Positions 1 to 64,000 of a stretch of DNA of 64,000 bases are shown here, one piece after another. The position numbers and the translations under genes were made by a program. Each line of letters opens with the position of its first letter. Within the stretch, counting starts at the first letter, position 1. Location of the stretch: positions 186,001 to 250,000 of the forward strand of contig JAALGY010000039.1 in the NCBI GenBank assembly GCA_032358165.1, given 5' to 3'. The DNA comes from Diplosphaera chodatii. Lineage: Eukaryota; Chlorophyta; Trebouxiophyceae; Prasiolales; Stichococcaceae. The notes under the pieces are model-generated. The model saw only the letters and a program-made list of their open reading frames with translations. It made no database searches and had not been told where the DNA came from.

Positions 1-631
1 GCCAGCCAGCGGCGTGCAGCGGTGGCAGCCTGCGTCGCGGCAGGCGGCGGTGCCTGGCAGCTGGGGCGTCTGCTGGGTGACGGCGGGTGTGGGTTAGCGC
101 ACGCCCCCCTCACAAGTAGGCAGGGTGTGAGGACACGGCCTCCTCACCCGATGGAGTGATAATAAGTTGCAGCCACCTTGCTGGCTACTTCGCGACGACA
201 GCACAGCCTAGCTTGCCAGCTGGCGCCAGCCACAATAGGATGCAGCAGCGGCAGCCCCCCTTCCACTACGTCTGCCATGACGGTGCCACCACAGCAACAC
301 CATTAGGGTGACACGGCAGACTGCTGGCTTGACACCTTTGATAATCTGAGGCACTGCATGTCAGCGGCATTCAGGAAGACTGGAACACCGCTAAACTGAT
401 GTCAGCACTGCTGTGCACATGAGTAATTACTTACTTACTTGACTTATAAGTCTTCAAGACCGGACTAGAGCGCTGTTCGCCGCCATCACAGGCTCGATGC
501 ATGGTTAGACATTCCTGCTGCGTCCAGATAGCAATCCCTTTGTCATGCACACTGAAACAGGTGCAAACTACCCTGGGCTTGCGCGGTGGTGTCATGTTGC
601 GAGCACCTGGCCGGCTGCACCCGGCCTCGAG
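1..631 (+). other. 3' spacer of a zinc-ribbon unit that begins left of the window
   Basis: This stretch matches the spacers that follow ZR1 (about 2810-3410), ZR2 (about 5570-6190) and ZR3 (about 8370-8970), so it is the tail of a further unit cut by the window edge. The first 110 bases contain a GC-rich segment that may be a very degenerate transporter C-terminal exon (readable as RLLGDGG...CGL). I see no convincing gene in it. Confidence 0.6.
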
Positions 632-666
632 GCATCCGACGTTTGGCCTCCCTGCTTCCAGCAGCC
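632..666 (+). promoter_or_regulatory. Conserved upstream element of ZR1
   Basis: Copy 1 of the array-wide element, core TCCGACGTTTGG...CTCCCTGCTTCCAGCAGCC, starting 345 bp before the ZR1 ATG. The CTGC-TTCCA-GCAG part can pair as a small hairpin. Its role as a promoter is inferred from its constant position and orientation. Confidence 0.5.
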
Positions 667-976
667 ATGGTGGATTAGGCTGCCGGAAGGGCTTGCCGAG
701 CAAAGCAGAAGTTGCACACTGCGCCTGCACACTAGCACAACAGCTCGTCAGCAGTGCTGAGCGTGCGGACAACGCTGCTGCTGAGATGCTGCACTGTCAC
801 TGCAGCACTGTGATCGCCGCAGCTAGCGCAGAGGCTCACTGAGGGCTGTTCACCAGCATCTAGTCCCTCGGCTGCTAGAACGGGTTGCAACGCAGTGGCA
901 GCAGCCTGTTGCACTTGACACAGCTGGTGCCACATTCGGTCGCCGACTGGTCAGCGCTTTGTGGCCAGTTCGCCCA

Positions 977-2195
977 ATGCCGCGCGGTGCGCTGTCAGCC
1001 ACCATGTCACTTGGCAGGCACGCAGCAGCTCTGACATGCTGCGATTCAGTTGATCCGCAGCGGAGGTCGTCATGCCGCGCCCTGCCCTTGTGTCAGCTCC
1101 CGCTGCGCCCGCTGCAGGCCCGCCATGCTGCAGCCGCCCGCAGAGCTCTCAGCATAACGGCACACCCAGTGCACGTGAGCTGTGCTAAAGTCTTACTGCA
1201 CAAGGATCCGCATTCTCCAGTACCAGTTGCTGCGGCAGACATCTGGATGTCACCACACCTTCTGGCCTGCTCACAGACATGCCGCAGCACGCTGGTCAGA
1301 TGTGCGGCAGCGGCAGCTGAGCAGCCAGAGCAGCCGGATCTGCCCCCGGATCAAGGACCCAGGAAGCGGTGCCTGCGGTGCGGCGAGCAGCGCACGCTGT
1401 TCTACTTCCCGCTGCGCACGTCCCAGCCGGATGGCCGCTGGGTGCACTGCTACGCCTGCCAGCACGAGCTGTGGCTGCAAGCCAAGCCGCCCAGGCGGTG
1501 CGCGGCTGCTGCCCCTCACGCACTCAAGCGCAATGCCCAGAATTTTCTTCATGTTTCACATTGTGTTCCACTGCATGCCAGCCTCTACCCTCTGCCGCAC
1601 AAATTAACAGGCAGTGCTTTGCAATGACGACTGTTGTTGTGTTCCGCACCTCTCCACAGACGCATCGTGACATGCTGCCAAGAAGCGCGTCAGCGCTGCA
1701 CGCATGTCGCGCAGGCTGAACGACAACGAGCATCCACCGACACAGCAGCCGCAAATATGCGTCAGGTGCCGCAACCCCCTGGCGGCGAGGTGGTTTCGCC
1801 CCATCCCCCAAAACGTGTCAGGGCTGGACACCTCCTGCCTGGCCTGCCGCGCGAAGCAGGCTCGTGGCTATCGGCGCATCGAACGGCAGCCGCCGCAGCA
1901 TAAGGAGTGCCGGGTGTGCCGCGAGACCCTGGCAGCGGCGTGCTTCAGCCGGAAGAATAGCTCGGCTGATGGGCTGCAGCATGCTTGCAAAGGCTGCACC
2001 AAGGCCTACAACAAAACCCGCAGGCCCCTGGTCCAAGTGGAGGTGCCAGCCAAGTGGTGCTGCAGATGCAAACAGGAGAAGCCCGCTGCCGATTTTCACC
2101 CAGATCGGCGGTCTGTGGACGACCTCAGGAGCACATGCAAAGACTGCAATCGCCTCATGATGAGTCAGCGGCGGCGGCGCCAGCGGCAGCAATAG
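977..2195 (+). CDS. ZR1: four-module zinc-ribbon protein, 3 exons
   Basis: Exons 977-1174, 1277-1497 and 1715-2195 give 299 residues; introns are phase 0 (102 nt) and phase 2 (217 nt). Exon 1 (residues 1-66) starts at an MPRGALSA methionine shared with ZR2 and ZR3 and is Cys/Arg-rich. Four modules of C-x2-C-x22-C-x2-C follow with cysteines at about 98/101/124/127, 155/158/181/184, 205/208/231/234 and 255/258/281/284. Each module also has an aromatic residue and a DG-type turn. Such CxxC...F...DGL...CKxC ribbons are known at the N-termini of many phage and bacterial HNH or recombination endonuclease VII-like proteins, but no nuclease motif follows here. A nucleic-acid or protein-binding role is inference. 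The tail is Arg/Gln-rich and ends just before CAG-rich DNA. Intron 1 is a multiple of three without a stop, so retaining it would keep the frame. Confidence 0.8.
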
Positions 2196-3410
2196 CAGCA
2201 ACAACAGCGCAGTAGCAGCGCAGCACTCAGCAAGAGCATCATCTGCACAGGTGATGCAGCACGCTTCTGCATGCTGCACACATGCTGTGGGCGGACGCTC
2301 TTTCTGTAACGAGTCATTGGTCTGTAGCTGTGCTGGGTGCTGCCGTGAGCGCCATTAACCTGGATGCGACCAACCGCTATCAGATTGTGTTGTGTCACCT
2401 GATTGCAGAGAGCGGTGGTCCATTTCTCATGGGCAGTGCACAACATCCGATTCACCCGCCGCTGTTGACAGCAGCACTCCAGGTGTATGCATCGCTGGCT
2501 GTGCAACCCGTGACTCACAAATGCGTCGAGCTGTTGTATATGCCTTGCGCATAGACCCTGTGCCTCCTGGGAGCCCGCTGCCCGACAACACGATCAGCAA
2601 TGCTGTACAGCCATATGTGGTGCTGCATAAAGCCCTGCCGCACGCACAGCACGCCGTGCAAGAGTCTTGTGGCCCTCTGCTGACAGGCAGCCGGCCGCCA
2701 GCGCCCAGCAGAGGCAACGGCTTCACCTGCCTCAGGACGCATCGGGCCTGCCCCTACCTGGCGTGGGCTCCCTTCGAGCACATCAGACTTTTAGGCATGT
2801 GGCGGCGCCCGGCCAGCCAGCGGCGTGCAGCGGTGGCAGCCTGCGTTGCGGCAGGCGGCGGTGCTGGCAGCTGGGGCGTCTGCTGGGTGACGGCGGCTGC
2901 GGCTTGGCGCATGCCCCTCTGTAGGCAGGGTGTGAGGACACGGCCACTCCATCCGATGGGACAGTGACAAGCTGCAGCGACAATGCTGGCTACTTCGCGA
3001 CGACAGCACAGCCTAGCATGCCAGCTGGCGCCAGAGTCAATGGGGTCGCGGCAGCGGCAGCCCCCTCTCCCACCACGTCTGCCATGCCGGTGGCACCACA
3101 GCCAATACCATCAGGGTGACACGACAGACTGCTGGCTTGACACTTTCGACAATCTGGAGCATTGCATGTCAGCCGCATTCTGGACGACTGGAACACACAG
3201 CATGTCAGCACTGCTGTGCACATGAGTCTAAGTCTTCAGTACCGGATCAGAGCGCTGTTCGCCGCCATCACAAGCTTGACTGATGTTAGACATTCTGCTG
3301 CATCCAGATAGCAGTACGAGTGTCAGCACAGTGGAACAGATGCAAACGAGCCTAGGCTTGCTCGGTGCTGTCATGTTGCGAGCACCTGGCCGGCTGCACC
3401 CGGCCTCGAG
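2196..3410 (+). other. Spacer between ZR1 and ZR2
   Basis: The spacer begins with CAG-rich DNA and is collinear with 4948-6192 and 7742-8972. About 2810-2900 may hold a degenerate transporter C-terminal exon (RLLGDGG motif compared with RLRRDGG in the clearer copy near 11430). A GCCAGCTGGCGCCA palindrome lies near 3020. I see no intact gene. Confidence 0.5.
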
Positions 3411-3445
3411 GCATCCGACGCTTGGCCTCCCTGCTTCCAGCAGCC
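3411..3445 (+). promoter_or_regulatory. Conserved upstream element of ZR2
   Basis: Copy 2 of the element, reading GCATCCGACGCTTGGCCTCC and continuing into CTGCTTCCAGCAGCC. It starts 337 bp before the ZR2 ATG. Confidence 0.5.
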
Positions 3446-3747
3446 GTGGTGGATTTGCCTGCAGGAAGGGCTTGCAGAGGAAAGCAGAATCTGCACACTC
3501 CGCTTGCACACTGGCACAACAGTGTGTCAGCAGTGCTGAGCGTGCGGACAACGCTGCTGCTGAGATGCTGCACTGTCACTGCAGCACTGTGATCGCCGCA
3601 GCTAGCGCAGAGACTCCTTGAGGGCTCCTGACCAGCATCGAGTACCTCGGCTGCTGGCTGGGTTGCAACACGGTGGCAGAAGCGCTTGACACACCTGGTG
3701 CCACATTTGGTCGCCGACTGGTCAGCGCGTTGCGGCCATTTAGCCCG

Positions 3748-4947
3748 ATGCCGCGCGGTGCGCTGTCAGCCGCCATGCTGCTTGGCAGACACGCAGCAGC
3801 TCTGACATGCTGTAGCTTAGCTGGCCCGCAGCAGAGGTCGTCATGCCGCGCCCTGCCCCGCTGTCAGCTCCCATTGCGCCCGCTGCAGGCCCGCCATGCT
3901 GCAGCCGCCCGCACAGCTCTCAGCATAACGGCACACCCAGTGCAGGTGAGCTGTGCTAAAGTCTTACTGCACAAGGATCCGCATTCTCCAGTAACAGTTG
4001 TTGCGGCAGACGTCTGGATGTCACCACGCCTCCTGGCCTGCTCACAGACATGCCGCATAACATTGGTCAGATGTGCGGCAGCGGCAGCTGAGCAGCCGGA
4101 GCAGCCGGATCTGCCGCCGGATCAAGGACCCAGGAAGCGGTGCCTGCGGTGCGGTGAGCAGCGCACGCTGTTCTACTTCCCGCTGCGCACGTCCCAGCCG
4201 GATGGCCGCTGGGTGCACTGCTACGCCTGCCAGCACGAGCTGCGGCTGCAAGCCAAGCCGCCCAGGCGGTGCGCAGCTGCATTTCCACTACACACTGAAG
4301 GGCAGTAGTTAGATTCACGCTGCACGTCCAATCACCAGGTGATCTGCCGTGTTCCACTGCATGCCAGCCTGTATCCTCTGCTGCGCAGATCAGCTGTTGT
4401 TGTGTCCTGCACATCTCGAGACACATCGTGACATGACGCCCAGCAGCACGTCAGCGCTGCACGCATGTCGCGCAGGCTGAACGACAACGAGCATCCACCA
4501 ACACGACAGCCGCAGACGTGCGTCAGGTGCCGCAACCCCCTGGCGGCGAGGTGGTTTCGCCCCGCCCCCCAGAACGTGTCTGGGCGGGACACCTCCTGCC
4601 TTGCCTGCCGCGCGAAGCAGGCTCGCGGCAATCGGCGCATCGAACGGCAGCCGCCGCAGCAGAAGGAGTGCCCAGTCTGCCGTGAGACCCTGGCAGCAGC
4701 ATGCTTCGGCCGGATAAATAGCTCAGCTGATGGGCTGCATCACGCCTGCAAAAGCTGCCTCAAGGCCTACAATCAGACCCGCAAACAGCCCCTGGTCCAA
4801 GTGGAGGTGCCATGCAAGCGCTGCTGCAAGTGCAAGGTGGAGAAGCCCGCTGCCGAATTTCACCCAGATCGGCGGTCTGTGGATGGCCTCACGAGCACAT
4901 GCAAAGTTTGCGATCGCCTCCAGCGGCGGCAGCAGCGGCAGCAATAG
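3748..4947 (+). CDS. ZR2: four-module zinc-ribbon protein, 3 exons
   Basis: Exons 3748-3945, 4048-4268 and 4476-4947 give 296 residues. All 16 module cysteines are present. The donor AGGCG|GTGCGC and acceptor GCGCAG|GCTGAAC of intron 2 match ZR1. It is very close to ZR1 through exon 3, with silent and conservative changes. Module 3 reads CPVCRETLAAACFGR where ZR1 reads CRVCRETLAAACFSR. The stop follows an RRQQRQQ tail. There is no lesion, so this is an intact copy. Confidence 0.8.
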
Positions 4948-6192
4948 CAGCAACAACAGCGCAGCAGCAGCGCAGCACTCAGCAGCAAGCAGCATCTGCA
5001 CAGGTAATGCAACACGCCTCTGCATGCTGCACACATGCTATAAGCGGATGCTCTTTCTGGGACAAGTCCTTGGTCTGTTGCTGTGCTGGTGGCTGCTGTC
5101 ATGAGCGCAACTCACCTGGCTGCGACCAAAGGCAATCAGATTCTGTTGTGTTACTTGATTGCAGAGAGCGGTGGTCCGTTCTCATGGACAATGCACGGCA
5201 TCCGATTCACCCGCCGCTGTTGACAGCAGCACTCCAGGTTTGTGCATCGCTGGCTGTGCAACCCGTGACTCACAAATGCGTTGAGCTGTTGTATATGCCT
5301 TGTGCATAGAACCTGCGCCTCTTGGGAGCCCGCTGCCCGACAGCACGATCAGCAATGCTGTGCAGCCATGCCTGGTGCTGCGTAAAGCCCTGCCGCACGC
5401 ACAGCACGCCGTGCAAGTGTCTTGTGGCCCTCTGCTGACAGGCAGCCAGCCGCCAGCGCCCAGCAGAGTCAACGGCTTCACCTGCCTCAGGACGCCTCGG
5501 GCCTGCCCCTACCTGGCGTGGGCTCCCTTCAAGCACATCAGGCAATAAAGCATGTGGCGGCGCCGGGCCAGCCAGCGGCGTGCAGCGGTGGCGGCCTGCA
5601 CTGCGGCAGGCGGCGGTGCTGGCAGCTGGGGGCGTCTGCTGGGTGACAGCGGCTGTGGCTTGGCACATGCCCCTCTCATATGTAGGCAGGGTGTGAGGAT
5701 ACGGGCCCCCCATCCGATGGAGTATCACACAGTGCAGCCACATAGCTGGCTACTTCGCGACGACAGCACAGCCTAGCATGCCAGCTGGCGCCAGCTCCAG
5801 TGGGTCCGCGGCAGTGGCAGCCCCCTCTTTCACCATGTCTGCCATGCGGGTGGCACCATGGGAAGTTCCCATTGGGAACACCATCAGGGTGACACAACAA
5901 ACTGCTGGCTTGAAACACTCAACAACCTGGAGCACTGCATGTCAGCGGCAGTTTGGAAGACCGGAAGGCCGCTGAGCCGATGTCGCACTGCTGTGCACAT
6001 GAGTAAGTGTGTTCAAGACCGGATCAAAACGCTGTTCGCCGCCGTCACACAGGCTCGAATGATGGTCCCACATTTGTGGTGTATCCAGATACCCGTACGA
6101 CTGTCATGCACAGTGAGACAGATGCAAACTACCCTGGGCTTGCTCGGTGGTGTCATGCTGCGAGCACCTGGCCGGCTGCACCTGCCCTCGAG
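4948..6192 (+). other. Spacer between ZR2 and ZR3
   Basis: Collinear with the two neighbouring spacers. It carries the same CAG-rich start, the same possible degenerate transporter exon at about 5570-5670, and the TGGCGCCA palindrome near 5787. No gene is supported. Confidence 0.5.
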
Positions 6193-6227
6193 GCATCCGA
6201 CGTCTGGCCTCCCTGCTTCCAGCAGCC
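6193..6227 (+). promoter_or_regulatory. Conserved upstream element of ZR3
   Basis: Copy 3 of the element (GCATCCGACGTCTGGCCTCC core), starting 337 bp before the ZR3 ATG. Confidence 0.5.
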
Positions 6228-6529
6228 ATGGTGGATGAGCCTACAGGAAGGGCTTGCCGAGCAAAGCAGAAGTTGCACACTGCGCCTGCACACCATCACA
6301 ACAGCTCGTCAGCAGTGCTGAGCGTGCGGACGACGCTGCTGCTGAGATGCTGCACTGGTACTGCAGCACTGCGATCGCCGCAGCCAGCGCAGAGGCTCAC
6401 TGAGGGCTCCTGACCAGCATCGAGTACCTCGACTGCTGGCTGGGTTGCAACACAGTGGCAGAAGCGCTTGACACACCTGGTGCCACACTCGGTCGCCGAC
6501 TGGTCAGCGCTTTGCGGCCAGTTCGCCCA

Positions 6530-7741
6530 ATGCCGCGCGGTGCGCTGTCAGCCGCCATGCCACCTGGCAGGCACGCAGCAGCTCTGACATGCTGCAGCTC
6601 AGCTGCCATGCGGCAGACGCCGTCGTGCCGCGCCTTGCATCGCTGTCAGCTGCCGCTGCGCCCGCTGCAGACCCGCCATGCTGCAGCCGCCCGCAGAGCT
6701 CTCAGCATAACGGCACACCCAGTGCAGGTGAGCTGTGCTAAAGTCTTACTGCACAAGGATCCGCATTCTCCAGTAACAGCTGTTGCGGCAGGCAACTGGA
6801 TGTCACCACGCCTTCTGGCCTGCTCACAGACATGCCGCAGCACGCTGGTCAGATGTGCAGCAGCGGCAGCTGAGCAGCCAGGGCAGCCGGATCTGCTGCC
6901 AGAGGAGGGACCCAGGAAGCGGTGCCTGCGGTGCGGTGAGCAGCGCACGCTGTTCTACTTCCCGCTGCGCACCTCGCAGCCGGATGGCCGCTGGGTGCAC
7001 TGCTACGCCTGCCAGCACGACCAGCGGCTGCAAGCCAAGCCACCTAGGCGGTGCGCGGCTGCTTCCCACCACAAACTCAACGGCAATACCCTCAATCCAT
7101 GCTGCACATCCAAGCACCAGGCGATCTGCCTGCATGCCAGCCTCTACCCTCTACTGCATAGATCAACAGGCAGTGCTGTGCAGCGGCAACTGCTGTTGTG
7201 TTTCGCACCGCTCGAGAACGCATCGTGACATGCTGCCAAGCAGCGCGCTGCACGCACACTGCGCAGGCTGACCGACGATGAGCATCCACCGACACGAGAG
7301 GCGCAGGCCTGCGTCAGGTGTGGCAACCTCCTGGCGGCGAGATGGTTCCGTCCCACCCGCCAAAACGTGTCTGGGCGGGACACCTCCTGCCTGGCTTGCC
7401 GCGCGAAGCAGAGGCGCGGCTATCGGCACAGCGAGCGGCAGCCGCCGCAGCATAAGGAGTGCCCAGTCTGCCTTGAGACCCTGGCAGCGACATGTTTCAA
7501 CCGGAAGAATAGCTCGGCTGATGGGCTGCACCACGCTTGCAAAGGCTGCATGAAGGCCTACCACAAGGCCCGCAAACAGCCTCTGGTCCAAGTGGAGGTG
7601 CCATGCAAACGCTGCTGCAAGTGCAAGGTGGAGAATGCCGCTGCCGAATCCCATCCCAATCGGCGATTTGTGGACGGCCTCAGCGGTAGATGTAAAGGTT
7701 GCGATCGCCTCATTTTGAGTCAGCGGCGGCAGCAACGGTAG
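6530..7741 (+). CDS. ZR3: four-module zinc-ribbon protein, 3 exons
   Basis: Exons 6530-6727, 6830-7050 and 7267-7741 give 297 residues in an open frame. Cysteines are complete in all four modules. The conserved Phe of module 4 (AAEF in ZR2) is Ser here (AAES), and the KP before it is NA, so this ribbon has lost its usual hydrophobic core residue although its zinc ligands remain. The N-terminal exon keeps the MPRGALSA start of ZR1 and ZR2. Confidence 0.78.
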
Positions 7742-8972
7742 CAGCGGCAGGAATAGTGGCAGCAGCAGCGCAGCAACAGCGCAGCACTCAGCAGCAAGCA
7801 GCATCTGCCCAGGTAATGCAACACGCCTCTGCATGCTGCACACATGCTATAAGCGGATGCTCTTCTGGGACAAGTCATTGGTCTGTTGCTGTGCTGGTGG
7901 CTGCTGTCATGAGCGCAACTTACCCGGCTGCGACCAGCCGCAATCAGATTCTGTTGTGTTACTTCATTGCAGGGAGCGGTGGTCCGTTCTCATGGGCAGT
8001 GCACGACATCCGACTCACCCGCCGCTGTTGACAGCAGCACTCCAGGTTTGTGCATCGCTGGCTGTGCAACCTGTGACTCACAAATGCGTTGAGCTGTTGT
8101 ATATGCCTTGCGCATAGAACCTGTGCCTCCTGGCAGCCCGCTGCCCGACAGCACGATCAGCAATGCTGTACAACCATGCGTGGTGCTGCATAGAGCCCTG
8201 CCGCACGCACAGCACGCCGTGCAACAAAGTTTGTGGCCCCCTGCTGACAGGCGGCTGCCAGCCACCAGCAGAGTCAACGGCTTCACCTGCCTCAGGACGC
8301 CTCGGGCCTGCCCGTACCTGGCGTGGGCTCCCTTCGAGCACATCAGGCAGTTAAGCATGCTGCGGCGCCCGGCCAGCCAGCGGCGTGCAGCGGTGGCAGC
8401 CTGCGCTGCGGCAGGCGGCGGTGCTGGCAGCTGGGGCGTCAGCTGGGTCACAGCGGCTGTGGGTTAGCGCACGCCCCCCTCACACGTAGGCAGGGTGTGA
8501 GGACACGGCCTCCCCACCCGATGGAGTGATAACAACGTGCAGCCACATAGCTGGCTACAGCACAGTCTGGCATGCCAGCTGGCGCCAGCCCCAATGGGTC
8601 CACGGCACTGGCAGCCCCTCCTTCCACCACGCCTGCCATGCCGGTGGCACCACAGCAACACCATCAGGGTGACACGACAGACTGCTGGCTGACACTTTCG
8701 ACAATTTGGAGCACTGCATGTCAGCGGCGTTCTGGAAGACCGGAACACCGCTAAGCCGATGTCGCACTACTGCTGTGCACATGAGTCTGAGTCATCAAGA
8801 CCGGAGCAGAGCGCTGTTCGCCGCCATTACAGGCTCGGTTGATGGTTAGACATTAGTGCTGCATCCAGACAGCAATACGATTGTCATGCGCAGTGGAACA
8901 GGTGCAAACTACCCTGGGCTTGCTCGGTGGTGTCATGTTGCGAGCAGCTGGCCGGCTGCACCCGGCCTCGAG
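7742..8972 (+). other. Spacer between ZR3 and ZR4
   Basis: Third clean copy of the 2.8-kb-type spacer, with the same possible transporter-exon relic at about 8370-8470. No gene is supported. Confidence 0.5.
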
Positions 8973-9014
8973 GCATCCGAGGATCCGACGTTGGCCTCCC
9001 TGCTTCCAGCAGCC
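8973..9014 (+). promoter_or_regulatory. Conserved upstream element of ZR4, with a small insertion
   Basis: Copy 4 carries a short internal duplication (ATCCGAGG inserted before ATCCGACG) and starts 358 bp before the ZR4 ATG. Confidence 0.45.
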
Positions 9015-9330
9015 TTGCTGGAAAAGCCTGCAGGCAAGGCTTGCCGAGCAAAGCAGAAGCTGCACACTTCGGTTGCACACTGGCACAACAGCTCGTCAGC
9101 AGTGCTGAGCGTGCGGACAACGCTGCTGCTGAGATGCTGCACTGTCACTGCAGCACTGTGATCGCCGCAGCTAGCGCAGAGGCTCACTGAGGGCCGCTGA
9201 CCAGCAACGAGTCCCTCGGCCGCTAGCTGGGTTGCAATTACCAGAGTGGCAATATCTTTTGTTGCTTGACACACCTGGTGCCACAACCGGGCGCTGGTTG
9301 GCCAGCGGCTTGCGGCCGGATTGCCGCCCC

Positions 9331-10671
9331 ATGCCGTGCGGTGCACTGCCGGCGGCCATGTCACTTGGCAGGCACGCAGCAGCTCCGACATGGTGCAGCG
9401 GGGCTTCCACGCAGCAGAGGCCGTCATGTCGCGCCGTGCCTTGCTGTCAGCTGCCGCTGCGCCCACAGCAGCCCCGCGGGCCGCCACATGCTGCAGCCGC
9501 CCACAGAGCTCCCAGCTTGACGACACGCTCGATGCAGGTGAGCTACGCTATCTTGCTAGTGCAGAAGGATCAGCATTCTCTGGTGGCAGTTGTTGCGGCA
9601 GGCATCTGGATGTTACCCCACCTTCTAGCCAGCCCGCAGGGATGCCGCTTCACGCTTGTCAGATGTGCGGCAGCGTCAGATGAGCAGCCAGAGCAGCAGG
9701 AGCTGCTGCCAGACCAGGGACCCACGAAGCGGTGCCTGCGGTGCGGTGACAGGCGCACGCTGTTCTACTTTCCAGTGCGCAAGTCGCAGCCGGACGGCTG
9801 GGTGCACTGCTACGCTTGCCGATACGAGCAGCGGCTGGAAGCCAAGCCGCCAAGACGGTGCGCATCATGCTTCTGTTTGCAAAGGTTCAAAGGCTTCGGA
9901 CCTTGCGGGCAATCGGTAAAGCAGTGTAAACCAGGCAGTATGCTTGCTAGTGTGCATGGTTTGCAGTGCTGAGTATCCACTGTCTGTCCTACTGCCAGCA
10001 TGCCGTACCCTCACACTTGGGCGTGCTGTGTGTGTTGCACAGGTTGGGCAACCATGAGTACCCACCGACAGGCGAGCCGCAGGTCTGCAAGCAGTGCCAA
10101 AAGCCCCTGCCGGCGAGGTGGTTCTACCTGCAGCCCGAAAACTACAGTGGCCGAATGGGCAGCTGCCTGGCATGCCGCGCAAAGGCACAGCGTGCCAACA
10201 GCCAGAGAGCGGCACATTCCTCGGCAGAAGGAGTGCCGCCAGTGCCAGCGCACTTTGGAAGCAGCGCGCTTCAGCCGCAAAGCGAGCCACTCTGACGGCC
10301 TGGAGGGCATTTGCAAGGAGTGCGCAAGCACTCAGGTCAGAGACCACAAGCAGGCGCTCATTCAGGTAGTGGTGCCAAGCAAGCGCTGCTGCGGCTGCGG
10401 CGTGGAGAAGCCCGCTGCCAGCTTTTCAGCAGCTCCACGAAGGGTGGATGGTCTCGACGCAATGTGCAAGGAGTGCAAGGCCCGGCGCCTCCGTGCATCG
10501 AGGCGGCAGCAACAGACGGCCATGCAAGGTGAAGCCGTAGCAGCAGTCCGCACAAATGCAGTGCCATGTGCCAAACTGCTGTGCATCTATGTGAGGGCGT
10601 CTCTCAAACCTTATGTGCATGATCGTCCCACCTTGCCCTGTGTATTGTTGTACTACTGTACTGGTACATGA
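9331..10671 (+). pseudogene. ZR4: zinc-ribbon copy with a 2-nt frameshift in exon 3
   Basis: Exons 9331-9537, 9640-9857 and 10043 onward. Exons 1-2 and module 2 are open. At about 10204-10209 the copy reads CAGAGAGCGGCAC where ZR10 reads CAGAGAGAGCGGCAC, a loss of one GA that shifts the frame between modules 2 and 3. Modules 3 and 4 remain perfectly readable in the other frame to a stop at 10669-10671, so the lesion is young. As written, the product would end at 10295 with only two modules. A sequencing error in the GA run is the main alternative. Its 3' half resembles ZR6 and ZR7 rather than ZR1-ZR3, and its exon 1 resembles ZR1-ZR3, so it marks the border between two array types. Confidence 0.7.
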
Positions 10672-10692
10672 GTGTTGCTTCTGCGCCTTGCA

Positions 10693-10790
10693 GGTGGCTG
10701 ACGCGCCACGTGAGCTTGTACGGTGCGGCGCACTGCACTGGAATGGCCACTTGAATCAGAGTAAGGTGCACATCAGCTTCTGCACCTGAG
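10693..10790 (+). other. Conserved block downstream of ZR4, exon-like
   Basis: After TTGCAG the DNA reads open as VADAPRELVRCGALHW, with a near-identical copy after ZR7 (20026) and recognisable versions after ZR5 (13573), ZR6 (16813), ZR8 (22836), ZR9 (25948), ZR10 (29742) and ZR11 (32613). Each follows a GCAG acceptor-like site. It may be a transporter exon upstream of the recognised ones or an alternative last exon of the zinc-ribbon gene; I could not identify it. Confidence 0.35.
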
Positions 10791-10907
10791 GTGTTTTGGT
10801 GCACACTAGAATGTTGCATAGTTGTGTTTGCATTAGGCCGACGTGACGCAGCTTGCACACTTGCCTGGCGATATGTTGGCACTCGCAGGACGCGGTTTGT
10901 TCACAAA

Positions 10908-11560
10908 TGTCACCAGTACGCTTATTCCTTTAAGCGCTTAGCAGCTTTCTCCAACATGGTCTGGCACCCTACATGGTGAGCTCACGAGCCTGGACATGCC
11001 ATAGGTTGAGCCTGTAAACATTTGCACAATGCATTCTTGGCATGGGCTGTGGTGTGGCAGCTGTTGTCCAGCCCTCTTCCGCCACTGCTGGTGCTGCAGG
11101 GCGGGGCACCCCTCACGCTGCTGAGCAGCACCCACCGGCATGGGGGCGGCGCTGCCCAAGCTGGCCATCCTTCTGGTGGTGGACCCGTCATCGGCCCCCG
11201 CTTGCTTGGGTGCTTTGGATAAGGTGAAAGGGTCCTCCTTAATTGTGTTTAAAGTGCCCGTCAGCAACCACCTGCTGCTGGCTGCATGCGTGTTGGCAGA
11301 GCTTATGAGCGGGCGGCTGTTGACCCTACCCGCTGTTGTGCAGGTGCCAGACTCAGCATGCCCAGCCGGCCTCGCCGCTGCCGCCGCCCACAACAACTTG
11401 TGCACCATGGCCGGCGGCAAGTATCGGCTGCGGCGTGACGGCGGCTACTGTGGCCTAAGCTTTGCAGCGATCGGGCTGGGCAGCGGTCGGGGGTTGCGGC
11501 GCTGGGGCAATGGTGCCAGGTGGCCATGCTAGGCGCTGCCGGCCGACACAGTGTGTGCCA
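10908..11560 (+). pseudogene. Acetyl-CoA transporter (AT-1) 3'-end relic after ZR4
   Basis: Three exon-like pieces match the 3' end of the AT-1/SLC33A1 family. The first ends at 10975 before GTGAGC. The second, 11100-11223, reads GGAPLTLL and, in another frame, ALPKLAILLVVDP, the equivalent of GGASLTLLNTIANMG in the best copy. The third starts at 11344 and reads VPDSACPAG...LCTMAGGKYRLRRDGG. A +1 shift inside piece 2 and a further shift near 11490 make it non-functional. The family moves acetyl-CoA across the ER/Golgi membrane; nothing of its N-terminal membrane domain is present here. Confidence 0.65.
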
Positions 11561-11933
11561 AGACGGCGCATCAGCCAGGGTGACGGCAGGGTTTTGGACT
11601 AAACATGTAGCACTATTCCGCATCTGCTGGAGACCATCAAGTCGACGGCGGTCAGCGTACTCCAATCGTGTCGGCCAGCGAGCATGCTGGTGACCTAGCC
11701 TCTCAGTGCACGCATCAATGTATAACTTGCTGCCCAACATTTGCTGTCTCAGACTGTGGGTATGCCGCTCCTTATACGGTGTGCTGGATCGGTTAGGCGC
11801 CGGCCAAATTGCTACGTGGGTTGCTGCCCTAGCACCGAAATCCCGGAAGTTTCCGCAGGCAGTAGTGAGCATGTAATTGTAACATAGATGTTGCGAACTG
11901 CACCCTAGATACACGGTGCCTGGGCTGCATTGG

Positions 11934-11969
11934 GCCGTCCGACGTTTGGGCTCCCTGCTTCCAACGGCC
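11934..11969 (+). promoter_or_regulatory. Conserved upstream element of ZR5
   Basis: Copy 5, reading GCCGTCCGACGTTTGGGCTC with CTTCCAACGG in place of CTTCCAGCAG. It starts 270 bp before the ATG. Confidence 0.5.
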
Positions 11970-12203
11970 CAAGCCTGGAAGATCATGCAGCACAAAGGCA
12001 GAGCAATGCACAACCGCACTGCGCTCCCTTCCCGTGCGGTCGTCAGCAAGTTTCACCTCTACAGCGTGCAAGATGCTGGTTGTTGCGTCAGTGCGATGTG
12101 ACGATGTGCACGCTTGCTGCCGCTGCCGCAGCCACATCCATGAACACCTGTAGGGGTGCTGACCAGCGTTCCAGCTTGCGCGTGTAGCCGAGAGCGCTTC
12201 AGT

Positions 12204-13390
12204 ATGCTCGGCAGCCTGTACCCAACGCTGCAAACGCTTCGCAGCCATGCGTGTACCCGGCAGAAGCCGCAGTACTGCACTGCGCGCCGCTGCCATCAGC
12301 TCTGTCAGCACCCGCGGCAGAGCTGCAGCCTGTCGCATGCTGCGCCTCGCCAGGGGGCGCCTCACACGCGGGAGTGCCGCTTGCAGGTGAGCATTGTGAG
12401 ACTGCAGTGCGTACTGCATGAGACGTCACGGCATGCAATGGGTGTCACCATGTGGCGATGCCTGCTTGCAGGGCGGCGACACTAGACTGGTCAGATGTGC
12501 GGCAGCACTCGATGAGCAGCTAGAGCAGCCAGGGCAAGTGCCCGAAAAGCGGTGCCTGCGCTGCGGCGACAGGCGCACGCTGTTCTACTTCCCGCTGCGC
12601 ACATCTCAGCCAGATGGCCACTGGGTGCACTGCTACGCCTGCCAGCATGAGCTGCGGCTGGAAGCCAAGCCGCCGAGGCGGTGCGCATAGCATCGCTGGT
12701 CATGTTGCTTGCTGCTGCTTCCGACAGTTTGGCCAACGACCGTGTGTTCAGTGGATGGGCTGCTAGCGTGCACCATGTATGCCGCTCCTCAGTTGCAGCA
12801 AAGAGGAGGTATGTGCTGACTGCCTTGTTGCTGTCTCGATGTACCCCGGTGTGCAACCTGATGCCAGCCAATTCTCGTACAGGCCGGGCAACGATGAACA
12901 TCCACCCTCGCGGGAGCCACAGGTCTGCAGCACCTGCCATATACCTTTGCCGGCGAGGTGGTTTGGGCTGGATCCCATAAAACTGACCGGCCGCCACGGC
13001 AAGTGCATGCCATGCTGTGCGGCGGCAAAGCGCAAGCTCAGCGCCAGGCAACCGCAGCCGCCCCAGCAAAAGCGGTGCTACAAGTGCGAGCAAACCCTGG
13101 ATGCAGCATGCTTCCACCGTCAGCGGCAGTCCACTGATGGGCTGCGCCCTCTGTGCAAACTCTGCACAAGCGCCGCTGCTAAGAGCCGCAAACAGGCTCT
13201 CGTCCGCGTTGAGGTGGCCGAAAAACGTTGCTGGAGGTGTGACGAAGTCAAGCTTGCAGCCGAGTTTTGGCCCAATCAGCGGGGTGTGGATGGACTGGCA
13301 GCTGAATGCAAGGAGTGCGATATCTGCCACAAAAAAGCAGCGCGACAGAAAAGGCAGCAGCAGCGGAGGCAGCAGCAGCAGCAGCAATAG
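12204..13390 (+). CDS. ZR5: four-module zinc-ribbon protein, 3 exons
   Basis: Exons 12204-12386, 12472-12680 and 12883-13390 give 299 residues. Exon 1 is of a second type, starting MLGSLYPTLQTL, with Cys/His at CTRQKPQYC...CHQLC...C...H...C, which could form an extra metal site. Exon 2 is 12 nt shorter than in ZR1. Modules 3 and 4 read CYKCEQTLDAACFHR and CWRCDEVKLAAEFWP. The C-terminus runs into an in-frame CAG/CGG tract encoding polyglutamine and stops at 13388-13390 inside it. ZR8 is its closest relative. Confidence 0.8.
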
Positions 13391-13799
13391 CAGCAGCAGC
13401 CAGCACTACCACAGAAAGCAGCAGACACCAACCACAGAGGTGCAGAGCCATGTGCCTTGCCCACCTACCGTGGATGTGTCATGGTAGCATCTATCCTCTG
13501 AGGTGTGCACAGCTGTCTCACAGTGCCTCCTGCACTACTTTGCATCCAGCTGAGCGTGTGGTCCGACTGCAGACGGCTGATGTGCCGGGTGCGCTCGTGC
13601 GGTGAGGCGCACAGCAGGGAATCAGCCGCCCGACCCAGGGTGAGGGTGCACCCGGCATGGCATCAAGTGCAAAATGTGGACGTGTGCGCAAGTGCTGGAA
13701 CTACCGCCCCACCAGTAGCTTACATGATAGCTGTGAGTGAAAATGCACCGTAGTGCATCGCCCCCCCCTATGCCAGCAGGCATCCATGAGCATCATACC

Positions 13800-14665
13800 A
13801 CGCTGCGGACTGCTGGTGCCTGTAGGTGGGCGGGTGTGGCCCTTCCTTTAGACATCACACTCCTGCCATTCTGCCTGCGGAGCACTCGCAGCAGCCGGCC
13901 GTGCCGCCAGCAGTACCAGCACAACAGCTTTCGTGGCGCTTGCTTCCCATGTGCCATCCACCTCGACACCCCATCCTGCCCGGTGAGCTCAGGTGTCCAA
14001 AGCGATGCAAGCTTGCACTGCTACCTGAACCACCACCGGTACGGCTGTCTGGCATGCCCTGGCCGCTTGCTCTCAGCCAGGGTGGCAGCCATGCAGGAAC
14101 TCTAGGGTGTCTGTCACTACTGGTGAAGATGCAGGGTTTTGAGTCACAGCTGCAGCTTCTGCGGCTGATGTGTTGCTATGACTGTCACTGCAGGACGGCG
14201 GGCATACCTGTTGCTGATGGACACCGCTGCAATTGTGTGCCATGCTGCGGAGTGAGCTGCTGGTCATCGGATCCAAAGGTCCCGACTGGGCCCCAAGGAG
14301 GCCAGAGGGGCGTCTTTCCACAGGTGCCTCACAGGTTTTCAGCAAAACATCTCCGCTCGGCCTGCGAGCTTGACCGCGCTTGCTCAGTAGCAGCAGCTGC
14401 AAGGCTGGCATCCTGCTGCGCAGGCACTAGACAGGTTTAGCAGACCACGCCGCGACCAGCGCTCCCAGCACTGCATGCGTCACGGCTGGCGGCAAGCTCT
14501 GCCTGCATCGCGACGGGAACTGCGGCCGGAGCTGTGCAGCGACCGGGACAGACAGCAGGACCGTGGTACTGGGTGGGCCTGCTGCGGCGGCAGTCCCTGC
14601 TGGCTGACACATGGCGGGCGAAGACTGCAACACAAACGCCCAGCTGACAGCAGGGCGGGCTGGCT
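13800..14665 (+). pseudogene. Acetyl-CoA transporter (AT-1) 3'-end relic after ZR5
   Basis: The first exon relic ends at 13982 before GTGAGCTC. The second starts at 14194 after CACTGCAG and matches the GGASLTLLNTIANMG exon with the frame disturbed. The C-terminal exon relic at about 14490-14645 reads GKLCLHRDGNCG in one frame and WYWVGLLRRQSLLADTW in another, the latter matching WYRVALPQLQAPSADAW of the copy at 27587. It is clearly broken. Confidence 0.55.
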
Positions 14666-15150
14666 TGCAGTAGTCCTGGCCGGGCTGTCGACAGGGTGTG
14701 TGTTAGCGGCATGCCGGCAGCACGAGACAGCCCTCCTGCTGCTCTCAGCACATGAGAGCCAGCAGCTTAGGGCAACAGTGAGGGCAGGCCAATATAATGT
14801 CTGACAAGTTCGTGCAACCCGAAGTGGCGTCAGCAAGCAGCACGCAGCTGAACTGTCGGTGCGTTGCCGGAAGCTGCGCACTCAAGGCGTGCCTTTGCAC
14901 ATTCCAGGAACCGGTCAACCGTGTAGATACGTCTGCAGTGTTCTGCCAGCACACCAGTCTGCCTGTGAACCGTGAACCTGCTGCTGTCTATGGCATGGCA
15001 TAGTATGTGAGCGGCTCAAATGCATCATGGAAATATGAGTGGTGCGCTGGCGGTGGCATCATATGGCAAGCGGTACATCTCGATGCAAGCATGCCGGTGG
15101 CAACAGACTTGGACACACAGCACCCTGCCATGGCTGCACCTGGCCTTGGG

Positions 15151-15186
15151 GCATCCGACGTTTGGGCTCCCTGCTTCCAGCAGCCT
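15151..15186 (+). promoter_or_regulatory. Conserved upstream element of ZR6
   Basis: Copy 6, consensus-like (GCATCCGACGTTTGGGCTCC then CTGCTTCCAGCAGCC), followed by TGGGCGGATCAGCCAGCAC. It starts 269 bp before the ATG. Confidence 0.55.
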
Positions 15187-15419
15187 GGGCGGATCAGCCA
15201 GCACACGCACAATGGGATGCACAATGCACCATACCGCACAGGCAGCATCGCGAATCCAGCTGTCGCGGTCGATAGCAAGCATCACAGACGCAGCGTTCAG
15301 GGCACTGGTGTTGCGATACTGCATGTCTAAGTCCGCGTGGTGACTGCCGCAGCAGCAGGGAAGCAACCTGCAGGGCTGCTCAGTAGCGTTGCAGCTTGTG
15401 ACATCTGAGCGCTTGGAGC

Positions 15420-16816
15420 ATGCTGAGTAGGCTGTTTCCAGCAGGGCTGGCATGTGGCGGCCAGCGCAGCCCGCTGAGCAGGTCGCACTGCCGCGCCATG
15501 CGCCGCCACCAGCTGTTGGTCCCCCCACAGCAGCCCTGCAGCGGGCCACAGCATGCTGCCTGCCACGATGCACGGCACATGAGGCAGCGCCTCGTGGAGG
15601 TGGATCAGGGCTTTGATGCTGGCTCATCCCATGTTCCGACTGGCTGTGGGCGGCGTGCAAGTGCTTGCATCCTATCTCATGCCATCGCCTCTCGCAGGGA
15701 CGCTGCAGTGAGTCAACCAGCTGTGCGGCAGCAGCATCAGTTGACCAGCTAGAGCAGCAGGAGCTGCTGCCAGAGCAGGGACCCACGAAGCGGTGCCTGC
15801 GCTGCGGCGACAGGCGCACGCTGTTCTACTTCCCGCTGCGCAAATCTCAGCCAGACGGCTGGGTGCACTGCTGTGCCTGCCAATACGAGCAGTGGCAGGA
15901 AGTCAGGCCGCACAGGCGGTGCGCACAATGTTCGCTGCTATGCGATTGGTCTCGACTGCCACATGCAACGTGCACGTGATGCAGTCAATACTGAAATACC
16001 CACAATGAATGAGTTGATCATGTGCTGGCGTGCACCCTGGTGTTGCAGCAATTGTCATGAGCTGTCCGCCTGTATGCTCCTTGCTCTACACCCTGAGGTC
16101 TTGCAATCAGCAGCCATACTGCTGGGTGCATGCGATGCAGGCTGCAGAATGATGAGAACCCACCGACAGGAGAGCCGCAGGTCTGCAAGAAGTGCCATGC
16201 ACCCCTGCCGGCGAGGTGGTTCGCGCTGCAGCCCCAGAACATAAGCGGCCGCTGGGGCAGCTGCCTGGCGTGCCGTCTGGCATATCAGCGCGCACTCAGC
16301 TGCAGGAAGCACCAAACGCCTCAGCAGAAGGAGTGCCGGCGGTGCCGTCGGACCCAGGCTGCAGCTTGCTTCTCCCGCAAGAGCACCTCTCCTGACGGGC
16401 TGCAGGGCATATGCAAAGGGTGCGCAAGCACTCAGGTCCGAGACCACAAGCAGGCGCTCATCCAGGTGGCGGTGCCAAGCAAGCGTTGCTGCGAATGCGG
16501 CGTGGAGAAGCCCGCTGCCAGCTTCTCAGCAGCTCCACGAACAGTGGATGGTCTCGAAGCAGCGTGCAAGGAGTGCAAGGTCCGCCACATACAAGCAGCG
16601 CGACAAAAAAGGCAGCAGCAGCGGCAGCAGCAGCAGCCAACAGCACTGCCACACGAAGCAGCAGACACCAACCACAGAGGTGCAGAGCCATGTGCCATGC
16701 CCACCTACCGTGGATGTGTCATGGTAGCATCTATCCACTGCGGTGTGCACAGCTGTCTCACTGTGCCTCCTGCACTACTTTGCATCCGGCTGAGCGTGTG
16801 GTCCGACTGCAGATGA
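15420..16816 (+). CDS. ZR6: four-module zinc-ribbon protein with a long C-terminal tail
   Basis: Exons 15420-15599, 15698-15918 and 16141-16816 give 358 residues. Exon 1 starts MLSRLFPAGLACGG and carries the MRRHQLLVPPQQ block shared by ZR7, ZR9 and ZR12. The intron 1 donor is the weak GTGGATC, where ZR9 has GTGATCA and ZR7 has GTGAGAG, so splicing may be less efficient. After module 4 (CCECGVEKPAASF...CKEC) a KRQQQRQQQQP tract leads into about 55 extra residues, because the stop inside the CAG tract of ZR5 is absent. The extension includes several Cys (PCAMPTYRGCVM, VHSCLTVPPALLC). Whether it is translated or removed by splicing is open. Confidence 0.72.
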
Positions 16817-17039
16817 CTGATGTGCCGGGTGCGCTTGTGCGGTGAGGCGCACAGCAGGAAATCAGCCGCCCGGCCCAGGGTGAGGTGCAACCAGCATGGC
16901 ATCAGGTGCAAATGTGGACGTGTGCACAAGTTATGCAACCACCGCCCCACCAGTAGCTTACATGATAGCTGTGAGTGAAAATGCTGTGAGTGAAAATGCA
17001 CTGTAGTGCATACGCCCCCCTGTGCCAGCAGGCATCCAT

Positions 17040-17910
17040 GAGCATCATACCACGCTGCGGCCTGCTGGTGCCTGTAGGTGGGCAGGTGTGGCCCTTCCTG
17101 TGGACGTCACGCTCCTGCCATCCTGCCTGCGGAGCACTCGCAGCAGCCGGCCTTGCCGCCAGCAGTACCAGCACAACAGCTTTCGTGGCTCTTACTTCCA
17201 TGTGCCATCCGCCTCGACACCCCATCCTGCCCGGTGAGCTCAGGTGTCCAAGGCGATGCAAGCTTGCACTGCTACCTGAACCACCACCAGTACGGCTCTC
17301 TAGCATGCCCTGGCCGGCCGGTTGCTCTCAGGCCAGGGTGTCAGCCAGGCACGAACGTAGGGTGTCTGTCACCACTGGTGAAGATGCAGGGAATAATAAT
17401 CACAGCTGCAGCTTCTGCGCTGATGTGTTGCTATGGCTGTCACTGCAAGGTGGCGGGCATACCTGTTGCTGATGTACACCGTCGCAAGTGTGGCCATGCC
17501 GCGGCCTGAGCTGCTGATCATCGGATCTAAAGGTGGGCCACAAAGGTGTCACAGGCGTCCTTCCACAGGTGCCTCATGGGTTTTCAGCAAAATATCTCCA
17601 CTCGGCCTGCAAGCTTGACCGCGCTTGCTCAGTAGCAGCAGCTGCAAGGCTGGCATCCTGCTGCGCAGGCACTAGACAGGTTTAGCAGACCACGCCGCGA
17701 CCAGTGCCCCCAGCATTGCGTGCGTCACGGCTGGCGGCAAGCTCTGCCTGCATTGTGACAGGCACTGCGGCCGGAGCTGTGCAGCGACCGGGACAGACAG
17801 CAGGACCATAGCACTGGGTGGGCCTGCTGTGGCGGCAGGCGCTGCTGGTGCATGGCGGGACAGACGGCAAACAACCGCCCGGCTGACAGCGGGGCGGGCT
17901 GGCGTGCAGC
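17040..17910 (+). pseudogene. Acetyl-CoA transporter (AT-1) 3'-end relic after ZR6
   Basis: The exon relic ends at 17233 before GTGAGCTC. The next begins near 17451, where the acceptor CTGCAG has become CTGCAAG, and reads AYLLLMYTVASVAMPRPELL, the counterpart of ASLTLLNTIANMGAALPKLA. The C-terminal part lies at about 17690-17900. It is collinear with the relics after ZR5 and ZR8. Confidence 0.55.
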
Positions 17911-18392
17911 AGTCCTGGTCTGGCTGTTGACATGGTTGCGTGTTAGCGGCATGCCGGCAGCACAGAGACAGCCCTCGTGCTGCTGTCAGCACATGAGAGC
18001 CAGAAGCTTAGGGCAATTGTGAGGGCAGGCCAACATGATGTCTGACAAGTTTGTGCAACACAAGCGGCTTCAGCAAGCAGCAGTTAAACCGTAGATGCGT
18101 TGCCGGAGGCTGCGCACTCACGGCGTGTGTATGCACATCCCAGAATCGGTCAACCGTGTAGATACGTCTCCAGTGTTCTGCCTGCACACGCACTAGTCTG
18201 CCTGTGAACCGTGAACCTGCTGCTGTCTATGGCATGGTATGTGGGAGGCTCAGCTGCATCATGGACATGTTAGTGGGGCGCTGGCGGTGGCATCATGGTG
18301 GCAAGCGGTACATCTCAATGCAAGCATGGCATTGGCAACGAACTTGGACACACAGCACCCTGCCTCGGCTGCACCTGGCCTTGGGCCGGGGA

Positions 18393-18427
18393 GCATCCGA
18401 CGTTTGGGCTCCCTGCTTCCAGCAGCC
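18393..18427 (+). promoter_or_regulatory. Conserved upstream element of ZR7
   Basis: Copy 7, consensus core, starting 255 bp before the ZR7 ATG. Confidence 0.5.
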
Positions 18428-18647
18428 TGGGCAGATCAGCCAGCACACGGGATGCACAACGCAGCAGAACGCAGCATCGCAAAATAAGCTATCGTGCTTG
18501 ATAGCAAGCATCACTGACGCAGCGTGCAGGGCATTGCTGTTGCGATACTGCATGTCTAGGTCCGCGTGGTGACTGCCGCAGCAGCAGTAAGCAACCTGCA
18601 GGGCTGCTCAGTAGCGTTGCATCTTGTGACATTCGAGCGCTCGTAGC

Positions 18648-19847
18648 ATGCTGAGCAGACTGTACTCAGCATGGCTGGCATGTGGCGGCCACCGCAGCCC
18701 GCTGAGCAGGCCGCACTGCCGCGTCATGCGGCACCATCAGCTGTTGGTCCCCCCACAGCAGACCAGCGGGCCACAGCATGGCCCCGGCCACGATGCACGG
18801 TACTCGAGGCAGCGCTGCGTGCAGGTGAGAGGGCTCTGATGTTGGCTGATCCCGTGTTCCAATCGGACGTGGGCGGCGTGCAAGTGCTCTCGTTCGATCA
18901 CATCTCATCGCCTCTCGCAGGGACGCTGCAGTGAGTCACTCAGCTGTGCGGCAGCAGCAGCAGCTGAGCAGCCGGAGCAGCAGGAGCTGCTGCCAGACCA
19001 GGGACCCACGAAGCGGTGCCTGCGCTGCGGCGACAGGCGCACGCTGTTCTACTTCCCAGTCCGCAAGTCTCAGACAGACGGCTGGGTGCCTGCTGTGCCT
19101 GCCAATACGAGCAGCGGCAGGAAGTCAGGCCGCCAAGGCGGTGCGCATAGTGTTTGCTGCTTTGCGATTGATCTCGACTGCCACATGCAGCGTGCACGTG
19201 ATGCAGTCAATACTGAAATACCCAACAATGCATGAGTTGATCATGTGCTGGCGTGCACCCTGGTGTTGCAGCAATTGTCATGAGCTGTCCGCCTGTATGC
19301 TCCTTGCTCTACACCCTGAGGTTTTGCAATCAGCAGCCGTACTGCTGGGTGCATGCGATGCAGGCTGAAGAACGATGAGTACCCACCGACAGGAGAGCCG
19401 CAGGTCTGCAAGAAGTGCCATGCACCCCTGCCGGCGAGGTGGTTCGCGCTGCATCCCCAAAACATAACCGGCCGCTGGGGCAGCTGCTTGGCATGCCGTG
19501 CGGCACAACAGCGCGCGTTTAGCCGCAGGGAGCACCACTCGCCTCAGCAGAAGGAGTGCCGGCGGTGCCGTCGGACCCTGGCTGCGACTTGCTTCTCCCG
19601 CCGGAGCAGCTCTCCTGACGGGCTGCAGGGCATATGCAAAGGGTGCGCAAGCACTCAGGTCAGAGACCACAAGCAGGCACTCATCCAGGTGGTGGTGCCA
19701 AGCAAGCGTTGCTGCGACTGTGGCGTGGAGAAGCCAGCTGCCAGCTTCTATGAAGCTCCACGAAAGGTGGATGGTCTCGCCACTCAGTGCAAGGAGTGCA
19801 ACCGCCGGCGCGGCTCTGAGGCGAGGCAACAGCAGCGGGCGGCATGA
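18648..19847 (+). pseudogene. ZR7: zinc-ribbon copy with a 1-nt deletion in exon 2
   Basis: Exons 18648-18824, 18921-19140 and 19374-19847. Exon 2 is 220 nt against 221 in ZR6. At about 19089 it reads TGGGTGCCTGCTG where ZR6 reads TGGGTGCACTGCTG, a loss of one base. This destroys the second Cys pair of module 1 and shifts everything after it. Exon 3 with modules 2-4 is still fully open (ends ARQQQRAA), so the lesion is young or a sequencing error. Exon 1 is intact and ZR6-like, but QQPC is changed to QQTS. Confidence 0.7.
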
Positions 19848-20207
19848 TCGTAGCGGCAGCATTGCTTCGCGCAGGTGCAGTGCCATATGCCCACCCGCTG
19901 TGCAGTTATCTGGTGCCGCCTCTGCAGTACGATGAGCATGATCGTTTTACCTTGCACTGTGCACCGTCTGCCTGGGCTTAGGTAGGTATGTGAGCGTCGT
20001 GGCTCCACCTTGCAGGTGGCCGATGCGCCTCGTGAGCTCGTGCGGTGCGGCGCACTCCACTGGAATGGCCACTTGAATCAGAGTAAGGTGCACATCAGCT
20101 TCTGCACCTGAGGTATCTTTGTGCACACTGCAATGTTGCACAGCTGTGTTTGCATTAGATCGATGTGACGCAGCTTGCACAGAGCAGACGACCTAGTCAC
20201 AGAGGTC

Positions 20208-20850
20208 ACCAGTACGCTCATTCCCATAGGCGCTTAGCAGCTTTTTCCAACATGGTCTGGCACCCTACATGGTGAGCTCACGAGCCGGGACATGCCATGG
20301 GTTGAGCCTGTAAACATTTGCACGTTGCATTCTTGGCATGGGCTGTGATGTGGCAGCTGTTGTCCAGCCCTCTTCCGCCACTGCTGGTGCTGCAGGACGG
20401 GGCATACCTCACGCCGCTGAGCAGCACCCACCGGCATGGGAGCGGCGCTGCCCAAGCTGGCCATCCTTTTGGTGGTGGACCCGTCACCGGCCCCCGCTTG
20501 CTTGGGTGCTTTTGATCAGGTGAAAGGGTCTTCCTTGATTGTCTTCAGGTGCCCATCAGCAACCACCTGCTGCTGGCTGCATGCGTTCCGACAGAGCTTA
20601 TGAGGGGGCGGCTCTTGACCCTACCTGCTGATGTGCAAGCGCCAGACTCAGCACGCCCAGCCGGCCTCGCCGCAGCCGCCGCTCACAACAAGTTGTGCAT
20701 CACGGCCAGCGGCAAGTATCGGCTGCGGCGTGACGGCGGCTACTGTGGCCTAAGCTTTGCAGCGACGGATTGGGCTGGGCAGCGGTCGGGGGTTGCGGCG
20801 CTGGGGCAATGTTACCAGGTGGCCATGCTAGGCGCTGCCGGCCGACACAG
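20208..20850 (+). pseudogene. Acetyl-CoA transporter (AT-1) 3'-end relic after ZR7
   Basis: Near-identical to 10908-11560. The first exon relic ends at 20271, the second spans 20396-20519 (DGAYLTPL), and the third starts at about 20640. Here the acceptor TGTGCAG|GTGCC of the sister copy has become TGTGCAAGCGCC, removing the splice AG. The block reads KYRLRRDGGYCGLSFAA in one frame. Confidence 0.62.
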
Positions 20851-21210
20851 AGCATGCCAAGACGGCGCTTCAGCCAGGGTGACGGCAGGGTTTTGGACTA
20901 AACATGTAGCATTATTCCGCATCTGCTGGAGACAATCAAGTCGACGGCGGTCAGCGTACTCCAATCGTGTCGGCCAGCGAGCATGCTGGTGACCTAGCCT
21001 CTCAGTGCACGCATCAATGTATAACTTGCTGCCCAACATTTGCTGTCTCAGACTGGTATACCGGTACCGCTGCTTACGTGCTGGATCGGTCTGGCGCCAG
21101 CCAAATTGCTACACGGGTTGCCGCCCTAGCACCGAAATCCCGGAACTGCCCGCAGGCAGTGCGAACTGCACCCTGGAGACACGGTGCCTGGGCTGCACTT
21201 GGGCATTGGG

Positions 21211-21245
21211 TCATCCGACGTTTGGGCTCCCTGCTTCCAACAGCC
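21211..21245 (+). promoter_or_regulatory. Conserved upstream element of ZR8
   Basis: Copy 8 (TCATCCGACGTTTGGGCTCC, CTTCCAACAGCC), starting 265 bp before the ATG. Confidence 0.5.
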
Positions 21246-21475
21246 TAAGCGGATCATGCAGCACAAGGCCTGCAGAGCAATGCACATTTGCACAACCGCG
21301 CTGGCGCTCTCCCTTGCAATTGTAAACAGGCACCACCTCCACAGCGTGCAAGTGCTGTTTATAGCGTCACTGCGCTGCGATGGCCGCTCGCTCGCTGCCG
21401 CAGCCGCATCCATGAACATCAGAAGGGGTGCTGACCAGCGTTCCAGCTTGCGCATGCAGCCGAGAGCGCTTCAGC

Positions 21476-22624
21476 ATGCTCGGCAGCCTGTACCCAACGC
21501 TGCAAACGCTTCGCAGCCATGCATGCACCCGGCAGAAGCCGCAGTGCTGCATGGCGCCCCGCCACCATCAGCTCTGTCCGCACCCGCGGCAGAGCTGTAG
21601 CCTGTCGCATGCTGCGCCTCGCCAGGGGGCGCCTCACGCGCGGCAGTGCCGCCTGCAGGTGAGCACTGTAAGACTGCAGTGCGTACTGCATCAGACGTCA
21701 CGGCACGCAATGGGTGTCACCATGGGCCAATGCCTGCCTGCAGATCGGCGACAATAGACTGGTCAGATGTGCGGCAGCACCCAGCGAGCAGCTAGAGCAG
21801 CCACAACAAGGACCCGAAAAGCGGTGCCTGCGCTGCGGCGACAGGCGCACGCTGTTCTACTTCCCGCTGCGCAAATCTCAGCCAGATGGCCACTGGGTGC
21901 ACTGCTACGCCTGCCAGCATGAGCTGCGGCTCGAAGCCAAGCCGCCGAGGCGGTGCGCATAGCATCGCTGATCATGTTGCTTGCTGCTGCATCCGACAGT
22001 TTGGCCAAAGACCGTGTGTTCAGTGAGTGGGCTGCCAGCGTGCACCATGTATGCCACTCTTCAGTTGCAGCAAAGAGGAGGTATGTGCTGACTGCCTTGA
22101 CGCTGTCTCGACGTACCCTGGTGTGCAACCTGATGCCAGCCATCTCTCGTGCAGGCCGGGCGATGATGAACATCCACCCTCGCGGGAGCCGCAGGTCTGC
22201 AGCACCTGCCATAAACCTCTGCCGGCGAGGTGGTTTGGGCTAAATCCCAGAAACCTGAGCGGCCGCAAGGGCAGCTGCATGCCATGCCGTGCGGCGGCAA
22301 GGCGCAAGCTCAGCGCCAGGCAACCGCAGCCGCCCCAGCAGAAGCGGTGCTACAAGTGCGAGCAAACCCTGGATGCAGCATGCTTCCACCGTCAGCGGAA
22401 GTCCGCTGATGGGCTATGTCCTCTGTGCAAACTCTGCAAAAGCGCTGCTGCCAAGAGCCGCAAACAGGCGCTCATCCATGTGGAGGTGCCCGAGAAACGC
22501 TGCTGGAGGTGTAACAGAGTCAGGCCCGCTGCCGAGTTCTGGCCCAATCAGCTGCGTGTGGATGGACTAACAGAGGAATGCAAGGAGTGCAAGGTCCGCC
22601 ACGTACAAGCAGCGCGACAGAAAA

Positions 22625-22661
<37 letters not shown>

Positions 22662-22839
22662 AATAGCACTGCCACACGAAGCAGCAGACACCAACCACAG
22701 AGGTGCAGAGCCGTGTGCCATGCCCACCTACCGTGGATGTGTCATGGTAGCATCTATCCACTGCGGTGTGCACAGCTGTCTCACTGTGCCTCCTGCACTA
22801 CTTTGCATCCGGCTGAGCGTGTGGTCCGACTGCAGATGA
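21476..22839 (+). CDS. ZR8: four-module zinc-ribbon protein, mosaic of ZR5 and ZR6
   Basis: Exons 21476-21658, 21744-21952 and 22155-22839 give 358 residues. From the N-terminus through module 4 it follows ZR5 (MLGSLYPTLQTL start, 209-nt exon 2, CYKCEQTLDAACFHR). From KECKVRHVQAARQ onward it follows ZR6, including the long Cys-containing tail ending in LSVWSDCR. Between them lies an in-frame pure (CAG) run (22627-22661) encoding about 12 glutamines. The change of affinity next to the CAG tract suggests gene conversion or unequal crossing-over there. Confidence 0.78.
22627..22661 (+). repeat. (CAG)n microsatellite, in frame, polyglutamine
   Basis: About eleven uninterrupted CAG units lie inside ZR8 exon 3. 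The equivalent place is CAG/CGG-rich but shorter or interrupted in ZR5 and ZR6. Confidence 0.9.
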
Positions 22840-23049
22840 CTGATGTGCCGGGTGCGCTTGTGCGGTGAGGCGCACAGCAGGAAATCAGCCGCCCGGCCCA
22901 GGGTGAGGTGCAACCAGCATGGCATCAGGTGCAAATGTGGACGTGTATGTGCACAAGTTATGGAACCACCGCCCCACCAATAGCTTACATGATAATTTTG
23001 ACTGAAAATGCACTGTAGTGCATCGGCCCCCCCTATGCCAGCAGGCATC

Positions 23050-23970
23050 CATGAGCATCATACCACGCTGCGGACTGCTGGTGCCTGTAGGTGGGCAGGT
23101 GTGGCCCTTCCTTTAGACATCACACTCCTGCCGTCCTGCCTGCGGAGCACTCGCAGCAGCCGGCCTTGCCGCCAGCAGTACCAGCACAACAGCTTTCGTG
23201 GCGCTTGCTTCCATGCGCCATCCACCTCGACACCCATCCTGCCCGGTGAGCTCAGGTGTCCAAGGCGATGCAAGCTTGCACTGCTACCTGAACCACCACC
23301 AGGTACGGCTGTCTGGCATGCCCTGGCCTGTTGCTCTCAGGCCAGGGTGTCAGCCATGCACGAACGTAGGGTGTCTGTCATTACCGGTGAAGATGCAGGG
23401 TTTTGAGTCACAGCTGCAGCTTCTGCGGCTGATGTGTTGCTATGACTGTCACTGCAGGGTGACGGGCATACCTGTTGCTGATGGACACCGCTGCAATTGT
23501 GTGCCATGCTGCGGCCTGAGCTGCTGATCATCGGATCCAAAGGTCCCGACTGGGCCCCAAGGAGGCCAGAGGGGCGTCCTTCCACAGGTGCCTCATGGGT
23601 TTTCAGCACAATGTCTCCACTCGGCCTGCAAGCTTGACCGCGCTTGCTCAGTAGCAGCAGCTACAAGGCTGGCATCCTGCTGCGCAGGCACTAGACAGGT
23701 TTAGCAGACCACGCCGCGACCAGCGCTCCCAGCATTACGTGCTGGTGGCAAAATCTGCCTGCATCGCGACGGGAACTGCGGCCGGAGCTTTGCAGCCACC
23801 GGGACAAACAGCAGGACCGTGGTACTGGGTGGGCCTGCTGCGGCGGCAGTCGCTGCTGGCTGACACATGGCGAGCAAAGACGGCAGCACACAAATGCCCG
23901 GCTGACAGCAGGGCGGGCTGGCTTGCAGCAGTCCTGGCCGGGCTGTTGACGGGTTGTGTGTTAGCGGCAT
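23050..23970 (+). pseudogene. Acetyl-CoA transporter (AT-1) 3'-end relic after ZR8
   Basis: Collinear with the relics after ZR5 and ZR6. The exon relic ends at 23245 before GTGAGCTC, the next starts at 23458 after CACTGCAG, and C-terminal relic sequence lies at about 23740-23910. The frames are broken. Confidence 0.52.
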
Positions 23971-24404
23971 GCCGGCAGCACGAGACAACCCTCCTGCTGC
24001 TCTCAGCACATGAGAGCCAGCAGCATAGGGGCGGCAGTGAGGGCTGGCCGACATGATGTCTGATAAGTTTGTGCAACACAAAGTGGCGTCAGCAAGCAGC
24101 ACCCGAACCGCAGATGCGTTGCTGGAAGCTGCGCACTCAAGGCGTGCCTTTGCACGTTCCAGGAACCGGCCACCCGTGTAGATACGTCTGCAGTGTTTGA
24201 TCAGCACGCCAGTCTGCCTGTGAGCCGTGATACTGCTGCTGTCTATATATGGCATAGTATGTGGGCGGCTCAAATGCATCATGGACATCTTAGTGGTGCG
24301 CTGGCGGTGACACCATGTGGCAAGCGGCACATCTCAATGCAAGCATGCCGGTGGCAACAGACTTTGACAGGCAGCACCCTGCCATGGCTGCGCCTGGCTT
24401 TGGG

Positions 24405-24439
24405 GCATCCGACGTTTGGGCTCCCTGCTTCCAGCAGCC
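24405..24439 (+). promoter_or_regulatory. Conserved upstream element of ZR9
   Basis: Copy 9, consensus core, starting 258 bp before the ATG. Confidence 0.52.
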
Positions 24440-24662
24440 TGGGCAAATCAGCCAGCATAAGTATGCACAATGTGATACCGCACAGGCAGCATCGCGAATC
24501 CAGCTGTTGCGGTCGTTAGCAAGCGTCACAGACGCAGCGTTCAGGGCATTGGAGTCGCAATACTGCATCATGGTGTCCGCATGGTGACTGCCGCAGCAGT
24601 AGTAAGTACCCAGCAGGGCTGGACAGTAGCGTTGCAGCTTGTGACATTTGAGCGCCTGGAGC

Positions 24663-25955
24663 ATGCTGAGTAGGCTGTGCCAACCATGGCTGGCATGTGG
24701 CGGCCAGCGCAGCCCGCTGAGCAGGTTGCACTGCTGCGCCATGCGCCGCCGCCTGCTATTGGTCCCCCCGCAGCAGCCCTGCAACGGGCCACACCGTGCC
24801 CCCGGCCACGGTGCACGGCACGGCATGAGGCAGCGCTTCGTGGAGGTGATCAGGGCTCTGATGCTGGCTCATCCCGTGTTCCAATTGGCCGCGGGCAGCG
24901 TGCAAGTGCTCTCGTCCGTTCACATGTCATCGCCTCTCGCAGGGACGCTGCAGTGAGTCAACCAGCTGTGCGGCAGCAGCAGCAGCTGAGCAGCCAGAGC
25001 AGCAGGAGCTGCTGCCGGACCAGGGACCCACAAAGCGGTGCCTGCGCTGCGGCGACAGGCGCACGCTGTTCTACTTCCCGCTGCGCAAGTCGCAGCCGGA
25101 CGGCTGGGTGCACTGCTACGCTTGCCAGTACGAGCTGCGGCTAGAGGTCAGCCCGCCAAGGAGGTGAGCGCACCATTTGCTACGTCGCGGTCATTTTAGT
25201 TGCCCTAGAGAGGATGCATTTTTGAGCAGTCCGCCTGCATTTTCTCCTGGTCCACATTTTGATGTGCTGCAGCCAGTGGCGACAGTGCTGGACGCACGCT
25301 GTGCAGGCTGAACCACGATGAGAACCCGCCGACGGGAGAGCCGCAGGTCTGCAAGAAGTGCCATGAACCCCTGCCGGCGAGGTGGTTCTTCCTGCATCCC
25401 CAGCACTCGAGCGGCCGCAGGGGCAGCTGCCTGGCGTGCCGTGCAGCATATCAGCGTGCACTCAGCTTCAGAAAGCACCAAACGCCTCAGCAGAAGGAGT
25501 GCCGGCAGTGCCGTCGGACCCAGGCTGCAGCGTGCTTCTCCCGCAATAGCGCATCCGCTGACGGGCTGCAGGGCATATGCAAAGGGTGCGCAAGCACTTG
25601 GGTAAAAGACCGCAAACAGGCACTCATCCAGGTTGTAGTGCAAAGCAAACGCTGTTGCGACTGCGACATGGAGAAGCCCGCTGCCAGCTTTGCAGCATTT
25701 CCACGGAATGTGGATGGTCTCGCCGCTGAGTGCAAGGAGTGCAGTTCTGCTCGGCTCCTGCATCTTCAGCGGCAGCGGCGGCAGCAGCGGTGGCAACAAA
25801 ATACAGCAGGCGACATCCGACAAGGTGCAGTGCTGCCGTGCACTTGCTCATGTCCCCATGCGGATGCTGTCGAGCGTGCTTGCAAAGGCGCACCTCATTG
25901 CCGCATGCCCAGTCTGCAGGGAGGCAGCTGTGTGCCCCTCCTTGCAGGTGGTTGA
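24663..25955 (+). CDS. ZR9: four-module zinc-ribbon protein with a Cys-rich tail
   Basis: Exons 24663-24845, 24943-25163 and 25307-25955 give 350 residues. Intron 2 is the shortest in the array (143 nt) and has the textbook donor GGAG|GTGAGC, which fixes the phase-2 junction used for all copies. All 16 module Cys are present; module 4 reads CCDCDMEKPAASF. Past an LQRQRRQQR segment the frame stays open for about 60 residues with a cluster CTCSCPHAD...ACKGAPHC, which could be an extra metal site or out-of-frame relic. The stop (25953-25955) overlaps the conserved downstream exon-like block. Confidence 0.72.
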
Positions 25956-26079
25956 TCCCCGTTGAGCCTGTACGGGGCAGCGCACAACCACTCGGGTTAC
26001 TCTCGACCACAGCTCTGCACTCGAGGTGCCATCATCACAGCATCCGTGGGTGTACACCTTGCAAGCCCTCTCAACAAGG

Positions 26080-26235
26080 TGTCTCAAACCCGCATGCTGC
26101 CCTGCGCATGCTGCACACCCTGGGCGATGCGGTGCGCATGATGTCGCGGCGACAGCTGGGCGCTGTGGTGCAGGGTGAGCCCGCTGCCGCCTTCTTTGTC
26201 AGTCGTCAGAACATGCAGCGAGGTCAAAGGCCACA
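26080..26235 (+). pseudogene. Short AT-1 C-terminal relic after ZR9
   Basis: GCTGGGCGCTGTGGTGCAGG near 26155 matches the GGGCTGTGGTGCAGGGTGGG segment of the C-terminal exon at 33590. Only about 100 bp are recognisable. Together with the next feature it shows that a whole unit was once present and has collapsed. Confidence 0.35.
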
Positions 26236-26239
26236 ATGG

Positions 26240-26304
26240 CTGTCGAACCCCTGAAGCACATCAGCGGCGGCACCAGCGGCGGCGGCGGCGGCACCAGCGG
26301 CGGC

Positions 26305-26341
<37 letters not shown>

Positions 26342-26560
26342 GGCAGCACTGCCACACGAAGCAGCATCCACCGACCGGACAGGTGCGCAGCTGTGCAACA
26401 TGCCCACTTCTGTGCTGCGTGTGCCAGCGCCTCTTCGCTCTGCTGTGCACAGCCGCCTAACCATGCCCCTTGCAGTGCTGTGCATGAATGTAGATGGGTG
26501 TGAGCATTGCCAGATACATGGACGTGGGCTTTTCGCTGCAGATGACTGATGCGCTCCGCA
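26240..26560 (+). pseudogene. 3'-end relic of a lost zinc-ribbon copy
   Basis: CACTGCCACACGAAGCAGCA...ACATGCCCAC matches the post-polyglutamine tail of ZR6 (16640-16700). It is preceded by a CGG/CAG tract (26270-26341) and followed by the exon-like block ATGACTGATG at 26542. Modules 1-4 are missing, so only the end of exon 3 survived a deletion. The open Gly/Ser frame through the tract is not taken as a gene. Confidence 0.5.
26307..26341 (+). repeat. (CAG)n microsatellite in the relic
   Basis: About eleven CAG units are preceded by a GGC-rich stretch. It lies at the same position, relative to the tail, as the polyglutamine tract of ZR8. Confidence 0.85.
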
Positions 26561-26785
26561 AGCTGGTGCGATGCGGCTGAAGGACGAGGATGGCTGCACG
26601 TCCACGTAGTGAGGTGCAAATATTTTTCGTTTCCGTGTAGTTGAAACATATTGCTCGTGACCTGGGGTAGTCATCCACACCAGTGGCCTACAACAAGGTT
26701 ATGGCCCTGCGGCGCATGCCGTGACCTCATGCTCACGCCAGCTCACATCAGTGACATTTGTATACGCACACTTTATGCTTTGCAG

Positions 26786-27587
26786 GTGGTAGCGATTGCA
26801 GTCAGACTTGATTCAGCTGGTGGAGCTCTGTCTGGAACTCTCAGCGCCAGCAGCCGGCACCTTGCCGCGGGGATCAGATGTCCGTTCATGACTGTGGCGC
26901 TTGACGGTGCCCTCTACAAGATATCGCTTTGGCATGGTGAGGTCACAAGAGATGTGCGTGATGGCGCTGACATCTGGTGGAACGATCAGCATGACTGGCC
27001 AGCCTGCCCTTAGTCACTGTGGTTCTCAAAAGCACCGCCCACTCCGCCCAGACCAGGCATGGCTGCGAGGGTCCGTCATCAGCAGCAGCAAAGCACAGCA
27101 GGTTCACCTGTTGCAGTTCCTGAGACTGATGTGCTGGTGCCACCGCTGCAGGGCGGTGCGGCGCTGCCGATGTGGCCACTTATGCGGTGATAGATCTGCT
27201 GTTGACCTCTACGACCCGCGTCTGCATGGCTGCCTAGGACAAGGTGCAGTCGCTCCTTTCAGACCTGCCTATCCTTTCGAAGGGTCTGTGCTGGTATGCA
27301 TTCGCTGCCTGCTTGCCCGCACTCTCTCCGCGCCGCCTTTGACCCGCAACCCCTGCTGTGCAGATTCTACTTGCAGCTCGCCATGCGAACGCCACAGCTT
27401 CCGCCCCTGGCAACGCAAGCGCCACGGCTGCCAGCTGCTGGTGGCACCCTCAGCGCTCTGGGAATTGCAGCTTGGGTCTTGCTTCGAGTGGGTGGGCGCG
27501 GCACCGGGGCAGTGGTACAGGGTGGCCCTGCCGCAGCTGCAAGCGCCATCGGCAGATGCGTGGCAAGCCAAGGAGGCGGCACAGTAG
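26786..27587 (+). pseudogene. Acetyl-CoA transporter (AT-1) 3'-end copy, C-terminal exon still open
   Basis: The exon at 26786-26936, after TTTGCAG and before GTGAGG, reads MTVALDGALYKISLWHG and aligns with VAFGSLCFWVSNPDM of the copy at 51486. A damaged second exon lies at about 27152-27243. The C-terminal exon (about 27362-27587) is open to a proper stop and ends GQWYRVALPQLQAPSADAWQ, AKEAAQ, which is the best-preserved terminus in the array. AT-1 proteins are multi-pass acetyl-CoA carriers; only the last part is present, so it cannot work alone. Confidence 0.62.
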
Positions 27588-28153
27588 TTTGTATGATGCC
27601 GCAATGTTGGAGGTCCCCGCAGCAAAACGTTGGCCCATGTTGTTCAGTGCAGCATGCAGATTGCCAGCTCGATATCCAAAGCGAGGTTGTACTGCCGGGC
27701 AGACCGGACCGTTTGCAGTTGACAGCGCGCGGCAGAATACCATTGCACACCAAGTGATCTGGTGTGCCCGCGATACCTGCAAGCTGCGCAGGTCAATATG
27801 TGACACACTGCTCTAAAGTTGTGCCGTGCATATGCAGTGCATCGTACTGCACTGCACACATGAGACTGCTTATCACCCATTGGGTAGGTGTGTGGGTCAG
27901 CTCAGCATCAGCGAGCACCTCACCGACTTCTCCAATCAGTGACTGACTTGCATCTCAACGGCATCTAAAGGTCGGATGTGGCTAGTTGCTGATGTGCCTG
28001 CAGGGCATCACTTGACCACTGCCAAAAGGCATGCCTAGCGGGCTCACAGAAAGGTTGCATCGGAGGCTGTGAACGCAACAAAGCTTCATCGTGGCAGGCA
28101 GCACCTCATTGCAGCATAGTAAGCGGTGTGCCTGGGCTGCACCTAGCCTTGGG
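27588..28153 (+). other. Spacer between the transporter relic and the ZR10 element
   Basis: No coding signal or repeat stands out. Two AT-richer stretches (near 27790-27860) separate the previous unit from the next promoter element. Confidence 0.4.
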
Positions 28154-28188
28154 GCATCCGACGATTGGGATCCCTGCTTCCAGCAGCC
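28154..28188 (+). promoter_or_regulatory. Conserved upstream element of ZR10
   Basis: Copy 10 (GCATCCGACGATTGGGATCC, CTGCTTCCAGCAGCC), starting 264 bp before the ATG. A TATATA stretch lies between it and the start (28351-28356). Confidence 0.52.
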
Positions 28189-28417
28189 TGGGCGGATCAG
28201 GCAGCACAAGGCATGCAGAGCAAAGCACAATTGAACCAGTACTGCGCGCTTGTGTCCTCTTGCCGATCGTCCACAAGCCTCACTCCCACAGCGTGCCTTG
28301 TGCACTGTTGCCGTGTCACTGCGATGTGACACCCGCACCTTGCCGCGGCCATATATAGTCTTTGAACCTGAAAGGCCACTGTATAGCACTCCTGTCCATG
28401 TAGCCCAGCCTCTCAGC

Positions 28418-29572
28418 ATGCTGTGTAGCCAGTGGTCACCATCGCAGATACGTCGTAGCCATGTGTGCCCGCTGCAGAAGCCGCAACACTGCACCCAGCA
28501 TCAGTGTCCGCGCCTGCAGCAGAAGTGCAGCTTGTGGCATGCCACGCCTCGCCACAGCGCTCTACACAACACGCTTGACAGCGCCCTTCAGCGCGCAGCA
28601 CAGCCCAATTCGCGGCAGTGCCGCCGGCGGGTGAGAACGGCTACACACTCCCCTTCTTCAGCCATGAGACCTCTCTGGCATGCAACGGGTGCCACCACGT
28701 GCCATTGCCTGCTCACAGGGTGGCGGCATTGCGCTGGTCAGATGTGCGGCAGCGCCGGCTGAGCAGTTACAGCAGCAGCCGCTGCTGCCAGATCAAGGAC
28801 CCACGAAGCGGTGCCTGAAATGCGGAGATGAGCGCACGCTGTACTTCTTCCCGGCGCGCCAGTCTCATGCAGACGGCTGGGTGCACTGCTACGCCTGCCA
28901 GTACGCGCAGCGGCTGGAAGTCAAGCCGCCGAGGCGGTGCGCATCAGGCTGCTTGCACCATTTGGAAGCTTTACACCTTGCTGGCAAGCGCGCTGAAGCA
29001 GTGGGGACCGGGCAGTATGCCGGTTTGCTAGTGCGCATCAGCCGCAGTGTGTGTTGCCCGCTATCTGTCCAGCTATCAGCATGCTGTACCCTCACATTTG
29101 GGCGTGCTGTCTGTGTTGCACAGGCTGGGGAACCATGAGTACCCACCGACAGGGGAGCCGCAGGTGTGCAACCAGTGCCAACAGCCCCTGCCGGCGAGGT
29201 GGTTCTACCTGCAACCCAAAAGCTACAGTGGCCGAATGGGCAGCTGCCTGGCATGCCGCGCAAAGGCACAGCGTGCCTACAGCCAGAGAGAGCGGCACAT
29301 TCCTCGGCAGAAGGAGTGCCGCCAGTGTCAGCGCACTTTGGAAGCAGCGCGCTTCAGCCGCAAAGCGAGCAACTCTGACGGCCTGAAGGGCATTTGCAAG
29401 GAGTGCGCCAGCATCAATGCGAAAGGCCGCAAGCGGCCACTGGTCCGAGTGGAGGTGCCCACAAAATGCTGCTACCAGTGCAAAGTGTCAAAGCCCGCAG
29501 CTGAGTTCTCTACAGCACAACTGACCGTGGATGGTCTCAGCAACCAGTGCAAGGGGTGTATGCGCCTTCACT

Positions 29573-29574
<2 letters not shown>
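28418..29574 (+). CDS. ZR10: four-module zinc-ribbon protein, longest exon 1
   Basis: Exons 28418-28630, 28719-28936 and 29124-29574 give 293 residues. Exon 1 has 71 codons, about ten more than its relatives, with the extra segment (LQRAAQPNSRQC) just before the donor. Module 1 is slightly divergent (CLKCGDERTLYFFPARQSHA). Exon 3 is nearly identical to ZR4, without its frameshift, through module 3. It stops right after module 4 (CKGCMRLH), so there is no Gln tail and the (CAG) run falls outside the frame. Intact. Confidence 0.8.

Positions 29575-29607
<33 letters not shown>
29575..29607 (+). repeat. (CAG)n microsatellite just after the ZR10 stop
   Basis: Eleven CAG units begin at the stop codon (CACTAGCAGCAG). 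It is the non-coding counterpart of the polyglutamine tract in ZR8. Confidence 0.9.
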
Positions 29608-29608
<1 letters not shown>

Positions 29609-29741
29609 TAGTACCACTGATAAGCGTGTGCCTTCGTCCTTGCTCTGCCTATAGCTCGATCTGCGTAACTTTTTCGGCTGCTGGAGCTGCTGTTGTGCAT
29701 GCTTGCAGGTATATAGCCAGACATGCAGTTTGTCGTTGCAG

Positions 29742-30560
29742 GTGGATGACGCCATCTCATGAGCTCATATGTGGGGGCCCGAAACCTGTTGCGGCCGTTC
29801 ACCTACAGACAAGGCTGCCAGGCGTGAGCGTTGGACCAGCCGATAGCACTTTTCGGTGTGGCAATTTGAAGTCCAGTTGAATTCTGTGCCAGACCACCCG
29901 CTGCCAGCAGCCCGCTGTAGGTGTAACCTGAGTTGTGTGCAGCTCACTGTCTCCTGGCACCAGCTGGATCATGTTGTGCAGGGTGGCGATGCTGCTGAGC
30001 GTGGCGCGTGCTCAGGTGCAAGGGTGTCCTTGCAGACGTGGCGCAGCTGACAGGGGTATGCAGCCTCGCACTGCTTGCTGGCGGCCGGCTGCGCTGCGCG
30101 CTGCACCAACACGCACATGTCCTGTGCAGCTGCGAGTTCGCTCAGCAACCTCCAGGACCCCGGGGTGAGTTCCTCCACATACGACCGCATGCGTCTTCAA
30201 CTGCATGGCGATGCCTTTGTCAGGGGATCACAACGGAGCAGTCTTGCATCCATGAGTGTGGCCACTGTGGCGCCGACGGTGTTCTGTTGCGTCCAGTCTC
30301 ATCAGGCTTCCAGGCTTCTAGGCGAGCAGTAGCATGGTGCTCCCACCGCCGGCGCCGCCTCAGGGCTGCCAGCTGCTGCTGATGTCGCTGCAGGGTGGCA
30401 CGCTGCTGGGTGCCGCGCAGTGCCCGCCAGCACAATGGAAGGCGCAGGCATCAGTGGCCACGCAAGCGGCGGGTGATCGGAAAGGTCGACTGCGGTCACC
30501 CTGGAGCAGCAGGGGGCATCCCCTTGTTGGCAAGGAGCAGACAGACCCATTCGACGATGA
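29742..30560 (+). pseudogene. Very degenerate transporter-tail region after ZR10
   Basis: It starts with the conserved block (GTTGCAG|GTGGATGACGCC). TGTGCAGGGTGGCGATGCTG near 29975 and TCGCTGCAGGGTGGCACGCTG near 30383 look like the start of the GGASLTLL exon, which suggests two worn copies. I cannot follow the protein further, so the call rests mainly on position and these acceptor-plus-GG matches. Confidence 0.3.
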
Positions 30561-31004
30561 TGCAGGCCACGCGATTGATCCTGCACTGCTGTATACAAGC
30601 TTACGATCAATTACGTATGCTTGATGCGCAAAGCAGCCCGCTGCGCTGCTGATGTTGAAGGGCATGATCCACTGGCTATCATTGCCTGTCAACATGCACC
30701 AGGGTCGGCCATGCTGCAACCCCAGCGTAGTGCCATTGCCCACTATGCAACATGAGTAATGGCACATACCAGGCATTGCGGCCTCCGCCAGAAGCTGCCG
30801 CATGCTCAGCAGCAGCTCACCTGGTCCTGCCGCCAAACACAGAGGTCTCAGAGGGCTGCTTGCCAACAATCGAAGGGATGCTGCGTTTGTGCTTGCTGGG
30901 TACTTGCCTGGCGGTGATACATTGCCAACCTTGTGACCATCATGAGAAGCATCGCGATGGCAGCTGCTATAGGCGCCCTGGCCAGGGCTGCAGCCCACTT
31001 CGAT
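30561..31004 (+). other. Spacer upstream of the ZR11 element
   Basis: No gene or repeat is recognisable. A long open frame on the minus strand here is a by-product of high GC. Confidence 0.4.
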
Positions 31005-31039
31005 GCATCCAACGCTTGGGCTCCCTGCTTCCAGCAGCC
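31005..31039 (+). promoter_or_regulatory. Conserved upstream element of ZR11
   Basis: Copy 11 (GCATCCAACGCTTGGGCTCC, CTGCTTCCAGCAGCC), starting 256 bp before the ATG. Confidence 0.5.
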
Positions 31040-31260
31040 TGGGGTGGATCAGCCACCCCGGACCTGCAGGATGACACTTGTCAGGCTGCAAAGCAATGCA
31101 CATGCACACATCGCGCTCGTGTCGCTTGCCGCCGTCAACAAGCGACGCGCCCACATCGTGAGAGGGGCACCGTTGCTGTGTCACTGCACCTGGTGTCCGC
31201 TTGACTGCCGCAGCTGTTGTGCACTGAAGGCCTGTTGGCCAGCGTGTTGGCGTTCGCCTC

Positions 31261-32522
31261 ATGTTGAGCGATCTGCGGTCGTCGCCGCTGACATGTGGCA
31301 GAGCACTCTGCACGTTGCAGCGGCTGGCGTGCCGCAACATGTGCCGCCAACAGCCGTCAATCCGGCCGCAGCAGGCCTGCAGCTGGGCATACAACCCCGC
31401 GTGCCACCGACCACATCGGTTACTCGTGCAGGTGAGCGGCGCTGTGCTGCTGGCTCACCCCATGTACTGACCAGCTGTGGGCGGGCTGTGATGAACTTCA
31501 TCGCATGTGGTCGCCCGCTCGCAGGGTGGCGGCACTGCGCTGGCCAGCTGCGCGGCAGCGTCGGCTGAGCAGCCAGAGCAGCAGGAGCTGCTGCCAGACC
31601 AGGGACCCACAAAGCGGTGCCTGCGCTGCGGCGACGAGCGCACGCTGTACTACTTCCCGGTGCGCATGTCTCAGCCGGACGGCCACTGGGTGCACTGCTA
31701 CGCCTGCCAGCACGAGCAGCGGCTGGAAGCCAAGCCGCCAGAACGGTGCGTAATTTGCGCGCTGATTGCTGGATCGCAAACATTGCTTGATGCCGCATTG
31801 ATCAGGCAGTACCGCCTGCTGATGGTCTACTTACGTGTTCCCTGCTATCGCAGCTTTCATCACCGTGCTGTCTGTTATACTCTTAACCGATCTGCTTCGG
31901 ACTTGCGAGTGGCAAGGGTCAATGCCGCAATGCTAGACGTACGCTGTGCAGGCTGGGCCATGGTGAACACCCGCCAACACGAGAGCCGCAAATCTGCAAG
32001 AAGTGCCACAAGAACCTGCCAGCGAGGTGGTTCCATCTGGATGCCCAAAACACCAGTGGCCGCAGGAGCGACTGCACGGCATGCCGCGCAAAGGAAAGTC
32101 GAGCTCGCAGCCGCAGGAAGCATCAAACGCCTCAGAAAAAGCACTGCCGGCGGTGCAAGCGGACCCTGGATGTTGCGTGCTTCAGCCGCCAGCGGCACGC
32201 GGCTGATGGGCTGCAGCTCGCGTGCAAGGTGTGCAAAAGCGCTGACGCCAAGACTCGTAAGCAGCCTCTCATCCGTGTGGAGGTGCCGGGCAAAAAATGC
32301 TGGATGTGCAACGAGCTCAAGCCCGCTGCTGAGTTTCCCACCGACCGGCGGAAGGTGGATGGTCTAGGCCCGGAGTGCAGACAGTGCAACAGCCGACGCA
32401 GCGCAGAAGCGTATCAGCAGCAGCGGCGGCGGCGGCGGCAGCAGGCAGCTGTGCAACATGAGGGCGACTGCAAAGGTGCGGAGCTGCGTGCCACGCCGAC
32501 CTGCTGCTGCTGTGTGATGTAG
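31261..32522 (+). CDS. ZR11: four-module zinc-ribbon protein, 3 exons
   Basis: Exons 31261-31431, 31525-31745 and 31952-32522 give 320 residues. Exon 2 starts cleanly after GCTCGCAG with GGGTALASC, supporting the exon 2 boundary in all copies. The last residue of exon 2 is Glu-Arg (KPPER) rather than Arg-Arg. Modules 2-4 include CKKCHKNLPARWF, CRRCKRTLDVACF and CWMCNELKPAAEF. The tail passes a QQQRRRRRQQ stretch and ends in CCCCVM, four consecutive cysteines near the C-terminus. Intact. Confidence 0.8.
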
Positions 32523-32869
32523 CACCCGTCAACTCCTGCTGTGCGCAGCTGTCGACACAATGCCTGCTGCACAGCTAGGTTGCATCCGGCTGACTTTGTT
32601 GTCCGACTGCAGATGATTGATGTACCGGGTGCGCCGGCGTGGTGAGGTGCACAGTGATGCAACCCGGCAGCTTGGCCCCAGAGCAAGGTGCTCCCAGCGT
32701 TCTGCAGTGCGCGCATGTGGACTCCTGCACATGCTGTGGAACCACCACCCCACACCAGCACCTTGCATGGTGCAATCAGTGCTCATGTCCCGGAGCGCAT
32801 GCGGTGCCCTGATGCTGATGGGCATCCGTAAGCATCGTCACCAGTTGCATAGACTTCCATATTTGGAAA

Positions 32870-33720
32870 TGGACAGGTGTGGAACGTCCTCCAGACGGCC
32901 ACACACTCCCCGCACTCTTCCTGCGCAGGACTCGCAGGAGCCGCCAGCATCACCAACACATCAGCGTCCACGGCGCTCCCTCACATGTGCCATCCACGTG
33001 GACAACCAAGTTTTCACTGGTGAGCTCTATGCGTCCAACATGCTGCAAGCTTGCAATGTTGATCGCAACCTCAAAAGAATGCCCCTGGTTCCACGGTTGC
33101 TCCCAAGAGCAGGCTATTCAGGCAGGGGTGTGCGGGCTCATCGTCAGCGGCAATCAGCAAGCATCCCAGTCATCCCTACAGCTTTTAATGCTTATGCGTT
33201 GCTGTCACAGTCACTGCAAGGTGGCGCGCATGTCTGGTGCTGGTGGACAAGCCTGCAAACGTGGGCATGCCGTGGCCCAAGCTGCTGGTCGTCGCTCCGT
33301 GGGACTCAACAGGCCCCCAAGGAGGTGAGAGTCACTCTTCACGTGGTGCCTTATAGGTGTGCAGCGATGTCTTGTCCACTGGAAGCGCTTGTCTGACCAT
33401 TCTTGCTCAGTGGCAGCCGGCAGGCCTTGCACCCTGCCGCGCAGGTGTCTGACTCAGCATGACGCGCATGATTAGCCAGGGATCAGCCAGCGGCCCCCGG
33501 CAGTGTGCGCGTCACAGCTGGCGGCCAGTTCCGCCTGCACCGCGGGACCACGGCCCTGAGGCTGGCAGCGATCGGGACAGGGAGCTGGGCTGTGGTGCAG
33601 GGTGGGCCTGCAGTGGCGGCAGGCGCTGCTGGCTGGCGCACTGTGAGCACGGATGGCAGCACAAGCGCCCAGCTGACAGCAAGGCTGGCTTGCAGCAGCC
33701 GCAAGTGGGCTGTTTGATTG
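32870..33720 (+). pseudogene. Acetyl-CoA transporter (AT-1) 3'-end relic after ZR11
   Basis: The first exon relic ends at 33019 before GTGAGCTC. The second, about 33221-33324, reads ACLVLVDKPANVGMPWPKLL in an open frame and ends before a good GTGAGA donor, matching ASLTLLNTIANMGAALPKLA. The third starts at 33445 after GCGCAG and contains the GGGCTGTGGTGCAGGGTGGG segment with shifted frames (AIGTGSWAVVQGG or LGCGAGW). Confidence 0.58.
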
Positions 33721-34053
33721 TACGTTGGCGCCATGACAGCAGCATGTGGCAGCCCGCTTGGTTCAGCTTGGGGCAACGGTGGCAGCAGACTGACGAGTGC
33801 CATTGACAGACATACATTACCATGTCGTCAGTGCAGGCCATGAGTATATCTACATGTCGTCTGCAGTGTTACATCAACGCAAGCGATCTCCCTACCTGTG
33901 AACTATGACACTGCTGCCAGGGGCAAATTAGGCAGATCGTGTGATGGGTCGCTGGCGCCAGCAACACGGTGCAAAAGGTGTCAGCACTGTATGAGGATGG
34001 GCAGCGAACTGGCAACATACAGGCACCCTGCCTCGGCTGCACCTGGCCTTGGA

Positions 34054-34095
34054 GCGCCCGACGTTCGGGGTCTCTGCTTCCACCTTCCAGTAGCC
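34054..34095 (+). promoter_or_regulatory. Conserved upstream element of ZR12, divergent
   Basis: Copy 12 (GCGCCCGACGTTCGGGGTCTC, then CTGCTTCCACCTTCCAGTAGCC with a 6-nt insertion), starting 274 bp before the ATG. Confidence 0.4.
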
Positions 34096-34327
34096 CATGT
34101 GCATCTCAGCCAGCACAAGGCATTCGCAGAAGTGCGCTGCATTGCACAGGTGGCGCGGTGTTTCCGGAATGCCTCCTTCCATCGTCGGCAAGCATCTCAT
34201 AGCAATCCTGCAAAGGACGCTGCTGCCGTGATTCTGCGATGTGCGGGATGGCGCAGCGGTAGTGCTCGACTTGCAGTGCTGCTGACCCAGCGTTCAAGCG
34301 TGCAAGACATAGAGGAGCGGTCGCAGC

Positions 34328-35524
34328 ATGATGAACATAGCGTGCTCAACACCGCTGGCATGTGGCAGCCCGCGCAGCCCGCTGAGCAGGCCGCAGAGCT
34401 GCGCCATGCGCCGCCACCAGCTGTTGGTCCCCCCGCAGCAGACCTGCGGCTGGCAACATCCTGCTCCTTGTTGCCGCGCACGTGACATGCGGCACTGCCT
34501 TTTGCAGGTGAGCGCCCATTTGCTGCTGGTTCACCCCCATGTACTGACCGTCTGTGGGCGGCATGTGACGGTTCTGACAACACGTCGCCGCCTGCTGGCA
34601 GGGAGGCTGCACTGCGCTGGCCTCGTGTGCGGCAGCACCAGATCAGCAGCCAGAGTAGCCGCTGCTGCTACCAGACCAAGGCCCCAAGAAGCGGTGCTTG
34701 CAATGCGGGAACGAGCGCACGTTGTTCTACTTCCCAGTGCGTGTGTCTCAGCCGGACGGCTGGGTGCACTGCTACGCCTGCAAGCGGGAGCGGAAGCTGC
34801 AAGTCAGGCCGCCAAGACCGTGCGCAAGTCCACTGGGTCACAGTGGCTGCTCTTCACACGCCCTTTTGGCAGTGTGCAGCTTCAAGGGCATGACAGCGTG
34901 CACCCTGGCAGTGGTTGCCAAGCAGTTCACCCAGCCAGCCTTACGATCTCTGTGGATGTTGACTTATGCCGATACTGTAGCTGTTCAGCGCCCGCGTCCA
35001 TTTCGCACAGGCTGGCCAACGATGAGCATCCACCCACACAAGAGCAACAGGTCTGCAAGAAGTGCTGCGCGCTCCTGCCGGCAAGGTGGTATGGTCTGAG
35101 GCCCAAATGCGTCAGCGGCCGCGACAGCTCCTGCCTGGCATGCAAGGCGGAGCAGAAGCGAGGCTACAGCCGCATCGAACGGCAGGTGCCGCAGCGAAAG
35201 GCGTGCCGGGTCTGCCAGCGGACCCTAGAAGCAGAGCATTTCGGGCGTGCGCGGCGCGCAAGTGATGGGCTGGCCAGCAGCTGCAAGGACTGCGAATGCG
35301 CGTACGCCGCCAGCCGCAAGGAACCTCTCACCAGGGTACCCGTGCCAAGCAAGCTCTGCTGCGACTGCAGAACCGTCAAGCCAGCTTCAGAGTTTCACAA
35401 ACGGCGGCTGAATGTGGATGGCCTCCACGGTATCTGCAAGCAGTGTATTGCAGAGTACCACCAGAAGCAGCGCCAGCAGCGGCGGCAGCAGAAGCAGCGC
35501 CAGCAGCAGCAGGCAACATCGTGA
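34328..35524 (+). pseudogene. ZR12: zinc-ribbon copy with a nonsense codon in exon 2
   Basis: Exons 34328-34507, 34602-34819 and 35011-35524. In exon 2 the QPEQ motif of the family reads CAG CCA GAG TAG, a C-to-T change giving a stop at 34656-34658, before module 1. The rest is undamaged: module 1 CLQCGNERTLFYF, modules 2-4 all with four Cys, Gln-rich end. Use of a downstream AG (after GCTGCTACCAG) could skip the stop while keeping module 1, so it may not be dead. The exon 2 end is AGACC|GTGCGC, which would replace the usual junction Arg by Pro. Confidence 0.65.
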
Positions 35525-35699
35525 TCAGCGACATCGGATGGCATGCAGCAGCGGTCACGATCAGCACAGGTGCAGAGATGCGCCCGCCGTCCTGACCGTA
35601 CATTGCAGCTGTGCGTGGCAGCCATGGTGCAGCAACCCAGTGGCTGAGTGCTCTGCGAACTACGTGCTTGGCATGCATGCTGCTGAGTGACTGATGCTG

Positions 35700-36100
35700 A
35701 CGTATCCGCACCGAGCAACAGGTGCCTGAGCAAAAACAGCGGTGCCGGGGATGGCAGCACACAGTGGAGGCAAGGTGCTGAGCCTGCAGCAGGAGCTTCG
35801 CTGATGGGTCGTCTGACGGTCATCGCATCTGAAGAGCAGGCGGCAATCCCCACAACCAGGTGCGCTGGCAGCCCGCCGTCCAAGTGGAGTTGCTGGCAAG
35901 TGCTGCAGGGCTGTGAGGCAGGCAGCGCTGAGATGGACAACCCTGCCGCTGACTCCCACCCCTCCTGATGATACGTATGCAGTGAACGGCCTCGCTGCAG
36001 CGTGCAGGAGGTGCAGCGGCCGCCGCCATGCTACAGCGGCGGCGGCAGCCGCGGCAGCAGAGCAGCAAGTTCATCAACAGGCGCAGACGGCGGCGTCCAC
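35700..36100 (+). pseudogene. Relic of an 18th zinc-ribbon copy
   Basis: Fragments of exon 3 can be read in order although frames and stops are scattered: QVPEQKQRCRG near 35717 (ZR12: QVPQRKACRV), QPAVQVEL near 35871 (ZR2: QPLVQVEV) and VNGLAAACRRCSGRR near 35980 (ZR9: VDGLAAECKECSSAR), followed by a CGG/CAG tract. Most Cys are gone. It is the inner end of the plus-strand arm. Confidence 0.55.
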
Positions 36101-36564
36101 ACGGGTCTGGCAACATATTGTACGTGCATGCGCTCAGATTGCCGATGTCGAAGAACATATAGGACTTCTGAGTGCGTGGTGGGAGCTGCAAGTACGCCTT
36201 GCCCTGCACTGCGGTCTGCTGATGAAGCTGGGCCCCTGGTGCAGGCGGCTGGTGCCCGTTCCTCGCGTGCAAGCGTGGGGTGCGGCGCATACAGATACAT
36301 GCTGGCATAACTCCCAGAGACGGCAACCGAGCTTCATCAGGCAGCATCCGCAGGACCTGTCGCACTGTGCATCAGCAGCTGATGGCAAGGACACCTTGAC
36401 AGATGTACAGATGGTGTGTAGCAGCAAGGCATACAGCAAAGGCAAACCTCCTGGGACTGCTCGACTATGAAGTTGATCACTCATATTTACTCATCACGTA
36501 GTCACGTGCCTCCCGCACAGCTTCCCCTGCAGACAATGATGCATGTAGTAGTATTGCCTTCACC

Positions 36565-39500
36565 ATGCTGCGCGCGGCACTGCTGCAGAAGTGTATCGTT
36601 TCCTTAGCGTCGCCTGCACTGCAGAACCGTGTTTGCTTCATTGGATCAGGCTGCGCATTGAAGCAGAAGCCAACTGTACCATATCACCCTGCACGATCTC
36701 AGAGGTGCTTGGGCAGCCAAACAACGCTGGCAGCCATGTCTCAGCAGGCCCAGCAGATCCAGGCCGTAACTTCAGACCCCAGCAAGTTCGATTCCTTGGA
36801 CCACCTGCAGATCGCTCAAGTGGATGTGCCAGAGCCGGGGCAGGGCGAGGTGCTCGTTGCAATCAGGCTCAGGCCCGTCAACCCTACAGACATCGCCCAG
36901 AGCAAGGGCCTGTATGGTGACGGCAGGGACGGGAAGCCCTTCTCGGTCGGGTGAGTCGAGCCTTACGTCAGGTGCAGAATGGTAGTGAGTTGCGTGCAGG
37001 TTGCATCATGACAGCAAGTGCGAACGTGGCATTTGATCGGCCGTCACAATCCTGCACTTTGCCATCGGTTGCAGTCCGGCTGTGTGCAGCGTGTGCTGGC
37101 GCCTCTGCATGTGCATAGCAAGTGCAGCCAACATCAGCTGCACCCATTGATGCGATCTGGTTCTCAACCGCTGTGTTTGTAGACGTGAAACGCCCTGATT
37201 GCATCGCCATCCAACGGGACGCATTCTGGCGACAACATGCGGTCGTGGTGTAGCACAGGCACAGCGCACAGTCCGGACGCAGGGATCTCCACTGTGGCTT
37301 GTTCACGAACGGCACTGCCGCTGCAGGTCGGAGGGCGTGGGGGTGGTGGAGAAGAGCGGTCCCGGCGCCAGCAGGTTCCAGCCCGGGCAGCGGGTGGTCG
37401 CTGCGGGGTGGGCTGCCGGCACCTGGCAGAGCTACATCGTGCAGCCCGAGAAGACGCTGGTGGGTATTGATCCCGACAAAGGCACCATGTGCCAGCAGAC
37501 TGTGCAGGCTGGCAACAGCAGCATCTTCGCTCCTGTTTCATGCACCCGTGGGCAATTTCCTCGTTGGGTGTCATTTGGTGGGAGTGGCAGCCAATCAGTG
37601 CCACTCATTCAAGAGCCATATGTATGCATGTTACACAAGTGTGTGTCGACCACGCAGCTGGCGGTGCCGGATGAGCTGGACGACAAGACAGCCTCGCAGT
37701 TCTATGTGAGTCGTGCGCATGCTGCATTGTCACGGCGCAGTGCCTGCACTGCACCGCTGCTGGTGGTGGTGCTGCTGCTGCTGCTGCTGCTGCTGCTCAG
37801 TGCATGGTGGCAGGCAGTGAGATGGCGCGCATCTTAAAATCAGCCAGGAGAGCCATCGATCACTGGCAAACTCGGGCTGTCGCAAAGTCTCTGTTCTACA
37901 ACTGTGCTGCAACTGCCGGGCGGCATGACCTGACATCATGCTGGTGCTGCGCCGCAGATCAACCCCATCACGGTGCTGGGGCTGACGGAGACCAGCGCCG
38001 TGCCGAAGGGCGGCTGGCTGCTGCAGACGGCCGCCGGTAGCGTGAGTGCATGTTTTGCGGTTGAAGCGCTGTCTGCGCAATGCACCGCTGCCACCGTGCA
38101 CACCGCTCTCCTGCATCTCAAGCGGTCGCGCACAGACCTGACCTTTCCGATGGCCTGCGCGTGGCTGTTGTGTCAGCCTGCAGAGTCAGCAGCCAGGCAG
38201 CCGTCTGCGGCAGCTGGAGACGCTGGAAGCAGCGGCTCACGGTGCGGTGCACCGTAGCAGCGCTGTCGGCGGTGCACCCTGACGTGCGGGGTGTGCTGCG
38301 TGCAGGTGCTGGGGCGGCAGCTGGTGCAGTACGCCAGGCACATCGGCGTCCGCACCATCAGCGTCGTGCGGCGCGACGAGCACATCCAGGAGCTGAAGGA
38401 CCTCGGGTGCGCGGAACACCCTGAACATCCTGATGTTCAGGGTTTCCCTGCTGTGACAGCGGGCGATGCCATGACAACGGAAGTGCCAGCCAGTGGAGCA
38501 GGCTTCCAGGGGTTTGGTGTCCCTGTCTGGGAACGCACCGCGCCTGTAGGGTACAAAAGCGATTTGAATGGCGACATTTGGCAGTCCAGGGGCAGATAGG
38601 TGAGTGACAGCTGAGCGCCACTGCCGCTCCATGGTGCCGCCCCCTGATGCACGCTCTATAGCGGCTGCGGTGCTGTGCTACAGGGCCGACGAGGTCATCA
38701 ACATGGAGACAGAGGACCTGGGGGCGCGGGTGAGGGAGATCACCGGTGGGCAGGGGGCGGATGCGGCAGTGGACCCCGTGGGCGGCGCGCTCACCGGCCA
38801 GGTGAAGATATATCAGCACCTGAGCATGTGGAGTTCTGACAAGAATAAGGGGTTAACATGGCGGTTGACCCCGTGGCCGGCGCCCTCACCGGCCATGGTA
38901 TGATTACAACACACCATGCCTTGTAAATCAAAGTTGAAGCAGATTTAAGGGCGGACGCCACGGCCGGCCCCGTCGGCGGCGCCCTCACTGGCCAGATGAG
39001 GTTGTTAACGGCACCACACACTATGCCGATGAACACAGAAGCTGAAAATCAGGTTTGGGTGTTGGGGCTGCTGTCAACCCTGCGGGCGGCGCGCTTGCTG
39101 GCCAGACTGGTCCCCTCGAGCACCAAGCAAGCTCCCATTGGAACAGTGCCAGCAGGCCGAGCTGCTGCGGGGCGCTTGCGCTGCAGTGGGCTCAGGCCCC
39201 TGGTCATCTGGCCTGGCTGCCCCACCGTTCATACGAAGCTCACTACCAAACCCAGCGCAGTTTTTGGCAGTGCTGTCGCACTGCTGCAGATGTGGAGGTG
39301 CACACACAGGCAGGACCTCGCTGACATGCCGCTCGCTCCCCTGCAGGTGCTGTCGGCCGTGAAGAAGGGCGGCACGCTGCGGCTGTACGGCACGCTCAGC
39401 GGCCCCGAGACCACCGTCAAGATCCGGGACATCATGGCTGGTCAGCGCCCGCCCTGCTGACGCCTTTCCGTTTCCCAAAGCCTGTCTGTTTTCCGAGTCT

Positions 39501-40290
39501 TTACATGCTCCACGCTGATCTCAACCAGAGAGCAGTGAACAGTAGTACAAGCCTGGACAGCGTGGATCCCGCCTGTGCCTCTGGCAATGGCAATGTGTCA
39601 TGTGCGTCACTGCAGGGAAGCGCCTGGACGCGTTCCTCATCTACAGGTGCAGGCGCTTCCAGCTTACCGAAGCACTCTTTCCTCCTGCATACTGCATGCT
39701 TCAGCAGATCAGCGAAGGCGTGTGCAGCTGTGCAAGACAGCTGTCAGGCACCTGCCTGAGCGTCAAGTGCCCGCTTGTGCAGCTGGCTGCCGGGGCTGGG
39801 CGAGGCGGAGAGCAGGAAGCGGCAGGAGACGGCGCTGCAGCTGCTGAAGGACCGCGTCATGACGCCGCTGTCAGGTGAACCCCCGAGTCTGGGGCGTCAC
39901 CCTGTAGTTGCACGTGCGTTCTGGAGATGAACAATCTGCTGCTGCAGGTTTGCGGCTGCTGCAGGGCAACATCCTGCGTGCCGATTTCAGTGGCAGGCAT
40001 CATTGCACCCTCTGCCGCCTGCGCGTGCTGTTCTGCTGCGGTGCATGCACGCTGGGTATGCTGCCAGCTGGCTGCAGCCACAGGCCTGAAGCGCATGCAA
40101 CCGAGCAGGCAGGGGGGCACCTGCTGGGCAGAGTCCCTCATTAGCAGGACATACGCAGTGGCGATGCTGCAAAACATCTGCGCACCCCGTGGCTGCAGGC
40201 AAGGTATTCCCCTTCGACCAGTACAAGGAGGCGATCAAGGAGAGCACGCGTGCCGGCCGCGGCGCCAAGGTGTTCCTGGGCTCGGAGTAG
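36565..40290 (+). CDS. Medium-chain dehydrogenase/reductase (quinone oxidoreductase / enoyl-reductase like)
   Basis: Ten exons (36565-36950, 37327-37459, 37658-37705, 37958-38041, 38306-38406, 38684-38801, 39347-39440, 39616-39646, 39783-39874, 40199-40290) splice to 1179 nt, 392 residues. The GroES-like domain contains VDVPEPGQGEVLV, RLRPVNPTD and SEGVGVVEKSGPGASRFQPG. The nucleotide-binding fold contains QTAAGSVLGRQLVQYARHIG, HIQELKDLGADEVINME, GADAAVDPVGGALTG and KKGGTLRLYGTLSG, and the C-terminal catalytic domain ends KVFPFDQYKEAIKES. Zinc-ligand Cys of true alcohol dehydrogenases are not evident, pointing to an NADPH-dependent quinone or 2-enoyl thioester reductase. About 55 residues before the MSQQAQQ methionine look like an organelle transit peptide. 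It is single copy within the array. Confidence 0.85.
37769..37797 (+). repeat. (CTG)n microsatellite in intron 3 of the dehydrogenase gene
   Basis: About nine CTG units lie in the intron between exons 37658-37705 and 37958-38041. Confidence 0.8.
38419..38442 (+). other. Perfect 11-bp hairpin just inside an intron
   Basis: CCCTGAACATC and GATGTTCAGGG are exact reverse complements separated by two bases. The hairpin starts 12 bases after the donor of the intron at 38407-38683. It is too perfect to be chance in worn intron DNA; it could be the footprint of an excised element or an RNA structure near the splice site. Confidence 0.7.
38763..39105 (+). repeat. Exon 6 end repeated three more times in the following intron
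   Basis: The last coding segment of exon 6 (AVDPVGGALTGQ, ending 38801) recurs in worn form ending at 38897 (AVDPVAGALTGH), 38995 (AGPVGGALTGQ) and 39105 (AVNPAGGALAGQ). The period is 96-110 bp. The first copy is followed by a normal GTGAAG donor, the others by ATGGTATG, ATGAGG and ACTGG, so only the first is used in the spliced frame. Confidence 0.8.
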
Positions 40291-41041
40291 GGACCTGGGT
40301 GAAGATCCTAAGGGAACCTTGCCTACCGCTGCAGTGATCAGCGGTGGGTCAGCGCCTGTGCCAGCCGTTCCGCCAGGAGCCGAGCCGGCTTGACGGCGTG
40401 CGGTGCAGGGGCCCTGCCGGCCACACACAGATGGATGCAGGAGCATGACAGGCACGCAAGGATGCTGCATGCTGTGTGTCAGCGGTTCTAGTGTGACGGA
40501 CGCAGCATGACCATGTGGCACGAGGTTGGCAGCATTAATGACAGCTTACGCTGACATTGGAACCTGCTCGTGCATGTGCTTGCCATCTCTTGCACGCAAC
40601 AGCATGCGGCTGAATCTTGCATGCAGCATTGCTGACACCAGGGGCAGGGTTGTCATGCTTGGTGGCAAGTGCCAGATGCATTCTGCCCATAATAACCCTT
40701 TCGATGTCGATCCGTCCCATGCAAACAGATTGCTCCAGATGGTTCGGGGCAACTGCAACACGAACCCACTGCTTGCATGGCCTGGTACACTTGGTCTGGT
40801 AGGTCATGTGATACATTCTGAAAGCAGAGCAAACGGGTAGGCAAATGGCACAACACTACAAACCCTTGATGCTGCTATCTAGTGCGAATCGAGTGGCTTG
40901 CAAGAAACCTGCAAGCAGCGAAAGCGCTCCATGCCGATGGTGCATTATATTATTGCTACCCTAGATGATTACAGGCGCGCAGCCCGTGGGGTCCAGCAGC
41001 CAAGGTCTCCCCTAGTGGCAGAATGATAAGGCGCTGACGTG
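40291..41041. other. Intergenic region, convergent 3' ends
   Basis: It lies between the dehydrogenase stop and the stop of the minus-strand proline-rich gene. I see no coding signal, repeat or array element. Confidence 0.5.
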
Positions 41042-41660
41042 CTAGCCGCTGCCGCTGCCAACGCCGGTGTCGAAAGGATCAAACAGAGGGGCTGCTGTTC
41101 CCCGTCCTGGCGCCGGGCCTGCAGGTGGCGATGTCAACCATAACCACTTGCTCATTCCTTGATGCAGCTGTGGTAGGTGACAGGACCCAAACCGCAACAA
41201 ATGGCCTTCATCTGAAGTCTGAGCCGCCACAGCTAGCCCCACCTGTGGACACCACAGTGCCGTCGACCTTGCCGACCGGCTGGCCGGGCGTCCGCCTCGG
41301 CTGCGGCGCCGGGCGGCTCACGACATACTTCATGTTTATGAGAGGTCTCGCAATGGCAGGTGGCGGCTGCCTGGCGGCGGCTGCTGGCGGCGGATGCTGC
41401 TGGGGTTTTGACGCTGGTGGAGGCCATGGTAAGCGTGGCGGCGGCAGCGGCTGCGGTGGCAGCGGCGGCGGCGGTGGAGGCAGTGAAAGCAGTGGGTACT
41501 TCTCATCATCTTCAGGCGCCGCTGCCGGGGGCGTTTTCTGCAGCAGCGCCCGCTTTCGCTGTGGCCGTGCAGCCAGTCTGTGCTGCCGTGCCGCGCTGAT
41601 GAAATACAGGTCTCGAGCCGCTGCAAACTGCTCGCTGCTAAGGCTGTCGTCCGGCCGCAT
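41042..41660 (-). CDS. Proline-rich protein of unknown function, 2 exons
   Basis: Minus-strand exons 41660-41243 and 41118-41042 join in phase (STG|PAPGRG) through a clean GTGGGG donor and CCTGCAG acceptor, giving 164 residues from MRPDDSLSSEQF. The middle is proline-rich (LPPPPPPLPPQPLPPPRLPW) and the end is acidic-aromatic (APLFDPFDTGVGSGSG). There are no membrane segments or Cys clusters. I do not recognise the family. More 5' exons may exist, because the reading is also open in part upstream (a hydrophobic stretch FGTLIVFLVVGSAAA near 41940 on the same strand). Confidence 0.5.
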
Positions 41661-43058
41661 GCTGTGCTGAACAGCGACAGCCTGCTCTGACTTCTCATGG
41701 CTGCCGGGGGGCGGCGCCGGCGGTGCTCCCGCTGACGCCGCGCACCCCTAGCAACCGGCTTCCGCCCCTGCAGCACACACAGCCTCGTCACTGGTCTGTG
41801 TAGCAGCCCGATGATTGCGACCATCGGGCAGCGCAGCACAGCGGGGATGCAACCATACACCTTCAGCACGCCTGCACCTCTGTCGCCTGCGCCATCTGCC
41901 GCGGCAGACCCGACGACCAGAAACACAATCAGCGTGCCGAACATGGCGAAGGGAGTTTCTCGCAGCGCCTGCTGCTGAGCAACATCCGCTGTGTTGCGGT
42001 AACTGCGGCTGCACACTTGCTTGATTTGTTGCACAGGTGCGATTTGCAGGATGTAACTGGTCGCTCGGCTTTCAATGCGAATGGTATCGGGCCTACAGAC
42101 AGCCCAGCATCAAGCTGCTTCTCCGCTGGTGCACTGATTGGCGCACACTCCGCTGATAATCAGCCCAATTGCACCCCAGACTGCAAGATGGGTGCAAAAG
42201 GACGTGTCTCCTGACGCGTGTCCGCTGATGGGTCAAACGAGCCGCAGCATGATCTCACACACGTAAAGGGGGTTGAAAGTGACCTAGATACTCCCTGTCG
42301 CCCCAGCAGCATGGCAACGTCATGTCAGCGGCCCCAACAGCCCATGGGACTGTTTCCTGCAACGCCTGCCACCCACCCTGTGGTGCTGACTGCAAGCAAC
42401 ACACCATGTAACGTTGCAGCGGCAATATCATGCAGTTTTCGGTACGCATTGGCCTCAGCAAGACTCTTACAGACCAGGTACTGACACAACCCTGGCCCTC
42501 TGCGCAAAATGATCACATGTAAGCACACATGCATTATACCTCCAGCTCTGACCAACGAACACGAATGGACTGCCCAGTGCAGTATATCAGGCGCCGTAAC
42601 GTTTGCTGGGTTTCAAAGTCGTCAGCACCCAAATGGAAGCAAGCTGATGCATCTCACGATGCATGCAGGGCAGCGTGTGGCGCGCCGCATCAGCATCAGC
42701 ACATGTGGGGGAGCCGGCCCAGACGAATGCAGAGGTCTCGAACGGGCAGCCTCCTAGCACGGGCTATCCTGCGTCCGCTGCGCCCTCACGCAGCGCGGCA
42801 TCGAGCTCGGCCGCGCATTTGCATCGTTTGACAGCGTGGAGCAAACGGGCGAGCGCTTACGGAACAGGCCCTCTGGTGTATCTTGGAGCAAAAGCAGCCG
42901 GCACAGCACCCCCGAGAGCAGCAGCGGCGGCTGGGGCAGGCCGCGGGAGCGGTGGCGGCTGTGCAGCTGCTGCCAGCGCTACGCCTGGGATGGCGGCGCA
43001 GTAATATCCGCGCCTGACGCAGCACCCCTGCAGCGAACGAGCTCTGAACCCTGGTGCG
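41661..43058. other. Divergent intergenic region
   Basis: It separates the minus-strand proline-rich gene from plus-strand TFB2 and probably holds both promoters. Apart from the possible hydrophobic exon near 41940 on the minus strand I see nothing supported. Confidence 0.4.
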
Positions 43059-46000
43059 ATGGACCTGGCCAGCTTCCTGGAGGCGCTGCCCGCCGCGCAA
43101 CTGGACTCGGTGTACGACTCGCAGGTGTGGGGTCCCGCGCTGAGTGTGCTGCTGTGCTGCCAGAGCAATGCCCACTGGACCCTACTGTTCAGCACGCACG
43201 TTCGTGCTGTCACGGCATCATCACAGAGCACTCATTGACAGGACAAGCGCACTCTGCCAGTTTGCTGGCAACGTGCGATGCTGCAACGGCAGACACTGCC
43301 TTATGGCCTGTGCATTGCGCGTTTCCTGTTGCATTAGACCACGGTACATCAGGCCTGCTGCCTGGTGACGCTGATCCAAACCACCCAACCTGCAGTGGAC
43401 GTGCCGCGCGCTGCTGCGGGCGCTGCCGCCGCTGGCGCAGCTGTACGTCGCGCGCCTGCTGCTGCCTGCAGCCCCCGTGCCCAAAGGTGCTGGCTGGCGC
43501 AGTCCATGGGCTCAAGGGCCCAGTGCCAGTCCGTAGCAGGAGGACTTCCATAAACCTGCATGCAGGTGCTGTTTCGACATCACATCATTCACATCATGTG
43601 TGCTGAAGCAAGCATGTACAGATCACACTCTCTTGTATGCAGACCTGGTGGCGTCGTGGGCCTCTGCCCCGGGCCGCGCCAAGCACAATGCCGCCGTGGC
43701 GCAGCTGCGGCGGCTGCAGCTGCTGCAGGTCCGCCACTGCAGCGCAGCCGCGCTGCACTCCGTGATCCCTGCATGCCAACATTGTCAGCAGACAGGCGTG
43801 TCTCATTCAAGGGATCCAAGTACGTTGCCTGTGGGCAACACATGGCAGATGCCACGCCACGGTTGCATATCATGGGTTGATGTGCAACCCTGCGCAGGCG
43901 GCGGGGTGTGGCGGCGGCCGCGACGGCTGGCGGCTGCACCCGGCCTTCAGGGCGCAGCTGCACGCCGCTGTCGCTGGCAGGTGAGGGCAGGGCTGACCAC
44001 TTTGCCCAGTCTGTCACAGCGGCAACCTGCAGGGGATACCTGTGCAGCGCAGCAGCAGCTGCAGCTGAGGGTGAAACTGGCATCTGACACCGCTTTGCGG
44101 ATTCTGGCGGGCCACAGCCGGCAAGACTGGCAGCAGTCGTTCGTGCATGGCCATGGTGGCTGAAGCCACCTTCCCTGGCCACCCTGCAGTGCTGAGCCTG
44201 CGGGGGACCCGGCGTCAGAGGCGGCGGTGGCGGCGGCGCCATCAGCAGCCGAGCTGGACGCCTTCGTCCAGCGGCAGTGGGAGGGGCTCCTGCTGTATCT
44301 CGCCGACAGCTCAGGTGCCGCACAGCCTTTGCGGCTTTTCAGTCCCAGGCAGACCAGAGTTCATCAAACCGTGTAACCAGACTTCAGGCTTTGCAAAGGC
44401 ACATCGCGCCGCATCACGGTCCACTGTGCATATTACCCTGCGCCTTATGCAGCCCTGAGATTGACTCTGGGGTTCTGCGACTAATCAAAGATGATGGCCT
44501 ACTCCAACATCCTTGTCTGGTGCTGCAGTGCGCCCGCCGCCCCTGCCGCCGGCGCTCGCGGCCCTGGATGTCGCTGCAGGGGGGGACGGCGCAGTGCTGG
44601 ACATCGACGAGCTGTTTCGGGTGGGCTCAGGGGAGCTGCTGCTGCCCCTGTATGTTGCAACCTGACCTGTCTATGACCTGCACAGCCTGCAAGTACAAGA
44701 GGCATGGTCACATGCAACTCAGCGGTAGGGTTCCCCTGGGTTGGTGTGTCTTCCTTAAGATCACTCCACTTTTATTTGGTATTGAAACTGCAATGGCAGG
44801 CAGCCGCTGCTGTGCAGCCCGACACTCTACTCACCTGTTCCAAATACGACGTCCACATGACACACCACGACACACCCCATGCTGCCATGGCTATGCTATC
44901 TGCACTTCCAAAACTCTGATGCGCTGCCCGCACAGGAGGCGGACCTGATGGGGGCAGACGGCGGCGGCCGCATCATCACGCAGTCCGGCTACGCCTTCCT
45001 GCTGCGCGGGCCGCACGAGCAGCTGTGGGCGCTGCTGCGGCGCTTCATCGGCCTGCAGCAGCGGCGCTCGGGTGCGCCCGTCAGCACGGTCAACAGGGTC
45101 ACGGCGTGACCCTGATCGTCCCCTGGACGCAGCAAAGTCTGTGCTCCTGTCTGCAGTCGCCAGCCAGCAGATCGAGTCAGAGACACGGAGGCATCACGAG
45201 AACGGTGGCCGAGATCATGATTGAGTCCAGTGAATATCAGTCACTGTTGACTCTATGTAGTTCTGTGACTGCGCATTCCCGCAGGCACGGACCTGGCGGC
45301 GGCGGTCGGCTTCCTGCTGCAGCTGGGGTTCAGGCCCCCCGGGCGCCCGCTGCGGCTGGACGGCCTGCCGCTGGCGGAGCGCCGCATCGCCGCCGCCCTC
45401 GCGCACCTGGGGCTGCTGTGCCCCTTCAGGCGCGCTGCAGAACAAGCGAGCTGTTAGCAGAAGGGACGTCGCTGAGGACTTCCACCTGACATCAGCTCAG
45501 TGGGGATGTGTGCCGACGCATGGGCGACTACCAGCACACAGCACTGGATGCCTTTGTGAAGCATACTAGTGCGGCTGCAGTGTACTCGATTGCCTTGTGA
45601 AAGCCGTTGAGGAGGCTCAGGTAGACTGGGCCTGACCCATGGTCTCAGTGTCGTCTTTGCTCCTGCACCCGCTGTCAACGATTTGTGACAGCTGGGTATG
45701 TCACGGTACTGCAGGGTGGGCGAGGAGACGTGGGCCAGCCCCACGCGGCTGGCGCTGGTGCTGGCGGGCAGCGGCAGCGGCGGCGGCAGCGGGAGCAGCG
45801 CGCCGGGAGACGCGGCGGCCGGGACCATCATCGTGGAGACCAACTACAGGGTGGGTCAGCCACAGCAACAATGTCGCAGCCTGACCTTCCTTGATGGTGT
45901 CGACATACTGTAGTCAGGATTGCACAGACATGAGCTTAGATCTCAGGAATGCAGCGCAGTTTGCACCTATATGATCTCTGCACGCCTACTTGCTGTCACG

Positions 46001-47729
46001 TGCCAACAGCCACATTTCAGGGTTCAAGCTCTGGTGCCTGCTCCCGACTTGAACAGAGACGACAGCTGCACGCTGTGGGCCCCAACGTCTCTAGCAGCTG
46101 TGCAGCTGCATGGTGCTTGCCGGAGTGCAGCGTGTTGCTGTGCCTAGGTGTACGCGTACGGCGGCTCGGCGCTGCAGGCGGCGCTGCTGCGGCTGTTTGT
46201 GCGGTGCGAGGCGGTGCTGCCGGGGCTGTGGGTCGGCACCCTCACCCGCGAGAGCATCATCGGTGCGACCAATTGCTGTTCAGCCCCGGCTCCATCATAG
46301 GTTCAGCTGCAGCCGCCGCTGCAGAGGCACTCTGCAAATGTGTGGCTGTTGTTGGCTGCTGCCTCGTGCAGTTCCACACTTCTGTGCACACTTGCATGCA
46401 CATTACGCGCACAGAGCTGGGTTCTATTTATTGAACTCTACATGTATCTAGGCGCACTGCGGCGGGGCCTGCGAGCGGAGGATCTGATTGGGTACATGCG
46501 GGAGCGGGCGCACCCCAGGGTGGCCACCCGCACCCCCATCGTCCCCGAGGTGCCCCACACAAGCTCATGCTGATTTGCTGCCTGAAGCTGCCCTACCTAG
46601 CAGAAAGAATTGCTCATTCAAGCACCATCTCTGCATTAGCCCGTCGCCTCAGCAGCTGGCACTGCGAAGTTTTCAATGGTGGTATGCTACAGCAGCTGCG
46701 GCAGCAAAGCTGGCATCACTTCATTGCTTGCTTTCCTCGACACACCGGTGGCGGGTCCGGCAGCTGCAGTGCCGCTGTCAACAGCTGTGTTGCCGGCAGG
46801 TGGCGTGCTGCATGCAACCGCCGCCTCTGGGCACCCTTTCACCCCATCGGCAGCCAGTGCAGTCCTGTTGCCGTCGCCGCTGCCGCCGGCGCCAGCACCA
46901 GCAGCCGCTGAAGTGGGGTCGGGCAGCGCGGCAGTGGTGCCCGTAGTGAAGTGCATGACTGGGGCTGCAGGTGGTGTCGGACCAGGTCCAGCTGTGGCAG
47001 GCGGACGCGCAGCCTAAAACCCTAAACCCTAAACCCTGGCTGCAGGTGGTGTCGGACCAGGTGCGGCTGTGGCAGGCGGACACGCAGCGGGTGCGCGCGA
47101 CGCCGGCGGTGCTGTACAGCAGCTTCGAGAGCGCCGGCCTGTGGGCGGGCACTAACGAGAGGGCCAAGCAGCTGGGGGCGCACCTGTGGGAGGCGCCGCC
47201 CCGCGCCGCAGGTGTGGCTCACAGCTCGCGGTGCACTACAGCATACATGTTTCAAACCAGAAGCGGTTTGACTGCAGGGTGGCCGAGTAGCTGGCCCGCA
47301 CCTTTAGGAGGCGCCGCCCGGCGCCACCAGCGCATGCTGCATGCTGTGGAGCACCACTGCCCGCTGCATGAATGCCCCCGACCCATCACACAGCACTGCA
47401 GAGCATGCTGCGCACCCGCCCTGCAACCGTGCCCCTGTTGCCTGTCGTAGCCGGGCTAGGGTCAGGCAGCAGCCATCACCCTGGAACCCTGGTATCCTGA
47501 AGATGAACCGGGGGCACATCCAGCAGCACACTTGCGCTTGTCCTCAACTGCTGTCTGCCTCAGTCCCCTGCCATGTGCAGCAGCCGCGGACAATTGACGG
47601 CTGTGGGACACCTGCATTTGCGCAGGCTCCGATGGCACGCCGGCCTTCAGTGGCGCCCTCGTGAGCCAGGCGGCCACGCACGCCGACCTGCGGGACCACA
47701 TCCGGGCGCTGAAGGCGAAGGGCGTCTGA
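43059..47729 (+). CDS. TFB2: TFIIH core subunit p52 (TFB2 / GTF2H4)
   Basis: Thirteen exons (43059-43124, 43396-43486, 43643-43728, 43898-43980, 44190-44314, 44529-44620, 44936-45071, 45285-45429, 45715-45850, 46148-46262, 46452-46549, 47046-47211, 47626-47729) splice in frame to 480 residues; the human protein has 462. Diagnostic blocks in order are FLEALPAAQLDSVYD, RALPPLAQLYVARLLLP, LDAFVQRQWEGLLLYLA, ITQSGYAFLLRGPHEQLWAL, DLAAAVGFLLQLGF, TIIVETNYRVYAY, GLRAEDLIGYMRERAHP and DQVRLWQADTQRVR. p52 anchors and stimulates the XPB helicase in TFIIH for transcription initiation and nucleotide-excision repair in the nucleus. The intron after exon 8 appears to use a GC donor (TTCAG|GCGCGC). Exon 12 has two candidate acceptors 75 nt apart. 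Confidence 0.92.
46971..47093 (+). repeat. Duplicated start of TFB2 exon 12 around an interstitial telomere repeat
   Basis: The segment GCTGCAG plus codons VVSDQVxLWQADxQ occurs at 46971 and again at 47046. Between the copies is CCTAAAACCCTAAACCCTAA-type DNA (47013-47037), about three CCCTAAA telomeric units. The insert is 75 nt, so using the upstream acceptor would add 25 residues (including PKTLNPKPWLQ) without a stop. Confidence 0.85.
47280..47330 (+). repeat. Degenerate copy of the TFB2 exon 12 end
   Basis: GGCCGAGTAGCTGG...CGCACCTTTAGGAGGCGCCG repeats 47161-47210 (GGCCAAGCAGCTGG...CGCACCTGTGGGAGGCGCCG) about 119 bp downstream, inside intron 12. Confidence 0.7.
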
Positions 47730-47759
47730 TGCGGCTGACACACAGCGTCCGCTTCATAC

Positions 47760-47836
47760 CCCGTCGCTTGAGCCAGGCGGGCACGCACGCCGGCCTGCGG
47801 GAACACATCCGGGCGCTGAAGGCCAAGGGCGTCTGA
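47760..47836 (+). repeat. Second copy of the TFB2 last exon end, after the stop
   Basis: The DNA encoding LSQAGTHAGLREHIRALKAK-GV-stop repeats SQAATHADLRDHIRALKAK-GV-stop of exon 13 (47661-47729) about 107 bp later, in the 3' UTR. The frame is still open to its own stop. Confidence 0.8.
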
Positions 47837-48169
47837 AAGCTCTGGTCTTAAAAAGCTGCTCCGCAGCCCGGCGGTGTGTCCCGAGTTTGTGCCGGCAGCG
47901 CGCGGCAGCAGCTTCAGCAGCGGCATGGCAAGTTGAACGATTTGTTTGCGCATCCGTAGGGTCGAGTTGTTCGGGTCGCTTTTGAGTGACAAAGCACTCT
48001 GGGTTCAGTGGATTCACAATTTGAGAAGCAGCAGAAGTTGATCTGGCTTTTGTCTACAAGCTGAGGGTCACCATACGCATCAAGGTTGATTTGGGATTGT
48101 TTACTGATGCCAAAGCTCGTTGTGCTTTAGCAGCGGTACAGGGCTGCCCGCTGTTCTTGTCATGCACAC
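47837..48169. other. Intergenic region at the inner end of the minus-strand arm
   Basis: It lies between the TFB2 3' end and the transporter relic behind ZR13. It is AT-richer than its surroundings and I see no gene. Confidence 0.4.
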
Positions 48170-48400
48170 TCGACAGCTGAGCCGCCACAAGCCGCTCAAA
48201 GGAGTGCCACTGCAGAGAGACCCGTTGCGCTGCTTCCTGCAGCACGCCATGCGCCTGCGGCCATGGCTGGGCCACCCTGTGCTACATCCCAGCGCCAGGC
48301 TGGCCCAAATGCCACCCGGCCGTTGGGGCCATCATTCTGCAGGTGGCACTTCCCACCGGCCATGACGCACACATTGTTGGGGCGCCGGATGCAGGGGGAT
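48170..48400 (-). pseudogene. Acetyl-CoA transporter (AT-1) C-terminal relic behind ZR13
   Basis: On the minus strand NNVCVMAGGKCHLQNDG is readable, followed by VAFGP and VAQGG. It matches NNLCTMAGGKYRLRRDGG near 11400 and ends out of frame. It is the innermost transporter relic of the minus arm. Confidence 0.55.
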
Positions 48401-48891
48401 GGTTGCTGGGTTGGCAGTGCGTGGCGCCTGCACAGCAGATTTTAGGTCCCTTTCAGAGTGCCCCTCCAAGTTGATCCACGGCATGTTGCAGGTGCGGTCC
48501 AGCAGCGCGTGCGTATTGCAAACGTGGCCGCCGTCAGTAGCATCACCTCCATGCTGACGACTGTGATCTCAGAACGTCGTACTATGCCCCACCCTGAAGC
48601 AATGCAGCACCCCGCGGCATTTGGCAGGATGTGCAAGTGGCCTTCACTACAGAGACAGGCTCGATGTGGAACAAATTTTGTGCAAGATCCCTATCAAGCA
48701 GCAGCATTGCATGACACAGCCATGTTGCAACGCCCACCGTGTCGGGGTCCCACCCTGGAAGACAAGCTGCCAACTGCTGCGCACTTGCACGTGCCGCTGC
48801 ATGCACTGAAGCGCTGCAGGGTGAGCTGGCAGCTGCACCATGCTCGACTGGACCCACCACCTATGCAGCTGGTGTTTGCTGCTGACGGCTG

Positions 48892-49987
48892 CTATACTCT
48901 CACTCCCTGCTGCTCTGACGGCTGCTGCTGCTGCTGCTGTCGTCGCCTGCTGCAACTCTCGCAGTCCTTGCACCGGAAGCCAAGACCATCCACATTCCGC
49001 TGTCTTTTGTGGAACGCGGAAGCAGGCTTAGCCAATTTGCACAAGCGGCACAGCTTGAGCGGCACCTCCACCTGGGTGAGAGGCTGCTTGTAGCCTTTCA
49101 TGTTTTCATTGTGGCATTCTCTGCAGTGGCCGGTGAGGCCGTCGACATAAGCATCATTGCGATGAAAGCAGCCTGCTGCCAGCACTTGCTGGCACTGCCG
49201 ACACTGCTTCAGCTGAGGGACCTGCCGCTTGATGCGCCGTCTTTTGCGATGTTCCTTGGCACGGCACGCCAGGCAGGCGCCGTCGCGGCCGCTCTTCTTG
49301 GCAGGCGACAGCTTGAACCACCCCGCCGGCAGGGGTTCACGACATTTGCTGCAGACTTGTGGGTCTTGCGTCGGCGGATGCTCGTCGCTGTTCCGCCCTC
49401 TAGGCGGCCTGACCTTCAGCCGGTGCTCGTACTGGCAGGCGCAGCAGTGCACCCAGTGGCCGTCCGGCTGAGACTTGCGCACTGGGAAGTAGAAGAGCGT
49501 GCGCTCGTTCCCGCAGCGCAGGCACCGCTTCCTGGGTCCTTCCCATGGCCTCGGCTCCGGCTGCTCGGCCGGCGCTGCTGCTGCACATTTGGCGGGTGCA
49601 CTGCGGGATACCTATGAACAACAACGAACAATGTGGAATGGTCCAAAGGATCCGTTGCATACCGCGGACGCACGCCGCATAGGGTTGCTTCACAGTGGCA
49701 CCCAGCAGTGCATGTACCGTGGGAAGCCCCTGTCATGACAGTGGGGGCGATCAAGCAGATGCTAGCGTGGCCCTCTGGTCTCACGAACCGACCGTGGTAG
49801 TGCTCACCTGCCCAGAGCGCTGCAGGTGATGCAGAGCGCTGCGGTGATGGAGCGTGCTGTGCGGCCCGCAGGTCTGCTGTGAGCGGAGCAACAGCTGATG
49901 GCGACGGATGGGGCAGCAAAACGGCAGGTGGTGCGTGCACACAGGGCTGCCAGCTGCCAGCACTTCTTTGACAGGGCTTATGAGCAT
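48892..49987 (-). CDS. ZR13: four-module zinc-ribbon protein, intron 2 absent
   Basis: Two exons, 49987-49808 and 49611-48892, give 299 residues. Exon 1 starts MLISPVKEVLAAG and carries IRRHQLLLRSQQTCG. The acceptor at 49612 (TCATAG) gives exactly the 24 nt before the CAAAA motif that the other copies have. The former exon 2/exon 3 junction reads straight through as VRPPRGRNSDEHPPTQDPQV, where all other copies are interrupted after PPR by a 143-233 nt phase-2 intron. All 16 Cys are intact; modules 2-4 start CSKCREPLPAGWF, CRQCQQVLAAGCF and CRLCKLAKPASAF. The C-terminus is RRRQQQQQQPSEQQ. Confidence 0.82.
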
Positions 49988-50231
49988 CGTGCCAAAGGAC
50001 GCATGCCAGAGAGGCATGTCTGGTCGGGGAGCAGGTTCTGTGTCAGTCACGCGCCGTTGTCAGCATTTAGTCCCAAGTTGACAGTGAATTCCTGCCAATG
50101 CCCCTTTGCCGTCCTGCGGGCGAAAAGCACTAAAACAAGACATTCATGGTCATGCCGTGGGCTGCAGGAGTTTAGATTGCATGTTTGCCACACATGATGA
50201 GCAGGTTGGAGGTTGCAGGCTGATCCACCCA

Positions 50232-50266
50232 GGCTGCAGGAAGCAGGGAGCCAGACCGTCGGACGC
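50232..50266 (-). promoter_or_regulatory. Conserved upstream element of ZR13
   Basis: Minus-strand copy (GCGTCCGACGGTCTGGCTCC, CTGCTTCCTGCAGCC), starting 279 bp before the ATG and followed by TGGGTGGATCAGCC as in the plus arm. Confidence 0.5.
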
Positions 50267-50830
50267 CTCAAAGCCAGGTGCAGCTGCGATACCGTGCTCG
50301 GTGTCAAGGGCAGTCGTGCCGTGGCTAGGATCTTCAGGTCAAGGACTGGTGTGATGGAGATGTGTTGCACGGTCTTGTTTGTACCGCCCTGTGATCCCGT
50401 GTGATGCTCTGCAGGACGAGAATGTGATGATTCTTCATGATGCTCTGCAGGAGCGAGGTGTAGAAGGGTTCAATACTACACAATGACCTGCCTCCGATCA
50501 TGTTCCACATCTTAGCCATGGTTTAGGGTACGGGTTGCACGGTTGTGCCATTGACCGGGGTCATCATCCCAACGTTGCAAACTGAATGTCGTATGAAGCA
50601 CAAGATTGCAGTGCACCAATGTTGGCCGGGGCTGCCCACGGCAATAGTATGCCTCGCCGGCCCCGTTCATCAGCATTGTTCTTTCGGGTGCCTCCGCCCT
50701 TCGGGCACCAATGCCAGGGCATATTGGCACATATCTGGTGACGGCAGCAGGGCTGACCAGCATTGCCTGCATGCTGAGACACGATCGGCCGCGTGCTTTA
50801 CAAGCCACTGCTAGTGCCAAGCCCCTGCTG

Positions 50831-51570
50831 TCAGTTTGACTTGTGCGCTGCCATCTTCGCCTGCCATGCATCTGCCGGCACTGCGGGAGGGCCTGCAACC
50901 ACGGCAGGGCCACCCTGTACCACAGCCCAAATGCCGCCCCAATCCCAACCGCCGCAAAACCTAGGCCGTAGTACCCATCGCGTTGCAGGTGGCACTTCCC
51001 GTCGGCCATGACGCATGCATTGTCGGGGGCGGTGGCAGCTGTGTGTTTTGCTGGGCACGCTGAGTCTGGCACCTGTGCAGCAGAGCATGCAGGTGATGGT
51101 GGTCAGTCTGCAACAGACAATCGGCTGATGCGGAGAAACACTACTCAGTGCCCTCTGAAAAAGCACCCTTCAAGGGAGATATCCTCACCTTGTCCATCGC
51201 ACCGATGCAGGCGCGGTCCGGCATCAGGTCCATCACTGTACAGATGGCCAGCTTGGGCAGCGCCGCCCCCATGTTGGCGATGGTGTTCAGCAGCGTCAGG
51301 GATGCGCCACCCTGCAGCAACACGCAGCAGCAGCATGCTGCCTCATGAGCTGGCCAAAGTGCAAGTTGCCGCTGACCAGACACATGACAGCACATGTCTG
51401 ATACAGATAGTACGACTCGTGTGACACCGCGGCTGTATTCGTAGACTACTCATTACAGCGGTATGTTCCAAGCTTGTGAGCTCACCATGTCGGGGTTCGA
51501 GACCCAGAAACACAAGCTGCCAAACGCCACACACAGGAGCGTGGTGCTCCACCGCTGCAGGCCCTCAAAC
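50831..51570 (-). pseudogene. Best-preserved acetyl-CoA transporter (AT-1/SLC33A1) tail, behind ZR14
   Basis: Three minus-strand exons. The first ends at 51486 with STTLLCVAFGSLCFWVSNPD, M and GTGAGC. The second, 51311-51189, is 41 codons, GGASLTLLNTIANMG ... LPKLAICTVMDLMP ... ACIGAMDK. The third, from 51072, reads VPDSACPAK ... ACVMADGKCHLQRDGYYG ... LWYRVALPWLQALP. This matches the family signature SDPxIGGTYMTLLNTxxNLG, a Cys-containing loop, DGYY and the terminal LQ segment. A one-base shift just before PADAWQAKMAAHKSN breaks the end. The N-terminal membrane domain is absent. Confidence 0.75.
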
Positions 51571-52111
51571 GCTGCAGGGCGAGCGACAGCTGCACTAATC
51601 CGACTGCACCTGACACACCTGCAGGATGCCGCATACAAGTGCAGTTGGCCAGGTGGCACGGTGCGGAGCAGTGCTGCTGGAGTAGAGGGAAAAGTGCTCT
51701 GCAGATGTTACTGTGCGCGGCCAGATGCATGGAAGCATGCACCAAAAAGAGGGTATGTTCAAAGTGACACGTTGCAGACAGCATGGCCTGCGATGCGGTA
51801 TGCACCTCAACTCCAATGGTTAACTCACATGGCCAAGCCAGCAATGTGCGTCTACCGCCTGAGGTCAGCAGGTGCAATGGTCACCTGCAATTAAGGGGAG
51901 CATGCTCATTCATCTGACTGTACCATCAGTGCAAGATGAAGTGTGGATGCAGGGCAGTTGCTTGTTGCAGGCTTCTCACACAGCACGAGCAGATTCCAGC
52001 ACAGCGCAGGGGCAAAATGACGGCGTACCACTGCGCCTGTGCTCCTGGGTTGTGCTGTTGCGGCTGCTCTGCACATGTACGCTGCAGCAGCTGCTGCTGC
52101 TGCTGCTGCTA

Positions 52112-53404
52112 TCATCGCTTGCGGCGGCTAGCGCAGTCCTTGCACTGGCCACGGAGGCCATCCACTTTCTGCCGGTCCTTGCTAAAAGCAGAAGCAGGCT
52201 TGACCAGTTTGCACTGGAAGCACCGCTTTTCCGGCACATCCACCTGGGTGAGAGGCTGCTTGAAACTCTTAAAGCGAACGCTTTGGCATTCTCTGCAGAT
52301 GCTGGTGAGGCCGTCGACATTGGCATTCTCGCGAGAGAAGCAGCCTGCTGCCAGCACCCGCTGGCACTGCCGACACGGCTTCTGCTGAGGGATCTGCCGC
52401 TTGAGGTGCTTTCTCTTGCGATGTTCCTTGGCACGGCATGCCAGGCAGGTGCTGTCACGGCCGCTCTTCTTAGCAGGCCTCAGCGTGAACCATCCCGCCG
52501 GCAGGGGTTCATGGCACTTGCTGCAGACTTGTGGGTCTAGCGCTGGCGGATACTCGCCATCGTCCAGCCTGTGCAGCATGCACGCAGCACTGATGCGTTG
52601 ATGGGCATGGACGCTTGCAAATACCAAGCATACGCAGATATGACAAGCATAGGAGGGCACTTTAGGTCTGGCAGGTGTCGTGTGATGTCACCCGCTCGCA
52701 GAGCATCAGCCCAGCCTTGTCCAGTGTTTATATCTGCTGCTCTTACTGTCTGCAATTGATAGATTGACGGTGCTTTGCGCACCGTCTTGGCGGCCTGGCT
52801 TTCTGCCCCAGCTGGTATTGGCAGGCATAGCAGTGCACCCAGTGGCCGCCTGGCTGAGACTTGCGCACTGGGAAGTAGAAGAGCGTGCGCTCGTTCCCGC
52901 AGCGCGAGCACCGCTTCCTGGGTCCTTCCCATGGCTGCGGCTCCGGCTGCTCGGCCGGCGCTGCTGCACACGTTGTGGGCGCAGCGCGGGGGCCCTACAT
53001 CAGGTGACGAACCATGCGATATGCCCCGATCTATCGTTGCATGCTGTGGTTGCGTGCCATCGAAGGCTGCTGACGAGCAAAACTCACCACCCAGCAATGC
53101 GACCGTCGTGGACAGCCGCCGTTATCAACAAAGGATGACCAAAGGATGATATGCACATGCCGGTCGTGCCCCGTGCACCGTTCCACATTGGGCTGGGCTC
53201 CCGACCAGACACAGCTGTGCTCACCTCCCGAAAATGCTGCAGCTGATGCAGAGCGCTGCGGCGAGGCGTGGTATGGGGCCGTCTGCAGGTCTGGTATGAC
53301 CGCAGCAACGGCTGATGCCGGTGCATGGGACAGCTATGCAGCAGATGCAGCGTGCACACATGCCCGCCAGCTGCCAGACCTCCTAGCACTGTGCCGCTGA
53401 GCAT
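52112..53404 (-). CDS. ZR14: four-module zinc-ribbon protein, short C-terminus
   Basis: Exons 53404-53225, 52994-52783 and 52568-52112 give 282 residues. The 230-nt intron 1 is the longest and its acceptor is ATGTAG. Exon 1 starts MLSGTVLGGLAAGG with the RHQPLLRSYQTC block. In module 1 the turn is PGG instead of PDG. Modules 2-4 (CSKCHEPLPAGWF, CRQCQRVLAAGCF, CFQCKLVKPASAF) place it with ZR13 and ZR16. It stops at RRKR just before a CTG/CAG run (52083-52107), so it has no Gln tail. Intact. Confidence 0.8.
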
Positions 53405-53634
53405 GGTGTCAGAGGCTAGATGCCAGACAGAGAGATCTGTTGGAAGGACCAGGTTCTGTCAGTCTGGCACTTCAGTCAGGATGTGGCCTCAACTTGGCAT
53501 TGACACGTTGCCAACGCCCCTCTGACGCCGCCCAGAAGACCAATTCGGACTTGAACGCTGGTTGAGTGCATGCTATGGTCTACAAAACTCTGCGTTGTGT
53601 CATAACAGAAGCGTTGTGCAGGCTGATCCACCAG

Positions 53635-53670
53635 GGCTGCTGGAAGCAGGGAGCCCCAACCGTCGGATGC
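53635..53670 (-). promoter_or_regulatory. Conserved upstream element of ZR14
   Basis: Minus-strand copy (GCATCCGACGGTTGGGGCTC, CTGCTTCCAGCAGCC), starting 266 bp before the ATG. Confidence 0.52.
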
Positions 53671-54840
53671 CTCGAAGCCGGGTGCAGCCCAGTCCAACGG
53701 GCGTGCTGCAGCCCGCTGTGCCATAGCGATGCTTGGTCATTAATGCGCACAATGTGCAGTGCTCTCCTGCTGGAAGTTCAATCCAGCGATGTGCTACAGG
53801 GCCAGCACTTTTCGGCCGCAGGACCAGTGCGTTCGAGTGCTCCACAGCATGTGGCACGCTGCTGATGCGGGGTTCGCACTGCATCATCTGCGCGTGATTC
53901 AATTTCGTTGTGCTCGACGGCACCGAGCTGGAGTGGCAGCAGGGTTGTGTACTGGTGTGTGAGCTTGCCAACAAAACTGTGTCATATCAGCACCGCGACT
54001 TGCAGTATGGTGCGCCTGAAGTCGGACTGCACCTCAAAGTGCAAGCCCTCTGCACCAAACAAATGCGAGGTTCGCAGTGTCACCGCCTCAGGCTGCTGCC
54101 TCCATGCCCACTGCACCCTAAGATCGGTCAGCCGCCATTGGCATCCCCGCTGGCACCTGATGCCTGCGCCCGCCTTTCTGCTTGCAACAGCCACGCCGCC
54201 TAGCTGCGCGCCACCCTGCAGTGCCACAGCAAAACCTCATCATGCTTGAGGCCCGTGCCACCGGCACGACCCACTGCAGTGCTGGCTACCAGCAAGCCTG
54301 ACACGATGTCAAGCCGGGCACTGGTTTGTGGCATGCTGCATTCCTGGCAAGGCAGGAGGTCAAGAAGGGATGCATAACAAAGCATTCGCATTGCATGCAT
54401 GCGTATGCACTCACCACGCCGGGCTTCTATTTGTTGCAGGAAGTGCAAGCTGCCAGGAACATGAGCGTGCTGCTGCAGCCGGTCACCGCCGCCAGCGACT
54501 GCAGTTGCTGCAAGGTTGCGCGCCGCTGCAGGGCCCATTTCGACTAGACGTGCTGGATGCAGCAGCGACGGCCCCTGCAGAGCGGCGCCGACGGTCGCTT
54601 GGATGTTCAAGTACACCGCAGGGTGCAGCCGAGGACACTTGGGATGCAGCAGGTCAGGCAGGCGGGTTGAGACTTCAGGTTCCATGGTGGTTGCAAGGGT
54701 GCCACCACACAAATGTGGTGACCAGCGCACCTCAGTTGCCGTTCTGCGGTCGAGTTCAACTCGAGCCGCGTGCGCTACACCGTGCAGGCTCATCAGGCGC
54801 CAGTCACCTTGCAAGGAGGATCAAAACAGTTGCTGCCCAG
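53671..54840. other. Spacer between the ZR14 element and the next transporter relic
   Basis: I find no gene. Long open frames on both strands here look like GC artefacts, and no array element is recognisable. Confidence 0.35.
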
Positions 54841-54859
54841 CCGCTCACATGCCGACAGG

Positions 54860-55295
54860 CACAGCACGGAGTGAGGTCCTCATGTGCACAACATCCTGCA
54901 GCGACACCCTGTACCACCGGTGCAGTGTCCACCACAACCACAGCCAAGTTGATGGCCACAGCAACCAATACGCTGCAGGTGAAACCACCCACCTTTTGGT
55001 GCATGCACATGGTCCAGGGACTGGCTGCAGCACGGTTTGCTGGGCACGCTGAGCCTGCCGCTGGCGCCTGCACATCATGGATCAGCATTGCCGCTGCTGG
55101 CCAGGGTTTGCAAGCCGTATGCGTGAAATACTGCTGCCGAACAAAACAACAGCTCGAATGAACCGCCTTTTCACCTCGTCCATGATGCTAACGCATGCGC
55201 GGTCTGGCGCAGGGTCCCTCGCCGCACAGGTGGCCAGCGTTACGCCCAAATGGACAGCACCGCCAGATGGTTAGCACAACCAGATAGGCCCCACC
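54860..55295 (-). pseudogene. Acetyl-CoA transporter (AT-1) 3'-end relic behind ZR15
   Basis: The second-exon relic 55295-55175 begins GGAYLVVLTI after TGCTGCAG and ends ATGGACGAG before GTGAAA. It is 121 nt against 123 in the copy at 51189, so the frame is lost inside. The C-terminal relic starts at 55067 and contains LWWTLHRWYRVSLQ in one frame. The pattern is the same as behind ZR14 but more worn. Confidence 0.55.
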
Positions 55296-55761
55296 CTGCA
55301 GCAAATGCAGCAGCGCACGAGTTTCTGAAGGCGGAAGTTGAGCATGCTGTGGCTGCTGCTTCGACAGTACCTGACAGCCATGCCTGCTGAAGAGGAGTGC
55401 AACAGCAGCAGCACCCTGGCAGACTCTGGAGCACGTACCACATCCTGTCAGTCAGGCCGCAGTCCACCGTGTCAGGTCCGACTTTCTGCTGGTCACGCCA
55501 GCTGTCAGCTGCAGAGTGGTAAAGGTGGGGAGACCGACCCGCTTGCTGCACTGCTCACTGTCGTTATGCTGCCAGCTGTGGCGCAGCGAGGCAATGTCGT
55601 ACACCTGCAGAACAAGGCATCCAACAGTCTGCAGAGTGCCATGGGTCACAGCAATGCCAGTTGGCGCCAGGCCATCACGTGCATTGCAGGTCAGAGCAAC
55701 GTGTGCACCAATGTGCAGGGCCGTCCGCAGTTTAGGCAGTTGGTGGTATGACTTAGCAATA

Positions 55762-55775
55762 CCCTAAACCCTAAA
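55762..55775 (+). repeat. Interstitial telomere repeat, two units
   Basis: CCCTAAACCCTAAA, a perfect plant-type dimer, lies in the spacer downstream of ZR15. With the run in TFB2 it is one of two multi-unit telomeric tracts in the window. Confidence 0.85.
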
Positions 55776-55928
55776 GTCAAAGGCACGGTACCATGCAGCC
55801 ACGAAATGTGCTAAGCCTGATGACTGCACCTGAGCTGCGACAGCTGTGACGGTGTAGATTCCGTGAGTTGTGCACCAGATGTCATTCACATGGAGTCCTG
55901 AGCTTCGCCAGCCAGCTGAAATGACAGG

Positions 55929-57316
55929 TCAACTGCCCGTCAGGCTGCAAGACGCCAGCAGCACACGCGGGCAATGTGGATGATTCGACGCAGCTGCCCA
56001 CAAGACGGTGATGCGCATGCACAGCGAGCACGTGTGAGCATGTGGCAAACGTGGCACCTGTGCAGTGGTGCCTGCTGCTTCGTGATGTGCTGCCTCCGAA
56101 TGTTGCTTGCTTCCATGCTTGCTGCCTGCTGCTCGTGCTGCCGCTCGCGTTGCTGAGATTGACCTGTTGACGCACTCCTTGCACGTGAACGCCAGGCCAT
56201 CGACAGATGGCCGGCAAGGAGAGAACCCGGCAGGCGGCTTCATCAGCCCGCAGTTCCAGCAGCGCTTGCTCGACACCGCTACCCGGGTCAGCGCCTGCTT
56301 GCGCCCCCTGTTGTAGCCCAGCTGGCAGTCCTTGCAGCGGCTGAACAGCCCGTCCTTGTAGCTCTCGTCGCGGTGGAAGCACGCTGCCGGCCGCATCTGC
56401 TGGCAACGCGAGCAGCGTTTCTGCCCTGCCGTGTGCCTGCTCTGGCTCCTGCGCACACGCCACAGGTCCGCACAGCACGCCATGCAGGTGCTCTTGCGGC
56501 CGCCCGGCCTGGCGGGCACCAAGTGGAACCACCTTGCGGGCAGCGTGCTGCGGCAGCGGTTGCAGAGCTGCGCCTCCTGCGTCGGCGCGTTTTCACCTTC
56601 GTTCAGCCTGCGCGGGAGGTGGGTGCCACTGAGCTGCCGATCGGCACTGCCTTTGCACATCGTGAGCATGTGGAGGCGACGGCAAGGCAGACCTGCTGTA
56701 CAGGCGGGCCAGCAGGCGCATGCAAGCAGGACATCGGGGTGGGCACTGCTACACACTGCGTACTGCCGCACTCAAGGCCGCGTGCGCTTGTATGCAGCAC
56801 GCAACACGGAACCCTGCGCACCCTCTCGGCGGTTTGACTTCCAGCCGCAGGTCGTGCTGGCAGGCGTAGCAGTGCACCCAGCCGTCCGGATGAGACTTGC
56901 GCACAGGGAAGTAGAACAGCGTGCGCCTGTCACCGCACCGCAGGCACCGCTTGGTGGGTCCTTGATCTGGCAGCAGCTCCTGCTGCTCTGGCTGCTCACT
57001 CACTCCTGCCGCCGCACATCTGAGCCACGCAGTACAGCCTCCCTGCCAGCAGGTGAGGACTTGAGGTGAAACCAATTGTGTGCCACCCCTGGCTGGTCAC
57101 GAGGGATTGGGTGAGACAGCAGCAGAGCGCTGTCACCTGCACAAAGCGCTGCTGCGTCTGTCGTGCAAGAAGGCGCAGGGCGTGACGTGGCCAGCTGCAG
57201 GTCTGCTGTGGGCGGAGAATCAGCTGATTGACGGGCATGGTGCGGCATTGCGGCCTCTGCAGCATGCACACACCGCCTCGAGATGCCAGCGCTGTTGCAC
57301 GCAGGCTGGTCAACAT
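55929..57316 (-). CDS. ZR15: four-module zinc-ribbon protein with a long tail
   Basis: Exons 57316-57137, 57042-56822 and 56607-55929 give 359 residues. Exon 1 starts MLTSLRATALASRGG. The exon 2 end is AGAGG|GTGCGC, making the junction residue Gly. Modules 2-4 are divergent (CNRCRSTLPARWF, CSRCQQMRPAACF, CWNCGLMKPPAGF), and module 2 has two adjacent Cys before its last pair member (CMACC). Behind module 4 come an Ala/Arg segment (SISATRAAARAAGSKHG) and about 60 residues with scattered Cys. The tail may be partly non-coding in reality. Confidence 0.75.
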
Positions 57317-57549
57317 GCCGAAGCCCAGAGGCCAGAACCCTGGATGCTGAACGTCAGCGGTCAAGCTTTTGAGTTGCCATTGCGGCAATCTGCTCAATGG
57401 CTGGCAGCGCCCCGGCAAATGTGCACCACGCAGCACCCCCACGATGCGGCAGTCCTGACGGGAGTGCGCAGCAACACTCTTCGCTGCGCAAAGCAAGCTG
57501 GCCAATGACGTGAGTCGCTCTGCATCCTGCATGGTGAGCTGGTCCACGA

Positions 57550-57577
57550 GGCTGCTGGAAGCAGTGAGCCCCAATGC
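57550..57577 (-). promoter_or_regulatory. Conserved upstream element of ZR15, shortened
   Basis: Only the 3' half is clear (GCATTGGGGCTCACTGCTTC, CAGCAGCC); the CCGACG box is missing. It starts 261 bp before the ATG. Confidence 0.42.
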
Positions 57578-58059
57578 ATGGCAAGGTGCAGCCAGGTGCA
57601 CACCAATGTATTCTGTCATTCAGCATGCTGCAGGCCACGCCACCCTGGTTCTTGTGCTGTTGTACACCAAGTCTTCCTCACATCACGAAAGGCAGCACCT
57701 CGCCAACCTTGGCACTGTGCTGGAGACAAATAAGATGGAGACAAATAAGCCTGCTGCCCTGGCGCTGCCATGCAGCCAAACGAGGCTGCTGCACACGTTC
57801 CGCAGCAGATAGCGACGTCCCGACGTGTTGCCCGCACCATCATAGAATGCACGACAAAGACAACCCACGTGCAGAGGACCACATCAATGTTGTACCGGCA
57901 CGGCCCGTTGATTGGAAGTTGGCTGCCGCTGTTTAACATGGTCCTCCAGTCTCATTAGGACGAATATCACCTCAGCCGCCGACCCCGCCTTACCAGCAAG
58001 TTGCCTGCCGATGCTGACATGCCAGCACATCGCGGCGGGCCAGCCGCTGGCTGCATAGC

Positions 58060-58262
58060 AGAACCCTGTGCTGTCAGTTGGCCCCCTTGCTGCGAGCCTT
58101 GCTGCGAGTTTTGCTCGCCATGCATCCGCCAGACTGGCCCGCAGCCGTGGCGGTGCCACCCTGCACCACAGACCCTGAGCCGCCACCGTTTGCAACCGCC
58201 GCAAAGCTCAGGCCACAGCAGCCATTGCGCTGCAGCTGACACTTCCGGCCGTCCCATGGTCC
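58060..58262 (-). pseudogene. Acetyl-CoA transporter (AT-1) C-terminal relic behind ZR16
   Basis: The minus strand reads GRKCQLQRNGCCGLSFAAVA and then VVQGG, matching GGKYRLRRDGGYCGLSFAAI near 11430. The frame is shifted before the WYRVALP part. Confidence 0.55.
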
Positions 58263-59479
58263 ATGCTCTGCCAGGGCGGGTGGCTGCGACTTGGTGTGCT
58301 GGTCTTGCTGATTTGCTGGTCATGCTGCCCGGCGCCTGCACAGCAAACGACCAGGCTTGACCGGCAGGGTCCAGGCTGGAAGCATCGGACAGGCAGCAAG
58401 CGGCAAGCAGTTGGCGGCAGCCGGCCTATGAAAATTGCAACAGGGAGCACAGGCAGGAAGGCTTTCCATCTTTGCTGCCCACGACAGATGACACCCACCC
58501 AGCTGTGATCAGACAGGACAACACTTGCTGCTGATGGCAGTACACATGTTGCTACCTTGATGGCGATGCTTCCACGGCCGCAGCTGTGTTCAGGCGTCGT
58601 CAGGTGTGCTCGCCCTGCAAGGAATGTCAGCAGCGGCGCGTCAGCTGCGAAGCAGCCGCAGCAACAGGCCACACTGGCACTTCGATGATGGCTGTCCGCA
58701 CAACAAGATGTGGAGCGAAACAGTGAGCGCTGGTGGCTGTGCATGTGCAAAGCAACACCCTTATGACACAATTCCCCCAGAAGGCACAGCAGTGCGCTGC
58801 AAGCTGCGTGCCGCCTAGCTCTCACCACTTTGGGGTCCATTATGTCATCGGGAGAGGCTGCCAAGCGTCGCGGGCCCCGCCCTGCGGCGTGGGACCCTGC
58901 CTGCTGGCCACGCCGGTGGCTGGGGCCAGCCGCTGCGCCGCGCAGACGCCTGCGAGCTGACAGCCGCGCCGTGGCTGGTTGGCGCCGCCACGCCCGACGC
59001 CGGGCAGCACTCAGAGGCGGTGGGCGCGGTGGCACGGTGCACAGGGGTGCCAGCTGGCGCCACGAAAGCACCTGCTGTGCAGGGCACAAAGATCCGCGTG
59101 TGGCAGAAACGCGAGCACTACGGACTGGCGCTGGTGGCAGAGTCGAGGGCATTTGCAGCAGGACACGCCGCCAAACAGTGCGGGATGCAATGCTGCGGTT
59201 GCACCTTGAGTCCCAGCTGGGGGGTGGCTTAGCCGCTTTCCAGACACTCGTGGCCCATGGGCTTAGCTCACGATGTGCGTCAATCACCTTCGAGACACAG
59301 GAGCATAATCGCTTGTCAGGCTGCTCAGCAGGATACCAGAGCGCACCGCACAATGCGAGGCGCAATGTGCACAGCGGGCTTCACAGAAGCGCCGTTGGTC
59401 AACACCAAGCACATGGGCAGGGTGAGGGGCGCACCGCTGCACTCACGCTGCTGCTGCCATCTGCTGCCCGCTGCTTTGC
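58263..59479. other. Spacer downstream of ZR16
   Basis: It contains the GCCAGCTGGCGCCA palindrome (near 59048), also present in the plus-arm spacers. The long open frames on both strands have no family resemblance I can see, so no gene is called. Confidence 0.35.
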
Positions 59480-59486
59480 TTATGAA

Positions 59487-59520
<34 letters not shown>

Positions 59521-60651
59521 GCCGCTGCCGCCGCCTTTGCTTGTCGAGGAGTGTGCAGTCCTTGCACAGAGCGCTGAGACCGTCAACAGTCAGCTGCCTG
59601 CTGTAGAAGTTGGTGGCGGGCTGGACCACGGTGCAGAGCACACACAGCTTGTCCGGCACATCCACTTGGGTGCGAGGCCCCCTGTAAGCCTTCCGGTCAT
59701 CACTTGTGCATTCTCTGCACATGCCGCTGAGCCCGTCAACACTGGAAGCGTAGCGGTGGTAGCACGCTGCGCCCAGCACCCGCTGGCACTGTCGACACTG
59801 CTTTTGCTGAGGGATCTGCCGCTGGACCTGCTGTCTGATGCGGCTTGCCTGTGCATTGCATGCCAGGCAGACGCTGTCGCGGCCACGCTTTCTGGCAGGC
59901 CTCAGCTTGAACCACCCCGCCGGCAGGGGCTCATGACATTTGCTGCAGACTTGTGGGTCTTGCGTCGGCGGATGCTCGTCGTTGCCCAGCCTGCAGCACA
60001 TGCATGCAGCATCAAGATGTTGAAGGCGTGACGCAATCATGTAGCAAGCAAACGGCATCATAGCAGGGCAGACAGCTCTGGACGCTGTCGCACAAGGTGC
60101 CCACTAGCAGGCCACCAGCTGAGCTTGCGGCTGGGCGGTGCATGCAAAGTGGTCGCCAGGTCTGCCAATAACCAACAGCGAGCCCATGCGCACTGTCTTG
60201 GCGGCTTGGCTTGCAGTCCCAGCTGGTATTGGCAGGCGTAGCAGTGCACCCAGCCGTCCGGCCGCGACTTGCGCACAGGGAAGTAGAACAGGGTGCGCTC
60301 GTTCCCACAGCGCAGGCACCGCTTCCTGGGTCCCTGTCCTGGCTGCAGCTCTGGCGGCTCAGCCGGTGCTGCTGCACATGTGAGCAGCGCAGTGTGGCGT
60401 CCCTGTGAGCAGGCAGGCGGGATCAGCCCACAGCGCCCATAGCGCCATCCACTGTCACCCACAGCGGGCACGTCCGCAGCGCTGCTCACCGGCGCCGACA
60501 ATCGTCTGGCAATCACGGCGCCACCATAAAGTGGAGCGAGATGCATGCTGCATGTTGGCGCCGGTCGATGCACGGTCGAATGGCGCTGTGGCCGCTGCAG
60601 TGTGCCTGATGTGCTGCTGCACATTGGCAACGCATGCAAGCTAGCCGCCAT
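59480..60651 (-). CDS. ZR16: four-module zinc-ribbon protein with a polyglutamine end
   Basis: Exons 60651-60490, 60402-60194 and 59990-59480 give 293 residues. Exon 1 is the shortest and most divergent (MAASLHALPMCSSTSG). The junction codon of exon 2 gives Gln (AGACA|GTGCGC). Modules: CLRCGNERTLFYF, CSKCHEPLPAGWF, CRQCQRVLGAACYHR (Phe changed to Tyr), CVLCTVVQPATNF. In the module 2-3 linker ACNAQASRIRQQVQRQ replaces the usual ACRAKEHRKR. All 16 zinc-ligand Cys are kept. Confidence 0.78.
59484..59518 (+). repeat. (CTG)n microsatellite, in-frame polyglutamine of ZR16
   Basis: About eleven CTG units on the plus strand encode the RRQQQQQQQQQQRS end of ZR16 on the minus strand. Confidence 0.88.
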
Positions 60652-60877
60652 CCTGTGAGCGTCTGTTACACGAAGACAGCGTGCTGACTGACGGCTGTGC
60701 AACTTTTGTGACTGCGGCTGCGGTAAGCAATATGCACACATGAAACCACAGCAAGCCAGAGATAGCAACTTCGCAGACTGCTCTACAGCGTCCGCTAGTG
60801 ACTACAGGGCACAAGCTGGTCACTTGTGTGTGGCCTCGCACTGTGCCGCATCGTGCATGCACGGCTGATCGACCCAG

Positions 60878-60910
60878 GCTGCTGGAAGCATGAGCCCAAT
60901 CCTGGGAATC
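60878..60910 (-). promoter_or_regulatory. Conserved upstream element of ZR16, divergent
   Basis: Minus-strand copy (GATTCCCAGGATTGGGCTCA, TGCTTCCAGCAGCC) followed by TGGGTCGATCAGCC. It starts 259 bp before the ATG. Deletions here fit a non-coding element better than an exon. Confidence 0.45.
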
Positions 60911-61321
60911 CTCAAACACGAGGTGCAGCGTATGGGGTGCCAATGTGCAGAGCTTTACTGCAAATGAGCTGGCCTTACGCAGTCCATCGTGTCTGCAGCC
61001 AGACTGATTGAGGATGTCACGATTAATTGCCGCACTCTGTCAAGTCGTCCTGCGCAAGCTTGCAGTGACCCAAATGACGAGCACAAAGCCACAGGTCTCC
61101 AGCCAGCAGTGTATTGCACCACCTCGATGAAAGGCACTGCTATGTGCAGATCCACAGCCGCCTGGCGGCGCGATGCAGGCGCCTGTTTCTGACATGCCAA
61201 AAAGGGTTGCCTGCTCTGCCAGTTATTCAACCACAACTTGCAGTCAAGCGCAACACTCACTACTACATACGCCACCACAGCCCCGCCGTTGGCGGAGCTT
61301 CTGTGCCGCCATCTTAGCTTG

Positions 61322-61720
61322 TCATGCATCTGCTGGCAGCGCCAGCAGCCACGGCAGGGTGGCCTTGCACCACAGGGCCAGTGGCATGCCGATCCACAGC
61401 CCAGCACAGCTCATGCTGTCGCAGCTATTTGCTGCGCTGCAGATGGCGCTGTCCGCCAACTGCGCGGCATGCGTGGCCATCAGGGGCGCGGCTGAAGGGC
61501 AGCCGCTGGGCATGCTGAGTGGCACCTGCACAACAGGATGCCAGTGCGTCAGACGTAGAGCAGGTGTGGTGCACATGAGGCATGCGACTGCAGAAGGTGC
61601 TGTTGTTGGTAGTATTTGGATTGGGGGCCCTTTCACCTTGCCTATGGTGCCTATGCAGGTGCGCTTCAAGAGCAGGTCCGTCACCCTCTGAGACGGCCAG
61701 CCCTAGCAGGTTCACACCCT
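61322..61720 (-). pseudogene. Acetyl-CoA transporter (AT-1) 3'-end copy behind ZR17
   Basis: The second-exon remnant ends at 61637 (KRTCIGTIGK before GTGAAA) and is internally deleted. The third exon, from 61525, is fully open: VPLSMPSGC, then DSAICSAANSCDSMSCAGLW, IGMPLALWCKATLPWLLALP, ADA and TGA. Relatives continue ADAWQAK, so a Trp codon has become a stop just before the end. This gives the clearest view of the C-terminal Cys pattern. Confidence 0.68.
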
Positions 61721-61799
61721 GGTTGCAGCTGTGTCCAGCCGCGTGAGACAAATGCCCACCTGCAACTACAATGAGACAGCAAAATCAGTTTCGAGATGC

Positions 61800-62559
61800 A
61801 CAGCAGGTGCTGGCAGCATGGATTGGTGCTTATCTAGGTGGCGCAACAAACCCAAGCATGGTGCGATGCGGACGCCAACACTTGGCGCTGGCAACGAGCG
61901 GCATGCTTACCAACCAAACACTAAACACAGCCGACATCGCATCATCAAATCCAAGGCCCAACCCGCGCTCAGGGCCCCACCATGTCGGGGGTTCCTAATT
62001 GCGTTCTCAAGTTGAAGGGCTCCACGCACTGAAAAGCAATGCGCCTCCCGCTGGGATGGGCCAGCAACGTTGGCAGCATGCGCCTGCCAGCTGTTCGCCA
62101 CTGGATGAGCAGAATCACATCTGCGGTTTGCCGCACACAATAGTCAGAAAGCCCACAAGGCACGAAGTAGTGCCAGCTGGCGCCAGGACGTCACGTCTGT
62201 TGTGGGTCAGGGCAGTGCAGCATGAGTAGCAAGGCAGGGTGTGCACCTGCATTGGGTCCAGGTGCATTGCAACATGCCTCGCTGCAGCTGTCGTGCAGCT
62301 GCGGTCTCACGTTGCGTCTCCTGCCTGGCGTGGACGAAAAACCGACGTCGCAGCACATGCGCTCCTGCAGTGCATCACCCGCAACAGGCCGGCGTTGATC
62401 CGTGAATGTTGGAATCTGACAGACGAGCGCAAGGCACGATGGAGGGGAGTGTGCACTCCCTTTTCAGCAGATGCATGCCCAGCCACACAACAGAATAGCA
62501 TGTGTGCACAACATGGCAGGCACCTGTGCAAGTTGGTCCTGCTGCTGAGGCTTGCGTTG
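61800..62559. other. Spacer downstream of ZR17
   Basis: A CCAGCTGGCGCCAG palindrome occurs near 62173, as in other spacers. No gene is supported. Confidence 0.35.
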
Positions 62560-63701
62560 CTACCGGCTGCCACCGCCGCTGCTGCTGCTCAACGGCATTT
62601 TAGTGCACTCCTTGCACGCCGTGGCAAGACCATCCGAACTGAGTCGGTTGCTGTAGAAGGCAGCAGCAGGCTTGACTGCCTTGCACTGCCAGCAGCGCTT
62701 GTCCTGTACCTCTACTCGGACGAGGGCCTGCTTTCGGTCCTTGTTTGTGGTGTATTCGCATTCCTTGCACGTGCCAAAGAGGCCGTCAACATTCCGCCCT
62801 GTTCTCCGGAAGCACCCTGCTTCCAGGGACCGCCGGCACCGGCGGCACTCCTTCCGCCGAGGCGTGTGCCGCGCGGTGCGGGTGTAGCCGCGAAACTTGT
62901 CCGAGCGGCACGCCAAGCAACTGCCCTCCCGGCCAGTCAGGTTCAATGGCTTCAGGTAAAACCACCTCGCCGGCAGGGGCTCGTGACACTTCTTGCAGAC
63001 CTGCGGCTCTCCCGTCGGCGGGTGCTCGTGTTGCTGCAGCCTGCGCAGCATGCGTTCAGCACGGCTGATCATACGTACCTCAGATGAACAGCAGAAGACT
63101 CTGTGCAAGCCCAGCGCTGCACAGGCTGTAGACTGTCAAGCACATATTTGTTTATCATCGCCTGCACACACGGACGACAACGCTCTTGAATCAGCAGCCA
63201 CCAGCGAACCGTGCACCGTCTCTGCGGCCTGACTTCCAGCCGCTGCTCGTACCGGCAGTCATGGCAGTGCACCCAGTGGCCGTCTGGCTGAGCTGCGCGG
63301 ATCGGAAAATACCGCAGCGCGCGCCTGTCGCCGCACCGCAGGCACTGCTTCACGGCTTCCTGCCCTGGCTGCCCGTCTGGCTGCTCAGGTGCGGCCGCAG
63401 CACACTCTGCCACTGCCGCGCGGCCATCCTGCAGGCCAGCGGTAGGCGGGGTGTGCCCTGAGCCGTCGCTGGTGTGGCCTTGACGTTTGCCTGACGAGGG
63501 GGCCCGTTGCGCAGCTGCGCTCACCTGCGTTGCGTGACACCCTGCGGTTGAGGGCTTCTGGCGGGGATCGCGCAACGATATGCTGGATGGCTGTGGTCTG
63601 TGCGCCACCTGCTGGCGGCGCATGGGGCAGCGTTGCGGCCGCTGCAGCCTGCCTACGTGGCTGCCAGCCGCCAGGGCCGTCAATGGCATGCTGCCTGACA
63701 T
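62560..63701 (-). CDS. ZR17: four-module zinc-ribbon protein, most divergent copy
   Basis: Exons 63701-63525, 63428-63217 and 63040-62560 give 289 residues. The start MSGSMPLTAL was chosen because it puts MRRQQ at the same distance (26 residues) as MRRHQ in ZR6; the inner Met (63689) is possible. Module 1 is unusual (CLRCGDRRALRYFPIRAAQP, second pair CHDC). Modules 2-4 read CKKCHEPLPARWF, CRRCRRSLEAGCF and CWQCKAVKPAAAF. The C-terminus is Ser/Gly-rich (PLSSSSGGGSR) instead of Gln-rich. Intact. Confidence 0.78.
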
Positions 63702-63927
63702 GGTCAGATGTCTGGGGCCAGCAGGCTGCCTGACAGCGCAGGTGCTGTTGCCCAGACCGCGGCAGGCGGTCATGCAGGATCAGCACAGCAGAACGTCGCT
63801 GCAACGCAGCAGTTGTGCCGGTGCGACGCTGTTGCAGCAGTGGGAGATAGCGAATGCAACTTGACGGAATTGTCGCCAAGTGACAGTGCTGGAAGTGGTC
63901 ACCTCCTTCGCTGATTGATTCCACCCA

Positions 63928-63960
63928 GGCTGGAAGCTGGAAGCAGGCAGCCAGACATGC
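63928..63960 (-). promoter_or_regulatory. Conserved upstream element of ZR17, divergent
   Basis: Minus-strand copy (GCATGTCTGGCTGCCTGCTT, then CCAGCTTCCAGCCTGG), starting 259 bp before the ATG. Confidence 0.4.
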
Positions 63961-64000
63961 AAGTTCCATCTTATGTTGCCTCTTGATGTTAAGGCCAGAC

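Follow-up and report, generated by a model that had tools for sequence, protein, structure and literature searches.

What kind of protein does the repeated gene of this locus encode, and does the array look as though it still serves its host? The window, i.e., the whole stretch of 64,000 nucleotides analysed here (C33:186001-250000; G+C ∼61%), comes from a genome of 85.6 Mb in 55 contigs and was originally predicted to carry 17 paralogs with four zinc-binding modules each, belonging to no nameable family.

Gene model and extent of the array

Regular-expression scanning and profile searches detected 17 copies of the zinc-module gene in the window, in agreement with the predicted number. Twelve lie on the forward strand, with exon-1 starts from 1004 to 34328, and five on the reverse strand (63701 to 49987). 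The two arms converge, and between them (44.5-47.2 kb) lies TFB2 (TFIIH p52; 44511..47201, forward strand), whose exons were mapped in part; it was identified by Tfb2_C (E 2.3e-12) and Tfb2 (E 6.4e-10), both above their cut-offs, with another Tfb2 match (E 2.7e-7) below. The limits previously given for the array, 977 and 63701, fit the genes, the former being an in-frame ATG nine codons upstream of the start adopted for the first copy (g01) and the latter the start of the last (g17). However, the array has about double the length originally described: 32 copies occupy 163.5-283.5 kb of C33 (∼120 kb), on both sides of TFB2, with one additional weak fragment near 157 kb, and lower-scoring, diverged relatives were found on C10, C22, C49 and other contigs, and on C13, where they form a second cluster (3.01-3.16 Mb).

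The general organization of the gene is as follows. Exon 1 (54-71 codons in all 17 window copies) has a GTGAGC-like donor in phase 0. Module 1 is encoded by exon 2, whose donor is in phase 2 and is mostly GTGCGC, and modules 2-4 by exon 3, together with a tail that is mostly Q/R-rich. Each protein would thus comprise an acid-poor leader followed by one Cys4 module from exon 2 and three from exon 3 (4 + 12 Cys), the four modules originally proposed.

The open copies of the forward arm are g01 (exons 1004-1174, 1277-1497 and 1715-2195; 290 aa), g02 (3775..4947; exons 3775-3945, 4048-4268 and 4476-4947), g03 (6557..7741; exons 6557-6727, 6830-7050 and 7267-7741), g05 (12204..13390; exons 12204-12386, 12472-12680 and 12883-13390), g06 (15420..16816; exons 15420-15599, with donor GTGGAT, 15698-15918 and 16141-16816), g08 (21476..22839; exons 21476-21658, 21744-21952 and 22155-22839), g09 (24663..25955; exons 24663-24845, with donor GTGATC, 24943-25163 and 25307-25955), g10 (28418..29574; exons 28418-28630, 28719-28936 and 29124-29574) and g11 (31261..32522; exons 31261-31431, 31525-31745 and 31952-32522). 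Three forward copies are broken. A frameshift in exon 3 of g04 (9358..10671; exons 9358-9537, 9640-9857 and from 10043) places modules 3-4 in another frame. In g07 (18648..19847; exon 1 18648-18824) the frameshift lies within the module of exon 2 (from 18921), and exon 3 (19364-19847) is open. In g12 (34328..35524; exon 1 34328-34507) an in-frame stop between the usual acceptor and the module breaks exon 2, and the exon-3 modules (35018-35446) are open.

All copies of the reverse arm are open: g13 (48892..49987; exon 1 49808-49987, fused exon 2+3 48892-49611; 299 aa), g14 (52112..53404; exons 53225-53404, 52783-52994 and 52112-52568), g15 (55929..57316; exons 57137-57316, with donor GTGACA, 56822-57042 and 55929-56607), g16 (59480..60651; exons 60490-60651, 60194-60402 and 59480-59990) and g17 (62560..63701; exons 63525-63701, 63217-63428 and 62560-63040). 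In 14 of the 17 copies the joined exons therefore form a single open frame through the four modules, and these 14 keep all 16 ligand cysteines, as the original prediction of at least 14 such copies had it. Its statement that all copies have three exons holds for the others but fails for g13, which has two: intron 2 is absent exactly at the splice sites of the other copies, and the spliced gene model thereby gains independent support.

Sequence identity follows the exons. Among the 17 copies, mean pairwise identity was 0.53 in exon 1, 0.76 in exon 2 and 0.64 in the exon-3 modules, versus 0.43 and 0.33 in the two introns (intron 2 in 120 of 136 pairs) and 0.36 in the downstream DNA. Other repeated genes travelling with the unit were considered and rejected, since similarity outside the zinc gene is common to few copies. 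Nine long ORFs outside the zinc genes carried no Pfam domain, no Rfam family scored as high as its cut-off, and no tandem repeat with a period of up to 500 scored 150. In the genome as a whole, chlorophyll a/b-binding matches occurred at 56 places, which marks the host as a photosynthetic, probably green, eukaryote.

Selection on the metal sites and the partner contig

The metal sites are under strong selection, as had been proposed. In the rows whose exon 3 is complete and open (29 of the 32 copies on C33 and one of the four on C50), a choice that favours kept ligands, exon-3 ligand codons specify Cys in 359 of 360 cases (329 TGC, 30 TGT and 1 AGC), and pN/pS, which stands at 0.62 in the other columns, drops to 0.005 in the Cys columns, far below 1. 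The exon-2 ligand codons of 30 rows specify Cys without exception (120/120). A codon model gave an omega of 0.366 (0.436 in our own fit). Site by site, 63 of 144 positions were purifying at nominal p<0.05, including 8 of the 12 Cys sites, and none was under significant positive selection, in a test of limited power run with our own script on a tree that ignores gene conversion. The suggestion that the proteins bind a fast-evolving partner is thus not supported, within the limited power of that test. Between copies, modules in the same position are 0.54-0.59 identical and those in different positions 0.28-0.41, which indicates duplication of entire multi-module genes, not shuffling of modules.

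The partner region on C50, whose flanks match at ∼69-95% and whose TFB2 exons are 88-98% identical to those of C33, presents a very different picture, with zinc-gene sequences at four places versus the 32 copies on C33. Only the copy at 1182 kb has both exon 2 and exon 3 open. The remaining three carry in-frame stops or a shift or lack their first part, and ligand Cys are missing from two of them. No further copy on C50 was found among the best 150 of 153 candidates, the stretch C50:1190-1210 kb being unread. The two contigs together make a clear case of gene-cluster birth and death.

Such decay, together with the three broken copies of the window and the occurrence of the modules in phage and giant-virus nucleases, would be expected if the array were the debris of a spreading selfish or viral endonuclease gene with no role in the host. 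This reading is very unlikely, however, given the full open exon 3 in 29 of 32 C33 copies, the omega of 0.37 with its many purifying sites, the greater conservation of exons than of introns, and the precise absence of the g13 intron at its splice sites. The array is functional-looking.

Relatives of the modules and their predicted fold

The original prediction had likened the single module to those at the N-termini of phage HNH or endonuclease VII proteins, and this kinship stood up in profile comparisons. Aligned with P0020, an endonuclease VII protein, the exon-3 alignment A1 gave an hhalign probability of 97.5 (E 6.6e-12; 128 columns, 30% identity), its three modules being co-linear with the three that precede the P0020 nuclease. 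The phrog_5558 profile (130 positions, about two modules) matched all three proteins compared (E 5e-24, 4e-20 and 2e-22). Both P0016 and P0020 end in a nuclease domain, and one relative has two modules fused to the WhiB transcription factor. P0020 also showed a weak match, under the cut-off, to PF18275 (His_Me_b4a2; E 0.0056), a family absent from the eight Pfam families with a match in any of 29 exon-3 rows at E 0.1.

In agreement with the original claim that a nuclease domain is lacking, none was found in the array proteins: PF02945 gave no match at E 10 in four chains read to the stop codon, nor at E 0.1 in the 29 exon-3 rows, whose sequence stops at the last module. A search of the whole genome was empty as well, but carries no weight, since the control genomes gave nothing either. 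When the active site was mapped onto the modules following a published account (PMC3765158), the active-site pair [DEGQHN]H at +8 to +21 was present in 3 of 90 exon-3 modules (a single His in 29 of 90), an N or H at +30 in 4 of 60 testable modules, and a loop His plus N/H in 1 of 60. Judged by their sequence, the proteins have not kept the HNH active-site residues.

Other searches yielded no family name, likewise as predicted, with weak matches only in Pfam and NCBIfam and chance-level matches in sequence searches of solved structures (PDB). The best NCBIfam match, to a decaheme cytochrome model (E 8.3e-4; 2 of 29 rows), was taken as a chance effect of CxxC and rejected as an identity. Single-sequence phmmer searches of 5.8 billion proteins detected no relative, and alignments alone found some (5 proteins, then 23). 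No named family with this four-module arrangement was encountered in Pfam, NCBIfam, PDB sequences or, at the level of listings, the literature.

In structure models, each module is predicted to adopt a treble-clef (beta4-alpha2) zinc fold, the chain being a repetition of such hairpin-plus-helix modules; the earlier label of zinc ribbon was right about a zinc module and is corrected as to the fold, which is predicted not to be a plain ribbon. The best solved-structure match of a module, a middling one, was the first zinc repeat of Hpy99I. Named viral proteins at the top of the fold matches were 'Zn-finger' and HNH proteins of Pithovirus and other giant viruses (E down to 1.1e-12), including a 141-residue 'Zn-finger protein' (E 1.4e-11), followed in the same list by phage endonucleases. 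Identity in the top six viral matches was 24-29%, and their TM-scores were low (0.21-0.32 by query). Since viral and GTDB contigs scanned with one copy gave no relative, the closeness to giant viruses rests on these fold matches.

Counted by distinct proteins, Stc1 (2luy) came second in the Foldseek matches (E 0.01), and its Pfam profile (PF12898) matched 7 of 29 exon-3 rows at E 0.1 (best E 5.7e-4). The tandem zinc finger of Stc1 is said to recruit partners between RNAi and chromatin factors, and the array proteins could similarly be adaptors whose tandem modules recruit protein partners in the nucleus or cytosol; the Q- and R-rich C-terminal tails would fit a nuclear protein. We regard this as rather unlikely. 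The profile cut-off is 24.8 bits, whereas member 1 reaches 14.1 and even P0018, whose E is stronger (6.4e-5), reaches 23.9; the MCR model of Pfam, among other zinc/CxxC models, is about as weak (5 of 29 rows; best E 7.6e-4). The sequence kinship to endonuclease VII N-termini is stronger, and the relatives are fused to DNA-acting domains. The strong positive charge of exon 3 (net +9 to +21 in each of the 30 rows) and the acid-poor leader ahead of the modules also argue against adaptors.

The same basic modules, together with the WhiB fusion, would suit sequence-specific DNA-binding regulators in the nucleus, the expansion having given rise to many such regulators. Each treble clef would then read DNA in the manner of GATA-type fingers, which belong to the same general fold class. 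Against this reading, which is improbable, stand the exon-1 leader and the result that Pfam gave no recognised DNA-binding family in the four chains and 29 exon-3 rows.

Proposed function and comparison with known systems

The leader exon is present in 26 of the 29 C33 copies examined. In 25 of these 26 leaders (one near-identical copy was omitted), exon 1 contains 1.1% D+E, versus 2.3-5.6% in the other five frames, and has a mean net charge of +7.3. At most one acidic residue occurs in the first 57 in 16 of 17 window copies versus 177 of 613 control starts, and the combination with a net charge of at least +6 in 13 of 17 versus 92 of 613; the window copies are related, and the comparison is therefore a hint rather than a test. 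Organelle leaders are typically acid-poor, and the composition of exon 1 hints at a cleavable leader of this kind.

We propose, with a probability of roughly one half, that the array encodes a lineage-amplified, four-module protein family akin to the N-termini of endonuclease VII but lacking the nuclease, and that its members bind DNA or RNA, possibly in an organelle. Each module would fold round a single zinc bound by two CxxC pairs, with a helix beginning at the second pair. The strongly basic modules and linkers would let the protein lie along DNA or RNA, and mark, protect or position it without cutting; because exon 3 is basic and the HNH residues appear lost, a binder is indicated rather than a cutter. 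The most variable non-ligand positions (mean over modules 2-4, counted from the first Cys) are +13, +15, +25 and +23; those at the end of the hairpin (+13, +15) and just before the second CxxC (+23 to +25) may let paralogs differ in target. The leader would be cleaved, and the protein may act in the plastid or the mitochondrion, the least certain step of the proposal. Nucleic-acid binding, already suggested in the original prediction, stays an inference, strengthened by the charge and by the DNA-acting domains of the relatives.

A bolder version is doubtful: that in a photosynthetic lineage the DNA-docking N-terminal part of a phage-type endonuclease became a large, diversifying set of organelle-directed nucleic-acid binders, a zinc counterpart of PPR/OPR proteins with targets set by a few repeated positions. 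If paralogs do bind different nucleic acids, the 29 copies with open exon 3 and their repeated variable positions would be well suited to learning how a zinc module of this kind selects its targets and how parts of nucleases turn into binding proteins. Phage and giant-virus nucleases are known to carry the module; a eukaryotic, module-only nuclear gene family with a leader and 32 tandem copies was not found described.

Among known systems, Hpy99I consists of two beta4-alpha2 repeats, in agreement with the Pfam name of PF18275; the array proteins have no catalytic repeat. According to a published account, the N-terminal part of Hpy99I binds DNA, and a one-module HNH protein with a Cys4 site of this kind binds DNA weakly (PMC3765158). 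Endonuclease VII proteins (PF02945; phrog_1035; P0020) share the tandem N-terminal Cys4 modules, three of them co-linear; in P0016 and P0020 the nuclease domain comes last, whereas the algal chain ends after its Q/R-rich tail, and the algal genes add a fourth module and a leader in front. The phrog_5558 proteins, termed 'Lar-like restriction alleviation' by library label, are encoded by phage genes and have fewer modules. Stc1 has a tandem Cys4 zinc fold, to which the match is weak in both profile and structure, and the array proteins differ in having four modules. The Pithovirus and other giant-virus proteins resemble them in fold, but are products of viral genes rather than of a host array. 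By analogy only, the array recalls the nucleus-encoded OPR/NCL and PPR families, repeat proteins that are directed to organelles and include tandem duplicates, as outlined in two reports (PMC8635915, PMC13126933). In contrast to these alpha-solenoids of helical repeats, the array proteins are predicted to be built of zinc modules.

Paired contigs and zinc-gene copies on the partner contig

In a whole-genome search of the assembly (G000), several of the chlorophyll a/b-binding (LHC) genes were found as near-equal-scoring pairs on different contigs, and contig comparison revealed 69-98% identity between contig C50 and the part of contig C33 represented by the window. Owing to the separate location of the LHC pairs and the similarity of C50 to its C33 counterpart, the assembly probably contains two diverged subgenomes or haplotypes. 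Four copies of the four-module zinc gene are also retained on the partner contig (C50, positions 1179506-1185946), and three of these four are broken; among the broken copies, those at 1179 and 1185 kb show loss of ligand (metal-site) cysteines.

Arrangement and possible exchange within the array

The inverted arms of the array are centred on TFB2 (TFIIH p52; window 44511-47201). The tails encoded at the 3' ends of copies g06 (16580-16816) and g08 (22590-22839) are nearly identical, although the rest of both genes is divergent, a sequence pattern which suggests recent gene conversion or unequal exchange between them. In copy g13, intron 2 is missing with exact boundaries from the fused exon 2+3 (48892-49611), a pattern resembling the outcome of recombination between the gene and a spliced cDNA.

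Relatives outside the array

A second cluster, composed of diverged relatives (loci L024-L028), is located on contig C13 of the assembly (3015001-3165000). In several of its units a module-1-like exon comes first, and additional modules occupy separate exons. The database protein P0019 comprises a WhiB domain fused to two modules of the array type.
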